This document shows positions 1-64,000 of a DNA stretch of 64,000 bases, in pieces (position 1 is the stretch's first letter; the number at the start of each line of letters is the position of its first letter). Under the pieces are notes generated by a model. The model saw only the letters and a list, made by a program, of their open reading frames with translations. It did not search any database and was not told where the DNA came from. The DNA lies in the NCBI GenBank assembly GCA_030680855.1, contig JAUXUN010000070.1, positions 1 through 64,000 of the forward strand. The letters run 5' to 3'. This stretch comes from Aestuariivirga sp. Its GTDB lineage: Bacteria; Pseudomonadota; Alphaproteobacteria; Rhizobiales; Aestuariivirgaceae. Position numbers and translations under genes: made by a program.

Positions 1-126
1 CACCTCCGCTCAACCGCGGCCAGAACCATCGATGACCTCTGGAAGGCCATCGGAAACATCTGCGCACTCTTCACGCCAGAAGAATGCTCGAACTACTTCT
101 CTGCAGCTGGGTATGGATTCAACTGA
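1..126 (+). CDS. IS630-type transposase, C-terminal end (partial)
   Basis: An open frame runs in from the window edge and stops with TGA at 124-126. The last 41 residues include a helix ([10 protein letters not shown]) and end in [11 protein letters not shown], which resembles the C-terminal tail of IS630-family DDE transposases. The catalytic core would lie outside the window, so activity cannot be judged. It marks the left side of an IS-rich stretch and sits just before a truncated peptidase gene. Family assignment rests only on the tail motif. Confidence 0.6.
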
Positions 127-280
127 CCGCCCGGTGCTCTAACCTATGAACGAGGGCGTTCCGGGGAGCAGGTCAAATTGGAAAGTCATCGGTCCTTTTC
201 AGTTTTGCGCCGCACCTGGTCCGGTGCTCTGCACTGGGTCATTTTTGATTTCTATCGAAACAACTCTTCGGGACAAATGA

Positions 281-619
281 TTAGACGGCCTGCACCACAG
301 CTATGGCCCAACGGCTGTGCTTCGGGTGGCAGGAATCGACATCCTTGTGGTGACCGCCAACTCGCAGATGCTCGACCAACAGCAGTTTAAAGCTTTCGGC
401 ATCATGCTTGCCGAAAAGTCCGCCATCGGACTCAAGTCGATGCAGCATTTCCGCGCGGCGTTCGAGCCGATCACGGGGCGCGTCATTGTCTGTGACAGCG
501 GGGCGCTCTCGACCTCACAATTCCACCGTCGCAATTATCGCAACGTTCCACGCCCGATTTTTCAGCTCGACAGGGATATGGTTCTCGCCCTGCAGTCTTA
601 TAGGCAGTTCTGTCAATGA
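281..619 (+). pseudogene. MlrC-type (M81) metallopeptidase, C-terminal fragment
   Basis: The frame opens after a stop at 278-280 and reads LDGLHHSYGPTAVLRVAGID, then a block with STQHF-like spacing (SMQHFRAAFEPI) and an RRPIFQLD-like end. These match the C-terminal domain of M81 (MlrC, microcystinase C-like) peptidases as I know the family. The N-terminal metal-binding domain, roughly 380 residues, is missing, so this is a remnant. A GTG at 317 could start a 100-residue product but no ribosome site supports it. Its stop abuts the convergent redoxin gene with no gap. The preceding 150 bases hold the IS630 end and nothing else recognisable. Confidence 0.6.
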
Positions 620-1171
620 TCAGGCGGATGTGACCTCGCAGCCTATGTCACTGCATCCTTCTGCCGTGGAGGCAGATAGCCCATTGATCTTTGGTCTTTC
701 CGCCAGAAGCGAACCGACAAGCGCCCCGACTGCCATGTCTTCCTGTTGGCCAAAACCATGGTGGCAGATCACGCCATCACGATCAATCACAACAAAGCTT
801 GGTGTGCCGCGCATACCATAGCGCTCCATCGTGACTGGAATGTCACCGTCCTTGCCCGCCTCGTCCACACCAATGGGAAAGGTCAAACGGTATTCGTGAA
901 TGAAAGCTTCAAGGGAAACGGGCGTCATCGCGGCGTGGTGTTCAAAAACAGTGTGAAGCCCAATAACGCGAAGATCATCACCGGAAAACATTTGGTGAAG
1001 CTTTTCGGCCTGTGGCGTTCCATGGGAAACACAACCGGGACATAGCATTTGAAAGGTGTGAATGATGACAATCTTGCCACGCAACTTCTCTAACGTCAGT
1101 GGCTGTTTGGTGTTGAACCACTGTGAAACGGCAATTTCTGGAGCTAAATTTGCTGGCATGGTTGATTTCAC
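620..1171 (-). CDS. Thioredoxin-fold redoxin (TlpA/AhpC-TSA type)
   Basis: This is a 183-residue cytoplasmic-looking protein with no signal peptide. The N-terminal part has a redoxin layout (APEIAVSQWF, then KIVIIHTFQMLCPGC), giving a CPGC redox pair at residues 44 and 47. The cis-proline region appears as GTPSFVVIDRDG around residue 130. Such proteins reduce peroxides or exchange disulfides; the substrate cannot be told. The C-terminus adds a short cysteine-containing tail (EGCSDIGCEV). The start is either GTG at 1171 or ATG at 1159, and neither has a clear Shine-Dalgarno. It ends against the peptidase remnant and is probably its own transcription unit. Confidence 0.75.
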   Translation of the reverse strand: MKSTMPANLAPEIAVSQWFNTKQPLTLEKLRGKIVIIHTFQMLCPGCVSHGTPQAEKLHQMFSGDDLRVIGLHTVFEHHAAMTPVSLEAFIHEYRLTFPIGVDEAGKDGDIPVTMERYGMRGTPSFVVIDRDGVICHHGFGQQEDMAVGALVGSLLAERPKINGLSASTAEGCSDIGCEVTSA

Positions 1172-1256
1172 CGTTGTGCGAAGACTGGACTTGGACTGTT
1201 GCGGCGGGCCATAATCATGTTTCCTTCTCTGAATTGCTTGGAGGGGGATATCTGGC

Positions 1257-1289
1257 GGTCCCGGCGATGGCAGTCGCCGGGACCGTTTT
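1257..1289. terminator. Strong hairpin between redoxin and exported-protein genes
   Basis: Two perfect 11-base arms (GGTCCCGGCGA and TCGCCGGGACC) enclose a six-base loop and are followed on the plus strand by GTTTT. The hairpin begins eight bases past the stop of the minus-strand gene ending at 1293, so it most likely ends that transcript. The T-run is on the plus side only, so the polarity is uncertain. Confidence 0.6.
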
Positions 1290-1292
1290 CCG

Positions 1293-2006
1293 TTATTCCG
1301 CGACTTTGCCCGGTAGGCTCAGATCGCCCGAAGCTACCTTGAATACATTCTCGACACAGAGCAGCGGCGAATGGAGGTCGGCGTTGACGCGCAACCCAGC
1401 CGTGACACCATCGAAGGATGCCGACTTCAAGGCGCCAACCATGCTGAGTGGCACATGCACATCAACGGTATCTCCTGCAAGGGCGGTGCCATATTCCGGA
1501 CTGTCAATGAGAAGTGGAACACCCGGCCAGGTTTCCGGAACCTTGGGCTTGGCGTCTTTCGGAATGTCAGTCACCTTGAGGCCACCTTTGCATGCGTCAT
1601 CCTTGTTGAGAATAACCCAATGCGCATGCCAGCGATCACGGTTTGTTGCACCTTTTGCCGCGTCGTCGAAATCAGGATGGAAGGTAGCGGCGAGCGCAAC
1701 AATGCCCTGGTCCTTGTCAAAACCGACATCAGCACTGTTCAGCGATGTGGGCCAGACATAGGCATAAACCTCTGATCCTTCAAACTTGCCAGAGGCGGAT
1801 GGCCTTTCCGAGCCAGCGTCGCCACGCACACGCATGCTGAAAACGGCATCATCTCCAACCACGGTGACTTTGGTTTCGACAATGTCAAATGGTGCAGCGA
1901 CGCCTTCGCTTTGCTTCGCCTCAATGCCTCCGGCTTGTGCGGCTGATGCAAGGCCGCACAAGGCAGTAACGGCGAGACAAGCCCGCCGAAAATAAAATCT
2001 TGTCAT
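1293..2006 (-). CDS. Exported protein of unknown function, downstream of a MarR regulator
   Basis: 237 residues starting at ATG 2006, preceded by AAGGAG at good spacing; a longer in-frame extension to 2108 overlaps the upstream gene and is not supported. The N-terminus (MTRFYFRRACLAVTALCG... AQA) is a typical Sec signal peptide with cleavage after AQA. The mature part is acidic and beta-rich, with two lone cysteines (DDACKGG and LLCVEN) that could form a disulfide, and a WHAHW motif near residue 125 that could bind metal. I do not recognise the family. It follows the MarR gene by 13 bases, so the two are very likely one operon controlled by the palindrome at 2704. Confidence 0.75.
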   Translation of the reverse strand: MTRFYFRRACLAVTALCGLASAAQAGGIEAKQSEGVAAPFDIVETKVTVVGDDAVFSMRVRGDAGSERPSASGKFEGSEVYAYVWPTSLNSADVGFDKDQGIVALAATFHPDFDDAAKGATNRDRWHAHWVILNKDDACKGGLKVTDIPKDAKPKVPETWPGVPLLIDSPEYGTALAGDTVDVHVPLSMVGALKSASFDGVTAGLRVNADLHSPLLCVENVFKVASGDLSLPGKVAE

Positions 2007-2019
2007 GAAAAACTCCTTC

Positions 2020-2697
2020 TTAATGTTTCTGGTTTGCTTGAAGGTTGGCCTGGCCCGTTTCAAAGTCCTTCCAGATGGCAGTCTGGCCAGATGGGCTGGC
2101 GGTTTCATGCTCGCCGCAATCGATCCGGAGGTCCGGTGTACCGAAAGCAGCGTTCACGAATAAGCAGTGGTGCGGGCTTTCCACAGCACCGTGTTTGAAA
2201 GGCTGGAAATATTTGCAAGTGGCGCAGATGCGCTGATCCGGCAGGGTTCCGGCGCGTTGAAATTGGCGGATGATATGTGTAAGCGCCAGAAGAAGTTCAG
2301 CCTTGATGCGAGGTGACAGAGCCTCTAGGGCCGATTCAGCCGATGATGGCGAAGAAGAGGCTTTGCGCGTCGCGTTGCGGCCTTGCCTCGTAATGAACAC
2401 AACACGCGCTCGCGCATCACTGCTTTCGGTTTTGCGTATAACTAAGGATTTACGCTCGAGTGCAGAGACCGTGTCAGTTGCAGTCGGCTGCGACACGCCA
2501 AGATGATCTGCCAGCTCTCCAAGACGTAACCCACTTGGCCTGCTGGCCAGAAGACCCAGCAACAGCAATTGCGTGGGATTGAGACCCGACGCAGCAGACG
2601 CTCGCCACTGGTCCATCTTCAAAACTGTGGACACGCGGTCAAGCCCTTCGCGAAGGCGCGTAGTGAGAGATGGAACCTCAAGCAAGTGGTCAGCCAT
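2020..2697 (-). CDS. MarR-family regulator with a four-cysteine C-terminal tail
   Basis: A 225-residue protein. Residues 35-110 form a winged helix (ELADHLGVSQPTATDTVSALE, then the wing SSDARARVVFITRQG) typical of MarR. Unusually, the C-terminal 70 residues carry C158-x2-C161, HHC at 176-178 and C194-x2-H197, a spacing that could bind Zn or an Fe-S cluster and make it a metal or redox sensor. That is inference. The gene heads an operon with an exported protein, and a perfect 19-base palindrome lies 7-25 bases before its ATG, so autoregulation is likely. A redoxin gene is a near neighbour. Confidence 0.85.
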   Translation of the reverse strand: MADHLLEVPSLTTRLREGLDRVSTVLKMDQWRASAASGLNPTQLLLLGLLASRPSGLRLGELADHLGVSQPTATDTVSALERKSLVIRKTESSDARARVVFITRQGRNATRKASSSPSSAESALEALSPRIKAELLLALTHIIRQFQRAGTLPDQRICATCKYFQPFKHGAVESPHHCLFVNAAFGTPDLRIDCGEHETASPSGQTAIWKDFETGQANLQANQKH

Positions 2698-2703
2698 GTC
2701 ATT

Positions 2704-2722
2704 TATATAGGATTCCTATATA
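2704..2722. promoter_or_regulatory. Perfect 19-bp palindrome, probable MarR operator
   Basis: TATATAGGA-T-TCCTATATA is a perfect inverted repeat with nine-base arms around one central base, seven bases upstream of the MarR start codon. MarR dimers bind palindromes of this size. The site also contains the only purine-rich stretch (AGGA) upstream of the gene, so binding could cover the promoter start. Confidence 0.7.
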
Positions 2723-2845
2723 TAAGAGTCAAGTGCAACCTCGAACGATTGTCAACAAAGCGTACGTGACAGAATTTGTCTGACGTTTACTACTACGAAG
2801 TTGAACTGGATAGTTGCAGGCGTTGTTTTTGAATACCTCCCATAA

Positions 2846-3297
2846 GTGGGAACCAATTCACGGCTGCTGCATCAAATGGTTTATATGACAAATATGGAAA
2901 GACTGATGGATAACGGTTTGAACTTTCTGGACGAAGCTGGTCTCGCCGTTGCTGGACGAATTCCAGCGAAACATCAAGCGCCTGAAGCACGTAAGTTACG
3001 GCGGTCAACACGCACCGAGGCCGAAGCCGCGATCAGGACATTGATTTCATGGGCCGGTGACGATCCGGCCCGACCTGGCCTGATTGATACGCCTGCGCGG
3101 GTCGCACGCGAATTTTCGGAATGGTTTGCCGGTTACAATCAGGACCCCGAGGCGCTTCTCAATCGGACCTTTGACGAAATTGGAACCTATGATCAGGCGG
3201 TCGAATTGCACTATATACCTTTCCATTCATTCTGCGAACATCATTTGGCGCCAATTCGTGGAAAGGCTCACATTGCGTATTTGCCCGTGCGCAGAGG
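2846..3297 (+). pseudogene. folE: GTP cyclohydrolase I, 3' end lost to an IS insertion
   Basis: About 150 residues match the N-terminal two thirds of FolE, which makes 7,8-dihydroneopterin triphosphate from GTP: helix PARVAREFSEWFAGY, then the zinc-site motif HSFCEHHLAPIRGKAHIAYLP. Homology stops after PVRR near 3297, where IS3-type sequence begins; the frame then runs on through foreign DNA to 3364. The missing part carries catalytic residues, so the product should be dead. The start is unclear: GTG 2846 is the longest and ATG codons follow at 2876-2906. A functional copy presumably exists elsewhere in the genome. Confidence 0.75.
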
Positions 3298-3948
3298 TAA
3301 CCCCCCATTTTTAATGGGAGTTGATTGTGGAACTCACGCGGCCATTTGCAGTTTCAGTTTCTGAGCGGGTGTTATGCCGCCGAGCCCCATGTTGGGACGG
3401 TCGTTATTGTATGTCCAGAGCCAGTCTGTGGCGTGATCTTGCGCCTCCTTTATCGTTGCAAACATATATTGATCCAGCTACTCGTGGCGGACGGTTCTGT
3501 TGTAGCGCTCGGCATAAGCGTTCTGCTGCGGCTTGCCATGCTGGATATGTTGGATGGCAATACCGTGTGTCTCAGCCCACTGGTGCAGACAATCGCTGAT
3601 ATATTCCGGGCCGTTGTCGACACGGATGGCAAGCGGACTCCCACGCCATTCGATAATCCGGTCGAGCGTGCGTATCACCCGCTCGGCAGGCAGTGAGAAG
3701 TCTACCTCTATGCCAAGCCCTTCGCGGTTGAAGTCATCCACCACATTGAGCAACTGGAAGGCCCGCATGTCTTCAAGGCGGTCCGCCATGAAGCCCATTG
3801 ACCACACCGTGTTGGGTTGGTCCGGCACAGCCAGTTCTTCCAGCTTCTCCTGCTTCAGGCGCTTCCTCGGCTTGATCCGCATGTTGAGCTCCAGTTCACA
3901 GTAGATCCGGTACACGCGCTTGTGGTTCCAGCCATGAGAGGATTTTTT
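3298..3948 (-). mobile_element. IS3-family element, truncated and carrying a nonsense codon
   Basis: The minus strand encodes the C-terminal half of an IS3-type OrfB transposase: [38 protein letters not shown] and [15 protein letters not shown], which contains the DDE core region. The frame is cut by TAG at 3478-3480 where the family has Trp (RHEWLDQY); homology continues to a stop at 3334. The first half of OrfB and all of OrfA are missing beyond 3948. The element interrupts folE at about 3297, so insertion preceded its decay. It cannot transpose on its own. Confidence 0.75.
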
Positions 3949-4257
3949 TGGCCGTTCACGACGAATCGCAACTGATCGGAACGAAAGCCTTCGTGGCCTT
4001 GCATTTGGTGCACACCCGCGCAACGGAGTGTGGCCATTATGCGCATAACCTTTCTCGGACTGTGACTCATGGGTCTGCCCATGGCTCGTCGTCCTGCGAT
4101 GAGGATCGGTTCGGACCATCCGAACAACCCTCGCCAGAGCGGCGTAGGATGATCCACTCCAGCTTCACAGACGGACACACGGTCTTACCCTGAAATGCGA
4201 TGGGGCCTGTTGAAGGATCCCATCGCCGCCAGGGAGGCGTTACTTGCCACTACCGAT
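3949..4257. other. Unassigned stretch between IS remnant and hydrolase fragment
   Basis: Several short overlapping open frames occur on both strands, none with a recognisable domain or ribosome site. It is probably debris from recombination between insertion sequences. Confidence 0.4.
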
Positions 4258-4400
4258 TTACTTCGAGTGCAGGAATTTCCGCACGGCTTCATTAAACTCG
4301 TAGGGATTCTCGATCATCTGATTCAAGTTTTGGCCCAAAAACCCTTGCCCCACAGCGCGCGCGAATTGTGGGTAATTGAAAGCAAGGCCGGACGGTTACA
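4258..4400 (-). pseudogene. Alpha/beta-hydrolase, C-terminal scrap
   Basis: The minus strand reads AFNYPQFARAVGQGFLGQNL followed by MIENPYEFNEAVRKFLHSK and a stop at 4258. The last part resembles the final helix of alpha/beta-hydrolase-fold enzymes (consensus like ENPEEFNRAVLAFL). A stop codon lies just upstream and nothing else of the gene remains. This is a short match, so confidence is low. Confidence 0.35.
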
Positions 4401-4558
4401 GCGTAGCGAAATAGATCGCGACCCCAGGTAGCTGGGGCCCACATGGGTTTGACTTGAAACTTCAGAAAACACTTGACCGATTACAGAAGAGATGTACGCC
4501 CGAACAGCCGACACCATCGACAGACAGCGGAACTTGTCCCGACTTTTTCAGCGACCTG

Positions 4559-5968
4559 CTAAGCGGACAAATTGAATGACTTCGGGCGTGTCAATTGATC
4601 GTATCCCATCCGCGACAGCGTACAGCCGCATCCGGTATCCTTTACACCAGACCACGCAAGAGCGGGGTCAAGTTTGTCACACCCGTTCATCATCAATGTG
4701 CCAGTCTCTATCTGATCGCCAATGCTTAGGGCAGCTTGTTCGTCCCTCGTCCAAATCGACGCAGTAAGTCCATAGGCACTATCATTCATGAGTCCGACGG
4801 CATCGCTGTCCGAATCAACCTTCATGATTCCGACAACAGGCCCGAATGTTTCCTCTTTCATGATCTCCATCGAATGGTCGACTTCAACGAGTATCTGCGG
4901 TGCAAGGTAAGGCGTGCCCTTCTTGGACGCAGCGAATAGGTTTTCGTCAATCAGGGATATGGCTCCCTCGCGAATCGCACGAGAAATCTGCCCACGCACA
5001 AAATCTGCGGCCGCGGTCCTCACCATAGGTCCGAGGTTGGTCTCTGGATCCATTGGATTTCCGAGTCGATACTTTCTTGCCAAATCAACAAAGCCTTCAA
5101 CGAAATCATCGAAGACATCGCGATGGACATAAATGCGTTCGATCGAACAGCATGATTGACCAGCATTATAATATACGCCGTCGACAAGCTTTTCGATCGT
5201 CGGAAGAATGTCGGCATCAGGCCGGACATATGCGGGATCCTTGCCGCCGAGCTCCAGCCCAACGTTAATAAAGCGTTGAGCCGCTGCCGCATGTGTAGCG
5301 CGCCCGCCCTCGACCGAGCCTGTAAATGCCACGAAACCTACCCGGGGATCCTTAATTGTACGCTCGGTACTTGCATGATCCATATGCAGGTATTGAAAAA
5401 CGCCATCAGGTAGTCCAGCGGCAGCAAATGCCTCGACCAAGCGTTCGGAAACCAGTGGCGTTTGGGCTGAGTGTTTCAATACCACAGCGTTTCCGGCCAT
5501 GATGCCCGGCACGCATGACCCGGCGGGGATAAGATATGGATAGTTCCAAGCCGCAATAGATAAAATAACTCCCAATGGTTCCCGCCGCATAAAAGCGCTA
5601 CGTCCTTCACGGACAAATGAGTCACCGAGCGCTTCCTGCGCGATATCAATCATGTAGCCTGTACGCTCGGTAAAACCCTCGATTTCCCGCCCAGATTGGC
5701 TTATTGGGCGCCCCATTTGCATTGTGATTTCGCGAGCATGCAGCTCTTTCGTGGCAAGAAGCTGACTTATCGCCTTACGACATATCGCCGCCCGCTCCTG
5801 CAATGGAACGCGCCGCCATTTCGATTGAGCCTTGCTGGCGTATGTCAACGTCTGATCAATATGGGATTCTGTTGCAACCGAGCGCTCAACGAAAATCTTC
5901 CCGTCAACGGGGGAGATTGCCCTAATAACACCTGTCATGACTGTAGCCTTTCCCTTGATTGGAGCCAT
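4559..5968 (-). CDS. NAD(P)-dependent aldehyde dehydrogenase
   Basis: Using ATG 5968 (CGAGG six bases upstream) the protein has 469 residues, normal for the ALDH superfamily. Visible landmarks are the Rossmann entry AAWNYPY (Asn142), the general-base Glu239 in LELGGK and the catalytic Cys273 in YNAGQSC, followed by a second Cys274. It oxidises an aldehyde to the acid with NAD(P). An in-frame ATG at 6055 would add 29 residues that the family lacks. It lies just upstream of the livM stop on the same strand and probably belongs to the transporter operon, so it may oxidise an aldehyde formed in the island's pathway. The substrate is unknown. Confidence 0.9.
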   Translation of the reverse strand: MAPIKGKATVMTGVIRAISPVDGKIFVERSVATESHIDQTLTYASKAQSKWRRVPLQERAAICRKAISQLLATKELHAREITMQMGRPISQSGREIEGFTERTGYMIDIAQEALGDSFVREGRSAFMRREPLGVILSIAAWNYPYLIPAGSCVPGIMAGNAVVLKHSAQTPLVSERLVEAFAAAGLPDGVFQYLHMDHASTERTIKDPRVGFVAFTGSVEGGRATHAAAAQRFINVGLELGGKDPAYVRPDADILPTIEKLVDGVYYNAGQSCCSIERIYVHRDVFDDFVEGFVDLARKYRLGNPMDPETNLGPMVRTAAADFVRGQISRAIREGAISLIDENLFAASKKGTPYLAPQILVEVDHSMEIMKEETFGPVVGIMKVDSDSDAVGLMNDSAYGLTASIWTRDEQAALSIGDQIETGTLMMNGCDKLDPALAWSGVKDTGCGCTLSRMGYDQLTRPKSFNLSA

Positions 5969-6090
5969 TTCAACCTCGTGCGATGAGAAAAAAAATCGAC
6001 GGAACATAGACTGCTCTAGCGAACGAAACACCGGCAACGTCCATGCCCGCATCAATGCAGTAAGCCGCAGCGCACATTATAACATAGCCC

Positions 6091-7035
6091 TCAGGTAGCA
6101 ATCCGAAGCCTTGACCAAAGACTTCTCAATCCGTCCGGAAGAAACAGACTCGTCACGATCAAGATGAGGCCGTAGGCTAACGGACGATATTGTTCAAAAT
6201 CTCTCAGGTAAAGATCAACGACTGACAGAACCGCGACGCCAATTATTGGACCGGAAAATGATCCCAGCCCCCCAACAATCGCCCAAACCAACACGGTGAG
6301 CATTATTGTCATGCTGAAGTCGCGCGGGTTAATGGCTGAGAAATAATGGGCGTATAGTGTCCCCGCAATTCCGGCAAAGAAACACGCAATGACAAACGCT
6401 TGCGTTCTATATTGGCGTGTATCAACGCCGACGGAGCTAATGAGCAAGTCCTGCCAATGAATGGCATGAAGAGTTAGCCCGAACCTGGAATGCTCCAGGC
6501 GATACATCACGAACAAACACACGGCCATGACAAAAAATGCAAAGTAAAAAAACAGGATTGGGTTGCCCAAATCCAAACCCAGCAGGTCCAGCGTAGGAAT
6601 TACCGTTACTCCTCTGGACCCACCGAATATCGGGCGGAATCCTTGCCAGGACAGGCGAATGGCTTCTCCAGCGGCGAACGACCCAATGACGAAGTAGAAT
6701 CCCTTCATCCGGAACAACGGATAACTCAGAATATATCCGGTCAAAGCGGCGACGATCCCACCCAGCGGCATCGTAAGCCAAGGGGAGAAATCGAAATTTC
6801 TTGACAGGAGGCTGGTCGTATATGCGCCGACTCCCATCATTACCACGTGACAGAATGACATTTCACCTGTCAGGGTCAAGAAACGGAAACTTACAACGAC
6901 AATAATGTTAATAAACAATGCAATGAAAAGATCGATCTGAAATGCACTGACCGTTAAAGGAACGACGCCGATTGCACCAAGGAAAAGAGCAGTCCATACA
7001 AATTTCTGGATGCTTCCATTCTCAGACTTTTGCAT
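6091..7035 (-). CDS. Branched-chain-type ABC transporter permease, LivM-like
   Basis: A 314-residue inner-membrane protein with about nine hydrophobic segments. It has the LivM signatures HVVMMGVGAYTTSLL near residue 70 and AIVGGLGSFSGPIIG near residue 250. LivM pairs with LivH to form the channel of HAAT-family importers for branched amino acids, amides or small carboxylates. Its start overlaps the livH 3' end by 14 bases, so the two are translationally coupled. The matching ATPases are not here but at 30674-32134 on the other strand. Confidence 0.9.
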   Translation of the reverse strand: MQKSENGSIQKFVWTALFLGAIGVVPLTVSAFQIDLFIALFINIIVVVSFRFLTLTGEMSFCHVVMMGVGAYTTSLLSRNFDFSPWLTMPLGGIVAALTGYILSYPLFRMKGFYFVIGSFAAGEAIRLSWQGFRPIFGGSRGVTVIPTLDLLGLDLGNPILFFYFAFFVMAVCLFVMYRLEHSRFGLTLHAIHWQDLLISSVGVDTRQYRTQAFVIACFFAGIAGTLYAHYFSAINPRDFSMTIMLTVLVWAIVGGLGSFSGPIIGVAVLSVVDLYLRDFEQYRPLAYGLILIVTSLFLPDGLRSLWSRLRIAT

Positions 7036-7900
7036 GTGTACCCATTATCCCTGTTGGTTTTGCGACAAGAATGAGCAGCATAATGATCATTCCAAAAATG
7101 TCAGCATATATGCCCCCGGCGAAAGTTGTGACAAAGGTGTGGAAAAAACTGAACAAAACAGCTGCCAATACCGCTCCGCTTATACTCCCCACACCGCCAA
7201 CAATGATCACGATTAGACCGTTTATAATTACCGCATGCCCCATAGTCGGATCGACCTGAACCAATGGCGCCATCATCGCCCCTCCAACGCCGGCCATTGC
7301 CGCGCTGATTCCCATAGCTATTAGCGCGAACCTGTTGATACTGATTCCCTGTAAGGCCGCCGCCTCGGGATCATCCGCACACGCCCGCAAGGCCCAACCC
7401 GTCCGGGTTTTTTGAAGCAGCAACCATAGCAATATCAGAGACACACCGGCGACGCCGAACACCAATAACCTTTGGTATGGTATATTGAAGTTTTGCATGC
7501 CAAATACCTGCAAACTCCCTTTCAATGGTGTCGTAACGTTCTTCATTAGGCCTTGGCCAAACAAGTGTATGGCGGCAACCTGAAGAACCATCAGCATACC
7601 CACAGAGAGAATGAGACCGCCCAGTTCGTCGCCGCGCTTCCAGCGGAATAACGCTACCTCCATAAAAAGGCCGATCAATACGGCAACGACAATCGCCATG
7701 AATACTGCGATCGGAAACGGGACATTGTTTTCAGAGTACAAAAACCACACAGTGTAGGCACCGGCCATGTAGAGTTCGCCGTGCGCAAAGTTGACCACCT
7801 TCGCGATCCCGAAGATCAAAACAAGCCCAACGGCAAAGATCGCTGTGAAACTACTCGCGATGATTGCATTTGCGGATGTTTGAAGAATTAGATCAAGCAT
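7022..7900 (-). CDS. Branched-chain-type ABC transporter permease, LivH-like
   Basis: 292 residues from ATG 7900 (MLDLILQTSANAI); the open frame extends to 7996 but that extension is hydrophilic and unlike the family. Signatures include VVNFAHGELYMAGAY near residue 40 and IIVGGVGSISGAVLAA near residue 240, both standard for LivH. It has eight or so membrane segments. It is encoded between the binding protein and LivM. The 250-base gap upstream of it, 7901-8152, holds no gene that I can support. Confidence 0.9.
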   Translation of the reverse strand: MLDLILQTSANAIIASSFTAIFAVGLVLIFGIAKVVNFAHGELYMAGAYTVWFLYSENNVPFPIAVFMAIVVAVLIGLFMEVALFRWKRGDELGGLILSVGMLMVLQVAAIHLFGQGLMKNVTTPLKGSLQVFGMQNFNIPYQRLLVFGVAGVSLILLWLLLQKTRTGWALRACADDPEAAALQGISINRFALIAMGISAAMAGVGGAMMAPLVQVDPTMGHAVIINGLIVIIVGGVGSISGAVLAAVLFSFFHTFVTTFAGGIYADIFGMIIMLLILVAKPTGIMGTHAKV

Positions 7901-8152
7901 TGCTTCAAAATGACCTTTCTGGCGGCTCTCGTCAGGCCCATCGGGTTGACAGATTCCACTTTGTTGTTGCACTTGAAACCTGAGCCCAAGACACACCCGT
8001 TACGGTGTTTGGAATGACTACAAAGCGGCGCAGATATGGCAAAATGATTTATTGTGGGAACGCAAATTTCTTTGGAACGCCAAACCCAAGAGATACCCGC
8101 AGCCAAGTCTGATTGCTTGCCACAACTGCGATCCTGGCTCAATAAATCGGAA

Positions 8153-9430
8153 TTATCCGTGTATCATTCCTACATCCCTAAGCTTTGCCACAAGCGCGTC
8201 CTGGTTATTGCTCATCCAACCGGAAACGTCGCCCATTTCGACAATTTTGGCTTTACCTTTCTGCAACTGCACGATGGGCCACCGTCCCATAAGTGCGTTG
8301 TTCACGCCGAACACGTCCTTGCCCCACCATTTGGCATTACCAAAGATCTGTGGGGCCGGGTCCATTTTCTGCAATGCGGCATAAACATCCATCGGATCGA
8401 CACTACCAGCGGCTTCCACTCCCCTCTTCCACACTTCCAGAACGGCGGCATATGTCCAAGACTGCGATGTCCATGTCCCGGGGTAGTTTTTGTTGTATCG
8501 CTCGTAAAATGCAAGTGGATTGGGGAAGTTAATATCTGCCTCACTCAGTCTTGGATCATCAAAGTCCGGAAATAGGAAAATAAATCCCTCCAGGAACTCC
8601 ACACTCGTCTTGTCAATGAGGTGAGCGTAGTTGTCCAAAGTCACCGACATCATCTGACCCCGGAAACCCTGCTGAAACGCCTGCTCGATCATCAGGTTCA
8701 TGAAGTCAGGATATGTCGTGTCGAAGCACAGAATATCCGGCTTCTTGGCAAGCGCCGCCGAAATGATTGGCGCGAAATCGAGCGTTTCAAGCGGGAAACG
8801 CTCATCGTGGACAACTTCGACGCCGTTCTGCTCAAAAGCAAAGCGATATGTTGCCAGCGATGGGACGCCGAGTTCGTCATCCTGCGACAGCAAGGCGGCC
8901 GTCTTGAGACCAGGCTTGCTTTTCACCAGCCAATCTACCGATGGCGGGATATAGAAAGGATGCACTTCGCCGACCGAAAGAAGATAAGGCGACGCCGGCG
9001 ACAAGTCTGTCGTGCACGTAGTTGCCGACAATACCTTTTTTTCCGATAGATACGGCTGAACGGCAATGACAGGGGTGGAGCACAAAAGCGTAACCAGCTG
9101 TACATTGTCCTCCCCCACCATTTTCTTTGCGCCTGTCAGCGCCTTCGAGGCAAGAAACTCATCGTCCCAAACCTCAACCTCGACCATGTAGGTGTCGTCA
9201 CCGACCTTGATCCCGCCAGCTTCGTTCGTGAGTTCGATCCAGGTCCGATAGCCATCATAGGCGGGGACACCCCATCCGGCGGCATCGCCGGTCAGGGGCG
9301 TGATGGCCCCCACCTTAACAATTTTCTCCCCTGCGCGCGCGGCAGGCGGAACACTAACGCCAAGCGTCAATCCCGCTGCGATTCCAGCGCTTCCAGCAAG
9401 AAACTGCCGCCGATCAAACGTATTTTTCAT
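8153..9430 (-). CDS. Periplasmic substrate-binding protein of the LivJ/amide-urea type
   Basis: 425 residues beginning MKNTFDRRQFLAGSAG, a twin-arginine-style signal followed by a hydrophobic stretch and an ARA-like cleavage site near residue 33. The mature protein starts VKVGAITPLTGDAAGWG, the usual opening of type I periplasmic-binding folds (Peripla_BP_6). It should capture a small branched or amide-like ligand for LivH/LivM. It is the first gene of the minus-strand unit binding protein - livH - livM - aldehyde dehydrogenase. The upstream region shares a short motif with the GntR gene region (see 9478-9490), so co-regulation with the mutase operon is possible. Confidence 0.9.
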   Translation of the reverse strand: MKNTFDRRQFLAGSAGIAAGLTLGVSVPPAARAGEKIVKVGAITPLTGDAAGWGVPAYDGYRTWIELTNEAGGIKVGDDTYMVEVEVWDDEFLASKALTGAKKMVGEDNVQLVTLLCSTPVIAVQPYLSEKKVLSATTCTTDLSPASPYLLSVGEVHPFYIPPSVDWLVKSKPGLKTAALLSQDDELGVPSLATYRFAFEQNGVEVVHDERFPLETLDFAPIISAALAKKPDILCFDTTYPDFMNLMIEQAFQQGFRGQMMSVTLDNYAHLIDKTSVEFLEGFIFLFPDFDDPRLSEADINFPNPLAFYERYNKNYPGTWTSQSWTYAAVLEVWKRGVEAAGSVDPMDVYAALQKMDPAPQIFGNAKWWGKDVFGVNNALMGRWPIVQLQKGKAKIVEMGDVSGWMSNNQDALVAKLRDVGMIHG

Positions 9431-9477
9431 CGCAAATCTCCCGTTCTTGATTACTTCTTCCCGTATGGAACACAGTT

Positions 9478-9490
9478 ATTGCATTCATTG
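9478..9490. promoter_or_regulatory. Possible GntR-type site upstream of the binding-protein gene
   Basis: TTATTGCATTCAT lies 48 bases before the binding-protein start. It agrees at nine of ten positions with ATTGCATACA, the reverse complement of a repeat next to the gntR gene at 28927-28936. A TTCGTATAC motif follows closely. Matching by eye only. Confidence 0.3.
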
Positions 9491-9612
9491 TTCGTATACA
9501 CTAATACATATTGCGGGTCGTTCGTCAATAGCGTTGGCAGCTGCAGTGCCCCGCATGCGATAGAAATCTTCCGGTCTATCGGCGGCACCCACGGGACATA
9601 GGAGCATCTTGG

Positions 9613-10350
9613 ATGAAACGAATTCTGACGATACTGAATGTAGATGATGCCCCGCCGGGGCTTATCGGGGAAAGGATTCGCTCTCATTCTGGAGAGTGCA
9701 TCGAGATCAACCCCCATAAGGGCGGCACCCTGCCGAAAAGCCCGGGTGGCTATGATGGCCTTATAATCTTGGGTGGCCCGATGAGCGTCGCCGATCCTGC
9801 TTTCGCGAATGTGTTTGAACCTATGGCGGCGCTAGTCAGGGCCTTCCACGCCGATCGGACGCCAGTCATGGGGCTGTGCCTCGGGTCTCAGCTCATTGCG
9901 AAGGCTTTTGGCCAAACCGTTCAACCACATCGGCAATTGCAGTTCGGTTTCAAGAAATTAGAAATCACTGATGAAGGGAAGTCAGACCCCTTGCTGGAAG
10001 GCTTGGATACACCGCAGACCGCGTTCGTTCATCACCTTGACACATACGACCTGCCGGATGGGGCAGTCCTTCTCATGTCCGAACGCGATACTCTGTGCCA
10101 CACATTCAGGGTGGGACAATCGACGTATGCGCTTCAAAGTCACCCGGAGGCAACGGCAAATATTATCCGGGGCTGGATGAAGCGCACGGAGGCCGGCGTG
10201 CGGCAAAAGTTGGGACGGCGTGGCGAAGAACTCATCGAATCGCTTGAAGACGACTTTATCAGCGAACTGCCGAAAGCATCGCGATTTGCCGAGTCGATTG
10301 CGGATCGGTGGTTTTCACTTGTCGAGCGCCGCGCGGCGGAAGTTATTTAG
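9613..10350 (+). CDS. Class I glutamine amidotransferase (GMP-synthase-like domain)
   Basis: 245 residues from ATG 9613, with GGAG eight bases upstream. The nucleophile Cys89 lies in GLCLGSQ and the partner His/Glu in QSHPEA near residue 178, so the triad is intact. Stand-alone proteins of this type hydrolyse glutamine or gamma-glutamyl amides. Because the window also encodes a glutamine-synthetase-like ligase at 29175, a role in cleaving a gamma-glutamyl amide intermediate is conceivable but unproven. It is divergent from the binding-protein gene, with about 180 bases between them, and is followed immediately by an IS5 remnant. Confidence 0.85.
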   Translation: MKRILTILNVDDAPPGLIGERIRSHSGECIEINPHKGGTLPKSPGGYDGLIILGGPMSVADPAFANVFEPMAALVRAFHADRTPVMGLCLGSQLIAKAFGQTVQPHRQLQFGFKKLEITDEGKSDPLLEGLDTPQTAFVHHLDTYDLPDGAVLLMSERDTLCHTFRVGQSTYALQSHPEATANIIRGWMKRTEAGVRQKLGRRGEELIESLEDDFISELPKASRFAESIADRWFSLVERRAAEVI

Positions 10351-10803
10351 CAGGCTGCTGAAAGCTCTCGAATGTTTTGAGTTTTGATGATTGCGTGTGT
10401 TTTGGAGCCACGGAGTGATTTCCGATGCGCGAGGATGAAAAGGGGCCGGAAGGTTTGTCTTCTATGAGCGAATTGTGGCGGACCACCCACTGCGGGCGGT
10501 CCGGGAGCAGGCGGAGGAAATTCTTGCCACCACGTCTGGGAAGTTCCAGGCGCTGTATTCTGGCACAGGGAGAAGCGCTCCAACGCGAGCCATACCACGG
10601 GAATCGCCGAGCGTGACGCGGCTTTTCGGATGATCGACCGCACCCGCAAGGTGACGCCGCACATCGCCATCGACCGCCGCGCTAGCAAGACCGGTGGTTG
10701 CACAAAACCGCCGTCGATATACGCCGCATCCACAGAACATGTCAGCGTACATCACGCAAACTTACGGAACCCAGAAATCACCAGAATTTTTGAGTTCTTC
10801 AGC
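10351..10803 (+). mobile_element. Internally deleted IS5-family remnant
   Basis: Fragments of an IS5-type transposase can be read on the plus strand: FYERIVADHPLRAVREQAEE with ATTSGKFQALYS at about 10463-10560, then a piece like RKVTPHIAIDRRASKTG at about 10645-10695. Most of the catalytic part is gone. The ends carry an imperfect inverted repeat (GCTGCTGAAAGCTC near 10355 against GAGTTCTTCAGC near 10792), the kind of terminus seen in IS5 relatives. It sits between the amidotransferase and the thiolase operon. Confidence 0.6.
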
Positions 10804-10823
10804 TACACAGGAGGGAGCAGATC

Positions 10824-12008
10824 ATGTACAATCCAGTGGTCATTTTGGGTGCGAAGCGGACGCCAATCGACAGTTTCATGGGCACGTTCTCTTCACTTTC
10901 GGCAAGCGATCTCGGCGCCATCGCCATACGCGCTGCTGTCGCAGAATCGGCAATCGACGCGGCGCGAATCGAAAGAGCCGTGATGGGCTGCGTGTTGGCT
11001 GCGGGGCAAGGGCAGGCACCGGCCCGGCAGGCTGCGATCAAGGCCGGACTTCCGCTGGCAACCGGGGCCGTGACCGTCAACAAGATGTGCGGTTCCGGCA
11101 TGCAGGCCGTGATGGACGTTCATGATGCGCTGGTAGCCCAATCGGTGGAGATTGCCGTTGCAGGCGGTATGGAGAGCATGACCGGTGCGCCCTTTCTATT
11201 GCCCCGCCACCGACAGGGTCAGCGCATGGGACATGATGAGGTGAAGGATTCGATGTTCCTTGACGGACTCGAGGACGCCTATGAGCCGGGCAAGCTGATG
11301 GGCGCCTTTGTCGAAGCCATGGCACACGAATATCAGTTCACGCGAGAGGCGCAGGACGACTATGCCATCGAGAGCCTGACGCGGGCGCGGCAAGCCACGG
11401 CCTCTGGCGCGTTCGCGGCGGAAATCGCTCCAGTATCCGTCGCGAGCCGCGATGGCGAGACAACTGTCACCGACGATGCACGGCCCGGCCGTGCCAAGCC
11501 CGACCGGATCCGCGCTCTGAAACCCGCATTCGCGCCCGGCGGCACGATAACCGCTGCGAATGCCTCATCGATCTCGGATGGCGCAGCGGCCCTGGTGTTG
11601 TGCCGCGAGGAGAAGGCCACGTTGACTGGGGCGAGACCGCTGGCTCGGATAGCCGCCCATGCTACGGTCGCCATGGAGCCCGCCCACTTTGCCGTTGCGC
11701 CGGTTCCCGCCATCCGTACCGTGCTTGCAAAGGCGGGATGGGAGATGAACGATGTCGATCTGTTCGAGGTCAACGAAGCCTTCGCGGCAGTTGCAATGAT
11801 TGCCATGCGTGACCTCGGAATTGTCCACGAGAAGCTCAACGTCAACGGGGGCGCATGTGCCCTGGGGCATCCCATCGGCGCCTCAGGAGCTCGGATCATC
11901 GTGACTCTCATAGAAGCGTTGCGAGCACGCAGACTGCGGCGCGGCATCGCGAGCGTCTGCATCGGCGGCGGCGAGGCAACTGCAATCGCACTGGAGTTGG
12001 TGAAATGA
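10824..12008 (+). CDS. Acetyl-CoA acyltransferase (thiolase)
   Basis: 394 residues, standard thiolase length, starting at ATG 10824 after a strong AGGAGGGAG. The acylated Cys89 is in NKMCGSGMQ, the His motif is GGACALGHPIGASGARI and the second Cys is in CIGGGEATA; all catalytic parts are present. Thiolases cleave 3-ketoacyl-CoA or condense acetyl-CoA. The stop overlaps the next ATG (ATGA), coupling it to a 3-hydroxyacyl-CoA-dehydrogenase-like SDR. The pair would carry out the last two steps of a beta-oxidation-type pathway, fitting the island's acyl-CoA theme. Confidence 0.92.
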   Translation: MYNPVVILGAKRTPIDSFMGTFSSLSASDLGAIAIRAAVAESAIDAARIERAVMGCVLAAGQGQAPARQAAIKAGLPLATGAVTVNKMCGSGMQAVMDVHDALVAQSVEIAVAGGMESMTGAPFLLPRHRQGQRMGHDEVKDSMFLDGLEDAYEPGKLMGAFVEAMAHEYQFTREAQDDYAIESLTRARQATASGAFAAEIAPVSVASRDGETTVTDDARPGRAKPDRIRALKPAFAPGGTITAANASSISDGAAALVLCREEKATLTGARPLARIAAHATVAMEPAHFAVAPVPAIRTVLAKAGWEMNDVDLFEVNEAFAAVAMIAMRDLGIVHEKLNVNGGACALGHPIGASGARIIVTLIEALRARRLRRGIASVCIGGGEATAIALELVK

Positions 12009-12787
12009 AACTCGATTCCACTATCTCGGCGGTGGTCACGGGCGGTGCATCCGGCCTTGGGGCTGCGACGGCGAAGGCTCTTGCTGCGCATGGCGTGCGT
12101 GTCGCGATCTTCGATCTGAGCGGCGAGGCGGCCCGCGAGGTCGCGTCGGAGATCGGCGGAGTGGCCGCAACGGTCGATGTAACCTCCGACGACAGTGTCA
12201 GTGCAGGGTTTCTGGCCGCCCGTGCGGCCCATGGGCAGGAGCGTATCCTCGTTAATTGCGCCGGTATCGTCGGCGGTGCGCGAACGATCGCACGGGACCG
12301 CGAGACAGGCCAAATCAGTCATGCGCGTCTGGACTCATTCGAGCAAATCATCCGCGTCAATTTGATCGGCACTTATCGCTGCCTCTCAAAATCCGCGGCA
12401 GGTATGGCGGAGCTATTACCGCTCGGCGATGACGAGCGCGGCGTGATCATCAACACAGCGTCGATCGCGGCGACCGACGGGCAGATTGGTCAGGCTGCCT
12501 ATGCCGCGTCAAAGGCCGGCGTCGTGGGATTGGCGCTTCCGGTGGCGCGCGATCTCGCCGGCGATTGCATCAGGGTCAATACGATTTTGCCCGGCGTCAT
12601 CGGGACGCCGATGATGGCCGGCATTCCCCAAGGTATCAAGGAAAGGCTTGAAGACGCCGTGCCGTTTCCGAAGCGTCTGGGGCGGCCGGAAGAATTCGCC
12701 AGCCTCGTGTTAGAGATCTGCCGCAATCCCTATCTGAACGCGGCATCCATAAGGCTCGATGGCGCGATCAGGATGGCAGCGCGTTGA
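12005..12787 (+). CDS. SDR-family 3-hydroxyacyl-CoA dehydrogenase (type II, HSD10-like)
   Basis: 260 residues from ATG 12005, which overlaps the thiolase stop by four bases; a longer frame from 11855 lies inside the thiolase and is rejected. TGGASGLG is the NAD-binding glycine motif, NCAGI the structural motif and YAASK the catalytic Tyr-Lys. The sequence around ERGVIINTASIAATDGQIGQ and the C-terminal PFPKRLGRPEEFASLV is characteristic of type II 3-hydroxyacyl-CoA dehydrogenases. It would oxidise a 3-hydroxyacyl-CoA to the ketone cleaved by its thiolase neighbour. Confidence 0.88.
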   Translation: MKLDSTISAVVTGGASGLGAATAKALAAHGVRVAIFDLSGEAAREVASEIGGVAATVDVTSDDSVSAGFLAARAAHGQERILVNCAGIVGGARTIARDRETGQISHARLDSFEQIIRVNLIGTYRCLSKSAAGMAELLPLGDDERGVIINTASIAATDGQIGQAAYAASKAGVVGLALPVARDLAGDCIRVNTILPGVIGTPMMAGIPQGIKERLEDAVPFPKRLGRPEEFASLVLEICRNPYLNAASIRLDGAIRMAAR

Positions 12788-13125
12788 AGCGGGCCAACTC
12801 CTTTTCTGCCGTGTCGCGGCGGGCTTGGAAGGCCGAGTCATCGCCATTCTGGAATCAGATTTCACCCTTCATCTCTCCTCCTCTGGAAGCTTAACCCAAC
12901 TGCCACCGGACGTTTGGTCCATTTCATCGCTGCCTTCCGAGGCGAAGTCGATGCCTGAAGCAGTATTCCGGTAATGGAGTTGTCCGATAACGCAGCCGAA
13001 AGCGAATTCACTACAAGCCTTGCCATCGAAAGCAATGTAAGCAGGCTGCATCATGCCGGGGAAGTTCTTGTCCCGCTATGCCATCTCGACGATCCGCCAA
13101 TTGCTGCTCAAAGGTGCTGCCTTTG
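12788..13125. other. Gene-free spacer before an IS5 remnant
   Basis: No supported gene. A 61-residue minus-strand frame (12869-13054) contains an acidic segment (SEGSDEMDQTSGG) that faintly resembles small rhizobial hypothetical proteins, but there is no start signal and it is probably a remnant. Confidence 0.4.
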
Positions 13126-13697
13126 TCATGTCGGCGCCTTCAGGAGTTTCGGGACGCGGATGAGGTTGTAGGCGGCGATGGCGAAGGTGAAGATGGCTTT
13201 GACTTTGCCAAGTGCACGGACCTTGACCCTGGCAATGCCGCCGTTGGTCTTGGCCAGCCAAAGATTTCCTCAATACGCTTGCGGGCCTTGAGGCTTACTG
13301 CGTAGCCCGGATGACTGGTGGTGCGGCCAGCGACGGCGGCTTTGCGCAACCAACCGGTCTTGCTGACGCGGTCATCGATGGCGATGTGCGGTATCACCTT
13401 GCGGGTGCGCAAGGCCGTCACGATGCTTTCGACATCGAGCAGCTTGTCGGCGGCCAAGGAGACGCGGTGGCCCTGTGGTGCGTGGCAGTCGATGAGCGCC
13501 AATGCCGTGTCCCCTTCGGCCGTGGCGGTGGCATGACTGACATCGGCCCCGACCGCGAGCCCGTTGCGGTTTCCATCGAGGCATGGCCGGTGAGGCACAG
13601 GCGGCTCTCCCGGTCAGAGCCCTTGCGGAATATCCGGGCAACGGGATCGGTTGTAGGGGCGTGGGTCTCGGTGGAGTGTTTCTTCTTGTAAATGACC
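13126..13697 (-). pseudogene. IS5-family transposase, frameshifted C-terminal half
   Basis: Three frames must be joined: HAPTTDPVARIFRKGSDRES, then GLAVGADVSHATATAEGDTA through RKVIPHIAIDDRVSKTGW and KRIEEIFGW, then KTNGGIARVKVRALGKVKA to a stop at 13126-13128. One frameshift lies near 13570 and one near 13258, where GGCTGGCCAAGACC lacks a base. The N-terminal third is absent. The spacing is that of IS5 DDE transposases. It is related to, but distinct from, the remnant at 10351. Confidence 0.75.
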
Positions 13698-13859
13698 GCC
13701 ATCCCCTTCCTCCTCAGGGCGTGAAGCTTCTCAGAATTGACAGTGTGATGCAGCCAGCAGCAGTACGCACCGCGACCTGGGCGCGGCTTTGGCAAACTCC
13801 GAACGAGTCTGCGCTCAGCGCGATTGCACATGAGCATTTGCTTGGCGCAACCCTCCAAA

Positions 13860-13949
13860 CGACCTGCGATGATCTCATTCCTCCGCTCTTCCGATTCCAG
13901 CTACGTCACCGGGCAGACCTTCAGCGTGAGCGGCGGACTTACGATGGTG
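13860..13949 (+). pseudogene. SDR dehydrogenase, C-terminal scrap
   Basis: Thirty residues reading ISFLRSSDSSYVTGQTFSVS followed by GGLTMV match the conserved end of classical SDRs (FLLSDDASYVTGQTFVVDGG). The rest of the gene is missing, apparently displaced by the IS5 remnant to its left. It is not the end of the SDR at 12005, which has its own C-terminus. Confidence 0.5.
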
Positions 13950-14015
13950 TTAAGGCTCAGGATGAGCCGATGCTATTTCCATAGCCACAACTATGGAAAA
14001 GCGTCTGTCGGCTTG

Positions 14016-14501
14016 TTATTTTCGTCTTATGCCTATCCGGCTGCCGACCCAAGCAGGCACCCCAAGATCGCGGTGGGAGTTTTTGTAACTTACGAGAATT
14101 GCGCTGACGCTCGGAGAAAATGGCAAGGATCGCGGCACGCCTGCCGCATCCCGGTGCACATGCATCAGAAGTTGTTCACTCCGTGCAAGGTCTTCTCCCG
14201 ACAAGTCATCGACCATCCTCAGACATGTATGGAACCTCTTGGCGTCGACATCTAACATCTGCTGCAGAACATGAAACTTCTGTTCCTTGTGGCATTCGCG
14301 CAGGTAGGTGATACGGATATCGATCGTATAGATAGTGTTCGCGGTCTCTTTCCTGTACCGCTCATCGATACCGATTATGTCCATGAATGCTGTCAGCGTA
14401 TCGCTGAACACTATCGCAAAGGCATAATCAGCCATATGCCCATTATAATCAACCCAGTCCTCTTTGACTGTTCCTGAAAGTATTCTAGTTAATTTTGTCA
14501 A
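14016..14501 (-). CDS. Hot-dog thioesterase, betainyl-CoA-thioesterase-like
   Basis: 161 residues if started at TTG 14501, which is preceded by a perfect AGGAGG (14508-14513) at six bases. A longer frame starting at ATG 14534 reads MKLQWQV from the terminal repeat of an inserted IS, so that start is an artefact. The motif WVDYNGHMADYAFAIVFSD is the 4HBT-type hot-dog signature seen in thioesterases next to carnitine dehydrogenase. It would hydrolyse a short or betainyl CoA ester. No carnitine dehydrogenase is present here, so the specificity is a guess. The promoter has been separated from the gene by the IS. Confidence 0.7.
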   Translation of the reverse strand: MTKLTRILSGTVKEDWVDYNGHMADYAFAIVFSDTLTAFMDIIGIDERYRKETANTIYTIDIRITYLRECHKEQKFHVLQQMLDVDAKRFHTCLRMVDDLSGEDLARSEQLLMHVHRDAAGVPRSLPFSPSVSAILVSYKNSHRDLGVPAWVGSRIGIRRK

Positions 14502-14512
14502 ACTAGGCCTCC

Positions 14513-14965
14513 TGACCTGCCACTGAAGTTTCATCCGGTGGCTATTAGAGTCTCTAGCGGTTGTATGCCCGTTTGGGCGGTGTGAGCAACAGGCCGGAAC
14601 GCGGAGCCGTCAGTGAGCGCAGCGTAAAAGCCTGTTGCGGTGAGCTTGGCAGCGAAGGCGGCCGGTGTCTGATAGGCCAATGCCGAGTGTGGCCTTATGG
14701 TGTTTTAGTCATCAACTCATGCGACGATGACCTGCTTTGCATGATCGAGACTGAAGAATAGTGTCTCGTTCAGAAGGTCGTCACGCATCTGGCTTCCGAG
14801 ATGCCGTGCTTGCGGGCCAGATCGCCCGCCCTCGCGCCGGCCTCATGCTCCCGCAGAACCCCAATGATCTGTTCTTCCGTAAACCGCTTCCGCTTCATTG
14901 TCCGTCTCCTTCCAGAGGCCGGACTTTAATAAATCCTTTCGGATGAAATCTTCAGTGGCAGGTCA
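14513..14965 (-). mobile_element. IS3-family element with intact terminal repeats and a large internal deletion
   Basis: Both ends carry a 25-base inverted repeat beginning TGACCTGCCACTGAAG (14513-14537 and the complement of 14941-14965), with one base difference. Between them, minus-strand OrfA begins at 14898 (MKRKRFTEEQIIGVLREHEA) but runs out after HGISEA, joined directly to the OrfB C-terminus (FSLDHAKQVIVA, stop, NTIRPHSALAYQTPAAF). About 1 kb including the DDE core is missing. It could still be moved in trans by a related transposase. No target-site duplication is visible. Confidence 0.8.
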
Positions 14966-15011
14966 ACAGGGCTAAACCAAGCCAAATCGGCGGCGCTGTT
15001 CAGCCGAGTCG

Positions 15012-15155
15012 CTGGGTGCTCGAGCGCTTTTCACCTGGATCAACCATAGCAGGCGCCTAGCAAAGGACTTCGAGACGACTATCGACTAGGCCCGCGCCTT
15101 CCAATATGCTGCATCCGTCATGATCTTCGTCCGCCATCTGGCACGATCAACATGA
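15012..15155 (+). pseudogene. IS5-family (IS427/IS1031-like) transposase, C-terminal remnant
   Basis: The plus strand reads RWVLER, then after a frameshift FTWINHSRRLAKDFETTID, a TAG, and ARAFQYAASVMIFVRHLARS to the stop at 15153. This is the usual C-terminal region of IS5-type transposases (RTFAWL..RRLAKDFE). It is a dead fragment between the IS3 remnant and the adenosyltransferase gene. Confidence 0.65.
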
Positions 15156-15230
15156 CTTTTGATGCTGCTCCCAGAAACGAGTAGCTTGACTCCCCTCTCC
15201 CGCTAGAGGAGAAGGTGAAGGTGAGGAAAT

Positions 15231-15809
15231 ATGGTCGTTCTCAATCGCATCTACACCCGCACCGGCGACACGGGCGAAACCGCACTTGGCTCCGGCAAGC
15301 GCGTCTCCAAGGCGCATCTGCGCATTCAGGCCTATGGCACGGTGGACGAGACCAACAGCGTGCTCGGCATGGCCCGGCTCCACACTACCGACATGCCAAC
15401 GCTCGATGCTATGCTGGATCGCATCCAGAATGAGCTCTTCGACTTGGGCGCCGATCTCTGCGTGCCCGATACTGGCAAGGACCTGGGCTATGAACCCTTG
15501 CGCATCCTGCCCAAGCAATACGTGCGCATCGAAGCCGAGATCGACGGGCTGAATGCCGAACTGAGTCCCCTGCGCTCCTTCGTGCTGCCGGGCGGACATC
15601 CCGCAGCCGCGCATCTCCATCTCGCCCGCACCGTCTGCCGCCGTGCCGAGCGCCTCATCGTTGAACTCGCCTCGCATGACGGCGAGCATGTGAGCGAGGG
15701 CGCCATCGCCTATATCAACCGGCTGTCGGATTTCTTCTTCGTTGCCAGCCGCTGGGCTAATGCCAGAATCTCCGGCGATGTCCTCTGGGTGCCCGGAAAA
15801 ACCCGCTGA
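15231..15809 (+). CDS. PduO-type ATP:cob(I)alamin adenosyltransferase
   Basis: 192 residues, full length for the family. Signatures are the N-terminal ATP motif YTRTGDTGETALGSG, YGTVDETNSVLG, FVLPGGHPAAAHLHLARTVCRRAER and YINRLSDFFFVASR. It transfers the adenosyl group of ATP to cob(I)alamin to make coenzyme B12, which the mutase in this window requires. Codon use is GC-rich like the core genes to the right, so it may be an original chromosomal gene isolated among IS debris. A second, more divergent copy lies at 35515. The 75 bases upstream hold no clear promoter. Confidence 0.93.
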   Translation: MVVLNRIYTRTGDTGETALGSGKRVSKAHLRIQAYGTVDETNSVLGMARLHTTDMPTLDAMLDRIQNELFDLGADLCVPDTGKDLGYEPLRILPKQYVRIEAEIDGLNAELSPLRSFVLPGGHPAAAHLHLARTVCRRAERLIVELASHDGEHVSEGAIAYINRLSDFFFVASRWANARISGDVLWVPGKTR

Positions 15810-16116
15810 TGTTCATCCCTTGCCCGACAACACGCCGCTCCGGGTTGTCCGTTTCCAGTTTGCCACCATCTCAATCATCGCTGCCAACGTGGTGCTGTAC
15901 TTGAATCAGAAAGGCTCTAGTCCCGTATTTTTTGGCGAATTGATATCTATGACATTCCGAGTTCAGGCAATCGATTTGAAATAAAATGCAAGGCATGGCA
16001 GATGTGATTTCGAGAAGTCCGCCCGGAGAGACCAGTGGCGTCGCGCCCCACATCTTTGCAGTCTCACCGGAATTGGATCCATTGATCTAACTAACCATCA
16101 TAAACGAGAATATTGG
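15810..16116. other. Gene-free spacer
   Basis: I see no gene, RNA or clear repeat here. The sequence becomes visibly more AT-rich after about 15840. Confidence 0.4.
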
Positions 16117-16626
16117 GTGGCACACAGTCAGAAAATAGATGTTCAGTGGGATTGGACTACTTCTCAAGGAGAGATCCGGCGTCATGCCCAGATACTGATT
16201 GCGACCACATGCCTTGGAAGTCTTTTGCGCATTGTGAACGAAGGGAATAAAGTAAATCTTGAAGCGCGAATTGTGGCTGGGGTGGCAACTCAACTCCTCT
16301 ATGAGCCAAACAAAGTGGCAGGATCAGTCTTTTGCGTTGAATATGGTATACTGGACCATCGCTGGCCGCACATAAGAATGGCTCTATCTGTGGGCGCGGC
16401 CAATCAAGATGTACGGCTCCTGTTGGCACTTATTAGGGCAGAAGCGCAAAATGAAGGTACCCTGAATGAAAGACGGGCGCTGAGTGGGGTTGCTCGGTCA
16501 CGGATGCTGAACTGGAGCGGCGAAAATCAAAATGAGATAGGACCACTTTTGTCCCATGTTCCGCTGCCGACGACACGCTCGTTGAATGACAAGGTAACTT
16601 GGACCTTTTTGGGAACTGATTCGTAG
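16117..16626 (+). CDS. Hypothetical protein, doubtful
   Basis: A 169-residue frame from GTG 16117 with no clear ribosome site. It has a plausible mix of residues and a mid-region that could be helical (TCLGSLLRIVNEGNKVNLEA), but no domain I know and no membrane or signal segment. It stands alone between the adenosyltransferase and the convergent ferredoxin reductase. The spacer that follows, 16627-16825, has nothing recognisable. It could be a real accessory gene or a chance frame. Confidence 0.3.
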   Translation: MAHSQKIDVQWDWTTSQGEIRRHAQILIATTCLGSLLRIVNEGNKVNLEARIVAGVATQLLYEPNKVAGSVFCVEYGILDHRWPHIRMALSVGAANQDVRLLLALIRAEAQNEGTLNERRALSGVARSRMLNWSGENQNEIGPLLSHVPLPTTRSLNDKVTWTFLGTDS

Positions 16627-16825
16627 TCGCCTGTTCTTTAGTCGGTCGAGAACTATTCCTAACCCATTGATTTTGGAGTCTGGTTGCAGGCTTCCGAGAT
16701 TTCGATTTTGCAGGAATGCGTAGGATTGATGGTAGTTTCCTGGCAAATTCGATTTTCGATTGGGTGATCCAAGGTTCAGGCTTGGAGCATTTTCCGCACC
16801 CTGCCAACCTCAAACTGTGGAGAAT

Positions 16826-18022
16826 TCAAGGGAGCAGCCCAGCCTTCACTTGTGCAAAAAGCGATGGCGCATTTATCGCTATCCATGCTACATGCGCTCC
16901 CGATTCCGCGACCTTGAACAGGCCACCGTTTCGATCTGGAACAGACTTGACACAACTTACTGCTCCGTTCTCACTCACACGGCCAAGAATTTGCACCCTG
17001 CGACCGAATTGTTCGGTCCAGAAATACGGTGGTTCGGGCTGAACTGTCTGTTGCGCTCCGTAATACATTGTCTCAGCCACCTTGACACCCTGTTGTTTGG
17101 CGCCAGTCCAGGATTCGTCCCTCGCAAACGAGCCATTGGGGCATTCCACTGACGCCACATCTCCGGCAACATAGACACGTGGAACCACATTGTGGCCCAT
17201 ACTCAGCGCCGAACCCGAAGCATCGCACAAAACACCGTCACGAATAGCCAATCCGCTATTGATCAACCAATCCACCGCCGGCCGCGCGCCGACGGCGCTT
17301 ATGATGAGATCACTCTCAATCGCCACACCGGATCCCAAGGTAACTGCGCACACGCCATGATCGCAGCGAATTGACTCGATACGAACCCCCAAATGGAGGT
17401 CAACGTTCCATTCCTTCATCCAATCGATGGCCCGCGCACCCATCCCGCGCCCCAGCAGGCGGACAAGCGGCAGCGATGCGGCGTCCACCATCGAAACTTG
17501 CAAGTCCTGTTGCCGGAGCGACGAAGCAATCTCCGTTCCCAGAACACCAGCTCCGATAACCGCCACATGCTTTGCACCGGCGTCCACTGCATGGCGCAAG
17601 GCCAGAGCATCACCGGCCGTTCTCAGGGCAAAAACGCCATCCGGTTCAATCGGAAGCCTTCTTGGCTGCGCTCCGGTGGCAATCACCACGGCATCGGCAG
17701 ATATGTTTCGCTCCGCACCCGAGGTATCCCGCAAACGAAGCGCCCTGCGCTGCGCGTCGAACGCCACCGCTCTTGCGCGAATAACTTCGCAATCGGGCGA
17801 CCACCACCGAGGGGTTTCAATCTCCGTGTTCTGAGCCAGAAACCGTTTTGACAGTGGAGGGCGATCATAGGGGGCGAACGGGTCACAATCGATTGCCTGT
17901 ATCCGTCCCGTAAACCCAAGCTCCCGGAGGCGCGTAATACAGGCGCCTCCGGCAAGTGAAGCCCCAACAATCGCCACGGTTTCGGATGGCTCAAGGCCAC
18001 CTTGCACTTTCTCAGGGCTCAT
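16826..18022 (-). CDS. Ferredoxin reductase, FAD/NAD-dependent (P450 electron transfer)
   Basis: 398 residues from ATG 18022 (AGAGG at seven bases). FAD motif AIVGASLAGGACITRLRELG near residue 15, then PYDRPPLSKRFL, the NAD motif VIGAGVLGTEIASSL near residue 145 and the FAD-closing VYVAGDVA near residue 280. These are features of putidaredoxin-reductase-type enzymes that pass electrons from NADH to a small ferredoxin. The gene is last in the minus-strand cluster reductase - 7Fe ferredoxin - P450 - 3Fe-4S ferredoxin - this reductase, 14 bases after the small ferredoxin, so it is probably that protein's partner. Confidence 0.88.
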   Translation of the reverse strand: MSPEKVQGGLEPSETVAIVGASLAGGACITRLRELGFTGRIQAIDCDPFAPYDRPPLSKRFLAQNTEIETPRWWSPDCEVIRARAVAFDAQRRALRLRDTSGAERNISADAVVIATGAQPRRLPIEPDGVFALRTAGDALALRHAVDAGAKHVAVIGAGVLGTEIASSLRQQDLQVSMVDAASLPLVRLLGRGMGARAIDWMKEWNVDLHLGVRIESIRCDHGVCAVTLGSGVAIESDLIISAVGARPAVDWLINSGLAIRDGVLCDASGSALSMGHNVVPRVYVAGDVASVECPNGSFARDESWTGAKQQGVKVAETMYYGAQQTVQPEPPYFWTEQFGRRVQILGRVSENGAVSCVKSVPDRNGGLFKVAESGAHVAWIAINAPSLFAQVKAGLLP

Positions 18023-18036
18023 ATGACTACCTCTTG

Positions 18037-18234
18037 CTACCCGGATATCGTGATCGCGCCCTCGGGGCAGTTCGTACATGCCCTTCTAACCTTCTCCTGG
18101 AGCTCCGGTTTCACATTTTCAAAGCCTTCGCGAACGCGGGAAAAGCCCTCGTCATCGAAAACAAACGTCTCTGGCGCAAACGCAGCGCATCTTGCATGTC
18201 CCTGACAGCGCTTCGCATCAAGTGCAACCTTCAT
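18037..18234 (-). CDS. P450-associated single-cluster ferredoxin
   Basis: 65 residues from ATG 18234, with AGGAGG seven bases upstream; a GTG one codon earlier is possible. The cluster motif is C-x2-H-x2-C at the N-terminus (RCQGHARC) with CTNCP near the C-terminus, the pattern of the [3Fe-4S] or His-substituted ferredoxins that serve bacterial cytochromes P450. It lies 11 bases after the P450 gene. It should carry electrons from the following reductase to the P450 heme. Confidence 0.9.
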   Translation of the reverse strand: MKVALDAKRCQGHARCAAFAPETFVFDDEGFSRVREGFENVKPELQEKVRRACTNCPEGAITISG

Positions 18235-18245
18235 CACAACGCCTC

Positions 18246-19418
18246 CTATTTCTTGATGTTAAGCGTCAGGCGCCCAACCCCGTGCCACTTTTCGGACAGA
18301 TCACCCAAAGTGAACTCAGGTACGATCTTAAGGAACTCCTCCAGAGCGATAACAAGCTCCCGGCGACCCAAGTTGGACCCAAGGCAGCGATGATGGCCCG
18401 CGCCGAAGGCGAGGTGCTTGTTGTCCTGGCGGTCGATCTGAATTTCTTCCGGGTTGTCGTAAACTTCCGGATCGCGGTTGCCCGCACCGAACAACAGGAC
18501 GACGCGCTCTCCGGCCTTGATTTTCTGGCCCCGGATCGTCGTGTCCACCTTGCACGTTCTGCCCATCGCCTGAACGGGCGACATCGTCCGCAAGAATTCT
18601 TCGGCAGCGGTCGGGACCGCTTCGGGATGCTCGCGTAGATATCTCTGGGCCTTCAGATCCTGCGCCAGATACCACAAACTAGCCCGAATGGCCCAGGCGG
18701 TGGTGTCCAGACCGCCGAGGAACATCAGATAGCAATAGGAAAGAAGTTCATCTTTGGTAAGCGGCTTACCATTTACCTTGGCCTCAAGTAGATAATCAAT
18801 GATAGTGCCAGTATTGGCCTCTTGCGTCGTGCGGCCTTTGTATGCAGCAATCAGATTTTCGAAGTAGTCGACGACCGCCTTTTCCGCGGCCTTGGCGCGC
18901 TTGGGATCCTTGGTGCGCTCATATAGGATGTCGTCCACCCAGGCGTCGAACTTTGGCCAGTCTTTTTCGGGAAAGCCCGCAAGGCGGCTAAAAAAGATCG
19001 TCGGCAGTGCCCTCGCGAACATCGCCGTCGCGTCGGTGGAGTCGGACTCGACGAATTTCTTTGCCAGATCTCGGGCGACATCTCGCACTGGACCTTCCAT
19101 CTTCGCAAGCGACTGCGGTGTGAACAGCGGCAAGAGAATGCGCCGGTATTCCGTAAGCTCTGGAGGATCGGTATCGATCGGTATCATTGGGAAATCGGCC
19201 ACTGGTGGCACCAGCATGGTGGGTCTAACCGAGTAGGTTTCCGGATCCTGCTCTACCTTGAAGATGTCGTCGCTCTTCGTAAGGAACCAGAAGCCGCCAT
19301 ATTTGTCGCTGTGCCCGACCGGACATTTTTCGCGCAACTCTTTGTATGTCGCAAAAATACTGTCAAGCGCCTCTCCGTGGAAATCAAAATTCTGAACGAG
19401 TGTTTTTGTGTCAGTCAT
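18246..19418 (-). CDS. Cytochrome P450 monooxygenase
   Basis: 390 residues, typical of soluble bacterial class I P450s. The I-helix oxygen motif is GGLDTT (235-240), the ExxR pair is Glu274/Arg277, and the heme-ligand Cys345 lies in FGAGHHRCLG. It inserts one oxygen atom into a substrate, such as a C-H or N-alkyl bond. The gene is flanked on both sides by a ferredoxin and a reductase in the same direction. Placed downstream of a B12 mutase operon, it may make the alcohol that enters that pathway, but the substrate cannot be read from the sequence. Confidence 0.95.
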   Translation of the reverse strand: MTDTKTLVQNFDFHGEALDSIFATYKELREKCPVGHSDKYGGFWFLTKSDDIFKVEQDPETYSVRPTMLVPPVADFPMIPIDTDPPELTEYRRILLPLFTPQSLAKMEGPVRDVARDLAKKFVESDSTDATAMFARALPTIFFSRLAGFPEKDWPKFDAWVDDILYERTKDPKRAKAAEKAVVDYFENLIAAYKGRTTQEANTGTIIDYLLEAKVNGKPLTKDELLSYCYLMFLGGLDTTAWAIRASLWYLAQDLKAQRYLREHPEAVPTAAEEFLRTMSPVQAMGRTCKVDTTIRGQKIKAGERVVLLFGAGNRDPEVYDNPEEIQIDRQDNKHLAFGAGHHRCLGSNLGRRELVIALEEFLKIVPEFTLGDLSEKWHGVGRLTLNIKK

Positions 19419-19504
19419 CTTCGTCTCTCCTGTTCACATGTTGTGCGGTTACATAACCCGCGAGTTTAAACGGCAGCAAAGTCGGCAGAAAACGGGACTC
19501 TCAC

Positions 19505-19849
19505 TCAACCATCCACCCCTCCCTTGTTAAGCGCCAGCACACGAGGAAGGTCCGTATCAAGGGGGCCAACCTTCGATGCGCCACGCGGGGTTCCCAATGG
19601 GCTATCCCGCCCCGGCAAGACCGAGTCGAAAAACGTACGTGCCTCCAGCAGGTCTTCCGTGGAGTGATCTCTGTCGACGTAATATATGGCTGTGACCGGG
19701 CACACGGATTCACAGGCACCGCAGTCAATGCATTCCACGGGATGAATCCAGAACCGCCTTGAACCCTCGTAAATACAATCAACAGGGCATACATCGACGC
19801 AAGCCTGGTCACGGCTTTGTAAACATGCATCTCCGATGACGTATGGCAT
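19505..19849 (-). CDS. Seven-iron ferredoxin (FdxA-like)
   Basis: 114 residues. Cys9, Cys17 and Cys21 form a [3Fe-4S]-type set (DACLQSRDQACVDVCPVDC), and CIDCGACESVCP a [4Fe-4S] set. Family members are about 110 residues, so it is full length. It follows the NAD(P)-linked reductase by three bases and precedes the P450 by 86 bases. It is probably a second electron carrier for the P450 or for another oxidoreductase of the island. Confidence 0.9.
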   Translation of the reverse strand: MPYVIGDACLQSRDQACVDVCPVDCIYEGSRRFWIHPVECIDCGACESVCPVTAIYYVDRDHSTEDLLEARTFFDSVLPGRDSPLGTPRGASKVGPLDTDLPRVLALNKGGVDG

Positions 19850-19852
19850 TAA

Positions 19853-20839
19853 TTATTCTGCTCCATGTGTGCTGTGACCCGGAAAGACCTGCTGGGCCGG
19901 ATCAATCGCAGCAGCAATATGGTTGACGGCAATGGCCGCCTCACCAAAACCCACCGAAATCAGACGGACCTTGCCAGGGTATTCGCTGACGTCACCGGCT
20001 GCAAAAATCCGTTCACGCGAGGTCTGCATGTCCGGCCGGACGCAAAAATGAATGCCGATGCGCTCCAGTCCCCAAGCCCCGAGCGGCCCAAGATCGGAAG
20101 TGAAGCCTAGCGCCATGATCAGTTTGTCGCAGGGCAATACCTGATCCCCAGCGCCAGGCTGACGGACCACGACGGCCTCGACCGAAATGCCGGCCCGCAG
20201 TTCCTGAATCTCACCGGGAGCGATGATGCGAACCCTGCCGGAACGCATCTCTTCAACATTTGCCTCATGCGCCCGGAACCTTGCCCGCCGGTGTACAACC
20301 GCCACCGACTTTGCTCTCGGGATGGCGGCAAGCGCCCAATCGACAGCGCTGTCGCCACCGCCCACGATCACTACGTCCTGACCGTCCAGAGCCGAGAGTT
20401 TTGGTACAAAATGAAGGACGCCCTCCGGCAAAGGAGCCTGAATCGTCGGCAGGGACTTCGGGGTAAAACTGCCAAGCCCGGCCGCGATCAGGATTGCCCG
20501 GGTGACGATGACACGCCCCTCGCTGGTGGTGAGCCGATAAAGACCATCATCGGCCGTATCGAGTTCTCCGACAGTTTCGGACAGCAGAAGATTGTAGTCA
20601 TGCTGAGCGGCTTGCTGCAAAAGGTTGTTGACGAGCTCCGTTCCACGGATCGACGCGAATCCGGCGACATCGCGAATTTCTTTCTCGGGATACATTGCGG
20701 TGATCTGTCCGCCGGCCTCCGGCAGCGCATCCACAACCGTCGTCTTGAGACCGCGGAAGCCCGCATAGTAGGCCGCGTACAAGCCGACAGGGCCCGCACC
20801 AACTATGACAATGTCATTGGGATCAACATCAACCGGCAT
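19853..20839 (-). CDS. Ferredoxin-NADP reductase, thioredoxin-reductase-like type
   Basis: 328 residues. FAD motif IVGAGPVGLYAAYYAGFRG near residue 12, PEAGGQITAMYPEKEIRDVAG, the NADP motif VIVGGGDSAVDWALAA near residue 155 and IFAAGDVSEYPGKVRLI near residue 285. The redox CxxC of true thioredoxin reductase is absent, which places it with TrxB-like ferredoxin-NADP reductases. It heads the P450 cluster, and the ferredoxin at 19505 follows by three bases. Two unrelated reductases in one P450 cluster is unusual. Confidence 0.88.
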   Translation of the reverse strand: MPVDVDPNDIVIVGAGPVGLYAAYYAGFRGLKTTVVDALPEAGGQITAMYPEKEIRDVAGFASIRGTELVNNLLQQAAQHDYNLLLSETVGELDTADDGLYRLTTSEGRVIVTRAILIAAGLGSFTPKSLPTIQAPLPEGVLHFVPKLSALDGQDVVIVGGGDSAVDWALAAIPRAKSVAVVHRRARFRAHEANVEEMRSGRVRIIAPGEIQELRAGISVEAVVVRQPGAGDQVLPCDKLIMALGFTSDLGPLGAWGLERIGIHFCVRPDMQTSRERIFAAGDVSEYPGKVRLISVGFGEAAIAVNHIAAAIDPAQQVFPGHSTHGAE

Positions 20840-21431
20840 AACTTACCTCACCTTGACAAGAATGGTTTTGGCCCGGGAGTAACTGCCAATCGTGGCAAGA
20901 TGAAGCGACTCTAGTCTTCCTGACAAACCTGCCATATCTCAGACACTCCATATCAAATCCCCATCGTGGCCGGAACTTTTCCATCAGCGACCCGGACCAC
21001 AACCCAGGTTTCGACCATGAAAACGACCCGGATATTAAGATCGATAAGCTTCATTCCCGTATCTCTTGTTTTGCGTGGTCCATAATTCATCATGCTGCAA
21101 GAATATCACTCCAATACCATTACGTTGGCGTGACAAAATATCCAGAGAAGGCCTTTGCACTTGGCCATGGTTTGTGGGTTCCGCATTTTGGAAGCTCCGG
21201 GGCTGTGAAATTATGCATCCTGGTACTCCAATTTGATATTGGCCTTGGTGCCTGCGGTCCATTCGTAGAAATCGCAATCTGCCGTCTGTCCATATCCGTG
21301 TCTCCATGGGTGCGTAGTAACTCCAAAAAATATCAAAGATAGTTGGCCGTCACATCTCGATTATTAGTTTTTACTTGCGTCGTCTGCCGGTCTTCATTGC
21401 GCGCCGGGCGCAAAGTAACGGACCAAATTCT
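20840..21431. other. 592-base intergenic region, no gene recognised
   Basis: Frames of 60-90 codons exist on both strands without domain, start signal or coding look. A short hairpin (TTGCGC...GCGCAA) lies at about 21397-21415, right after the SDR stop, and may end the mutase operon. The promoter of the P450 cluster should lie in the left part. Confidence 0.4.
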
Positions 21432-22193
21432 TCAGTAGATCAACCATCCGCCATCGACCGGAAGCTGAGCTCCGGTGATGTAACTCGCGTCATCGGACAA
21501 CAAAAAAGCAATTGCGGCAGCTATCTCATCCGCACGACCCGATCGTCTCAGAGCCGAGTGTCCATGGACGTATTCTTGATACTGATCCGATGCTGGATTC
21601 GAGCCGCCAAAGCCCGTCTCAATAAGGCCTGGCGCGATTGCATTGATGCGAATGTTTTTGCGTCCAAGATCATGGGCCAGCGTTCTCGTCATGGTCTTTA
21701 CGCCGCCTTTGGAGGAGGCGTAATGCGGCTGGGTGTTTTCTCCGCTCGCGACAACCACTTCCGCCTCGATTGAGGTAATATTCACAATAGCGCCTCCACC
21801 CGCTTCTTCGATTGCGGGCACGCATGCCTGTGTCATCAGGAACACTCCTTTGAGATTCACATCGATGACCAGATTCCACCCCGCCTCATCCATATCGGAG
21901 AGCCCTTGCATGGTCAGGGCACCGGCGCTGTTGACGAGGTTCGTAATTTTTCCGAACGACTTCTTCGCATGTGCCACAGCGGCTTCGATAGCCGCGCGGT
22001 TGCGTACGTCACATGGGGCACTGTCTGCCTGTCCCCCACTTTTCTTAATCTTTTCGGCTGTCTCTCTAGCCGTATCCCCCGATAGATCGAGACACATCAC
22101 GGCCCCTCCCTCGGATGCGATACGCAAAGCCGCAGCCCTGCCCATTCCAGAACCCGCACCGGTTATGACAGTAACAGTACCCGAAAACCGCAT
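21432..22193 (-). CDS. SDR-family oxidoreductase
   Basis: 253 residues from ATG 22193 after GGGAGAAG. TGAGSGMG is the cofactor motif, NSAGA the structural motif, Ser in NITSIEAE and YASSK the catalytic residues, and the end GAQLPVDGGW is classical. It oxidises or reduces an alcohol/ketone with NAD(P). It is the last gene of the long minus-strand mutase operon (85 bases after ridA) and could act on a hydroxyacyl-CoA or alcohol of the pathway. Confidence 0.88.
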   Translation of the reverse strand: MRFSGTVTVITGAGSGMGRAAALRIASEGGAVMCLDLSGDTARETAEKIKKSGGQADSAPCDVRNRAAIEAAVAHAKKSFGKITNLVNSAGALTMQGLSDMDEAGWNLVIDVNLKGVFLMTQACVPAIEEAGGGAIVNITSIEAEVVVASGENTQPHYASSKGGVKTMTRTLAHDLGRKNIRINAIAPGLIETGFGGSNPASDQYQEYVHGHSALRRSGRADEIAAAIAFLLSDDASYITGAQLPVDGGWLIY

Positions 22194-22278
22194 TTCACTT
22201 CTCCCTATTTCCAATCTGGCTTCTTAGTTTTGTTCCAACACACCTCTGACGCAGTAACCGGAAAATGAAACCGAAGTT

Positions 22279-22677
22279 TTAAATTACGGCGGTAACTTCG
22301 ATCTCAACCGTCGCGCCATCGGCTAACAAACCACCTACTTCTATGAGAGTCATGGCGGGATAGACGCCCCCGATTATATTTTTGTACAGCGAACCAATCG
22401 CTTTTCTCTCCGCGATATAGTTGCGCTTATCCAAAACGTACCATGTCATTCTCACAATATTCTTCGGACACGAACCCGCTTCATAAAGTATTTCAGCCAC
22501 ATTTTTCAGCGCTTGTCCGACCTGTGAAAGAAAGTCACCTTCCAGTTTCTCCTTCACATTGTCCTGGCCCAACTGGCCGGACACAAAGATAAAACGCCCC
22601 TCTGCAATAGTGGCATGGGAATACCCGCTCGGTCGTGACCATTGATCTAGTTCAACTACATCGACTTTCACGATCAA
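22279..22677 (-). CDS. RidA-family (YjgF/UK114) protein
   Basis: 132 residues, normal length. SGYSHATIAEGRFIFVSGQLG and the C-terminal YPAMTLIEVGGLLADGATVEIE are family hallmarks, but the Arg that binds the imine substrate in true RidA is not evident (GGVYPAMT instead of the usual PxRxT), so deaminase activity is doubtful. Relatives in catabolic operons often act on enamine or related intermediates. It lies between an enoyl-CoA hydratase and an SDR in the mutase operon. Confidence 0.82.
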   Translation of the reverse strand: MIVKVDVVELDQWSRPSGYSHATIAEGRFIFVSGQLGQDNVKEKLEGDFLSQVGQALKNVAEILYEAGSCPKNIVRMTWYVLDKRNYIAERKAIGSLYKNIIGGVYPAMTLIEVGGLLADGATVEIEVTAVI

Positions 22678-22741
22678 TCCCCAATCTCACGTCTTATGCC
22701 CATTCGAGTTCCATATTGAGCCGGGAACCTGAATACTAAAG

Positions 22742-23500
22742 TCATACTGCAGCCTTCGTTATCCGATCGGCGGTCGATGGATCAAGGAAACCACGCACCG
22801 CCGCGTCGGTTTCAAGCGTCATCGCCTGTTCAAGATCAAGGTGATAGGCTTGATTGACAACACGCTTCAAATCGCTAACGGACTGCTTCGGGCGTTCACA
22901 TATCTTGCGCGCCAATTCGAGCGCGGTGCCTTCAAGATCAGTCAGCTCAACCGTTTTTCCTGCGATCCCAAGTGCCAACGCCCGGTCTGCACCAAACTTT
23001 TCACCGAGAATAATCAACTCCTTTGTGCGTTGAGGTCCAATTTGCTTCGTCAAAAGAGTTGTAACCGCGCCAGTGACGAACAAACCATAAGAAATTTCCG
23101 GGAAAAAACATCGGGTCTCTGTCGAAAAGATCGTAAAATCGCAATTAATGATCCATTCAAGCGCCCCGCCCACGGCCCATCCATGGACGGCAGCGATGAC
23201 GATCTTCGGGGAATACAGGATCTCGCGGCTTACCGCCTGATACTGCTCTATGAACGAGCGCAATCCGGCTTCGCTGCTTGTCTGGTTTTCAAAATCCTTA
23301 AGATCGTCACCCGAACTAAAGGCGCGTCCAGCCCCTCGTAATATCACCACGCGGGTCTGTGGATCTGCATTCGATTCCGTCAAGACATGCAATAAATCCC
23401 GAAGTAGTTCACCGTTAACAGCGTTCAGGCGGCCTGGACGATTGAGGGTTATCATCCGTATGCTTTCTTCGACGATCTCGCTCAAAACTGCACCCGGCAT
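22742..23500 (-). CDS. Enoyl-CoA hydratase/isomerase family protein
   Basis: 252 residues from ATG 23500 with GGAGGAAGC just upstream; the open frame reaches back to 23623 inside the mutase gene. AFSSGDDLKDF near residue 62 and AAVHGWAVGGALEWIINCDF near residue 100 form the oxyanion-hole region of the crotonase fold. It would hydrate or isomerise an acyl-CoA made after the mutase. It starts 31 bases after the mutase large subunit stop, so the same transcript is likely. Confidence 0.88.
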   Translation of the reverse strand: MPGAVLSEIVEESIRMITLNRPGRLNAVNGELLRDLLHVLTESNADPQTRVVILRGAGRAFSSGDDLKDFENQTSSEAGLRSFIEQYQAVSREILYSPKIVIAAVHGWAVGGALEWIINCDFTIFSTETRCFFPEISYGLFVTGAVTTLLTKQIGPQRTKELIILGEKFGADRALALGIAGKTVELTDLEGTALELARKICERPKQSVSDLKRVVNQAYHLDLEQAMTLETDAAVRGFLDPSTADRITKAAV

Positions 23501-23531
23501 GCGCTTCCTCCGATGTGTTAAATACAGTGGT

Positions 23532-25229
23532 TCAGAAAATTGGATCTTCCCGATAGACTCCCCACACTCCACGCAGAGCATCGCAAATTTCTCCCAGAGT
23601 GGCCCTGGCCTCGACGGCCTCAACCGTTATCGGCAACAGGTTTTGGCTTTCATCCTGGGCAACAACTTTCATTCGCTCAAGAATTTGCTTCACTTGTTCT
23701 TGATTACGGCTTGCCTTTACCTTGCGCAGACGGTCCAGCTGTCGCGCCAAGGTTCCTTCATCATAAGGATGGGCCTCGAAGTCAGCTGGTTTTTCTTCCT
23801 CTACATACTTGTTAACGCCGATTACGGTGCGTTCTCCGCGGGCTTTCCTCAATTCATATTCGTAAGCGGAGTCGGCGCAGATACGCTGCATCCAGCTGGT
23901 TTCTACAGCTCTGATGGCTCCGCCCATTTTGTCGATTTCATTGAGAACCCCGAATACCCTCTCTTCGAATTGGGACGTAAGGGCCTCAATCAAGTATGAA
24001 CCACCGAGCGGATCGACTACAGAAGTAATGTTCGTCTCTTCCGCCAGAACCTGCTGGGTCCGTATGGCAAGTTTCATTGCCTCTTCGGTGGGAATCGTGA
24101 AGGCTTCGTCGAAACCGTTCGTGTGCATACTTTGGGCACCGCCCAGTACAGCAGCAAGTGCCTGCACGGTGGTCCGCATGAGATTTACGTTGTACTGAGG
24201 TTTGGTCAACGTCATTGCGGCAGTTTGGACATGCATCCTCATCCGCATGGACTCGGCCAGCTTGGCGCCAAAACGCTCTTTGATAACTTTGGCGTAAACG
24301 CGCCGGGCTGCCCGGAATTTGGCGATTTCTTCAAAGAAATCCGCCTGGCAAACGTAGAAGAAGGAAAGTCGCGGAGCAAATTCGTCCACTGACATGCCCG
24401 CTTTCATGCATTCTTCAATATAGGTGATGGCGAATGAAATAGTGAACGCGACCTCATGCACGGCATCAGCGCCAACCTCGGATATGTGATATCCCGAGAT
24501 ACTGATCGGATTGAAGCGCTTCGTGTGTTCCGCGCTGTATAGAATCGTGTCGCGTACCAACCTTACAGACGGGCGGATCGGGAATATCCATTCTTTTTGA
24601 GCGATATATTCCTTGAGAATGTCGGCTTGAATAGTTCCTGCCAGCCTATGCGGATCATAACCACGCTTCTTGGCGGCCGAAACGAACATCGCATAAACAA
24701 TGAACGCCGTTGGGTTGATCGTCAGCGAGGCCGAGGTTTTTTCCAGATCGATCCCATCGAAAAGCGCTTCCATGTCATCAAGCGTATCGATGGCCACACC
24801 TTCCCGGCCAACTTCACCGAATGCCATCGGATGATCGGAATCGTAACCCATCAGTGTCGGCATGTCGAAATCGGTCGAGATACCGGTTTGGCCTGCCGCG
24901 ATAAGATATTTGTAACGACGGTTGGTGTCCGCCGGATTGCCGAATCCAGAGACCTGCCGTATCGTCCACGGACGCGCCCGATACATTGTCGGATATGGCC
25001 CACGTGTATAGGGGTAACGCCCCGGTAGTCCGATGTCTTCGGGCGGGATATTTGCCACGTCGGTCGGCGTATACACTCGTTTCAGCGGGATTCCCGATTC
25101 CGTCTTGAACTGATCTTGGGTTTCTGGCTGGCGCGAGAGGGATTCGGCGACCTCATTCGCTTCCCAGTTTGCAAAGCCTTTTGCGATGCTCTCCAGCAAG
25201 GATGTCTGGAATGTTTTAGACGAAGACAT
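23532..25229 (-). CDS. B12-dependent acyl-CoA mutase, large subunit (2-hydroxyisobutyryl-CoA-mutase-like)
   Basis: 565 residues from ATG 25229, covering only the TIM-barrel domain of the methylmalonyl-CoA mutase superfamily, with no B12 domain of its own. Landmarks are RYPYTRGPYPTMYRARPWTI (71-90), GYDSDHP (128-134) and ISGYHISEVGAD (about 245). At the position of Tyr89 of methylmalonyl-CoA mutase it has Val93 (IRQVSGF), and at Arg207 it has Gln211 (AQKEW). Known family work links Ile at the first site to 2-hydroxyisobutyryl-CoA mutase and Gln at the second to non-carboxylated substrates. It therefore should not act on methylmalonyl-CoA. It overlaps the MeaB gene by 14 bases. Confidence 0.92.
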   Translation of the reverse strand: MSSSKTFQTSLLESIAKGFANWEANEVAESLSRQPETQDQFKTESGIPLKRVYTPTDVANIPPEDIGLPGRYPYTRGPYPTMYRARPWTIRQVSGFGNPADTNRRYKYLIAAGQTGISTDFDMPTLMGYDSDHPMAFGEVGREGVAIDTLDDMEALFDGIDLEKTSASLTINPTAFIVYAMFVSAAKKRGYDPHRLAGTIQADILKEYIAQKEWIFPIRPSVRLVRDTILYSAEHTKRFNPISISGYHISEVGADAVHEVAFTISFAITYIEECMKAGMSVDEFAPRLSFFYVCQADFFEEIAKFRAARRVYAKVIKERFGAKLAESMRMRMHVQTAAMTLTKPQYNVNLMRTTVQALAAVLGGAQSMHTNGFDEAFTIPTEEAMKLAIRTQQVLAEETNITSVVDPLGGSYLIEALTSQFEERVFGVLNEIDKMGGAIRAVETSWMQRICADSAYEYELRKARGERTVIGVNKYVEEEKPADFEAHPYDEGTLARQLDRLRKVKASRNQEQVKQILERMKVVAQDESQNLLPITVEAVEARATLGEICDALRGVWGVYREDPIF

Positions 25230-26196
25230 CTTTCTTCTCTCCATTCAAATTTGTGAGCAACCATCGCGCTGCGGAGTGCGGATCAAGTTTTTTATTGACC
25301 ATTTGATCGCACAGATTGGATACGGCACCTTGACGCTCTTCGTAGAAGCGCCCTCTGATTATGGCTTCCGCAATTCTCAGCATACGCGTTTCTGCTATTT
25401 TCCGGTTTCGGGTCTTTATCTCGCCGGAACTCAACAGATACTTGCGATGGCCATCAATTGCGTTTGCCAAATCAGCAATGCCTTGCTCTTTCAACGCACT
25501 GGTGCCGACGACCTGCGGCTCCCACCCGGATGCAACCTTCGTAAGATCTCCGAGTTTCAACATTCCCTTGAGCGATCGGATCGTGTCATTGGCGTCCGAC
25601 CGATCGCATTTGGTGACGATGTGGATATCCGCAATTTCCAACACACCAGCCTTGATGGCCTGGATATCATCGCCCAGACCCGGTGCCGAAGCGACAACAA
25701 CCGTATGGGCAGCCTGAACAATTTCCACTTCGTCCTGGCCTACCCCAACGGTTTCAATGATGATGATGTCAAATCCTGCAGAATCTAAAATATCGACGGC
25801 ATCAAGGCAGCCGCGCGACAACCCGCCCATGGCACCGCGCGTCGCCATGCTGCGGATGAAGATGCCTGGATCCATGGCGATATCAGACATCCTGATCCTG
25901 TCGCCAAGGATTGCTCCTCCGGAAAATGGGCTAGTCGGATCGATTGCTATAATCCCAACCTTACGCCCAGACTGGCGAAATTCCGCCGCCAAAACTGATG
26001 TTAGCGTCGACTTTCCGCTTCCCGGCACACCGGTTATTCCGACAACATGGGCATTTCCTGCATGCCGGAAAATCTTCGCCATGGCAGGCCGGCATTCGTC
26101 GTTTGCAGCCTCGGCGCGGGAAATCAGCCGAGCAATTGCGACTGTCTCGCCTCGAAGCACTCCGGGAACAAAGTCCATTGACGCTATTTTATTCAT
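25216..26196 (-). CDS. meaB: MeaB/ArgK-type GTPase chaperone of the acyl-CoA mutase
   Basis: 326 residues from ATG 26196; the frame runs to 26325 inside the ligase gene. Walker A is GVPGSGKST near residue 57, followed by DPTSPFSGGAILGDRIRM and the ETVGVGQDEVE motif, all typical of MeaB G proteins. These load adenosylcobalamin into the mutase and protect or eject damaged cofactor using GTP. It sits between the CoA ligase (seven-base gap) and the mutase large subunit (overlap), an arrangement I recall from 2-hydroxyisobutyryl-CoA mutase loci (meaH). Confidence 0.93.
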   Translation of the reverse strand: MNKIASMDFVPGVLRGETVAIARLISRAEAANDECRPAMAKIFRHAGNAHVVGITGVPGSGKSTLTSVLAAEFRQSGRKVGIIAIDPTSPFSGGAILGDRIRMSDIAMDPGIFIRSMATRGAMGGLSRGCLDAVDILDSAGFDIIIIETVGVGQDEVEIVQAAHTVVVASAPGLGDDIQAIKAGVLEIADIHIVTKCDRSDANDTIRSLKGMLKLGDLTKVASGWEPQVVGTSALKEQGIADLANAIDGHRKYLLSSGEIKTRNRKIAETRMLRIAEAIIRGRFYEERQGAVSNLCDQMVNKKLDPHSAARWLLTNLNGEKKDVFV

Positions 26197-26203
26197 TTTC
26201 TTA

Positions 26204-27625
26204 TCAACGCGCCTTGCCCTGGTGGGAGGCAAACAGGTTTCGATCATCGATGACACGCCGGGCCTTGTGTTGAGCGCGCTCCAGCGTGCCGGGCGCAAGA
26301 ATTTCCACCTTGGCACGCACCCCAATACCGCGCTGTAAGAGGGTCGATGCCTGATCTCTCATTACCTTAATAGCGGAATCGCCGGCGAAATAGACTTCAG
26401 GCGTTGCTTCGATTTGAACGAAGAGCTCATCCATCGCCCCGGATCGCGTGATTATCACGCGATGCTCACCACCGTATTGGGGCAATCCGGCGACCACAGA
26501 CTCGATATCGCTCGGATATACGTTTTCCGCACGTATCTGGAACATATCATCGATACGACCATACAGCCCCTTCGGCAAATACGGGTATGTACGTCCGCAC
26601 GGGGAGGGACCCTCCTCCCACATGGTGAGATCGCCCGAAGCCAAACGGATCATCGGCTGAGAGGTCCGCTCCAGATGGGTGTAGACCGGAGTGCCCTGAC
26701 TGCCGTAAGGGACCCGTTTGAAAGTCTTGGCATCACAGACTTCGTGATACACAATGTCCTGCCACAGGATCATACCTAGATTCGTCGCGCTATTGCCCGC
26801 TGACGACAGCCATGGCGTCATTTCAGCCATTGTCCCGCAGTCGATGACTTTTGCGCCATAAGTTTCTTCAAGCTTGTTACGTATGGCTGGAATCGACGCG
26901 CCGGGCTCCCCCGAACACATCATGATCTTAAGGCCGAATTCTCTCGGATCGATCTTCTCTTCACGGGCCACTTCGGCGAGGTGCATCGCATAAGATGGCG
27001 TATTGTAGATCGCCTTTGGTTTTACCAGCTTCAGCCAGCGAGCGGCGATTGCCGTTTGACCTGCAGCCCCGGCACCGAATGGGAAACATTTTGCGCGCAG
27101 GCGTTCCGCCCCAACCAAGATACCCCAGGAACCTATATAAAGGCTGAACAACGCGCCGACGAAAACGATATCGCCCGGACGGATGCCAAAACTCCACATG
27201 ATCCGAGCATGGGCATTGCCTATCGCATCCCAGTCGTCCCTGCCGATCGAAAAAATCACCGGACGTCCGGTCGTGCCAGAGGTTCCATGAATACGGTGCA
27301 CTTCCGATTCCGGAATGCAGAGATAATCCCCAAAGGGGGCCGCGCGCTCCTGCGCCGCACGCAGTTCCTGCTTGGTGACCACCGGGACTTCTTCAAAATC
27401 TTCCAGGGATTTTATCCGATCAGGATGGATGCCCGCCTCATCCCACTTATTCTTGTAGAAGGGCGATTTCGCATAAGCATACTGCATCACCTCCCTAAGG
27501 CGCGTGATAACCGCTTTTTCGCGTTCCCTCGGATCCATCGTCTCGCGAACCGGATACCAGTAAGGAGAGGCTGCGTCAGGCAAGTAATTAGGATCGAATT
27601 TTGGTGGAAATACCCAATTTTCCAT
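26204..27625 (-). CDS. Acyl-CoA ligase, PaaK-like adenylate-forming enzyme
   Basis: 473 residues. The ATP-binding loop is HGTSGTTGRPV near residue 112; YGAKVIDCGTMAEMTP follows near residue 270, and the C-terminal domain begins at GRIDDMFQIRAENVYPSDIE near residue 365, as in phenylacetate-CoA ligases. It activates a carboxylic acid to its CoA ester through an acyl-AMP. Lying between the two mutase subunits it most likely makes the mutase substrate, as the 2-hydroxyisobutyrate-CoA ligase does in similar clusters. It is 41 bases downstream of the small-subunit gene. Confidence 0.9.
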   Translation of the reverse strand: MENWVFPPKFDPNYLPDAASPYWYPVRETMDPREREKAVITRLREVMQYAYAKSPFYKNKWDEAGIHPDRIKSLEDFEEVPVVTKQELRAAQERAAPFGDYLCIPESEVHRIHGTSGTTGRPVIFSIGRDDWDAIGNAHARIMWSFGIRPGDIVFVGALFSLYIGSWGILVGAERLRAKCFPFGAGAAGQTAIAARWLKLVKPKAIYNTPSYAMHLAEVAREEKIDPREFGLKIMMCSGEPGASIPAIRNKLEETYGAKVIDCGTMAEMTPWLSSAGNSATNLGMILWQDIVYHEVCDAKTFKRVPYGSQGTPVYTHLERTSQPMIRLASGDLTMWEEGPSPCGRTYPYLPKGLYGRIDDMFQIRAENVYPSDIESVVAGLPQYGGEHRVIITRSGAMDELFVQIEATPEVYFAGDSAIKVMRDQASTLLQRGIGVRAKVEILAPGTLERAQHKARRVIDDRNLFASHQGKAR

Positions 27626-27666
27626 TATCTGAACACCTTGCGTGAGTTAAACCCTGAGATGCGTGA

Positions 27667-28083
27667 TCACGCTGCATCCCGCTCTGATACCACCCGGCGA
27701 ATCGTTGACACAATCTGCTCTGGCGTCGAATCTTGCCGTAGAATATCGGCAACCCCCATTTCCTTAAGCTTGACGATATCGTCATCAGGCATTAGACCGC
27801 CGCCAACGAGAATAATGTGTTCGGCATTTTTGGCCTTCATCAGGGCTATTACCTTTGCGAATAGCGGCATGTGCGCCCCGGACAATAAACTCACGCCCAG
27901 AACATCCACATCTTCCTGGATAGCCGCCGAGACGACCTCTTCGGGAGAACGATGCAATCCGGCATAGACGACATCGATTCCTGCATCGCGGAGTACGCGC
28001 GCAACGATTTTCACACCACGGTCATGGCCATCCAATCCCAGCTTGGACAGCAATACGCGTATAGGTGCATTTTCTTTCGTCAT
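27667..28083 (-). CDS. B12-binding small subunit of the acyl-CoA mutase
   Basis: 138 residues from ATG 28083 (TGGAG nine bases upstream); an ATG five codons earlier is possible but its GGGAG is too close. The base-off cobalamin motif is GLDGHDRG with the lower ligand His20, then SLLSG and GGGLMP, a complete Rossmann-type B12 domain. Asp118 (RQDSTP) aligns by eye with the Asp that recognises the 2-hydroxy group in HcmB, where methylmalonyl-CoA mutase has TPGT. It pairs with the large subunit at 23532 although two genes lie between them. Confidence 0.93.
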   Translation of the reverse strand: MTKENAPIRVLLSKLGLDGHDRGVKIVARVLRDAGIDVVYAGLHRSPEEVVSAAIQEDVDVLGVSLLSGAHMPLFAKVIALMKAKNAEHIILVGGGLMPDDDIVKLKEMGVADILRQDSTPEQIVSTIRRVVSERDAA

Positions 28084-28139
28084 ATTGAGTTTCTCCATGC
28101 TCCCAATACTGGGATATCTTCTTTCGTCATTTGGTGCCG

Positions 28140-28886
28140 TCAGTTTTGCAACGGCATGAGCAGCCCGTTTCCGGGATGCAGAGTGCTCTCCGCACGCTCA
28201 AGCTCACTCTTTATGAGATGCACCGCATAGCGCACATGATTCAGGGCCAGCCGCTCAGCCTCTTCCCCGTCCCCCGCGAGTATCGCCTTAATAATTTGCT
28301 TGTGTTCACCCCAGGTGCCCTCCGCCCAGTCGTGCTTCGTCAGGTATGCCGACATCACCCAACGCAAGCGGTTCCAGAGCACCTCCATCGTCTCGCCAAT
28401 AACGACATTGCCAGAGAGTTCATAGATAAACCCGTGAAAGGCGATATCGGCCGATATCAATCCGGAAATTGATCCTGAGCCAAGCGCGGCATCGCCCATC
28501 TCCACTAGACGGCCAAACTTTGCCCTCGCAGTGCGTGCCTGATCGCGAGACTTGCAGTTCTGAGAAGCCCGACTCGCGGCAAGGCGGTCCAATGCACCCC
28601 GCACAGCATAGACTGCTTCGACATAATCCGGCTTTAATGTCGCAACCATCAGGCCGCGCCGCCCGACGTCGCACACGAATCCCTGGCTTTTCATTAGAGC
28701 GAGTGCATGCCCGACTGGCTGCCTCGAAACATTTAGGCGTTCCGCAAGCCATTCCTGCCCCAGCCGTGTGCCCGGAGGAAGGCGTCCGCTGCAAATGGTA
28801 TCAAGCAGGACCGCGTATACCCGGTCAACCAGCCCGTCCGGACCGTTCTGCTTCTGTTTCTGTTTCTGTTTCGCTGCCTTCGCCAT
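28140..28886 (-). CDS. GntR-family (FCD domain) transcriptional regulator
   Basis: 248 residues. After a KQKQKQ repeat come a winged helix (LGQEWLAERLNVSRQPVGHALALMKSQGF, residues 42-70) and an all-helical FCD ligand domain with DIAFHGFIYELSGN, whose His residues usually bind a metal and a small acid. It is the first gene of the minus-strand mutase operon, 56 bases before the small subunit, and is divergent from the glutamine-synthetase-like gene. It probably controls both directions in response to a pathway acid. Two ATTGNATGCA repeats lie 28-50 bases upstream. Confidence 0.9.
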   Translation of the reverse strand: MAKAAKQKQKQKQNGPDGLVDRVYAVLLDTICSGRLPPGTRLGQEWLAERLNVSRQPVGHALALMKSQGFVCDVGRRGLMVATLKPDYVEAVYAVRGALDRLAASRASQNCKSRDQARTARAKFGRLVEMGDAALGSGSISGLISADIAFHGFIYELSGNVVIGETMEVLWNRLRWVMSAYLTKHDWAEGTWGEHKQIIKAILAGDGEEAERLALNHVRYAVHLIKSELERAESTLHPGNGLLMPLQN

Positions 28887-28913
28887 GGTCGATCAATCTA
28901 GTTTGTCTTGATT

Positions 28914-28938
28914 ATTGAATGCACTCATTGTATGCAAT
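28914..28938. promoter_or_regulatory. Tandem ATTGNATGCA repeats, candidate GntR operator
   Basis: ATTGAATGCA (28914-28923) and ATTGTATGCA (28927-28936) are direct repeats three bases apart, and the second sits in the near palindrome ATTGTATGCAAT. They lie in the 288-base divergent region between gntR and the glutamine-synthetase-like gene. FCD-type GntR proteins bind short AT-rich sites of this sort. The rest of this region, to 29174, holds no gene. Confidence 0.5.
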
Positions 28939-29174
28939 AAAGAGCGAGAGCGTCGATGTCAAGAGAGTTGAACAGCAACAAGGTTGAATCTAACGATGAA
29001 GCGGTACGGAAGCGCTTGCTTCGCCAGTGGCTTGGCAGCCGTATCGAATTCGTGGAGAAAGGTGGCGCTGGGTGGAACCGATAGGCATCCGCAGGCGCTG
29101 GCGGCCGATCCCGCAAAAACATATGCATGAAACCGGACAACTACAGTCACAGCTAGGGAGCCTAAGATTCACAA

Positions 29175-30563
29175 ATGGCAAATAAATCAAAAATTTATAA
29201 CGATCCTGCAAAAACAAAAGCTGCACTTGAGGAGATGGAGAAGAAGGGCGTCAAATACGTCCAAATCGAGGTTCCGGACATGGACGGCATGTTACGTGGC
29301 AAAATCGTGAAGCCAAGCAAGGGCCTCGGCGATCTCGGCAACGCGTATTGTACCATCTTGTACGGGTTGTCGACCCAGGACGACGTCATGGAGTCCGAGT
29401 TCAGTTCCTTTGAGAACGGATTTCCGGATCTATTCACAGTCCCTGATCTAAATTCCGTTATTCATCACACTTGGCGGCCTGATTTTGCTGCGGTCGTCTG
29501 CGACATGGTTGATTCCAAAGATGGATCCCTTTGCCCTATGTCGCCGCGCTCTGTGCTGCGGATGGCGGTCGAAAAGGCGGAGGCGATGGGGTATCAGCAT
29601 CGCTGCGCCATCGAATACGAAGCTTATATCATGAAGGCTGATAACGACCTGATCAGGAACGGAAAGCATTACGATCTTTCCATGGTCAGCCGCACGATGA
29701 ATGCTTACAGCCTGACGCGAATTGCCGATATCGAAGAACTGATGCTGAAATTCCATGAGCGTCTCGCAAGCGTTGGCATTTCAATCGACTCGTTCCACTG
29801 CGAGCTTGGCTATGGGCAGGTTGAATTTGCGCTTTCGCATGCGCCTACAATGGAGATGGCGGATCGCGCGGCGCGGTCGAAGCTGTATTTCAAGCAACTA
29901 TGTGCCGAGCACGGTCTGGTCGCCACCTTCATGTCGAAATGGAGGATCGGTGATACCGGCACCGGAGCGCACATCCACCATAGTTTGTGGAAGGGCGGGA
30001 ATCCAGCCTTCTCGACTGGTAAAGCGGGTGAGTTGTCCGACGTCGGAAAACAATTCGCTGCAGGGATGATCGATCTGATGCCGGAAGTCACGGCCATCTA
30101 TAATCCGGTCATCAATTCCTATCGCCGCCGCAGCAGCCGGCAGTGGTGCCCGGAAAATGCTTCCTGGGCCGAAGACAACCGAACCGCCGCCCTGCGGGCA
30201 ATAACGAGGCCAAAGCCCGAAGGTGTACGTATCGAAACGCGGCAGCCCGGCGGAGATGCGAATCCGTATCTGTCAATTGCCGCCGGCCTTCTCACCGGAC
30301 TTCACGGGATTGAGAATAAGTTGGTGCCACTAAGCTACGCAACGGGTAACGCTGGCGATGACAAGCGGTTTCGGCGTCTTCCGAGAAACCTCAGAGACGC
30401 CACCGAAGCGTTCAAGAAGTCCCAAAAGGTACATGAGCTTTTCGGGTCCGAATTCGTCGGGCAGTATGCCATGACCAGAGAAACGGAATGTGATCTCTGG
30501 GACAAATGGCTTGAGGACAACGTCACCGAATGGGAACTCAAACGGTACTTCGATACGATCTGA
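29175..30563 (+). CDS. Glutamine-synthetase-family ligase (gamma-glutamylamide synthetase type)
   Basis: 462 residues. It has the type I glutamine synthetase plan: IEVPDMDGMLRGK in the N-terminal beta-grasp, IEYEAYIM and GYGQVEFALS metal-site glutamates, GTGAHIHHSLW ATP-site histidine and RIETRQPGGDANPYLSIAA. The spacing and the lack of the adenylylation-loop motif suggest a relative of PuuA, GlnT or IpuC that joins glutamate to an amine rather than a housekeeping enzyme. It is divergent from gntR and followed by the ABC ATPases, which hints that an amine is taken up and gamma-glutamylated. The amine is unknown. Confidence 0.87.
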   Translation: MANKSKIYNDPAKTKAALEEMEKKGVKYVQIEVPDMDGMLRGKIVKPSKGLGDLGNAYCTILYGLSTQDDVMESEFSSFENGFPDLFTVPDLNSVIHHTWRPDFAAVVCDMVDSKDGSLCPMSPRSVLRMAVEKAEAMGYQHRCAIEYEAYIMKADNDLIRNGKHYDLSMVSRTMNAYSLTRIADIEELMLKFHERLASVGISIDSFHCELGYGQVEFALSHAPTMEMADRAARSKLYFKQLCAEHGLVATFMSKWRIGDTGTGAHIHHSLWKGGNPAFSTGKAGELSDVGKQFAAGMIDLMPEVTAIYNPVINSYRRRSSRQWCPENASWAEDNRTAALRAITRPKPEGVRIETRQPGGDANPYLSIAAGLLTGLHGIENKLVPLSYATGNAGDDKRFRRLPRNLRDATEAFKKSQKVHELFGSEFVGQYAMTRETECDLWDKWLEDNVTEWELKRYFDTI

Positions 30564-30673
30564 CCGGTAATAGCCGTTTCACGTAGAGAGAGTTGACGGT
30601 AGAGCAAGTCCCCGCCGTCAACCAGAAGAATAAGCCCCCGGACAATAACGCACACCAAGGGAGGTATCGGCGC

Positions 30674-31423
30674 GTGATACTAGAATTGCAATCTCTCCGA
30701 AAGAGCTTCGGTGGTCTAAGGGCTGTGCAGGGCATCTCCTTCCAACTGCCGCGCGGCGAGATCCGTGGTCTTATAGGGCCGAATGGTGCTGGTAAAACGA
30801 CAATATTCAATCTGATCAGTGGATTTTATAAACCTACTGCGGGCCGGATATTGTTCGACGGCAAAGATATTTCTGGACTAAACATCCATGATATCGCGAA
30901 GCTGGGTATTGTCAGAACATTTCAAGCCACAACGGTTTTCCAGGACTTCACAGTCTTGCAAAATGTGGTAGCAGGCCGGCATCTGCACACCCATTACAAC
31001 ATCCTAACGGCTCTCACCAAGAGTGGACGCGACAATGAGTTCGAAAATGAGCGCCGTGCAATCGAAATACTGGAAATCATTGGGCTTGGCGAAAAAAAGG
31101 ACGAGTTGGCTGCAAATCTCTCCCACGGCCACCAAAAGGCCCTTGGACTTGCCATAGCACTCGCCGCAGACCCCCGCCTCATCTTGCTTGATGAACCTTT
31201 CGCCGGGATGAACCCTGAGGAAACCAACAGAATGATCGATTTAATACGGAAAGTTCGTGATCATCGGATAACAGTGATTCTGGTCGAACATGACATGCAC
31301 GCGGTCATGGCACTATGTGATAAAGTTACGGTCCTGAATTTTGGGAAGCTGCTGGTCGAAGGGACGCCTGCGGAAGTGGTCAAGAACGAAAAAGTAATCG
31401 AAGCCTATCTGGGAGGTGTCTAA
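30674..31423 (+). CDS. Branched-chain-type ABC transporter ATPase, LivG-like
   Basis: 249 residues from GTG 30674 with GGGAGG nine bases upstream; the frame to 30593 adds an unlikely polar leader. Walker A GPNGAGKTT, signature LSHGHQKAL, Walker B LILLDEPFAGM and the switch VEHDM are all present, and the long insert between Walker A and signature is LivG-like. It would power the permeases at 6091-7900. It starts about 110 bases after the glutamine-synthetase-like gene. Confidence 0.92.
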   Translation: MILELQSLRKSFGGLRAVQGISFQLPRGEIRGLIGPNGAGKTTIFNLISGFYKPTAGRILFDGKDISGLNIHDIAKLGIVRTFQATTVFQDFTVLQNVVAGRHLHTHYNILTALTKSGRDNEFENERRAIEILEIIGLGEKKDELAANLSHGHQKALGLAIALAADPRLILLDEPFAGMNPEETNRMIDLIRKVRDHRITVILVEHDMHAVMALCDKVTVLNFGKLLVEGTPAEVVKNEKVIEAYLGGV

Positions 31424-31426
31424 GCG

Positions 31427-32134
31427 ATGCTCCTTGAATTGAAATCGATCGATGTCTACTACGGAAAAATTAAGGCTATCCACCAAGTCTCATTGGCTGT
31501 CGACTCGTCGCAAATTATCACTCTCATCGGAAGCAATGGAGCAGGCAAGAGCACAACACTCCGAACCATTTCCGGATTATCCCACCCAAAAACCGGTGAA
31601 ATTTGGTTCGATGGCGAGCGGATTGACCGTCTTTCGCCTGTAGATATCGTTAAGCGCGGTATCGCGCATGTTCCCGAAGGACGTCGCGTTTTTCCGACCT
31701 TGACCGTATTGCAAAATTTGTACACAGGCGCATATCTGCGGAGGGATCAGAAAAAGATCGATCAAACGCTGGATCAGATTTTTCAATATTTCCCAATTCT
31801 TGCCGAAAGACGCAATCAACGTGCAAACACGTTAAGCGGCGGTGAACAGCAAATGGTGGCAATTGGCCGGGTGCTGATGTCAGCGCCACGGCTTATATTG
31901 ATGGATGAGCCTTCTCTGGGCCTTTCGCCAAAATTGGTGCATGAGATCGCCGGAATCATTCGTAACATCAAGGAAACTGGCGTGCCAATTGTTCTCGTCG
32001 AACAGAATGCAGAATTAGCGCTCAAGTTGGCAAATTATGCTTACGTCATGGAAGTTGGTCGTATCTCATTGAAAGGTCCAGCCGAGGATCTCCATAACAA
32101 CGATCATGTACGCAAAGCCTATCTCGGCGTTTGA
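31427..32134 (+). CDS. Branched-chain-type ABC transporter ATPase, LivF-like
   Basis: 235 residues. Walker A GSNGAGKST, HVPEGRRVFPTLTV after the Q-loop, signature LSGGEQQM, Walker B LILMDEPSLGL and VEQNAE as the switch are classical LivF. It begins three bases after livG, so the two are co-translated. Together with the binding protein and permeases 22 kb away it completes one importer. Confidence 0.93.
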   Translation: MLLELKSIDVYYGKIKAIHQVSLAVDSSQIITLIGSNGAGKSTTLRTISGLSHPKTGEIWFDGERIDRLSPVDIVKRGIAHVPEGRRVFPTLTVLQNLYTGAYLRRDQKKIDQTLDQIFQYFPILAERRNQRANTLSGGEQQMVAIGRVLMSAPRLILMDEPSLGLSPKLVHEIAGIIRNIKETGVPIVLVEQNAELALKLANYAYVMEVGRISLKGPAEDLHNNDHVRKAYLGV

Positions 32135-32145
32135 GGCATTGTCAC

Positions 32146-32898
32146 ATGCAGTTGAATTTCGCCAGTTGCCCTGCGCAGGACTTAGTCTGGGAGACATTCG
32201 CTTGGGGTGCGGAAAATGCACGCCTGTCAGGTTATGTCGAAGAGGCGAAAATTCAATGGCGTATTGCTAAGGATATTTCGGAAGGCTTCGACAAATCCGA
32301 TCCCCGCTTAGCCAGCAGTCTCAACAGCCTCGGTGTATGCCACCATATGATGGGAAACATTGAGGAAGCAAGGAGCCTGTATTTTAAATCTCTCAGCGCA
32401 TGGAATCTTGCGGCTGCATGGGTTGCGAGGATTCCGCTTCAACTCAGAGCAACAAGCGTTAATTTTCATTTTGGCCTTCAGCAAAGATATCGTCATCAGT
32501 TAACAGCTCTTGGAAGAAATCGATATCGCACTCTCGTGGCGGCGGGTGAAGCCGCAACGAAAAATAATCTGGCTTGCCTTCTGATATCGAATGATTGCAT
32601 TTCTGATGCAAAGCCGCTTATCTGCACCGCACCGGAACTATGGCGCGCCGCTATTGGTTCCCGTGACGAAGGCCTTGCTATAATTTATCTAAATCTTGGG
32701 ATGTTTTTCGAAGCGAATGATCAGTCGGCGGAAGCGTTGCAGGCAAGAAAACACGCGGATGAAATTAGAAGAAATCCCTCGCCCTCCCGCATGTTGCGTT
32801 TTTCACAGGATTGCAGTCTTAAGATGACAGATGAAAGGCGGCTGAAAGCTGCAATCTATTTGGGCGCAGGACCTTATGTTGGCGCTGCCATTGAGTAG
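32146..32898 (+). CDS. TPR-like helical protein of unknown function
   Basis: 250 residues from ATG 32146 (GAGG nine bases upstream); a TTG at 32131 overlapping the livF stop would add five residues. Paired helices such as DPRLASSLNSLGVCHHMMGN, EEARSLYFKSLSAW and GLAIIYLNLGMFFEANDQSA recall tetratricopeptide repeats, with a basic middle section (RDRYRxL-like). No signal or membrane segment. It appears translationally coupled to the transporter operon but I do not know its role; it may be a scaffold or a regulator. Confidence 0.6.
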   Translation: MQLNFASCPAQDLVWETFAWGAENARLSGYVEEAKIQWRIAKDISEGFDKSDPRLASSLNSLGVCHHMMGNIEEARSLYFKSLSAWNLAAAWVARIPLQLRATSVNFHFGLQQRYRHQLTALGRNRYRTLVAAGEAATKNNLACLLISNDCISDAKPLICTAPELWRAAIGSRDEGLAIIYLNLGMFFEANDQSAEALQARKHADEIRRNPSPSRMLRFSQDCSLKMTDERRLKAAIYLGAGPYVGAAIE

Positions 32899-32989
32899 GG
32901 CGAGGGACGGATTCAGGTTTCAAGCGTAATGCCAGTGACCGGAGCCCCGCAAGTTCCTCCAGATTTGGGTAGAGTCCGGGGAATAACGT

Positions 32990-34075
32990 TCATCTGGCGC
33001 GTGCCTCCACAACAAGCGGAACGATGTTCTCGGGCCCACCGCTCGGCGTGTTATCAGCTGTGGTGGGTTCGCCATCGGTAACACCCGCCTCCGTGAAACT
33101 TGCCATGCCGGAGTGGCACCTGACAGCTGCCATTACGATTCCCATTGCCAGCGCCGCGCCACTGGCTTCACCGAGCCTCAGTCCGAGAGACAGCAGTGGC
33201 TTCAATCCGAGCCGGTGCAAGACGTCGGCATGAGCACCTTCAGACGATACGTGTCCTGCGATGCAATGCTGCAGACCTATTGGGTTGGCTCGGTGGAGAA
33301 CAGCGGCGGCACTAGTTACGACGTATCCGTCGAGGACCACTGGAATGTGCTTGATGCGCGCGGCAAGAAGTGCGCCGAAGAGGGCGGCGATTTCGCGCCC
33401 GCCAACGCGCCGAAGCAGTTCCAGGGGATCGTCAAGATACGGACGATGCAAGGCGATTGCCAATCGGACAACATCCGCCTTCCTCTGCAACATCGCATCG
33501 CTGGCGCCGGTTCCGCGGCCCACAAAGTGACCCGGCGCGCCGCCGAAGAGGGATGCATAGATTACCGCAGCGATGGTTGTATTGCCGATTCCCATTTCAC
33601 CAAGACCCAGAAGGTCGCAGCCTTCAGGAACGGCCGCCATACCCGCCTCGATTGCACTCACGCACTCCGGTTCGCTGAGTGCGGACCCCTCGGTGATATC
33701 GCCAGTCGGAGCGTCGAGTTCGAGACCGTGCACCGCAAGTTCGATGCCGTGGACCCCGCACAACTGATTGATCGCGGCACCGCCCGCAGCGAAATTTGCC
33801 ACCATCTGCGCTGTCACTTCGGATGGGTAGGGTGAAACCTCTTGTCGCGTTACGCCATGATTGCCCGCAAAGATGCAGACCGCCGGTTTCGAAATCCGCG
33901 GTGATCCGCGCCCCTGCCATGCCGCAACCCATGCCGCAATTTCTTCAAGCCTGCCAAGGCTGCCCGGTGGCTTGGTCAGGATCCGGTCGCGTTCGAAGGC
34001 GGCGAGCCGCGCGACTTCATCGGGACCGGGGAGATCAGCCAGAATTCGGGCGATGGTGTCAAAATCTTGGGACAT
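32990..34075 (-). CDS. cobT: Nicotinate-nucleotide-dimethylbenzimidazole phosphoribosyltransferase
   Basis: 361 residues from ATG 34075 (AGAAAGAGAG upstream), normal for CobT. It contains KPPGSLGRLEEIAAW, CIFAGNHGVTRQEVSPYPSE, the catalytic-region GEMGIGNTT and EGAHADVLHRLGLKPLL. The enzyme makes alpha-ribazole phosphate for the lower ligand of cobalamin. Its presence, with two adenosyltransferases, supports the B12 demand of the mutase. It converges on the TPR gene. Upstream a partial gene and an IS481 remnant cut it off from its original operon. Confidence 0.95.
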   Translation of the reverse strand: MSQDFDTIARILADLPGPDEVARLAAFERDRILTKPPGSLGRLEEIAAWVAAWQGRGSPRISKPAVCIFAGNHGVTRQEVSPYPSEVTAQMVANFAAGGAAINQLCGVHGIELAVHGLELDAPTGDITEGSALSEPECVSAIEAGMAAVPEGCDLLGLGEMGIGNTTIAAVIYASLFGGAPGHFVGRGTGASDAMLQRKADVVRLAIALHRPYLDDPLELLRRVGGREIAALFGALLAARIKHIPVVLDGYVVTSAAAVLHRANPIGLQHCIAGHVSSEGAHADVLHRLGLKPLLSLGLRLGEASGAALAMGIVMAAVRCHSGMASFTEAGVTDGEPTTADNTPSGGPENIVPLVVEARAR

Positions 34076-34183
34076 GATACTCTCTTTCTGGTGTCGGCAT
34101 TTTGACGGCCCAGAACCGTGCAAGCGCCACGCAGGTGACTATGATGGCAGGCTCCACGGCATAGGGCAATAGCCTGTCCGGGT
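34059..34183 (-). pseudogene. C-terminal end of a gene interrupted by the IS481 element
   Basis: The minus strand reads PDRLLPYAVEPAIIVTCVAL then ARFWAVKMPTP and stops at 34059, overlapping the cobT start in another frame. The hydrophobic stretch suggests a membrane protein. Everything upstream is replaced by transposase sequence. Its family cannot be named. Confidence 0.35.
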
Positions 34184-35290
34184 TCAGTACATATGAGACG
34201 GATTGGGCTCCTTGGCTTGGCGAGATTTGAGATACTGGTTGGGGGTTAATCCGGCAAGGGCTCCGTGAGGCCAGTAATGATTGTAGAGGTGCTGGAAGCT
34301 GTCGAGGATGGGATTGAGGGCTTCGACGGAAGTTGGCAGATCGTAGGTTTCGTAGAACTCGTATCGCCTGGTGCCGTTACAGCGTTCGACGGCGCCGTTG
34401 AGCTTGGGCGACTTGGGCAGCAGGACGAAGAGCTTGATGGCCCTTTTCTCGCAGGCTTCCTCGAACTCGGCCATGAACTCCGATCCGCCATCGACCTAGA
34501 TGGCATCGACCTTGAAGGGCATGTCGCGCACCAGCTTGTGAGGAACAGAGCTGCGGAGGTTGCGGTGGCGCGGTTGAAGGCCTGTCCGACGGTCCATTTG
34601 GCGGCGGGATCGTAAGCCGTGAAGTGCTTGATCGACTTTCCCGATTCAAGGGTGATGAAGACGGTGTCGAGCTGGACGATATGGCCGGGTTCGGTGGCCT
34701 TTAGATGCTTGGGCAAGCGCGCGGCGAAGCGCCGCTTCTGGCTCCAGCGCGCCGGGCATGGGAGCGTTTGCGCAAGGCTGGCACCGGCTGCACCACACCG
34801 CGATTGACGAGATGGCCGATGATGCGGCCCACGGTGGCATCGCAAGCGCAGAAGCCTTCCACCCTGACCAGCGGCCCGATCTTGGCCCTTCCCCACATGG
34901 GAAAGTCGAGTCTGAGGCGCTCAACGGCGGCAACCAGATTGCTGCTCCAGGACCTGGCGCGGGTCCGCTTCGGCCGCCGCGACAGAGGTTCGGGCTGCTT
35001 GCGCCAGCGGTACAGCGTGGCCCGCGGCACGCCTACGGCACGGGCTGCGGCCTCGGCGTCAAGCCCGTCGCGGGGCGGGCCTGCTCAAACCGCGCCAACG
35101 CGCCAGCCAGCATGCCTGCGGCGTGGGCGCCCCAGGCATGCGAGACGCGATGTGATATCCCTGATAAATTGCTCGCTGTAGGCCAAAAACCTGCATGGGG
35201 TTCTCCTTGGGGTTTGAGCTTCGACAATCCAAGCCTCGGAGAACCCCAGTTCTTATTCAAGTCGCCACTTTCAACATAGAGGATCATACA
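34184..35290 (-). mobile_element. IS481-type element, transposase broken by frameshifts
   Basis: Three or four frames must be joined to read the transposase on the minus strand: ALARFEQAR, then GVPRATLYRWRKQ and DATVGRIIGHLVNRGVV (helix-turn-helix and linker), then HIVQLDTVFITLESGKSIKH (first catalytic Asp) and finally FEEACEKRAIKLFVLLPKSP with NGAVERCNGTRRYEFYE (catalytic Glu) and a stop near 34184. The breaks lie near 35070, 34790 and 34495, the last with an in-frame stop. The element separates cobT from the gene whose end remains at 34059. Confidence 0.75.
35197..35247. repeat. Ten-base inverted repeat at the outer end of the IS481 element
   Basis: GGGGTTCTCC (35197-35206) and GGAGAACCCC (35238-35247) are perfect complements around a 31-base loop. 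It lies upstream of the broken transposase start and may be part of the element's end or protect it from outside transcription. The following stretch, to 35514, has no gene. Confidence 0.55.
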
Positions 35291-35514
35291 TTTTTGACGT
35301 GAACCAATCGCTAACATAAAACTATTCCAAACATCGACATTGACGTCCGCAATTTTCACTCGTCCGATTTTTTGTCGGTCAATCTATCGGTCACAAATCC
35401 AATGCAGCTTCTGTTTTGGCCGTGTCCCGCAAAAGATTGGCCGATGCAAACCACGACGACACCGTTGAACCAAACCAAGCACTGCCCAAAATTGCATTCG
35501 AGAGAGTGTAACAT

Positions 35515-36123
35515 TTACGATCCACGGGACTTCTCAACTTGAATGCTCTTGCCTCTTTCCCACAACACGTCCGCACAACCTGCGGCGTGGTTCTCCACGC
35601 GCGCGGCTACAAATAGAAATTCGGAAAGTCTGTTAAGATATGACAGGCCATAATTTTGGCCGGAAGCCTTGCGGCCTCCTTGAATCTCAAATTGCAAATC
35701 AGTTTCACTTAGGCTGAACAAACGGCGCTCAGCTCGCCTACACACCGTGCGCGCAACGTGAGCAAACGAGGAAGCAGGCTCGCCGCCAGGCAGAATGAAC
35801 TCCTTAAGCATGCTCAATCCATCATTCACTTGGTTGAAGCTTCCCTCAATGCGCGTCAAATGATCTTGTGACAACCACGGTGTCCCCGGCACGCTGATTT
35901 GCGCACCGAGATCGAATAGGTCGTGCTGCACGAACTCCAACGATTGTTTAACTTCAGGTGATTTTGCGAGCATAAACAACACGCCGATCCAGCAATTCAG
36001 CTCGTCGATTGTTCCCATAGCTTCAATTGGCGGTGAATCTTTGTCAACTCTGGTTCCAGATCCAAGACGCGTTTGCCCCTGGTCTCCTGTTCGAGTAACG
36101 ATGCGAGATAATCGATGACCCAC
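35515..36123 (-). CDS. PduO-type ATP:cob(I)alamin adenosyltransferase, second copy
   Basis: 202 residues with the family motifs IVTRTGDQGQTRLGSGTR, MGTIDELNCWIG, FILPGGEPASSFAHVARTVC and YLNRLSEFLFVAAR. It is clearly diverged from the copy at 15231 and has AT-richer codons. It makes adenosylcobalamin. It follows the double hexapeptide protein by nine bases and may be coupled to it. Its reading frame is intact although the upstream meaB in the same direction is dead. Confidence 0.9.
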   Translation of the reverse strand: MGHRLSRIVTRTGDQGQTRLGSGTRVDKDSPPIEAMGTIDELNCWIGVLFMLAKSPEVKQSLEFVQHDLFDLGAQISVPGTPWLSQDHLTRIEGSFNQVNDGLSMLKEFILPGGEPASSFAHVARTVCRRAERRLFSLSETDLQFEIQGGRKASGQNYGLSYLNRLSEFLFVAARVENHAAGCADVLWERGKSIQVEKSRGS

Positions 36124-36132
36124 TTCTGCCTC

Positions 36133-37473
36133 CTATGACATTCTTGCGCGTTGAAGAGTCTTGAACTGCGCACCATATTCGCAGTATTGCTCGATGGTCG
36201 CCGACATCATTGAACGCTTGGCACTGTCAAGCATTGATATTGGACGCGCCGGTTGCCCACCCCAGAGCCAGCCCCGCTCAAGTTGCTGTCCAGGCATGGT
36301 CGTAGAACCTGCAGCGAGCAAAACATCATCCTCAATGATAGTGCCGTTGGCAAGCTTGCTTCCAATTCCTACCAACGAGCTGTCACCAATACGACAAGAG
36401 CGCAAAAGAACGTTATGACCAATCGTCGTATTTGCTCCTATTTCTATCTTACCTGCAGCCGCTTCAATAATTGTATTGTCTTGAATGTTGGTATTTTCAG
36501 CTATCTCAACCTTGAAATCTGCTGCATTAATGTCGCAACCAAAGAAGATGCCTACATTTTTCCCTGCTTCGACATTTCCTTTAAGCAACGCTGTTGTCGC
36601 CACAAACACGTGTCCGCCGAGGGACACCGGTTCAAAGCAATCAGCGGCTGCATTGTTGAAGATCGATAAGAAAATAGCATCCGAAACGAACATTCTGCGC
36701 AGCTTGAGTTCCTGATCTTCAAGTTCTCTGATTGGTTTCGCAGGGCTGCCTGAATAGATCAATCCTGCCTTCAAATTTGATCGCGGATACACGGTCGACC
36801 CGGCTTCGACGAGAACGCCATTCTCGACACATGATCCATCAAGTATTATTACGCCATCTTCGATCACACAGTTATCACCGACTATACATGCATGTACCAC
36901 GGCGTCGCGCCCTACAGATACGCGGCTCCCAATCACGGTGGGGAGCAAATTATGGGAAATGTGAACCGTCGAGCGCTCTCCGATTCTAAAATCGTTTCCA
37001 ATGTGCACGAAATGACCATCGGCCCGAACAACCGAACCGGGTCCAAACCAAGGGCCGTGCCCGATTTCGATTCTGCCGAGCAAACTTACCCGAGTGCCAC
37101 AATATGCAGGCGAACTTTTCAATAGAGGCCACGTTTCTCCATAGGGTAACTGTAAGGGTATGCCAGCAGTTAGCAGTTCACTGACAATACAATGAATATC
37201 ACAGGCAACTTGGAGCCGACCGGCAACCGCCCTCGCGGCTGATAACAAAGCGCCAGGTGCAAAATGACGTGCAGCTTCAGTACAGAATGGCCTGAATTCT
37301 TCGAGATCATCAACTCCCAGACAACGCGCCGCGAAATACCGCCTGACCGCTAATCGTTCGTGTCCAAGTGCAACGCTATGCGCCAAAAGTTGCCTTGCTG
37401 CCCTAGGATCACCGCTGCGAAGCGCTTTTTTCAGGACCATTGTCTGTTGGTGTGTCTGCTGCATGGAAGACAT
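36133..37473 (-). CDS. Double left-handed beta-helix protein, tandem gamma-carbonic-anhydrase-like
   Basis: 446 residues, about twice the usual gamma-carbonic-anhydrase length. A helical N-terminus (1-115) precedes two hexapeptide-repeat domains, about 125-250 and 285-412, each ending in a similar SGSPAKPIRE / GGQPARPISM turn and helix. Compared with the zinc triad of Cam (His81, 117, 122), domain 1 has His171, Arg189 and His194, while domain 2 has Glu337, His353 and Arg358. Neither is complete alone but together they supply one full set. Function is unknown; relatives include CaiE and PaaY, which act near CoA metabolism. It lies directly upstream of an adenosyltransferase. Confidence 0.8.
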   Translation of the reverse strand: MSSMQQTHQQTMVLKKALRSGDPRAARQLLAHSVALGHERLAVRRYFAARCLGVDDLEEFRPFCTEAARHFAPGALLSAARAVAGRLQVACDIHCIVSELLTAGIPLQLPYGETWPLLKSSPAYCGTRVSLLGRIEIGHGPWFGPGSVVRADGHFVHIGNDFRIGERSTVHISHNLLPTVIGSRVSVGRDAVVHACIVGDNCVIEDGVIILDGSCVENGVLVEAGSTVYPRSNLKAGLIYSGSPAKPIRELEDQELKLRRMFVSDAIFLSIFNNAAADCFEPVSLGGHVFVATTALLKGNVEAGKNVGIFFGCDINAADFKVEIAENTNIQDNTIIEAAAGKIEIGANTTIGHNVLLRSCRIGDSSLVGIGSKLANGTIIEDDVLLAAGSTTMPGQQLERGWLWGGQPARPISMLDSAKRSMMSATIEQYCEYGAQFKTLQRARMS

Positions 37474-37555
37474 CAGAGGAATAAATATTCATAACAAGTG
37501 TTCCAGTTTTCTTCGGCTCTGTGAATCATTGTTTCATCTTCACGCATCAATCCGC

Positions 37556-38544
37556 CTAGTATTCTGACATTTTGTGCTGGTCCGACTGAGGTCGATCACC
37601 TTCCGGCGCTGTGGTCAGCAGCTCATCCACCGCCGCATAAGGATCAAGTACGCGTTCGGCGACCCGCGCAATTGCTTTTTCAAGCCGCCCACCGCCTATT
37701 TGCACGGCAAGTTAACTGAACACCCTGTCATGCAACAGCGCTTCCAACTCATTCCCGATCGCATCTAGGTTCCTACGTTGAGCGTCGGCGCTTTCTACTG
37801 CCCAAAAACCATGCTTGTCAATTGCGGAGATCAATTCATCAATACCCGTATTCTCCGTCGTGGATGTCTTGATAACCGGAACCTTCCATTTAAGTCGTGG
37901 CGTTCCCAGGGTCAGCATTTGCGAAAATCCTTGACGGCGTGATCTGCTCCCGGCCGGTCAGCCTTGTTGACAACGAGCACATCTGCAATCTCCACAATGC
38001 CTGACTTGATCGCCTGGATGTCGTCTCCGGCCCCTGGGATCGTCACGAGGCATACGGTGTCGACCACACGAACCACTTCAACCTCTTTCTGGCCTACCCC
38101 GACAGTCTCGACGAGTATGATGTCGAACCCAAGCGCGTCAAGAACGTTCACAACGCGTCTGGTTGCGCGAGCTAGACCGCCAGAGTTGCCACGGTTAGCC
38201 ATACTGCGGATGAACACTCCTTCATCGAGGAACCGCTCGCGCATCCGTATGCGATCGCCCAGAATCGCCCCACCCGTGAATGGACTCGAAGGATCAACTG
38301 CCATGACTGCGACACGCGGATAAGTTGCCCGATAAGCCGCAACAAGTGATGAAACAAGCGAACTCTTGTCGGCACCGGGAGGACCAGTAATACCGATAAC
38401 CTTTGCGTGGCCCGTTTTGGCGTGTGTCGCGCGTATGACTTCCGCGACAGGAAATTCATCATTCTCGACGATTGAGAGCAGGCGGGCGGTGGCCGCTATA
38501 TTGCCTTGTTGCGCTTGGGCAAGGAGGACAGCAGTACCAGTCAT
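37556..38544 (-). pseudogene. meaB: Second MeaB-type GTPase, inactivated
   Basis: The N-terminal 210 codons are open, but Walker A reads GPPGADKSS, with Asp replacing an essential Gly. A one-base loss at about 37916 (AAATGC for AAAATGC) shifts the frame, homology continues as LTLGTPRLKWKVPVIKTS, a TAA interrupts at 37712 after LLHDRVFS, and the tail GGGRLEKAIARVAERVLDPY runs to a stop at 37556. Three lesions make it a dead gene. It overlaps the preceding hot-dog gene by four bases (ATGA), so they were one operon. Confidence 0.85.
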
Positions 38545-38922
38545 AGCTTTGGTCGCTGTCTGTCCAAAGGCACGACTGCAATAGCAAGAGCTTTCGCCAC
38601 CAGCAATGGCTCAGTCAGCACGCGTGCAGATGAGCCACTTGGCTGGACGAGTTCGACTACCTTATGTGCGGTGCATTCAAACGTACGGGACGTGTTCCCA
38701 GTCCGGGTCAACTTGGCGCGGATTTCGAGGTAATCACCGCTCCAAACTGGGACAAAGAACTCGGCATCGAGCGCCCGCATGAGGCCCTCGTCGCCGTCAT
38801 TCCCGATCAAGACCTCAGTTACTGCATCTCCGAAAAGCTGCAGTACCCTGGCTCCATCTACGAGATCGCCCGTAGTGCCCATCCGAAGTAGGCATACGTA
38901 AACGAATTAAGCCCTCATTCAC
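38541..38922 (-). pseudogene. Hot-dog-fold acyl-CoA lyase (3-aminobutyryl-CoA ammonia-lyase-like), frameshifted
   Basis: From GTG 38922, which overlaps the ligase stop, the frame reads NEGLIRLRMPTSDGHYG; one G is then missing near 38876 and the rest continues in another frame as DLVDGARVLQLFGDAVTEVL and GDYLEIRAKLTRTGNTSRTF. The combined product resembles Kal-type 3-aminobutyryl-CoA ammonia-lyases of lysine fermentation. An ATG at 38882 could restart a 113-residue protein lacking the first strand, so partial function cannot be excluded. It is coupled at both ends to neighbouring genes. Confidence 0.65.
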
Positions 38923-39679
38923 TTCACAACCCCACTTGCTTGTGCACCAAAAAACTGCTCACGCACCGTCCGTCGTGAAATTTTGCCGATGCCAGTGCGA
39001 GGGAGTTCTTCGACAAAATGAACGATTTTTCGTGTCTTGTAGCCTGCAAGATGTGTGCGGCAGAAAGCTAACAAGTCTGTCTCTTGAACAACGTTGTTAG
39101 GATAAAGCGCTGCAAAAGCGTGGACAGCTTCACCCCACCAGTCATCGGGAGAGCCGATCTCTGCAACTTCGCGCGCAGAAGAGTGGCGAAGTAACGCTGC
39201 TTCAATCTCGCTCGGGATTACAGTGACGCCACCAGACTTGATAACCTCTTTCGAACGGCCCGGAAGTATGAGAAAACCATCTTCGTCAAACCTGCCAATA
39301 TCGCCTGTTCGCATCTATCCCTCTTGCATGACCTGAGACGTCGCCGAAGGGTCTTGCGAGTAACCGCCGAACAAAGTCGGTGTGCGGGCAATGATCTCGC
39401 CATTCATGTCATCGCCCGTAGTATCGCTATCCGCATCGAGAATTTTCAGCTCGGCGCCAATCATTGGGTGCCCTACTGTGCCCATCTTGGTGAGTTGCTC
39501 TGAGGGGCGCATCACGGTAAGACACAGATGCTCGATCATTCCATAAAATTGAACGAACTGAACATTGGGCATGCGCTCCAAAAGCGCTGTTATGAGTTGA
39601 GCCGGCATTGGCTCTGACGCATAGGCAATAAGCCGCAAGGACTTCGGGATTGAGGCAGGCAGGTGCTCAAGCATGCGGT
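38919..39679 (-). pseudogene. Acyl-CoA ligase (AMP-binding), C-terminal half with a nonsense codon
   Basis: Homology starts at PDRMLEHLPASIPKSL near 39680 and includes FVQFYGMIEH, GEIIARTPTLFGGY, then TAG at 39315-39317 where the family has Trp (GWMRTGDIG), followed by TGDIGRFDEDGFLILPGRSK, SGGVTVIPSEIE and RTGIGKISRR. The N-terminal half, including the ATP loop, is missing, cut exactly where a tRNA-Pro fragment begins. It is upstream of the hot-dog and meaB genes in a decayed operon. Confidence 0.8.
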
Positions 39680-39707
39680 CTGGTAGCGCACCTGCTTCGG
39701 GAGCAGG
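39680..39707 (+). repeat. Fragment of tRNA-Pro(CGG), probable relic of an integration site
   Basis: The 28 bases from 39680 start CTGGTAGCGCACCTGCTTCG and end in GGAGCAGG, which is the D-stem to anticodon-stem part of alphaproteobacterial tRNA-Pro(CGG), with loop TTCGGGA. Acceptor and T arms are missing, so it is not a working tRNA. It coincides with the break point of the acyl-CoA ligase. Such pieces arise from site-specific integration in a tRNA gene. Confidence 0.6.
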
Positions 39708-39840
39708 TCAGTCAAACACCCCCGCTTTCCCTGCGTTCAAGCCTCCAACACAATCAAAATGCATTGTATGCCTTCTATGTCACGCGATATCTCGATTTTT
39801 CCAATTGAAGATATTCTTGCGGTCGAGTGATTCTCGAGGC

Positions 39841-40053
39841 ATGACCAACACCGAAACGAAGTCCCCTCGGCTCGACGATGAAATCATTGATCTTCGAGAG
39901 AGTGCGCGCATCGCAAACATCTCCCTCTCAACACTGCGCCGCCGGATCGACGCGGGTGATGGTCCGGCGGTCACACGGATGTCAGCGCGTCGGGTTGGTA
40001 TTCGCTGGGGGGCCTTAAGAGCGTGGCTCCAGAAATGCGAACGGCAAATTTAA
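39841..40053 (+). CDS. Small helix-turn-helix protein, AlpA/excisionase-like
   Basis: 70 residues from ATG 39841. The core IDLRESARIANISLSTLRRR with DAGDGPAVTRMSARRVGIRW and a final AWLQKCE matches the winged-helix domain of excisionase/AlpA proteins that help integrases excise mobile elements. It lies 95 bases from the 3' end of tRNA-Lys, the usual place for the recombination module of an island integrated there. No integrase is seen next to it, so the module is incomplete. Confidence 0.7.
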   Translation: MTNTETKSPRLDDEIIDLRESARIANISLSTLRRRIDAGDGPAVTRMSARRVGIRWGALRAWLQKCERQI

Positions 40054-40074
40054 TGCGCATCCTGCTTCCTATAT

Positions 40075-40100
40075 GCTTCCTAAATCAAGATTTAGGAAGC
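40075..40100. repeat. Perfect 11-bp hairpin next to the tRNA-Lys
   Basis: GCTTCCTAAAT and ATTTAGGAAGC are perfect complements around CAAG. The motif GCTTCCTA also occurs once more just upstream (40064-40071). It follows the excisionase-like gene by 21 bases and may be a terminator or a recombination-protein site. Confidence 0.5.
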
Positions 40101-40147
40101 AGATCGCAAAGGCACACTCTTCAAACCATTGATTATCTTGGAATTCT

Positions 40148-40223
<76 letters not shown>

Positions 40224-40271
40224 GCCCTGTGAAGGACGTATGGCCCCGCGATGCAGGGCCAACTGCGGGGT

Positions 40272-40796
40272 CTATACGTCCCCTGCCCGCCCTTGTCCAG
40301 CGCCTTTCGCCCCTGAGTTTGCGGGCCTTTCCACATAGGCTTTGGGCGGCGGCTTGAGCAGCACGCCCTTGGCGCGATAGGGGCCGTAGAGATGGTCAAA
40401 TTCGCCCGCCCGCCAGCGTTCCGTCATCTCGTCCCTGTGTGCCAGCCTGATGACCAGGATTTGGCTGAGACGCTTGAGCCGCGCTGCCAGGCTTTTTTCA
40501 TCCGTAACCGGCGGCACTGCATCCATCGCCCTCTGGTGCGGGTCGCGGCTCTCCCATTTCCTTTGCTCGGAGGGCGAAAAATGCGTGCGCCGGCAATAGA
40601 GGCCGACATGGGCGGCATGGCAGGCCTTGGCGCGCCGGCACCGCAGGCTGGGGCAAGCAGGCAGGGGATTGCCGCGCGGGCAATCATGCCGGGTGAAGCC
40701 TGTCCATGGTTCTTTGGAGACATGGGGGCCCGGCTCCGGAAGCGGAAGCTTGGTCATCCGTATACTGATGGCTTTTGGATCTGGATAATGATTCAT
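40272..40796 (-). CDS. Conserved hypothetical protein with cysteine-rich middle
   Basis: 174 residues, basic, no signal or membrane segment. The part HDCPRGNPLPACPSLRCRRA has four closely spaced Cys/His that could hold a metal, followed by a region with paired Arg/Leu helices (LAARLKRLSQILVIRLAHRD). I recall similar proteins in Hyphomicrobiales of unknown role but cannot name a family. It is upstream of the tRNA-Lys on the same strand. Confidence 0.55.
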   Translation of the reverse strand: MNHYPDPKAISIRMTKLPLPEPGPHVSKEPWTGFTRHDCPRGNPLPACPSLRCRRAKACHAAHVGLYCRRTHFSPSEQRKWESRDPHQRAMDAVPPVTDEKSLAARLKRLSQILVIRLAHRDEMTERWRAGEFDHLYGPYRAKGVLLKPPPKAYVERPANSGAKGAGQGRAGDV

Positions 40797-41429
40797 GGGG
40801 GTGCTCGCGGGATGTTGGAGGAAGAAGGTGGAGGGGATGCCCCCGCCCTGGCTTCAAGCCTGCATATGCTGGAAGATGTGGAGTTTAGGTTGGTTAGGCT
40901 CAAAGCCCGGCCCCCGCGCGCGCCCTTTTCGGAAAAGCGTTCGCGGAGATTAAGAGACGCAGCGGTTTTTGCCTCGGGGTCATTCTTGCAGAGCCCTGGA
41001 TCGCACGGTGTCTGAGGTTTTCCGCCAGGGTTGTTTAGCCATCTAAGGCGCGGGGACCATAGTGTCCCCGGGTCTTCCCTTCGGCTCCCGACGGAGCGGG
41101 GCGCTATCTTTCCCCTCTCCTGCAGGCGCTGCCCACGGTTCCGGCAATTTCGAGACGCTGTCGACACTGTCCCCTCCTTTCCGGAACCATCAATAATGCT
41201 TATAGTCCTACAATAGGAACGTGTCAAGGGGGTAGGAAAATAAATTCTAACGGCTACCTCCTCCCCCTACCCTCCATGGTCGGGCTTGACCCCGACCACC
41301 CAGGCTTGGATAGCGATCACACACACTCACTTATCTGGACGCATTTGAGTGTCTAAGTACTATTGGACAGGGCTTACAAGCCATAGGCAATGGTATAGGC
41401 TATGATTGAACAAAGCATGGGGATGCGAG
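40797..41429. other. 633-base intergenic region with one palindromic repeat
   Basis: No supported gene. A GC-rich hairpin-prone stretch (GGGGACCATAGTGTCCCC at about 41053) and one copy of a dispersed palindromic element at 41273 are present. A 144-codon minus-strand frame (40793-41227) is basic and repetitive and looks non-coding. Confidence 0.4.
41273..41302 (+). repeat. REP-like palindromic element, left of sduA
   Basis: This 30-base element has the core GGTCGGG-CTTGAC-CCCGACC, an inverted repeat that can form a hairpin. An inverted copy, one base shorter, lies at 42630 on the other side of sduA. Confidence 0.7.
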
Positions 41430-42608
41430 ATGCTAACCTCCGAGGATGACAAATACTATTTTGACCTAAGGAAAGCCGGGAAGATCTATGTTTCCAAGCT
41501 CTTCAGATATTCTGAAGTTGATGTACCAATCCGTAATGTCAAAATTGTTTTTGACGATGCCGATGATCTAGATTTTGGAGAGATCAAAGGGGCATTGCAG
41601 ATTAGAATTAGCACTAAGGGCAAAAACCAAGTTGCCGCTATCGTTAGTCAGGATAGTAAGAAAATTAATAGAATATCTCTTGTGAGCTATAGAGAAAAGA
41701 AAAGTGGCCAGTTTATCGCCACAACTAAAGACTCATTCACTTTTCGTGGCGATGAGTTTGAGAAACTAGTCAACTTCTTGAAGGCAATGGAGTTTATAGA
41801 CTTCTCAAATATCGACAATTTCCAAATTGAGGACCAGTCCACACCAAGCGCAAGGAAAGCAATTGTTGATCGATCAGACGCCAGCTTGATTCATTCTTTG
41901 AAGGAATTGAGCAAGTCCGCTCGATCTAGTTTCCTAACTGCGTTGAGCAGCAATTTATCCCATGATGAGATAAATATTCTGCTGGGCCGTCGCCGTGCTC
42001 TGAATGAGTTTAACGCCAAACTAAACGATGAAAATACCACAGAAAAGGAATGGCAGGAATTCTTTAATCAAAATCAGTGGATTTTTGGTTACGGACTCGA
42101 CTATCGAGTCATGAAAATATTTGACCGAGAAATGGCTGTTGGCCAAGGAGGTACAGCTAATCGCGAAAAGCCCATGGTAGATTTTCTCACAACATTTACG
42201 AACTTTACAGCCTTAGTTGAAATTAAAACTCCAAGGACGCCAATCTTTCATACCTCACGCAAGGGCCGGTCTGGTATCTTCGGATTTAGCTCGGAATTTG
42301 TCGAAGCAGTGTCTCAAGTGCTTGAACAAAAGGCTGAATGGCTTAGCTTTGGACAAAGTAGGGGACTGTTCAATCGTGATGGTTCTGAGCAACTTAAACA
42401 ACGAACCAGAGATGCAAAAATAATACTCATAATTGGAAGCAAAGAATGCTTCAACAGTTCTGGAACCCCACGAGATCAAGAAATTAAACTTGATACATTT
42501 GAACTTTTCAGACGAGAAAATAGAAATATCGAGATACTGACATTTGACGAGTTATATGAGCGCGCTGAGTTTATCGTGCGACATCACCAAGAACCGCTTA
42601 ATGCCTAA
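41430..42608 (+). CDS. sduA: Shedu anti-phage nuclease (DUF4263)
   Basis: 392 residues from ATG 41430 (GGGGA upstream); a TTG at 41406 is less likely. The C-terminal half carries the Shedu core: EKEWQEFFNQNQWIFGYGLD (206-225), then Asp251 in MVDFLTT and Glu264/Lys266 in ALVEIKTPRTPIF, a PD-(D/E)xK nuclease triad. The N-terminal 150 residues are variable and probably sense the trigger, as in known SduA. It is a single-gene defence system. It is markedly AT-richer than its neighbours and bracketed by inverted palindromic elements, so it was acquired horizontally. Confidence 0.88.
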   Translation: MLTSEDDKYYFDLRKAGKIYVSKLFRYSEVDVPIRNVKIVFDDADDLDFGEIKGALQIRISTKGKNQVAAIVSQDSKKINRISLVSYREKKSGQFIATTKDSFTFRGDEFEKLVNFLKAMEFIDFSNIDNFQIEDQSTPSARKAIVDRSDASLIHSLKELSKSARSSFLTALSSNLSHDEINILLGRRRALNEFNAKLNDENTTEKEWQEFFNQNQWIFGYGLDYRVMKIFDREMAVGQGGTANREKPMVDFLTTFTNFTALVEIKTPRTPIFHTSRKGRSGIFGFSSEFVEAVSQVLEQKAEWLSFGQSRGLFNRDGSEQLKQRTRDAKIILIIGSKECFNSSGTPRDQEIKLDTFELFRRENRNIEILTFDELYERAEFIVRHHQEPLNA

Positions 42609-42629
42609 GTCTTTCAACGGCCAAAAGTC

Positions 42630-42658
42630 TGGGTGGTCGGGTCAAGCCCGACCATGGA
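42630..42658 (-). repeat. REP-like palindromic element, right of sduA
   Basis: This is the inverted copy of the element at 41273, with hairpin arms TGGTCGGG and CCCGACCA around TCAAG. It lies 22 bases after the sduA stop and can also act as its transcript end. Confidence 0.7.
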
Positions 42659-42703
42659 GAAGGGACGCCTTGGAAGGGAAATAGGATCGTTTCCCGTGCG
42701 CTT

Positions 42704-43684
42704 TCAATAGATCGACTTCGCCGCCTCGATGAACGTCACCAAAATCCCCGGCTTCACCAGCTTTGCCAGCTCCGCCGCGTCCCAGTTGGTGAGCCGCACG
42801 CAGCCGTGCGATGCGGTTTTGGAGATCTTCGAGGGGTCCGGCGTTCCGTGAATGCCGTAGGTGGGTTCCGACAGGTCTATCCAGGTTCCTCCCACGGGGC
42901 CATTGGGGCCCAGCGGAATGGTGAGCTTTTCAGTATTTTCAGCCTGCTGGAAGTTGAGGTCCGGGTTGTAGGCGTAGGTGGGAAACTCCGCCACGCCCAT
43001 GACCTCATGGGTTCCTTTTGGCGAAGGGTTGGAATCGCTGCCGATTGTTGCGGGATAGACGATCACCGGGCGGTCGTTCTCGCCATAAACCACGATGCGT
43101 TCATTTGATTTGTCGGCGACAATGCGGGTGACCACAACCGGGGCCTGTTCGCCCGGATTGATGACGATGATGTTTTCCCCGATGATAAACCGGGCAAAGG
43201 GATTAAGCGCCATGAGAAAGTTCTGGTCCATATGAAACTTCTCGGCCAGCGCCTCGGCCCCTGAGGTGAATCCCAGCCACTCCATCTTGGCCATCTCGGC
43301 GTAATCGACGGGAATGCTCTCGACCATTTTCTCAAGGTCCTGCGCCGTGATGGTGTAGGTCACGGCAACAGGCTCCGGCGAACGCAGCCGTTCCCACAAA
43401 TCCGGTGTCATGATCCCGTCGACTTCAAGGCCGTTGATTTCCTGAAGCCCGCGGATTGCCCGGGTCACATTCTCGCCGGCAACGCCATCAATCACCCCGG
43501 GATTTGCCCCCGCCCGGTCAAGCAGCACCTGCAGCTTGACCGTGAGCGCGCTCACCCCTTCCGGCATGGCATCGATAAACTCCGCCGCGTTGATCTCATT
43601 GGAAGTGAGCGGGGTTTGGCCAAAACTGCTCGGGGAAGCGGGGAAGGATAGAGCCAAAAGACTGAAAGCGGTGAATTTTTTCAT
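42704..43684 (-). CDS. L,D-transpeptidase with peptidoglycan-binding domain
   Basis: 326 residues. A signal peptide (MKKFTAFSLLALSFPASPSSFG) leads to a PG_binding_1 domain (about 45-100, RAIRGLQEINGLEVDGIMTP), a LysM-like segment (about 140-190) and the YkuD catalytic domain, ending in SHGCVRL with the nucleophile Cys295. It forms 3-3 cross-links in the periplasmic peptidoglycan or anchors proteins to it. It is a single core gene, downstream of and convergent with sduA. Confidence 0.93.
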   Translation of the reverse strand: MKKFTAFSLLALSFPASPSSFGQTPLTSNEINAAEFIDAMPEGVSALTVKLQVLLDRAGANPGVIDGVAGENVTRAIRGLQEINGLEVDGIMTPDLWERLRSPEPVAVTYTITAQDLEKMVESIPVDYAEMAKMEWLGFTSGAEALAEKFHMDQNFLMALNPFARFIIGENIIVINPGEQAPVVVTRIVADKSNERIVVYGENDRPVIVYPATIGSDSNPSPKGTHEVMGVAEFPTYAYNPDLNFQQAENTEKLTIPLGPNGPVGGTWIDLSEPTYGIHGTPDPSKISKTASHGCVRLTNWDAAELAKLVKPGILVTFIEAAKSIY

Positions 43685-43825
43685 GTCTATCAGCGGGATA
43701 GGGCGGATTTTGTTCCGCCCCTTCGCCTTGCGAGAATCCAGACAATTTTAGCGAAATTGGCAAACGCAAATTCAGGTTTCACTTCTAGGCTAGCCACTAT
43801 TGCGAGTTCCGGGGCCGGTTAGCCA

Positions 43826-44251
43826 ATGCAGAATGACCTTCACCGCGTTGAACAGCGCCGCTCCCCGCGCCGCGCGGCACTTATGCAGGCCTCGATTTTT
43901 CACCCGCTCCAGACCGAACACCTGAACTGCACCGTGCGCGACATATCGCAGGACGGGGCCCTGGTGGAATTTCCCTATACAAAGGATTTGCCGTCCCTGT
44001 TCTGGCTGCGCCTCGATGGCGAAGCCACGCTCCGCCTGTGCACCATCGCCTGGCACGGCGAGCGTAAGTTGGGCGTGGAGTTCAGCGAGCAGATCATGGA
44101 ACGCCGCCGCACCGAACGCTGGACGCAGGCGCGCGCCGCCTGGCACACCCCGCGCCCGCCGCGGCAGAGCCCGGTAATTGATGCCGCCAACCCTGCGCCC
44201 ATCCAATGGAGCGCTTCCCTGGTTTGCCTGAGGACAAATCACGCCGATTAA
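43826..44251 (+). CDS. PilZ-domain protein (c-di-GMP receptor)
   Basis: 141 residues from ATG 43826. RRSPRR at residues 11-16 and DISQDGALVE around 40-49 are the two c-di-GMP contacts of PilZ (RxxxR and D/NxSxxG). It has no other domain, and the last 40 residues look disordered. It probably relays c-di-GMP levels to an unknown partner. It is a lone gene convergent with the Popeye-like protein. Confidence 0.85.
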   Translation: MQNDLHRVEQRRSPRRAALMQASIFHPLQTEHLNCTVRDISQDGALVEFPYTKDLPSLFWLRLDGEATLRLCTIAWHGERKLGVEFSEQIMERRRTERWTQARAAWHTPRPPRQSPVIDAANPAPIQWSASLVCLRTNHAD

Positions 44252-44313
44252 CTGCTGCTTCGCCCTCTCCCATTCGCTGCGCTCACGGGCGAAGGCGACA
44301 ATCATTTGACACT

Positions 44314-45072
44314 TCACCCTCCCTTCTTCGCCGGTTTTGGTTTGCGCGGCGGAGCACTTTTGCTCTTGGCCGGGACTTTCAGAGTATCACCTGTAATGTC
44401 GGTGAGCACGCCGGCCTGGGCGACTTTCTCCGCCAGCTTCCGGTTCATGGCGGCACTGAGCGCCGTGCGCAGCGCCGGGTGGCCGTTGAGGACCGCATGC
44501 AGCGCCTTTGAGTCCCACACGCAGTAATGGCAGCCGGGTTCCAACGTCACCGTTGCGGTGGCGGGCCGCGCCAGCAGAAAGGCGATTTCGCCGATGAATG
44601 TCTTGCCATCGGAAACCGTCCGGTGCCCGCCCTTGCTGATCGTTATTTTGCCATCGATGATAAAATAAAGTTCGTTCGACGGCTCATTCTCCCGCGTGAC
44701 GACAAGCGGCGACGCCAGCACTTCCTGCCTGCCGGCTTTCAGCAGCTTGCGGAACTGGCCGGGCGTCAGATCCCCCAGCAGGTCAAACAGCTTGCGCTCT
44801 TCGGCCCGCAGGCTGAACTGCACCTCGTCAAGGAAGATGAGCCAGATCATCGCCACATTGGCGATGGCGAACATGGCGCTCCAGAATATCCCGCCCCACA
44901 GCGGCTGGTCCGGGGCGAAATAGAAATACAGCATGTAGAGAAGGTCGCCCAGCAGCACCAACCCGCGCAGGATGAACTGGTCGCGCGACAGGAAGCCGAG
45001 CAGAAACAAAAGTGCGGCCAGATGCACGAGGTTCTGGCTGACAAACAGTTGCTCGAAAATGCCCGATGACAC
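44314..45072 (-). CDS. Three-helix membrane protein with cyclic-nucleotide-binding domain (Popeye-like)
   Basis: 252 residues if started at GTG 45072 (AGGGG seven bases upstream); no ATG fits because the preceding gene ends at 45141. Three membrane helices (LVHLAALLFLLGFL, LVLLGDLLYMLYFYF, IFWSAMFAIANVAMIWLIFL) precede a cNMP-binding fold (NELYFIIDGKITISKGG, IGEIAFLLARPATATVT). The order and the linker FSLRAEERKLFDLLGDLTPG are those of Popeye-domain proteins. A Lys/Pro-rich tail closes it. The ligand may be cAMP. It follows the ankyrin-cytochrome c gene by 68 bases on the same strand. Confidence 0.8.
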   Translation of the reverse strand: MSSGIFEQLFVSQNLVHLAALLFLLGFLSRDQFILRGLVLLGDLLYMLYFYFAPDQPLWGGIFWSAMFAIANVAMIWLIFLDEVQFSLRAEERKLFDLLGDLTPGQFRKLLKAGRQEVLASPLVVTRENEPSNELYFIIDGKITISKGGHRTVSDGKTFIGEIAFLLARPATATVTLEPGCHYCVWDSKALHAVLNGHPALRTALSAAMNRKLAEKVAQAGVLTDITGDTLKVPAKSKSAPPRKPKPAKKGG

Positions 45073-45140
45073 GCGCGCGGCCCCTGAACCAATGGCGGAA
45101 GATGAGACTGGCGCGTTGGAGGCGGCTTGTCCAGAGGGGC

Positions 45141-46037
45141 CTATGGCAGCGGAACAGGCGTGTCGCCGAGAGTGCGCAGATAAGCGATCAAATCCGCGCG
45201 CGTACTGTCGTCCGGGATACCGGGCACTTCCATAAGCCCGCCGGGTTTGGTGAAGGTGGGGCCATAGAGATATGTATTCAGGTCCTCGTAGGTCCATATC
45301 CCACCCCAGTCCCGCAATACCTTGGAATAGGAGGCGTCTGTCATCGAGGCCTTTTCACGGCCAACGACGCCCCAGAGGTTTGGTTTGTGATTTCGGGCCT
45401 TATTTGGTCCGCCGAAATGGCAACGGGTGCAATTCTCATTGAAAAAAATCCGGCCTTTTTCAGGATCAGCAGCCGCCAGTTTGGCGGTGATCGATTCTGG
45501 CTTGGGCAGGACCACGCCATGCGCCATCAGATAATCAGCCACCTCGGCATATCCGTAACGTATGGCAAGGTGAATGGGCGTCCGGGTATCGTAATCATAG
45601 GTTGGCGCATTGACATCCGCACCCGCCTCGACAAGCACCTTGACGCAGCCAAGACAGCCATATTTTGCGGCGACATGAAGCACACTCTCGCCATGAAAAG
45701 TCGAGTTGGGATTGGCCCCATGCGCCAGAAGCAGCGTCATGAGATCGACACGGAGCTTGCCCGCCGCGATCGTCAAGAGGTCGCCCCAGTAGTTCGACCC
45801 GACGGTGACGTCGGCGCCGCGCTCAACAAGCAGCTTTGCCGCCGCAAGGTGCCCTCTCCTGACCGCAAAATAGAGCGGCGTTCCGCCCCCATCGTCCGCA
45901 TTGATATCGGCGCCCGTTTCCAGGGCGGCGGCGATGCCCGCAACGTCGTCCGCCTTTGCCGCGTCATGAATGGGGGCGGCGAACGACATCGACGGTCCCG
46001 TACAGATTATCAGGATGAGGAGCAAAAACCTGCGCAT
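45141..46037 (-). CDS. Exported ankyrin-repeat and cytochrome c fusion
   Basis: 298 residues from ATG 46037 with GGGAG seven bases upstream. A signal peptide (MRRFLLLILIICTG...FA) is followed by about four ankyrin repeats (22-175; for example GGTPLYFAVRRGHLAAAKLL) and a c-type cytochrome domain with heme motif Cys203-x2-Cys206-His207 and a likely Met ligand in GGLMEVPG. Both should work in the periplasm. Ankyrin repeats joined to a cytochrome c are rare; the ankyrin part may dock the heme domain to a redox partner. Confidence 0.88.
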   Translation of the reverse strand: MRRFLLLILIICTGPSMSFAAPIHDAAKADDVAGIAAALETGADINADDGGGTPLYFAVRRGHLAAAKLLVERGADVTVGSNYWGDLLTIAAGKLRVDLMTLLLAHGANPNSTFHGESVLHVAAKYGCLGCVKVLVEAGADVNAPTYDYDTRTPIHLAIRYGYAEVADYLMAHGVVLPKPESITAKLAAADPEKGRIFFNENCTRCHFGGPNKARNHKPNLWGVVGREKASMTDASYSKVLRDWGGIWTYEDLNTYLYGPTFTKPGGLMEVPGIPDDSTRADLIAYLRTLGDTPVPLP

Positions 46038-46421
46038 CGAACATCTCCCTGACAAGTCAAAGGGTGAGGCACGGCACTTCTTGATTGGAGGTATACAACA
46101 TTCGCCGGATGACCGGTTTGTTGCGGCCCAGATTGGCGCGAATGGCAGTTTTTGGCAAGATCGGAAAGGAGAAGCTGACACAAGCCAAGACGGCAAAGCT
46201 TACAGGCACGGCGCAACCCGACCTTTAGAACCTCCTGCGCGGGCGTTTACGCGACTTCTCCATCGAACGCCTGATGCTCACGGCATTTGGGAGAGATGTG
46301 GAAGTGGTGGTGCGCCCTGCCCCACGCTCAAGGAAACAGGGCGGGATCAGGTTCAAGAGGGTGGCGGCGTGAGGGGCCGTGAATAGAAACACTGTCACCG
46401 CAATTCCTAGACGTCTACCAG
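46038..46421. other. 384-base intergenic region, no gene recognised
   Basis: Short frames only, none supported. The promoter of the ankyrin-cytochrome gene must be in the left part; the right part becomes AT-rich where the defence pair begins. Confidence 0.4.
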
Positions 46422-47180
46422 TCAGTCAAACTTCAATTTGTTCATGACACGGTTTTTCTCAATACTCTCAATATAAGCGCGCATATCGATCATAGCCACG
46501 GTACCGAGCTCCTGTAGAATGCTAATCAGTTCAAGAAGAAACAAAGTAACTGCCTTCGGCGTTACGGTAGTTTGATATTTCGATTGGTTAGCAAATCTAA
46601 AAATTCCATCTTTCGCAGCGCAGCCAAGGTCAAGCAGATTATTGTAATCTTTTCCTGTATTGAGGCAATTTAGGAGTGATTCTCCTAGTGGTGGCCTCCA
46701 GCCAGATTTGTCAGCAAGAATCCCACCAACGATTCGAAAGGGTTGCTTAGAAGGCAAGGTGCCACCCACCGTTGGAACAGACCGAGTGGTGCGTACCAAT
46801 TTTCGAACTGAGGCAACCTTTTCCCGCGCGTATTTGACTGTTTGCGCGTCCAATTTTGGTTTAACCTCGAATACTGCGTAAACACTCTCCATAGGAACAA
46901 TAACAGCTTTTTTGAAAGTGAAAACGAGAGGCGTGTAGAATCGGTCGATAATCAAAACATCAATTTGATCACTGTGATTGCCGTAACTGTCGATCACTTG
47001 CCCCTTCAACGCTTTATAACGCTCGGGTAAATACCGATTGAACAACTGATTCCAAACCTCTTCTGTAGCGTCCCCTTTCTCGACAGGATGCCCCAATGCC
47101 TTGCGGGCAGTTTTTAGTTCCTGCTGAACATTACCGTGCAACTCTTCGAAAATATTCTGAAGATTCAATTCACTTGTCAT
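46422..47180 (-). CDS. DUF6602-type protein, possible nuclease effector
   Basis: 252 residues. DQIDVLIIDR (71-80) and SVYAVFEVKPKL (99-110) place Asp74, Glu105 and Lys107 in the order of a PD-(D/E)xK nuclease (D...ExK), preceded by helices that carry LPERYKALKGQVIDSYG. I associate this layout with DUF6602. Its ATG overlaps the stop of the nucleotidyltransferase gene by four bases, so they form a two-gene operon, most simply a CBASS-like sensor-effector pair. AT-rich codons mark both as acquired. That it cleaves nucleic acid is inference. Confidence 0.72.
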   Translation of the reverse strand: MTSELNLQNIFEELHGNVQQELKTARKALGHPVEKGDATEEVWNQLFNRYLPERYKALKGQVIDSYGNHSDQIDVLIIDRFYTPLVFTFKKAVIVPMESVYAVFEVKPKLDAQTVKYAREKVASVRKLVRTTRSVPTVGGTLPSKQPFRIVGGILADKSGWRPPLGESLLNCLNTGKDYNNLLDLGCAAKDGIFRFANQSKYQTTVTPKAVTLFLLELISILQELGTVAMIDMRAYIESIEKNRVMNKLKFD

Positions 47181-47920
47181 TTTACCACGTCAACCCAAAA
47201 TTGCTTATTTCTGGCCACTCCAGCCAGTTTTGCGAGGTGTTTCTTTTGATCCACAGTCAAGTCATCAGACACTACGTTTTCAGAGTTAGATGGATCTAGG
47301 CATCTAATAGATACTACATTGTCTCGCACGTAATCAAAACATGCGGAAACGTTGCGCGATAAGCTGCCGATAGGACGATTTTCGCACGCCTCCATGGTTA
47401 GTAGCTCAAGAAGAAATGATGGGGTAAACACGGCGTTTTGTTTTGCCCAAACCTTCATTACAATTATTTCTTCTTGTCGACCAGAGTTGGTAACGTTTCT
47501 TATATGAGTGCCAACATTTGTCTTTGTCCAAGTGCCAGCACGATTCTTGAAGAGACTATGGTCTGAAGTAAGGTTGTTCTGTCTCTTCGCTGGAACCACA
47601 TCAACAGAGTAACCACCAACATTAACTCCTATTGATACGTTTTGTTTGCGCGGAACAAAGCCGTCGCTCTTAAATCGATTGAATAGTGTCTCATAAACTT
47701 CTTTAAGAGTGTTGGGCGTGGATTGTGACAAGGAAACAAAAAAGTCGATGTCTGTTGACCCACGAATGGCAGTTCCTTTTGCAAATGAGCCACTCGGTGC
47801 AACACTCTCGATGTATTGCCCACCCCAAGTAATTAGAGATGGAAGCAAGACATCTCGAGCACTGCGAACCGGAGATAATGTTCCAGTGTCAACACGATAC
47901 CTTTGGACCAGTCGCCTCAA
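47177..47920 (-). CDS. CD-NTase-like nucleotidyltransferase
   Basis: 247 residues as drawn from TTG 47920; homologous-looking sequence continues upstream (VDPADEYLRRLVQRY) with no ATG or GTG before the leuA stop, so the true start is uncertain. The active site is SGSFAKGTAIRGSTDIDFFV (Gly44-Ser45, Asp57, Asp59) with the third acid Asp107 in YSVDVVPA, as in cGAS/DncV-like enzymes and OAS-type folds. It would make a cyclic or linear oligonucleotide signal upon infection. The gene begins within 30 bases of the leuA stop. Confidence 0.8.
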   Translation of the reverse strand: MRRLVQRYRVDTGTLSPVRSARDVLLPSLITWGGQYIESVAPSGSFAKGTAIRGSTDIDFFVSLSQSTPNTLKEVYETLFNRFKSDGFVPRKQNVSIGVNVGGYSVDVVPAKRQNNLTSDHSLFKNRAGTWTKTNVGTHIRNVTNSGRQEEIIVMKVWAKQNAVFTPSFLLELLTMEACENRPIGSLSRNVSACFDYVRDNVVSIRCLDPSNSENVVSDDLTVDQKKHLAKLAGVARNKQFWVDVVK

Positions 47921-47949
47921 GTATTCGTCAGCTGGATCAACCAGTGAAT

Positions 47950-49638
<1,689 letters not shown>

Positions 49639-49701
49639 TTAGCTGTTGGGTTTGTTGTAAGTTCTTTTCCCCAAAGAGCCAAGGCAAAGCCCAGCCGGCC
49701 C

Positions 49702-49746
49702 TCAGGGGGAGCTAAGAAGGAGGAGCTGGTTCAGCTTGCGAGACAT
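49702..49746 (-). CDS. leuL: Leucine leader peptide of leuA
   Basis: A 14-codon frame, MSRKLNQLLLLSSP then TGA, with four leucine codons in a row (CTC CTC CTT CTT), ends 82 bases before the leuA ATG. Such leaders couple transcription or translation of leuA to charged tRNA-Leu. The ATG is six bases after a -10-like box, so the message is probably leaderless. I do not see a textbook terminator with a U-run between it and leuA. Confidence 0.75.
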   Translation of the reverse strand: MSRKLNQLLLLSSP

Positions 49747-49752
49747 GAGGCA

Positions 49753-49781
49753 TCCATAGACGATGAATAGTCAAAGCGCAA
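49753..49781 (-). promoter_or_regulatory. Sigma-70-type promoter of leuA
   Basis: On the minus strand TTGCGC (49776-49781) and TATGGA (49753-49758) are separated by 17 bases. The leader ATG begins seven bases after the -10 box, at the expected transcription start. Confidence 0.55.
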
Positions 49782-49895
49782 CACCTGTGGCTTTTACGCC
49801 GCATTAAGGATGTTTTTTTGGTCATCCAGAATCAGGCTAAGTTCGGTCATTATTGGCTGCGAGAAACGCCACATTCAGTTGGGGACCTGACCATT

Positions 49896-50138
49896 ATGAA
49901 GACCTTTATTCTTGCCGCATCATTGGCACTTGCCCTTTCGACATCTGCCTTGGCGGGGGAATGCCAGGACGATATCGAAAAAATTGATGCAGCACTCGCC
50001 GGCGGCGATGTCGGCCCCGACCAGCGCGCCCAGCTCGAAGACATGCGCAACCAGGCGGTTCAGCTCTGCGGCGCCGGCAACGAGGCGGAAGGCCTCGACG
50101 TCACCGCCGAAGCCAAGGCCATTCTGAATATCCAGTAG
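49896..50138 (+). CDS. Small exported protein of unknown function
   Basis: 80 residues from ATG 49896 (GGGGA ten bases upstream). MKTFILAASLALALSTSALA is a clear Sec signal peptide. The mature 60 residues are acidic, with two cysteines (GECQDD and VQLCGAG) that can form one disulfide, and helical heptads between. I do not know the family. It is divergent from leuA and convergent with the PhzF gene, two bases apart. Confidence 0.75.
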   Translation: MKTFILAASLALALSTSALAGECQDDIEKIDAALAGGDVGPDQRAQLEDMRNQAVQLCGAGNEAEGLDVTAEAKAILNIQ

Positions 50139-50140
50139 GC

Positions 50141-51052
50141 CTAAATCTCCAGCGTTCCCTGCATGACCTTCACGGCCTGCCCCGCCACGCGCACGGCTTT
50201 CAGCGCGCCGCCGGCCACATCCGCTTCAAGAAAGAGATCGGACGGGCGGCCCATCTCATAGCCCTGCTCCAACTGCCATTTGTGTGTGCCATCTTTCAGG
50301 GCTTCGGCTCTCAAAAGCTGGGCGGCCAATAGTGCCGTTGCCGAACCAGTAGCCGGGTCTTCCGGAATGCCGCCTGTGGGAGCAAACATGCGGGCGCGGA
50401 AGTTCGTCTTGGGATTGTCGCCGCCGCGCGTATAAACATAGGCCGCATCCACCCCGTCCATGGGCCTTATGAGGGCTGACCAATGGGGCTCGAGAATCCT
50501 GGATTTTTCCAGCGCGGCGCGCGACTTGACCGGCACAAAGAAAAAGCGCGGGCCGCCTTCCAGCGAAGCCAGCCCATGCGCCTCAAAACCAACGTCCTCG
50601 GCCACGAGATTGAGCGACCGCGCCGTCTCGGCAACGCCAGGAAGCGGCACGTCCGCGTGGAATGGCACAACCGGTGCTGTAAACTGCGCACGCGGATGAT
50701 CGCCAATGCGCGAGACTTTCACCGGCACCAGCCCTGCCCCCTCCTCCAGCCGGATTTCCGTTTCGAAACTGCAGCCCGACTTGTACTTCATTTCGGCCAA
50801 GAGCACGGCGCAGCCAACGGTGGGATGCCCGGCGAAAGACATTTCCCCGCCCGGAAAGAAAATCCGCACCTTCGCCGTATTAGCCGGATCCTCCGGCTTC
50901 ATCACGAAAATCGTTTCCGAGAGGTTGAATTCGCGGGTGATCGTCTGCATTTGCTCCGTAGACAGAGCATCAGCACCAAGCACAACCGCCAGCGGATTGC
51001 CGCCGAAGCGGCGGTTGGTAAAAACATCAAGCGTGTGGAATGCAAGCTGCAT
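50141..51052 (-). CDS. PhzF-family isomerase
   Basis: 303 residues. FTNRRFGGNPLAVVLGA at the N-terminus, the catalytic Glu in NLSETIFV near residue 46 and GGEMSFAGHPTVG near residue 75 are the diaminopimelate-epimerase-like fold landmarks of PhzF proteins; the second half repeats the fold and includes GIPEDPATGSATA. Without phenazine genes here it is presumably one of the many family members of unknown substrate. Single gene. Confidence 0.9.
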   Translation of the reverse strand: MQLAFHTLDVFTNRRFGGNPLAVVLGADALSTEQMQTITREFNLSETIFVMKPEDPANTAKVRIFFPGGEMSFAGHPTVGCAVLLAEMKYKSGCSFETEIRLEEGAGLVPVKVSRIGDHPRAQFTAPVVPFHADVPLPGVAETARSLNLVAEDVGFEAHGLASLEGGPRFFFVPVKSRAALEKSRILEPHWSALIRPMDGVDAAYVYTRGGDNPKTNFRARMFAPTGGIPEDPATGSATALLAAQLLRAEALKDGTHKWQLEQGYEMGRPSDLFLEADVAGGALKAVRVAGQAVKVMQGTLEI

Positions 51053-51115
51053 GGGGCGGAAACCTAAGTCTCCAAAAACCCTGCAGCAACAGTTTTATTG
51101 TCCCGATTGTCTCCC

Positions 51116-52768
51116 TTACGGGACAGCGCCCTCAGTGCGTGCCCCGGCCTTTACCTCAAAGTCCTTCTCGCCCAGAATTGCGCGGTCCGCCCCTTTCGCA
51201 ACCACATGGTAGGCGCCCGCTTTGAAGGCCTTGTTGACCGCGCCGCCATATTCCGTCGCGAGGTATTTCCGCTTGCCGGAAATATCCTTCTCCGCCGAAT
51301 ATACTTCGATGGTTGAATCAGCAGGCCCCGTGACCGCCAGATAGCCGCCGTCAAGGCTGACCTCGACTTTTGAAACAGCTCCCGCCGTGACCTCAACCGG
51401 GGCCGCGCCCTCGGCGTAATCTTTTTTGAAAATGATCAGATACTTGCCTGCTGGAACCTTGAACTGTGCTGTGGTGCCATAGGTGGTGGTGATCCACTCA
51501 TGCTTTCCGTCAGGACCGGGCTCGCCCTTGCGCAATTCAACCGCGGCACTGTCCGGCAACGCCGGCCCGCCCGCTGCAAACACCCCATTGGCTTCAATGG
51601 AACCGGCCCCCAGCGCCAATTTCTGTTCAGACAGCTTGCCCGCGGCAATCTCTATATCCTGCTCCACCTTCGCCGTACCCAGCGCAAGGCGAACCTTGTA
51701 GACGCCGGCATTGGCGAGGAAGGCGGTTTCCACCCCGTATTTCGTGGTGATCCATTGGCCCGAAGAATCCAGAAGCTCCCACGCCGCACCCGCATCGGTC
51801 ATGGGCGTAGTTTCATCCATCATGCCGGACAGCCGCAGGATGCCGGCATCGAGGCTGACATTGAGCTTCTCGACTTCGCCTGCATCGAGCGTCATCGGCA
51901 ATTCGACAGTGGCCACATCATCCGCCACCCGGACGATGAAATCGCCGGTGCGCGGCAAGTTGATCTTGATGTCCGTGCCATACTCGGTCTGAATCCACTG
52001 GCCCTTTTGGCCGTCCACCACATCGAAAAATTCCCAGGTGGCTGACTCATAGCCCTGGCTGAGTTCCACGCCCTCAGCCATCATCACATGGCCCAGCAGA
52101 TTGAATTCAGGTGCGGCGGGTTCAGGCGGAGGGGCTGGCACGGCCTCAACCGTCTTGGTCAACGCCGCTTCAAGTTCGCTGGCACTTTCCGCCGTGCTGT
52201 AGGTGCCGCCGGTATTCTCCGCGAGGCACTTCAACTGCGCAACCGCACCCTGGTTATCAAGGCCGAAGCCCACCGTATGTACCGTGAGATCAACCCCCAG
52301 CTTCTCAAGCTCTTCGGCGACAGCGCAAGGGTCAAGCCCGCAGGTTTCAATGCCATCTGACACCAGAATGACGCTGGCCTTGCGCTCGGTGTATTTCAGC
52401 GACTCCGCCGCCATCCGCACCGCCGCCGTCATCGGCGTCTTGCCCTTGGGATTGAGCGCCTTGACGGCGTTCATGTAATCACCCGCATCAAGTGCGCCCG
52501 GCTCGCGCAGCACTTCGATATCCTCGCAGGAGCCTTTCTCGCGGTGGCCATAGGCCACAAGACCCAACTCGTTCTCCGGCTTCCAGGCGCCGACAACTCG
52601 GCCCACGACATCTTTGGCGATTTCCATTTTTGCCGTGCCGTCGATCTGCCCCCACATGGAGCCCGAAGCATCCAGCACCAGGATCACCCGCGAGCCTTCC
52701 TCGGCCCGGGCCGGAACAATTGCAAGAATGAAAAGAAAAACAGCAAGCAAAACAGTGCGGAAATTCAT
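51116..52768 (-). CDS. Exported VWA-domain protein with four C-terminal repeats
   Basis: 550 residues from ATG 52768. A signal peptide (MNFRTVLLAVFLFILAIVPARA) precedes a von Willebrand A domain (about 26-200) with MIDAS motif LDASGSMWG, the Thr in TPMTAAV and SDGIETC. A proline linker (EAVPAPPPEPAAP) leads to four beta-sandwich repeats, each marked by W(I/Q)TTxYG-like motifs (QWIQTEYG, QWITTKYG, EWITTTYG, KYLATEYG). It probably binds a metal-dependent ligand at the cell surface or periplasm. Single gene. Confidence 0.85.
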   Translation of the reverse strand: MNFRTVLLAVFLFILAIVPARAEEGSRVILVLDASGSMWGQIDGTAKMEIAKDVVGRVVGAWKPENELGLVAYGHREKGSCEDIEVLREPGALDAGDYMNAVKALNPKGKTPMTAAVRMAAESLKYTERKASVILVSDGIETCGLDPCAVAEELEKLGVDLTVHTVGFGLDNQGAVAQLKCLAENTGGTYSTAESASELEAALTKTVEAVPAPPPEPAAPEFNLLGHVMMAEGVELSQGYESATWEFFDVVDGQKGQWIQTEYGTDIKINLPRTGDFIVRVADDVATVELPMTLDAGEVEKLNVSLDAGILRLSGMMDETTPMTDAGAAWELLDSSGQWITTKYGVETAFLANAGVYKVRLALGTAKVEQDIEIAAGKLSEQKLALGAGSIEANGVFAAGGPALPDSAAVELRKGEPGPDGKHEWITTTYGTTAQFKVPAGKYLIIFKKDYAEGAAPVEVTAGAVSKVEVSLDGGYLAVTGPADSTIEVYSAEKDISGKRKYLATEYGGAVNKAFKAGAYHVVAKGADRAILGEKDFEVKAGARTEGAVP

Positions 52769-52814
52769 GTCAGCGACTCCATTGCCCACTCGTGAGGCCA
52801 AGGTGGCAGATCGC

Positions 52815-53576
52815 TCAGCCGTTTGTCAATCCAACCGCGCCATCATAGACCAGCTTCAAGGAAACAAGGAATAGTGCCACTTCCACAATGCGAAAGAAGA
52901 TTTTCTCGGGAATGATTTTCGTGAGCCTGTAGCCGAGGAAAGCCCCGATAATTGCGATAGGCGCGAGTATCGCCGCAACGCGCAGGCTGCCTACATTGAT
53001 CTGCCCCAAAAACCAGTAAGGCGGCAGCTTGAGCAAATTGATAATCGCGAAGACAATGGTCGAAGTGCCCGCGTAAACCATTTTCTCCAGGCGCTGCGGC
53101 AGCACATATATCTGGTATGGCGGAGCGCCGGAGTGCGAGACAAAACTTGTGAATCCGGTTATCGCCCCCCAGAAAATCCCGCGCGGCAAGTCCGCCGGCC
53201 GGGGCGCAATGGTGCGGCGCGCTTTCATCACCACATCGGCGCAATACACAAGGCCAATGATGCCGACAAGCAGCTTCACCAGGTCATCGCTGGTGATCGA
53301 AACCGTGGCCCAGCCGATCACGATGCCGATCGCCGCCGCCGGCACGATGATCTTGATGTTCAGCAGGTCGTAGGACTTGCGGTAGAGCCACAGCCCGTAA
53401 ACGTCACTCACGATATAGATCGGCAGCAGCAGCCCCGCCGCGGCGACGGGTGAAATTTGCAAGGCTACAAGTGGCACCGCCAGCATGCCGACAAGCGGCA
53501 GGCCGCCTTTGGAACTGCCGACCAAAAGCGTGGCGAGGCCCGCCAGGAACCAGAACCAGACATCGCCTGTCATCAT
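52815..53576 (-). CDS. TauE/SafE-family permease
   Basis: 253 residues from ATG 53576, overlapping the upstream stop (ATGA). About eight membrane segments and the family motif GLATLLVGSSKGGLPLVGM with a second, inverted-like GFTSFVSHSGAPPYQ identify a sulfite/organosulfonate exporter family protein. The substrate cannot be predicted. It is coupled to a UPF0303 gene. Confidence 0.88.
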   Translation of the reverse strand: MMTGDVWFWFLAGLATLLVGSSKGGLPLVGMLAVPLVALQISPVAAAGLLLPIYIVSDVYGLWLYRKSYDLLNIKIIVPAAAIGIVIGWATVSITSDDLVKLLVGIIGLVYCADVVMKARRTIAPRPADLPRGIFWGAITGFTSFVSHSGAPPYQIYVLPQRLEKMVYAGTSTIVFAIINLLKLPPYWFLGQINVGSLRVAAILAPIAIIGAFLGYRLTKIIPEKIFFRIVEVALFLVSLKLVYDGAVGLTNG

Positions 53577-54076
53577 GCCGTTTCGGCCGGAAGGGCTACT
53601 TGCGCATGCTCCACGCCGAGGAATTGGCCAAGGCATTCCACCACAAAATTATGATCATCGCGCTGCGGAATTCCGGAAACCGTGATAGTGCCGACAACGC
53701 CGGTACCGATAAGATGAATGGGGAAACATCCGCCATGGGGCGCCACATCAATCGGGTTGACACCTCGCAGTTCATCCAGCGCCTGCCCGCTCAGCGCGAT
53801 TTCGCGGCCCACGAGGTAGGAACACTTGTGCACCCGCATGACCACATTGATTTTCCGCCGCACCCATTCGGCGTTGTCCGGCGTGGTGCCGGGCAGGGCC
53901 ACATAGAACAGCGGCCTTCCCGCCACGCGGATGTCGATCACCAGCGGCAGCTTCCGCGCGATTGCCGCATCGCGCATCAGCGTGCCAAGCTTCCAGGCGT
54001 CAGCTTCGTCAAATTTTGCAAAACGCAGCTTCTCTTCCTGAAGCCTCAGCCGCTCAATATCGCTTTCAAGTGACAC
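53573..54076 (-). CDS. UPF0303/heme-degrading-domain protein (HbpS/GlcG-like)
   Basis: 167 residues from GTG 54076, which has GGGGAG seven bases upstream; a TTG at 54094 is weaker. Helix-rich N-terminus, then DIRVAGRPLFYVALPGTTPD, HKCSYLVGREIALSG and APHGGCFPIHLIGTGVVGTI, which match the UPF0303 family (Haem_degrading fold). Its role is unknown; relatives bind heme or corrinoid. It is translationally coupled to the permease and follows the HxlR gene by 14 bases. Confidence 0.82.
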   Translation of the reverse strand: MSLESDIERLRLQEEKLRFAKFDEADAWKLGTLMRDAAIARKLPLVIDIRVAGRPLFYVALPGTTPDNAEWVRRKINVVMRVHKCSYLVGREIALSGQALDELRGVNPIDVAPHGGCFPIHLIGTGVVGTITVSGIPQRDDHNFVVECLGQFLGVEHAQVALPAETA

Positions 54077-54090
54077 GCAATTTTCTCCCC

Positions 54091-54480
54091 TCAAGCCGCC
54101 TTGTCGAATTCCTGGCGCGCCGCTTTCACCACGTCATGATTCTGCGCCGACCATTCAACCAGCTGGTCCAGCGGCACCAGAAGCGAACGGCCCAACTCCG
54201 TCAAGCCATATTCCACACTCGGCGGCACGGTGGGATGGACTTTCCGGTATATTAGCCCGTCGCGCTGCAAATGGCGCAGCGTCTCGGTGAGCATGCGCTG
54301 CGAAATATCGCCGATCCCCCGGCGCAGCGCCCCAAAGCGCACCGGGCCATCCTTCAAGTGCCCAACGATCAAAACGCTCCACTTGTCGCCAATCCGGTCC
54401 AGCACATCGCGGATCGGGCAGGCCGCCGTGAGCCTGGGATCAAGGCGGTTGGAGAGTTGACGTGCCAAGGCTGTAGTCAT
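54091..54480 (-). CDS. HxlR-family transcriptional regulator
   Basis: 129 residues from ATG 54480 (GGAAGGA eight bases upstream). The winged helix CPIRDVLDRIGDKWSVLIVG with GDISQRMLTETLRHLQRDGL is the HxlR signature, starting with the redox-type Cys. It is divergent from a quinone-reductase-like gene, the same arrangement as ytfH/qorB in enterics, and so probably represses it in response to quinone or electrophile stress. GAGACTTACTCTC in the spacer (54553-54565) is a candidate half-operator. Confidence 0.88.
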   Translation of the reverse strand: MTTALARQLSNRLDPRLTAACPIRDVLDRIGDKWSVLIVGHLKDGPVRFGALRRGIGDISQRMLTETLRHLQRDGLIYRKVHPTVPPSVEYGLTELGRSLLVPLDQLVEWSAQNHDVVKAARQEFDKAA

Positions 54481-54598
54481 CGAGATGGTTCCTTCCGGGT
54501 AACCAGGGGCGCTGAAAGTGCCGTCTTGCGCCCTGTTCAAATTCCTCTAAATGAGACTTACTCTCAAAAAGAGACTGTTGCAACAGAAGGATTACACC

Positions 54599-55480
54599 AT
54601 GTATCTCGTCACCGGCGCTTCCGGCCATCTTGGCCAGCTCGTTATCAATAACCTCCTGGAAACCCACAAGATTCCAGCCAGCAGGATCATTGCCACCACC
54701 CGCAAGCCGGAAACACTGGCGGCGCTGAAAGCCAAGGGCGTGGACGTCCGCGCCGCGGATTTCGATGATACCGCCAATCTGGTGAAAGCCTTCAAGGGCG
54801 CCACCCGCCTCTTGCTCATCAGCACCGATGCGATGGACCGCCCGGGCCACAGGCTAGAGCAGCACAAGAATGCCATCGCCGCCGCCGAGAAGGCCGGCGT
54901 GGAGCATGTGCTCTATACCTCCATGCCGAAGCCTGAAACCTCAGCCGTTCTCTTCGCCCCTGATCATGTGGGTACCGAGAAGGCACTGGCCGCCTCCGGC
55001 CTCAAGGGCTGGACTATTCTGCGCAACAACTGGTATTTCGAGAACCTGTTCTATTCCCTGCCCTCAGCCATCAAATCCGGAACCTGGTACACGGCCGCCG
55101 GCGAAGGTAAGATCGCCCACATCGCAAGGGAAGACCTCGCCCGCGCCGCTGCCGCGGCACTTGCTTCCGACAACGGCGGCAGGAACACCTACACGCTGAC
55201 CGGCGCGCAGGAATACACAACCGGCGAAATCGCCAAGCTGGTAAGTGATGCGGTTGGCAAGCCCATTTCCGTTGTCCAGGTTCCGCTCGAAGGCCTCGTG
55301 CAAGGCATGGTCGGCGCAGGCGTGCCCGAACCCGTTGCCCGTATCTTTGGCTCCTTTGACAGCAACACCGCCCAGGGCGGCCTTTCCGGCGTAACCGGCG
55401 ATTACCGGAAACTCACCAGCAACGACAACACGCCGTTCGCAAGCTGGCTCACAAAAAACAAGCAGGCCTTCCTCGGCTAA
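54599..55480 (+). CDS. NAD(P)H:quinone-oxidoreductase-like NmrA/SDR protein (QorB-like)
   Basis: 293 residues from ATG 54599 after AACAGAAGG. TGASGHLGQLV is the Rossmann glycine motif, ATTRKPE binds NADP and GWTILRNNWYFENL is typical of the QOR2 group of atypical SDRs, which lack the Tyr-Lys catalytic pair. It should reduce quinones with NADPH. It is divergent from its likely HxlR regulator and is followed by a strong terminator. Confidence 0.88.
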   Translation: MYLVTGASGHLGQLVINNLLETHKIPASRIIATTRKPETLAALKAKGVDVRAADFDDTANLVKAFKGATRLLLISTDAMDRPGHRLEQHKNAIAAAEKAGVEHVLYTSMPKPETSAVLFAPDHVGTEKALAASGLKGWTILRNNWYFENLFYSLPSAIKSGTWYTAAGEGKIAHIAREDLARAAAAALASDNGGRNTYTLTGAQEYTTGEIAKLVSDAVGKPISVVQVPLEGLVQGMVGAGVPEPVARIFGSFDSNTAQGGLSGVTGDYRKLTSNDNTPFASWLTKNKQAFLG

Positions 55481-55499
55481 ATCGCTGCCACATTGCGAA

Positions 55500-55523
55500 G
55501 GGCTCCCACGGGAGCCCTTTTTG
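55500..55523 (+). terminator. Rho-independent terminator of the quinone reductase gene
   Basis: GGGCTCC and GGAGCCC pair around CACG and are followed by TTTTT, 20 bases after the stop codon. Confidence 0.9.
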
Positions 55524-55524
55524 T

Positions 55525-55782
55525 TTGATGAAATGTATCTTTTATGGTACGCAATGCTATGGTCAGTTTGCGTGGCCAATTGGAATGCCTTTGGTGAAAT
55601 CGCTTGGCGGCGGACTCTGGGAAATGCGCTCTTCCCTTCCCAGCAAGCGCGAGGCGCGAGTTATTTTTGCTGTGAACAAAGATCAGATTGCCGTGTTGAA
55701 TGGATTTATCAAGAAGACCCAAAAGACGCCATTGGAAGAGTTAAGGTTGGCGGCAAGAAGATTGAAGGAACTTGCATTATGA
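55525..55782 (+). CDS. HigB-like (Gp49 family) toxin, shortened N-terminus
   Basis: 85 residues from ATG 55525 or 55528. WPIGMPLVKSLGGGLWEMRS, REARVIFAV and the C-terminal FIKKTQKTP are hallmarks of phage-derived Gp49/HigB RelE-fold toxins, which cut mRNA on the ribosome. The family usually has about 25 more N-terminal residues; here a terminator lies where they would be, so the protein may be trimmed or inactive. Its stop overlaps the antitoxin ATG (ATGA). Confidence 0.75.
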   Translation: MMKCIFYGTQCYGQFAWPIGMPLVKSLGGGLWEMRSSLPSKREARVIFAVNKDQIAVLNGFIKKTQKTPLEELRLAARRLKELAL

Positions 55783-56066
55783 AATTTAACCCAAAGCACC
55801 TTGGCACACATCTGGAAGACCTCTTGGAGGAAGATGGCATTCTCGAAGAGTCCACCAATTTCGCCGTAAAAAGCGTCTTGGCCTGGCAGCTTGCGCAGGC
55901 GATGAAAAAGAAAAAACTGACCAAGCAGCAGATGGCTGCCGCCATGAAGACCAGCCGAGCCCAACTGGACCGCGTGCTTGACCCCAAGAGCGGCAACGCC
56001 ACAATTGAAACATTGCAAAAAGCGGCAAAAGCCGTGGGTCGGAAGTTGAAGGTGGAGTTAGTATAG
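55779..56066 (+). CDS. XRE-family antitoxin
   Basis: 95 residues from ATG 55779. The helix-turn-helix is KKLTKQQMAAAMKTSRAQLD with RVLDPKSGNATIETLQKAA (about 45-80), preceded by a conserved acidic lead (LEDLLEEDGI) that should mask the toxin. It likely neutralises the preceding HigB-like toxin and represses the operon. It is followed in three bases by a HEPN-like gene. Confidence 0.85.
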   Translation: MKFNPKHLGTHLEDLLEEDGILEESTNFAVKSVLAWQLAQAMKKKKLTKQQMAAAMKTSRAQLDRVLDPKSGNATIETLQKAAKAVGRKLKVELV

Positions 56067-56068
56067 AC

Positions 56069-57729
<1,661 letters not shown>

Positions 57730-57767
57730 TTAAGGCAAGCCTCAATAAGCATGGGGCCTATGCGGCC

Positions 57768-58508
57768 TCAGGCGTCACCGATGGCCTCCCGGAACAGGCG
57801 CACCGTCTCCGCCATGCCGAAGGTGAGCGCATCGGCGATGATGGCGTGGCCGATGGAAACTTCGGCAAGATTCGGCAAAGCCGCCACAAGGGCCGGCAGG
57901 TTCTCCCGTGTCAGGTCATGGCCAGCATTGAGGCCGAGCCCGGCAAATTCCGCCACCTTGCCGGTGACAATGATCTTATCAAATTCACGTGCCCGCACTG
58001 TGGCGTCAAACGCCCCGCCATAGGGGCCTGTGTAAATCTCAATGCGGTCGGCCCCCGCCGCCTTCGCCTGCTCGGCCAGTTTCGGATCGGCGTCGACAAA
58101 CAGCGACACGCGCATCTTGCCCGCATGGAGCCGCGTGATTACATCCTTCAAAAGCGATTGGTGCCTTGCGACGTCCCAGCCATGATCAGAGGTGCCCTGC
58201 GCCGGATCATCGGGAACCAGCGTCACCTGGTCCGGCTTGTTGGCCTCCACCAGCTTGAGAAAACGCTCGTCGGGATAGCCTTCGATATTATATTCGCGCG
58301 TGGAAAATTCCTTGCGGATCAGGTCGCGCAACACCGGCACATCCGCGTGGCGGACATGGCGTTCATCCGGGCGCGGATGAATGGTGAGCCCCGCTGCACC
58401 CGCCTGCAAGGCAATGCGCCCCAGCCCCTCAAGGCTCGGCCAGGGCAGGTTCCGCCGGTTGCGCAGATAGGCAATGGCATTCACGTTCACTGACAGCTTG
58501 CAACTCAT
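57768..58508 (-). CDS. pdxJ: Pyridoxine 5'-phosphate synthase
   Basis: 246 residues. KLSVNVNAIAYLRNRR at the start, GLTIHPRPDERHVRHADV with the DERH catalytic part and the NAGHDLT motif are diagnostic of PdxJ, which condenses 3-amino-2-oxopropyl phosphate with deoxyxylulose phosphate to make vitamin B6. It sits between ilvC and a HigBA module on the same strand. PLP serves the aminotransferases of the same amino-acid pathways. Confidence 0.96.
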   Translation of the reverse strand: MSCKLSVNVNAIAYLRNRRNLPWPSLEGLGRIALQAGAAGLTIHPRPDERHVRHADVPVLRDLIRKEFSTREYNIEGYPDERFLKLVEANKPDQVTLVPDDPAQGTSDHGWDVARHQSLLKDVITRLHAGKMRVSLFVDADPKLAEQAKAAGADRIEIYTGPYGGAFDATVRAREFDKIIVTGKVAEFAGLGLNAGHDLTRENLPALVAALPNLAEVSIGHAIIADALTFGMAETVRLFREAIGDA

Positions 58509-58556
58509 GGCGCCGGAATGTAGGCGCGCAATGGAATGCTGGAAAGTCCGGTTTCA

Positions 58557-58580
58557 ATAAATAATGTCAGACCACTTCAA
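58557..58580 (+). repeat. Direct repeat, left of the HigBA cassette
   Basis: ATAAA, four variable bases and GTCAGACCACTTCAA; the second copy is at 59201-59224 with 20 of 24 bases the same. It overlaps the 3' end of higA. Confidence 0.65.
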
Positions 58581-58867
58581 GCTGCCGGCTTGAATTTCCG
58601 TACTTTCATATTCTTCGCCGCCTTGCGGACTTGCGCGATATCAAACTGCAACTGCATCTTGAGAAGAAGGTCCATTGAAATCCCGAAGGCTTTCTCACAG
58701 CGGAGCGCCATGTCAGGCGAAAGGCTGGCGCGCCCATTCAGAACCGCGCTCAAGGCTGGACGCCCCACCCCCAACACCCGCGCTGCATCGGTGACAGACA
58801 GGCCATACTCGCCAATCAAGTCTTCCTTTATCACTTCACCAGGATGAGCTGGGTTAAAAATCTGCAT
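58577..58867 (-). CDS. higA: HigA-family antitoxin
   Basis: 96 residues from ATG 58867. NPAHPGEVIKEDLIGEYGLS followed by VTDAARVLGVGRPALSAVLN is the diagnostic HigA start and XRE helix-turn-helix. It binds and neutralises the HigB toxin encoded eight bases upstream and represses the operon. Some family members lack the toxin, but here it is present. Confidence 0.9.
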   Translation of the reverse strand: MQIFNPAHPGEVIKEDLIGEYGLSVTDAARVLGVGRPALSAVLNGRASLSPDMALRCEKAFGISMDLLLKMQLQFDIAQVRKAAKNMKVRKFKPAA

Positions 58868-58875
58868 GATGCACC

Positions 58876-59157
58876 TCAATGATAGTCAACAAAATCCAAG
58901 TCTTCGGCCTTGCCGTTCGACCATTTGAAAATCAGCCGCCAGTTGCCACTCACCGAAAGGCTCCAATATCCGCCACGATCACCCTTGAGGCCATGCAAGC
59001 GCCACCCCGGCACCGTGCCCAGTTCATCCAGATTTTCAGCGGCATTCAATGCTGAAACGAGCCGCTTCAACCTTGCGATGCAATCCGATGGCAGCCCGCG
59101 CGGATCACCCGTCTCAACAAACCGTTGCAAGGCCTTATGCCTGATTGAACCGATCAC
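58876..59157 (-). CDS. higB: HigB/RelE-family toxin
   Basis: 93 residues, full length. IRHKALQRFVETGDPRGLPS, LNAAENLDELGTVPGWRLHG and GNWRLIFKW are typical of HigB toxins (plasmid-maintenance killer family), ribosome-dependent mRNA interferases. Toxin precedes antitoxin, as usual for higBA. The cassette lies between pdxJ and ilvN. Confidence 0.92.
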   Translation of the reverse strand: MIGSIRHKALQRFVETGDPRGLPSDCIARLKRLVSALNAAENLDELGTVPGWRLHGLKGDRGGYWSLSVSGNWRLIFKWSNGKAEDLDFVDYH

Positions 59158-59200
59158 TCGAAAGTTGTAGCTTGTTGCGCTACAAGAATCAATGCTTTTG

Positions 59201-59224
59201 ATAAACGGCGTCAGACCACTTCAA
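59201..59224 (+). repeat. Direct repeat, right of the HigBA cassette
   Basis: Second copy of the 24-base repeat (ATAAA, CGGC, GTCAGACCACTTCAA), 43 bases upstream of higB. Confidence 0.65.
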
Positions 59225-59256
59225 TCCCCTGCCCCTTGCGGGGAGGGAAATATCAC

Positions 59257-59817
59257 TTAAACCTTCATCCCCTCCGGCCCGCGCGAGATGCCGGCAACGC
59301 CGGTGCGTGAGACTTCCACCAGGCCAATGGGAACCATCAGCGAGATGAACTGGTCAACCTTGTCGGGCTTGCCGGTGATTTCAAAAATGAAACTCTCGGT
59401 CGAGGCATCGATGACGCGGGCGCGGAAGGCATCGGCCAGGCGCAAGGCCTCCATGCGCTTCTCGCCTCCGCCGGCAACCTTCACCATGGCAAGCTCGCGG
59501 GCGATGGAATTGCCCTGCACCGTAAGGTCCGCCACCGAATGCACCGGCACCATGCGCTCAAGCTGATGCCTGATCTGGGTAAGCACCGATGGCGTGCCCG
59601 TGGTAACAATCGTAAAACGCGAGACATGCTTGTCGTGGATCGTTTCCGAAACCGTGAGCGAGTCGATGTTGTAGCCGCGGCCGGCGAACAGTCCGATGAT
59701 GCGGGCAAGGACGCCCGGCTCGTTGTCGGCCACCACGGCCAGCGTGTGGGTTTCCACCGTCTTCTTCGAGGTGTCGAGGAAATAAGCCGAGCCCGTGGGC
59801 TGTTGATGTGCGTTCAT
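59257..59817 (-). CDS. ilvN: Acetolactate synthase small (regulatory) subunit
   Basis: 186 residues from ATG 59817 with GAGGAG before it. The ACT domain reads THTLAVVADNEPGVLARIIG with GLFAGRGYNIDSLTV, and the second half is the usual dimerisation domain. It gives valine feedback inhibition and stimulates the catalytic subunit. It follows ilvB by ten bases. Confidence 0.95.
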   Translation of the reverse strand: MNAHQQPTGSAYFLDTSKKTVETHTLAVVADNEPGVLARIIGLFAGRGYNIDSLTVSETIHDKHVSRFTIVTTGTPSVLTQIRHQLERMVPVHSVADLTVQGNSIARELAMVKVAGGGEKRMEALRLADAFRARVIDASTESFIFEITGKPDKVDQFISLMVPIGLVEVSRTGVAGISRGPEGMKV

Positions 59818-59827
59818 GTCTCTCTCC

Positions 59828-61600
59828 TCAAACCAGCTCTTTGCCCTTGGCGTCGATGGCGCTGCCGACTTCCGCGTCGGATACGTCTTCGCCCAGCAGC
59901 ATTTCATTATGCGCCTTGCCCGACGGGATCATCGGGAAGCAGTTGGCAAGACTTGCCACGCGGCAATCGAAAAGTACCGGATGAGGCGTCTTGATCATCT
60001 CCCTGATCTTGTCGTCGAGCTCCGCTGGCTTCTCGGCCCGCAAGCCGACGCAGCCAAAAGCTTCCGCCAGTTTCACGAAATCCGGCAGGGATTCCGAATA
60101 GCTTTCGCTGAGCCGGTTGCCATGGAGCAATTGCTGCCACTGCCGCACCATGCCCATGTACTGGTTGTTCAGGATGAAAATCTTGATCGGCAGGCGGTAC
60201 TGCACCGCTGTCGACATTTCCTGCATGGTCATCTGCACCGAAGCATCGCCCGCGATATCGACAACCAGCGCCTTGGGATGCGCCATCTGCACGCCAACCG
60301 CGGCCGGCAGGCCGTAGCCCATGGTGCCGAGGCCGCCGGAGGTCATCCAGTGGTGCGGATCCTCGAACTTGAAAAACTGTGCCGCCCACATCTGGTGCTG
60401 GCCCACTTCCGTGGTGATATAGACTTCCCTGTCGCGCGAGAGCTCATACAGCCGCTGAATGGCGTATTGCGGCATGATCACGTCCTTGTTGGCCTTGTAC
60501 TTCAGGCAATCCTTGGCGCGCCACCCATCGATTTCCTTCCACCAGGCCTGCATCGCTTTTTTCTCAAGTTCGTGCGACTTCGCTTTCCATACGCGGATCA
60601 TGTCCTCCAGGGCATGGGCAACATCGCCAACAACCGGAATGTCAACCTGCACCGTTTTGTTGATCGACGAGGGATCGATGTCGATATGGATTTTCTTCGA
60701 GCCCGGCGAGAAGGCATCAAGCCGGCCCGTGATGCGGTCATCGAAACGCGCGCCCACATTGATCATCACATCGCAATCATGCATGGCCATGTTGGCTTCG
60801 TAGGTGCCGTGCATGCCGAGCATGCCCATCCAGTTCTTTCCGCTCGCCGGATAGGCGCCAAGGCCCATCAGCGTCGAGGTGATCGGGATATTCGTCATCT
60901 TCACGAATTCGCGCAAAAGCTTCGAAGCGATAACGCCGGAATTGATCACGCCGCCGCCTGTGTAGAGCAGCGGGCGCTTGGCCTTGGCGATCAATTCGAC
61001 AGCGGCGCGGATCGCGTCCTGGTTTGGCTTCACTTGCGGGCGATAGGTCTTGTGCTCGATGTTCTTTGGGCCGACATAGCGCCCCTTGGCAAATTGCACG
61101 TCCTTCGGAATATCAACCACGACCGGGCCGGGCCGCCCGTGAGTGGCCACATAGAAGGCCTCGTGCAGAATGCGGGCGAGATCATTCACGTCCTTCACCA
61201 GCCAGTTGTGCTTGGTGCAAGGCCGGGTGATGCCAACCGTGTCGCATTCCTGGAACGCGTCATTGCCGATCAAGTGGGTGGGCACCTGCCCCGTGAGGCA
61301 GACCATGGGGATCGAATCAAGCAGCGCATCGGTGAGGCCGGTGACCGCGTTGGTGGCCCCAGGGCCGGAGGTGACCAGCACCACGCCGCATTTGCCGGTG
61401 GAGCGCGCATAGCCTTCCGCCGCGTGGGTGGCCCCCTGCTCATGGCGCACCAGCACGTGCTTGACCTTGTCCTGCTGGAAAATCTCGTCGTAAATGGGAA
61501 GCACGGCGCCCCCGGGATAGCCAAAGACATGCTCCACCCCGTGATCGGCCAAAGCCTTCAGCACGATCTCTGCACCCGACATCAATTCGCCCGTAACCAT
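59828..61600 (-). CDS. ilvB: Acetolactate synthase large (catalytic) subunit
   Basis: 590 residues from ATG 61600 (AGAGG six bases upstream); an ATG eight codons earlier is less well placed. FGYPGGAVLPIYDE, the catalytic Glu in VRHEQGATHAAEGYAR and the ThDP-Mg motif GDASVQMTMQEMST ... NNQYMGMV are clear. It makes acetolactate or acetohydroxybutyrate, the first common step for valine, leucine and isoleucine. An attenuator with a leader peptide precedes it. Confidence 0.97.
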   Translation of the reverse strand: MVTGELMSGAEIVLKALADHGVEHVFGYPGGAVLPIYDEIFQQDKVKHVLVRHEQGATHAAEGYARSTGKCGVVLVTSGPGATNAVTGLTDALLDSIPMVCLTGQVPTHLIGNDAFQECDTVGITRPCTKHNWLVKDVNDLARILHEAFYVATHGRPGPVVVDIPKDVQFAKGRYVGPKNIEHKTYRPQVKPNQDAIRAAVELIAKAKRPLLYTGGGVINSGVIASKLLREFVKMTNIPITSTLMGLGAYPASGKNWMGMLGMHGTYEANMAMHDCDVMINVGARFDDRITGRLDAFSPGSKKIHIDIDPSSINKTVQVDIPVVGDVAHALEDMIRVWKAKSHELEKKAMQAWWKEIDGWRAKDCLKYKANKDVIMPQYAIQRLYELSRDREVYITTEVGQHQMWAAQFFKFEDPHHWMTSGGLGTMGYGLPAAVGVQMAHPKALVVDIAGDASVQMTMQEMSTAVQYRLPIKIFILNNQYMGMVRQWQQLLHGNRLSESYSESLPDFVKLAEAFGCVGLRAEKPAELDDKIREMIKTPHPVLFDCRVASLANCFPMIPSGKAHNEMLLGEDVSDAEVGSAIDAKGKELV

Positions 61601-61655
61601 TTCAAACCTCTTTAATCCAGCCACTTCGTTTCACATGAACCTGCCATTCAGGCAA

Positions 61656-61679
61656 TAAAAAAGGCCCCTTAAGGAGCCT
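61656..61679 (-). terminator. Attenuator terminator in the ilvBN leader
   Basis: Read on the minus strand, AGGCTCC and GGGGCCT pair (one G-T) around TTAA and are followed by TTTTTT. It lies 31 bases after the leader peptide stop and 55 bases before ilvB, the position of a classical attenuator. Confidence 0.9.
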
Positions 61680-61709
61680 GTTTCGCGCAACACCGAGTAT
61701 CCCGGAGGG

Positions 61710-61760
61710 TTAACCCTCCGCGGCGCTACGCGATCCCACGACGATAAGAATGCTGTTCAT
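61710..61760 (-). CDS. ilvL: Ilv leader peptide of ilvBN
   Basis: A 16-codon frame, MNSILIVVGSRSAAEG then TAA, with the run Ile-Leu-Ile-Val-Val. The stop lies in a perfect 18-base palindrome (61703-61720) that can act as the pause or anti-terminator stem, followed by the terminator at 61656. Ribosome stalling at branched-chain codons would favour read-through into ilvBN. The ATG lies six bases after the -10 box. Confidence 0.85.
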   Translation of the reverse strand: MNSILIVVGSRSAAEG

Positions 61761-61766
61761 GGGGCG

Positions 61767-61795
61767 TTTGTACCCAGCCCGGAGGAAGAGGTCAA
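61767..61795 (-). promoter_or_regulatory. Sigma-70-type promoter of ilvBN
   Basis: On the minus strand TTGACC (61790-61795) and TACAAA (61767-61772) with a 17-base spacer. The expected start of transcription falls on the leader peptide ATG. Confidence 0.75.
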
Positions 61796-61822
61796 GCGCC
61801 CCATGTGACATTCGTTAACCGC

Positions 61823-62197
61823 TTATGACTTTTTCAGCGAGTCCTGCCAGAACTCGAAAGCCGCCATAACGGCCACCAGCGCGCCAATTGCGAAGTGCAA
61901 GACGCGCAATTCGCTAGCGATTCCATAGTCCAGCACAAAGACGGAAGCGGCCAGCCACGCGCCAACGGCGAACTGGATAATTTCCTCCCAGCGCCCTTTC
62001 AGCGTGATTTCAAACAGCGCCATAACCATCACCACGACGCCCACGGCCAGCGCGCTGTACAGGACCGGCGGCGGCATTTCACCCATTACCAAGGCAGGTG
62101 TCAGCAGCAACAGGCCGCCAAGGCCGATCAGGAACCAGTCTTCCCAGCCCCGATGGACTTTCAAAACATTAAGATTTGGAACATTAAACATTGCCAT
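61823..62197 (-). CDS. SPW-repeat membrane protein
   Basis: 124 residues from ATG 62197, with GGAGG six bases upstream. Four membrane helices (WFLIGLGGLLLLTPALVM, VLYSALAVGVVVMVMALFEI, IQFAVGAWLAASVFVLDYG, LHFAIGALVAVMAAFEFW) in the SPW family pattern; the repeat motif itself appears as VGAWLAAS rather than SPW. The function of the family is unknown. It lies between miaA and ilvB on the same strand as both. Confidence 0.8.
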   Translation of the reverse strand: MAMFNVPNLNVLKVHRGWEDWFLIGLGGLLLLTPALVMGEMPPPVLYSALAVGVVVMVMALFEITLKGRWEEIIQFAVGAWLAASVFVLDYGIASELRVLHFAIGALVAVMAAFEFWQDSLKKS

Positions 62198-62288
62198 GGA
62201 AACCTCCTCCTTTGAGAAGTCCCGGTCCACGCCCAAGGGATCCGCCACGACAATCCGCCACGCAACCTTTGGCACGTGACCTCGGGAT

Positions 62289-63167
62289 TCAGGTAGGGAA
62301 TGCCGCCCAATTTACAAGGGCTGCCTGCCCCCGCCACCAGGTGAGCTGGCGCTTGATATATTGGCGGGTTGCCGTTTTGGCCAAAGCCACGGCTTCCGGC
62401 AGGGATATTTCACCGCGCAAATGACGGGTGAGTTCGGGAACGCCAATGGCTTTCATCATGGGCAATACGCTGCCGTGCTTGATCAGGGGGCGCACTTCCT
62501 CGAGCGCCCCGGCCGCCATCATCCGGTCAAACCGGCGTTCGGCGCGGTTGTAGAGTTCCTCGCGCGGCACATCGACCAGATGGCGCTCGACGAAGGCATC
62601 CTTGAGAAATGCCTGCGATTGCGCTTCCGCCTGCCAATGGGAAAGCGGTTTTCCGGTTCCCTCGATCACCTCCAGGGCGCGCGACAGGCGTTGCCTGTCG
62701 TTCGGATTCAACGCCTTGGCGCTTTCCTTGTCACGGCGGATAAGCTCCCTGTAAAGATCGCCCTCAAAGCTCCGCCATTTCTCACGGATATCGAGCGAAA
62801 TGGGCGGAACTTCGGCCAGCCCTTTCTCCAGAGCCATAAAATACATTCCGGTTCCACCGGTGATGATGGGCAACTTGCCGGCAGCCCACGCCGTTTCAAT
62901 TTCGCTCTTGGCATCCGCCAGCCAGTGCGCCACCGAATAGCTGTCGAGGCCCGACACATGGCCGTAAAGCCTGTGGGGAGCCATATGCACTTCCTCATCA
63001 GTTGGCCGGGCTGAAAGGATGCGGAGTTCCCGGTAAACCTGCAGCGCGTCCGCATTGATGATGACGCCGTCACGCTCCCTGGCCAGCGTCAGGGCAAGGG
63101 CAGACTTGCCGCTGGCGGTGGGGCCTGCGATAAGCAGCGCAGATTTGGCTTTGGTCGGGTTCATCAT
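62289..63167 (-). CDS. miaA: tRNA dimethylallyltransferase
   Basis: 292 residues from ATG 63167 (or 63164); the open frame extends antisense into serB but that part is not coding. P-loop GPTASGKSAL near residue 14, INADALQVY, GGTGMYFMALEKGLAEVPP and the C-terminal TRQYIKRQLTWWRG are MiaA hallmarks. It adds dimethylallyl to A37 of tRNAs reading U-starting codons. Its start codon overlaps that of divergent serB. Confidence 0.96.
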   Translation of the reverse strand: MMNPTKAKSALLIAGPTASGKSALALTLARERDGVIINADALQVYRELRILSARPTDEEVHMAPHRLYGHVSGLDSYSVAHWLADAKSEIETAWAAGKLPIITGGTGMYFMALEKGLAEVPPISLDIREKWRSFEGDLYRELIRRDKESAKALNPNDRQRLSRALEVIEGTGKPLSHWQAEAQSQAFLKDAFVERHLVDVPREELYNRAERRFDRMMAAGALEEVRPLIKHGSVLPMMKAIGVPELTRHLRGEISLPEAVALAKTATRQYIKRQLTWWRGQAALVNWAAFPT

Positions 63168-64000
63168 GACATCGGTACTTGTTCTCATAGCAGCCCCGGG
63201 CTCCAACGCAATAAACGACGCTGTCGTGGCGATTGTAGGAACACCACCTCTTTGGCTCTCCAAAGGCGAGGCGGCGGACTTCGCGGCACCCGACAACTTT
63301 GGAAAACTCCGCGAGGCCTTGGCCACGTTCCCCATTGACGTAAATCTGGTTTCCAAAAGCAACCGCCGCAAGAGGCTGCTTATCGCCGACATGGATTCAA
63401 CCATGATCCAGCAGGAATGCATAGATGAGTTGGGCATCGTGGCGGGCCTTGGCGACAAGATCAAAGCCATCACCGTGCGTGCCATGCGCGGAGAGATCGA
63501 CTTTGCCGACGCGCTTCGTGAACGCGTGGGCCTGATGGCGGGCCTTGACGCAAAGGTCATCGACAGCATCTTGCGTGAGCGCATCACCTTCATGCCCGGC
63601 GGCAAAACCCTGGTCGCCACCATGAGAGCGCAAAGGGCCTACACGGCACTTGTCTCCGGCGGCTTCCGCCAGTTCACCTCGAAGGTCGCCGCCAGCCTCG
63701 GCTTTCACACCAATGAAGCCAACGACCTCATCATCGAAAATGGCAAGCTCACGGGCAAGGTGGCGGAACCCATTCTTGGCAAAGAGGCCAAGCTTGCGGC
63801 CCTCAGGCATCTCAGCCTGGTAGACGGCCTGACCCCCGCCGACGCCATCGCGGTGGGCGACGGCGCCAATGATATTCCCATGCTGCAAGCCGCCGGCATG
63901 GGCGTGGCGCTGCACGCCAAGCCGAAGGTGCAGGAGGCCTTGCAGCTCCGCATCAATCACGGCGACCTGACCGCGCTGCTTTATTTGCAGGGATACAAGA
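63166..64000 (+). CDS. serB: Phosphoserine phosphatase (3' end outside window)
   Basis: 278 codons are visible from ATG 63166 with no stop. The HAD motifs are LIADMDSTMIQQEC (nucleophile Asp near residue 81), SGG in ALVSGGFRQF, and GDGANDIPML; family members end about where the window does (TALLYLQGYK). It makes serine from phosphoserine. The N-terminal 70 residues form the usual ACT-like domain. Divergent overlap with miaA is a conserved neighbourhood in alphaproteobacteria, though a start-codon overlap is unusually tight. Confidence 0.95.
   Translation, partial: MTSVLVLIAAPGSNAINDAVVAIVGTPPLWLSKGEAADFAAPDNFGKLREALATFPIDVNLVSKSNRRKRLLIADMDSTMIQQECIDELGIVAGLGDKIKAITVRAMRGEIDFADALRERVGLMAGLDAKVIDSILRERITFMPGGKTLVATMRAQRAYTALVSGGFRQFTSKVAASLGFHTNEANDLIIENGKLTGKVAEPILGKEAKLAALRHLSLVDGLTPADAIAVGDGANDIPMLQAAGMGVALHAKPKVQEALQLRINHGDLTALLYLQGYK

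Follow-up and report, generated by a model that had tools for sequence, protein, structure and literature searches.

An alphaproteobacterial gene set joining an Ipu-type amine module to a divergent B12-dependent acyl-CoA mutase, with a possible role in the breakdown of branched amines

The DNA analysed here (the window) comprises positions 1 to 64,000 of contig JAUXUN010000070.1 from Aestuariivirga sp. An initial annotation had described a candidate catabolic pathway in it, and all of the genes that it named were found at the coordinates and on the strands it gave. A minus-strand run from 28.9 down to 16.8 kb encodes a GntR/FCD regulator, the mutase small subunit, a PaaK-type CoA ligase, MeaB, the mutase large subunit, a crotonase, a RidA-family protein and an SDR, followed on the same strand by a five-gene P450 system (TrxB-like reductase, 7Fe ferredoxin, P450, 65-aa small ferredoxin and FAD ferredoxin reductase). 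A glutamine-synthetase (GS)-like ligase, LivG and LivF lie on the plus strand (Table 1). ORF spacing is operon-like, ranging from overlaps to 86 bp; the exception is the 592 bp separating SDR from TrxB (20840-21431), in which no gene was found. The set as first drawn was present in its core and cut short on one side: it reaches leftward to 4559, and its members between 4.5 and 15.8 kb include an aldehyde dehydrogenase (ALDH), LivKHM, a class I amidotransferase and a cobalamin adenosyltransferase.

Table 1. Features of the gene set and its surroundings in the window. L numbers denote relatives' loci; percentages are identities.
Feature	Position	Strand	Basis
Aldehyde dehydrogenase (proposed aldehyde-to-acid step)	4559..6055	-	PF00171 4.8e-122; orthologue 70% in L106, L153
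LivM-type permease	6091..7035	-	PF02653; 72-75% in L106, L153
LivH-type permease	7022..7996	-	PF02653; 73-76% in L106, L153
LivK-type periplasmic binding protein	8153..9430	-	PF13458 3.8e-52; 78-79% in L106, L153
Candidate regulator site, LivK/amidotransferase divergent promoter	9478..9500	+	ATTGCATNCA exact; extended pattern with 2 mismatches
Class I glutamine amidotransferase, candidate gamma-glutamyl-amide hydrolase	9613..10350	+	PF00117 1.5e-19; Cys and His motifs kept; 66% in L106, L153
PduO-type cob(I)alamin adenosyltransferase	15231..15809	+	PF01923 1.6e-63; 75-76% to L106, L153 copy
FAD ferredoxin reductase	16826..18022 (ORF to 18079; likely start about 18022)	-	Pyr_redox_2 and Reductase_C; 52-53% in L008, L014
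Small ferredoxin, 65 aa	18037..18234	-	59% to small ferredoxin adjoining P450 in Agrobacterium AT13
Cytochrome P450	18246..19418	-	PF00067; heme Cys motif; 78-79% in L008, L014
7Fe/FdxA-like ferredoxin	19505..19849	-	64-65% in Aminobacter SR38 and Agrobacterium AT13 modules
TrxB-like FAD reductase	19853..20839	-	54-57% in Aminobacter SR38 and Agrobacterium AT13 plasmid modules
SDR dehydrogenase (proposed alcohol-to-aldehyde step)	21432..22214	-	PF13561 5e-65; YxxxK kept; 77-78% in L008, L014
RidA-family protein, window only	22279..22677	-	Catalytic Arg to Met; probably outside core
Crotonase	22742..23500 (ORF to 23623; start near 23500)	-	PF00378; both catalytic Glu kept; 60-63% in L008, L014
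Mutase large subunit, Val90/Asp117 type	23532..25244	-	4r3u E 3.4e-243; residues and tree
MeaB/MeaH GTPase chaperone	25216..26325	-	TIGR00750 2.5e-98
CoA ligase, 2-hydroxyisobutyryl-CoA ligase family	26204..27625	-	6hdw E 5.5e-205; altered at 21 otherwise conserved positions
Mutase small (B12-binding) subunit	27667..28098	-	TIGR00640 1.1e-37
GntR/FCD regulator	28140..28886	-	55-59% in L008, L014
Candidate regulator site, GntR/GS divergent promoter	28916..28938	-	ATTGCATACAATGAGTGCATTCA, 0 mismatches
GS-like amine gamma-glutamyl ligase (IpuC-like)	29175..30563	+	35-36% to IpuC of TC1; 80% in L008, L106
LivG ATPase	30593..31423	+	74-75% in L008, L106
LivF ATPase	31427..32134	+	70-71% in L008, L106
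TPR protein, conserved, no role assigned	32131..32898	+	PF13424; 44-46% in L008, L106
Hexapeptide (gamma-carbonic-anhydrase-like) protein	36133..37473	-	PF00132; 42% to Methylibium copy; 45-46% to L008, L014

A search for the neighbourhood in other genomes recovered the minus-strand run, without RidA, in the same order in two further genomes (52-85% identity per gene; the small ferredoxin of these loci was found using a plasmid query), so the run is not a chance arrangement. The P450 and mutase genes, which were to be given up as partners if never conserved together, are co-conserved. R. amnigenus HSP-20 and HGW-Alphaproteobacteria-6 share the gene set, including ALDH, LivKHM, the amidotransferase and PduO; because these two sets are near-identical to each other, only two independent lineages with it are seen, an observation that counts against the pathway proposed below. 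The P450, SDR and GS-like partners differ, as first noted, from those of 2-hydroxyisobutyryl-CoA mutase (HCM) loci. RidA had been listed with them, and it gave no match at E 1 in five relatives' loci (L008, L014, L106, L107, L153). Alignment to UK114-type chains places a Met at Arg105, which we take to be the catalytic residue of the archetypal RidA imine deaminase. On these two grounds RidA is probably not part of the conserved core, and a role as imine hydrolase on 3-iminobutyryl-CoA was dropped. Between 10.8 and 12.8 kb lie a thiolase and an HSD10-like SDR with which the route could be completed; they were left out, since neither has a specific counterpart in the relatives' loci, where the HSD10-like query matches only the conserved SDR.

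The oxidising part of the set resembles the isopropylamine (Ipu) pathway of Paenarthrobacter aurescens TC1. In the accessible text of PMC6776027, glutamylation of isopropylamine is assigned to a GS, hydroxylation to a P450 system and hydrolysis, as a postulate, to an amidotransferase. The window has all three in one gene set, the amidotransferase lying 6.5 kb beyond the P450 operon, and shares with TC1, and with like modules in Aminobacter SR38 and Agrobacterium AT13, a GS-like gamma-glutamyl ligase, a P450 with ferredoxin and reductase, and an amidotransferase; an SDR is present in TC1 as well. The window P450 is 58-60% identical to P450s of ipuC-type (isopropylamine) clusters in ten plasmid records, those of TC1 adjoin annotated ipuC, and two plasmids carry the same set of TrxB, 7Fe ferredoxin, GS, P450, small ferredoxin and amidotransferase. 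The plasmid search gave best matches of 63% for the mutase and 60.5% for the P450, and no GS match at or above 60%. The GS-like ligase itself falls below the NCBIfam glutamate-ammonia ligase cut-offs (type I, 204 bits against 429; type III, TIGR03105, 226 against 470). In TC1 the clusters lead to alaninol and are accompanied by genes for an APC-type permease and an alanine dehydrogenase, whereas the window continues with a CoA ligase and a B12 mutase and has an importer of Liv type. The substrate had been called unreadable from sequence; its class can be read in part from the P450 and synthetase, which make up an Ipu-type alkylamine module, while its exact identity we infer. An amine route is well supported by these comparisons, and the gene set appears to serve the breakdown of tert-butylamine-like branched amines.

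Among solved structures, the mutase is closest to HCM (4r3u), and the order hcmB-ligase-meaB-hcmA indeed matches the mutase loci of Methylibium and Xanthobacter. A plain methylmalonyl-CoA (MCM) or ethylmalonyl-CoA mutase, which superfamily and Pfam and NCBIfam names would allow, has a negligible likelihood: the equivalents of MCM Tyr89 and Arg207, which we take to be carboxylate-binding positions, are Val and Gln in the window mutase, and the two further mutases of the same genome, 31-41% identical to it, have Tyr and Arg there. MCM was rejected on these residues, as the initial annotation had expected. The HCM cassettes hcmB-hcl-meaH-hcmA of Methylibium, Xanthobacter and Aquincola (the last taken from the accessible part of PMC7176365) have gene order, split mutase, PaaK-type ligase, MeaB, GntR, adenosyltransferase and Asp117 in common with the window. 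The window differs from them in its mutase residues and altered ligase, in the addition of a crotonase and an amine-oxidising front end, and in the absence of a TPP lyase nearby.

Pocket residues were counted with two MCM-type rows and two duplicate window loci removed beforehand. Position 90 is Val in the mutases of the window, L008, L014 and L009 (nine Val90 rows in all); in 86 canonical HCM rows it is Ile in 85, Leu in one and never Val. Together with 22 others it makes 23 diagnostic positions that set Val90 mutases apart from canonical HCMs, residues 87, 240 and 336 being diagnostic neighbours of residue 90. Asp117, which presumably binds the hydroxyl in HCM, is kept in the window mutase and in 95 of 95 HCM-like rows. 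The 86 canonical rows form a clade with 100% SH-aLRT that excludes the window mutase, by a quick tree method with a long-branch warning for the R-type rows (below). The window mutase is better described as a sister type of HCM than as a canonical relative. The ligase falls by sequence in the 2-hydroxyisobutyryl-CoA ligase (HCL) family (next family after 6hdw, 7e-65) and differs from 63 canonical rows at its 21 altered positions.

Eight of the nine Val90 loci have a matching crotonase, and at the ninth the contig stops 618 bp after the mutase; canonical HCM loci have a crotonase nearby in 3 of 81 cases, all distant ones. The 81 are the 82 loci fetched minus L117, which is the R. amnigenus Val90 locus again, and 44 of the 82 have at least 5 kb on both sides. 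Short loci were set aside in this count (canonical L007 and L091-L095; R-type L096-L098), longer fetches standing in for some (L116 for L007, L113-L115 for L096-L098). Crotonase relatives (47-50%) also occur beside a PaaK-like ligase with no mutase within the 20 kb fetched (3/3), which counts against the proposal below; the crotonase marks the mutase in one direction only.

Val90 is also found in five operons of a second kind (R-type, dgdA-hcmB-meaB-hcmA-ech-ligase) from Sinorhizobium, Shinella and three genomes of the window's order. All five are in line with dgdA, encoding 2,2-dialkylglycine decarboxylase, a 2-aminoisobutyrate (Aib) enzyme (82-88% identity among these loci); the remaining Val90 context, L009, has dimethylglycine-dehydrogenase-like genes. 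The R-type operons share with the window the Val90 mutase and the crotonase type (50-56%). They differ in that an amino acid decarboxylase stands where the window has its amine module, and in that the HCL-like ligase is replaced by another acyl-CoA ligase, which scores below the cut-off of its nearest model, PRK06155. A dgdA orthologue was absent from all four window-type genomes searched (G000, G041, G042, G043; best match 34-38% identity). DgdA already turns Aib to acetone, so the mutase of the R-type operons could serve another purpose. The AibH1H2 and DgdA routes of PMC7782822 would share the intermediate Aib with the window; in the accessible text Aib is hydroxylated or decarboxylated, no CoA or B12 step is named there, and the term 'mutase' does not occur.

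An extended operator-like pattern occurs at the two divergent promoters of Table 1 and at no other place, in three of three genomes (reversed control, 0). The word ATTGCATNCA by itself is not rarer than chance in the window (2 matches, mean 1.07; 30 of 100 shuffles reach 2), so the weight of its site lies in position and conservation, not rarity. A FadR-type operator, TNGTNNNACNA, gave 9 matches against 7.9 expected and was dropped. The best model is that the whole gene set forms one regulon with these candidate sites. It is very improbable that an Ipu-type pathway and a 2-hydroxyisobutyrate cassette came to be adjacent here by chance: each module is found separately elsewhere, yet the two stand in a single run whose order is shared by two lineages, one operator-like site recurs at both divergent promoters in three genomes, and the mutase and ligase subtype is special to these loci.

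We propose, with a probability of roughly 55%, that this regulon serves growth, by way of Aib-CoA rearrangement, on an alpha-tertiary alkylamine, of which tert-butylamine or its alcohol 2-amino-2-methylpropanol would be the simplest case. In favour of this stand the Ipu-like P450 and plasmid modules, the conservation of the set and of the operator-like site, a mutase outside the canonical clade, the linkage of Val90 to dgdA and to a crotonase, and the absence of a dgdA orthologue from the window-type genomes searched. The order of the oxidation steps and all reactions from the ligase onward are, like the substrate, those we infer. LivKHMGF would import a substrate; the GS-like synthetase would join the amine to glutamate as a gamma-glutamyl amide; the P450 with its ferredoxins and reductases would hydroxylate a methyl group of that amide; SDR and ALDH would take the alcohol to the acid; and the amidotransferase would free Aib. 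The ligase would then form Aib-CoA, which the Val90/Asp117 mutase, with MeaB and adenosylcobalamin supplied through PduO, would convert to 3-aminobutyryl-CoA, turning a quaternary-carbon amine into a removable one. The crotonase would eliminate ammonia to give crotonyl-CoA for beta-oxidation. Amines on tert-butyl and other quaternary carbons do not undergo direct deamination; as the nitrogen sits on a carbon without hydrogen, no enzyme of the set should be able, on chemical grounds, to remove it before rearrangement. The mutase probably handles a nitrogen-bearing acid rather than the oxygen-bearing acid of its known relatives, and to call the Val90/Asp117 mutases 2-aminoisobutyryl-CoA mutases is tentative, close to an even bet. 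We know of no amino-acyl-CoA mutase of the HCM family.

Several observations weigh against this proposal: Asp117 is kept throughout, the ligase is nearest to 2-hydroxyisobutyryl-CoA ligase (6hdw), and R. amnigenus has a 3-hydroxyacyl-CoA dehydrogenase downstream of its copy (48% to the Methylibium one). They fit a reading, unlikely but the weightiest of the rivals, in which the amine module is real, its product is 2-hydroxyisobutyrate or a homologue, and the mutase is an ordinary 2-hydroxyisobutyryl-CoA mutase; isobutylamine hydroxylated at its tertiary carbon, or 1-amino-2-methylpropan-2-ol, would be example substrates, and a CH2-NH2 group would lose its amine easily. An ordinary enzyme would not be expected to differ at Ile90 and 22 other conserved positions beside a ligase changed at 21, nor to adjoin dgdA; an amine oxidase or amine dehydrogenase was not recognised in the conserved set, and simpler routes are known for isobutylamine. 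The Aib scheme might also run on a larger homologue, with isovaline formed from tert-amylamine, or with a different 2-alkyl-alanine. A longer side chain would be accommodated by Val90 and the other changes, Ile to Val widening the pocket; dialkylglycine decarboxylase also accepts isovaline, and the crotonase is conserved. Chain length is not separable by sequence, and we regard this variant as improbable.

If the Aib-CoA proposal is right, a carbon-skeleton shift before deamination would be a new answer to the chemistry of quaternary-carbon amines, relevant to the pollutants tert-butylamine and 2-amino-2-methylpropanol and to fungal Aib. To our knowledge, no B12 carbon-skeleton mutase with an alpha-amino acyl-CoA as its substrate was known earlier; an Aib-CoA mutase would be the first, and would open alpha-tertiary amines to the loss of their nitrogen. 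Two settings would exist for it: in the window it would be supplied through amine glutamylation and the P450, in the dgdA operons directly by Aib. In a literature search that was thin on subscription journals, 'aminoisobutyryl-CoA' was not found, and no work on bacterial tert-butylamine genes was among the matches listed. The accessible part of PMC7176365 states that the natural substrate of many HCM-type loci is not known. The Val90 type with dgdA supplies a testable candidate for such loci, and a small residue set could divide HCM-like genes into two substrate classes. The hexapeptide protein of Table 1, whose membership of the gene set is uncertain, is of a kind common in HCM loci, such a gene lying near 43 of the 81 canonical ones.

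All the genes listed in the initial annotation were found in the window, including a five-gene P450 system whose fifth member is a 65-residue ferredoxin, and the genes of the mutase locus run small subunit, ligase, MeaB, large subunit, as they do in Methylibium PM1 and Xanthobacter Py2. An excerpt of PMC7176365 describes hcl, hcmAB and meaH as grouped in operon-like fashion with a GntR gene close by. The boundary first drawn around the set was too narrow, as 4.5-15.8 kb holds further genes: aldehyde dehydrogenase (ALDH), LivM, LivH, LivK, a class I glutamine amidotransferase (GATase) and a PduO adenosyltransferase. Searching for the neighbourhood elsewhere recovered counterparts in Rhodobacter amnigenus and HGW-Alphaproteobacteria-6. 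One R. amnigenus locus (L106) is contiguous for the glutamine-synthetase-like ligase (GS), LivG, LivF, TPR, PduO, GATase, LivK, LivH, LivM and ALDH (44-80% identity to the window, the TPR protein being least identical). A separate contig (L014) carries GntR, HcmB, ligase, MeaB, HcmA, crotonase, SDR, TrxB, ferredoxin, P450, small ferredoxin (found by a query from a plasmid) and ferredoxin reductase at 52-85%. Both halves are also present in HGW-Alphaproteobacteria-6 (L008, L153); because its copies and those of R. amnigenus are close to each other in the tree, we count two independent lineages. A search of the relatives' loci, five in all, at E 1 gave no match to RidA, originally proposed as a pathway partner, or to the window's thiolase.

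The window P450 is 58-60% identical to P450s of ten plasmid records, including pTC1 and pTC2 of Paenarthrobacter aurescens TC1, on which ipuC is annotated no more than 2 kb away; the next matches drop to 33-36%. The Aminobacter SR38 and Agrobacterium AT13 plasmids share with the window a GS-like ligase, P450, small ferredoxin and amidotransferase, along with a TrxB-like reductase (54-57%) and a 7Fe ferredoxin (64-65%). The window's amidotransferase, however, is merely ~30% like those of ipuC-type clusters, and the search of the SR38 module returned no match to it. The window GS falls far under the glutamate-ammonia ligase model cut-offs and shares 35-36% identity with the IpuC proteins of TC1; its top plasmid match is from Rhodococcus (40%), in clusters that have no P450 within the stretch shown. 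According to a portion of PMC6776027, IpuC forms gamma-glutamyl-isopropylamide, which the P450 system then hydroxylates to gamma-glutamyl-alaninol, and alaninol release by an amidotransferase is postulated; part of PMC11335346 places IpuC-type ligases among the glutamyl organic amide synthetases. The likenesses of the P450, plasmid module and GS identify the front end as an alkylamine-type module.

The window mutase is closest to 2-hydroxyisobutyryl-CoA mutase (HCM; 4r3u, 3.4e-243), with methylmalonyl-CoA mutase second (1.7e-139). Of 97 aligned rows, 86 are canonical HCMs, which group in a clade with full support that excludes the mutases of the window, L008, L014, a further locus L009 and five dgdA-linked (R-type) operons; the tree was made by a quick method and carries a long-branch warning for the R-type rows. 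With window Val98 and Asp125 numbered 90 and 117, Val90 is found in all nine of these excluded mutases and Ile (85) or Leu (1) in the canonical ones, and Asp117 is present in 95/95 HCM-like rows; Ile90 and Asp117 are residues of the HCM substrate pocket. The Val90 and canonical sets are separated by 23 positions, including 87, 90, 240 (four residues ahead of the active-site Tyr-His pair) and 336. Seven more mutases sampled from the class are all canonical at these four, and none has the crotonase of the Val90 loci within about 1.5 kb. The window ligase is closest to 2-hydroxyisobutyryl-CoA synthetase (6hdw, 5.5e-205; next family 7e-65) and differs at 21 positions from 63 canonical rows; Met146, Met190 and Arg193, invariant in those 63, are Phe, Gln and Ile in 4/4 window-type rows.

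Val90 mutases also differ from canonical ones in their neighbours. In all five R-type loci (L109, L110 and L113-L115, from Sinorhizobium meliloti LMB1, Shinella WSC3-e and G098, G133 and G225 of the window's order) a 2,2-dialkylglycine decarboxylase gene, dgdA, precedes hcmB, meaB, hcmA, crotonase (ech) and acyl-CoA ligase. The S. meliloti decarboxylase matches 1d7r at 1.6e-196 (next family 1e-65), and the other copies are 82-88% identical to it. The nearest model for the R-type ligase is PRK06155, under its cut-off; a crotonobetaine/carnitine-CoA ligase model ranks third. An excerpt of PMC7782822 gives 2-aminoisobutyrate (Aib) as the decarboxylase substrate and calls this the sole enzyme then known for Aib; these operons possibly encode a second route. 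In L009, which is the third context of Val90 mutases, two FAD oxidoreductase genes (L009:68-4980; DAO with FAO_M, one adding aminomethyltransferase domains as in dimethylglycine/sarcosine dehydrogenases) lie upstream of a 72% identical Val90 cassette. Around 81 canonical loci, of unequal length (5 kb on both sides in 44/82 rows printed), we found DgdA once (31%), amidotransferase once (32%), crotonase three times (28-33%), and no GS, P450 or L009-type FAD protein. A TPP lyase is near 26/81 canonical loci (three merely 24-31% alike) versus 0/9 Val90 loci.

We favor, with a probability of about 0.55, a pathway in which an alpha-tertiary amine is converted to Aib and the mutase rearranges Aib-CoA. 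Glutamylation and hydroxylation of a methyl group, together with the SDR, ALDH and amidotransferase reactions, would take a tert-butylamine-like substrate to Aib with one gene per step. No enzyme able to take nitrogen off an H-free carbon was recognized in the set, and the four window-type genomes yielded no DgdA orthologue (best 34-38%; G043, at 2.3 Mb, may be incomplete). We infer every step from the ligase on: the mutase would convert Aib-CoA to 3-aminobutyryl-CoA, and the crotonase, which retains both catalytic Glu, is the candidate for ammonia elimination to crotonyl-CoA. Elimination and transamination to acetoacetyl-CoA are the two known fates of 3-aminobutyryl-CoA in the part of PMC3149608 concerned. 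A rather unlikely alternative is that the mutase acts on a hydroxy acid downstream of the amine module; Asp117 and kinship to the HCM ligase (HCL) are equally compatible with it, and R. amnigenus has a 3-hydroxyacyl-CoA dehydrogenase close to its copy. Confidence in the Aib-CoA pathway is held down by these points, by DgdA adjoining the R-type mutase as an existing exit for Aib, and by crotonase kin in other pathways (3/3 outside loci with a PaaK-like ligase and without a mutase, one of them in the window's own genome with biotin-carboxylase subunits present). That last locus, L143 (G000:C60:16001-36000), combines its PaaK-like ligase with a crotonase that is 47% like the R-type one, and also encodes an HpcH-type lyase and subunits of carboxyl transferase and biotin carboxylase.

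The GntR/GS and LivK/GATase intergenic regions share a conserved 10-base word, ATTGCATNCA. Each holds one copy, and these two are the only ones in the 64-kb window, a count not unusual by itself (shuffle mean 1.07; 30/100 shuffles reach 2). An extended 23-base pattern derived from sites of the window, L008/L014 and L106 was searched with up to 2 mismatches, overlapping reverse readings being scored as one. It matched two places per genome in three whole genomes, the window LivK/GATase site at the 2-mismatch limit, and its reversed control none. The second HGW-Alphaproteobacteria-6 site, absent from pattern building, is located between LivK and GATase; it is not independent of its R. amnigenus counterpart, to which it is nearly identical. 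We take these operator-like sites as good evidence for one regulon, of which the GntR protein is probably the controller.

The mutase has no match at E 1e-150 in 24 same-genus genomes; at the level of the order, 10 of 249 genomes pass 1e-220, with >65% identity only in the window's own. In the R. amnigenus family 1/295 passes 1e-255, R. amnigenus itself, and for the P450 1/385 genomes of the class passes 1e-120, again the window's own. The G+C of the set is 0.52-0.53 versus 0.58 at 48-64 kb and 0.61 at 10.4-14 kb, which together with an integrase-core remnant suggests that the set was acquired. Further features of the window are tabulated.

Coordinates of individual features in the window
Feature	Position	Strand	Remarks
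GTP cyclohydrolase I	2846-3364	+	match restricted to positions 2-89 of 179-position profile; gene probably shortened
Transposase remnant	3478-4119	-	integrase-core (rve) match
4HBT_2 thioesterase-like protein	14016-14534	-	kin to C-terminal part of carnitine 3-dehydrogenase; no match in relatives' loci
Small ferredoxin	18037-18234		
TPR protein	32131-32898	+	beside LivF; 44-46% in both relatives
Second flanking stretch	34246-34896	-	transposase-like by eye, without Pfam match
Second cobalamin adenosyltransferase (PF01923), gamma-carbonic-anhydrase-like gene, frame-broken MeaB	35515-38544	-	no mutase between; likely remnant of another HCM locus
tRNA-Lys	40148-40223		close to SduA gene
Shedu-type SduA nuclease	41406-42608	+	PADLOC 1.3e-122; candidate phage defense gene
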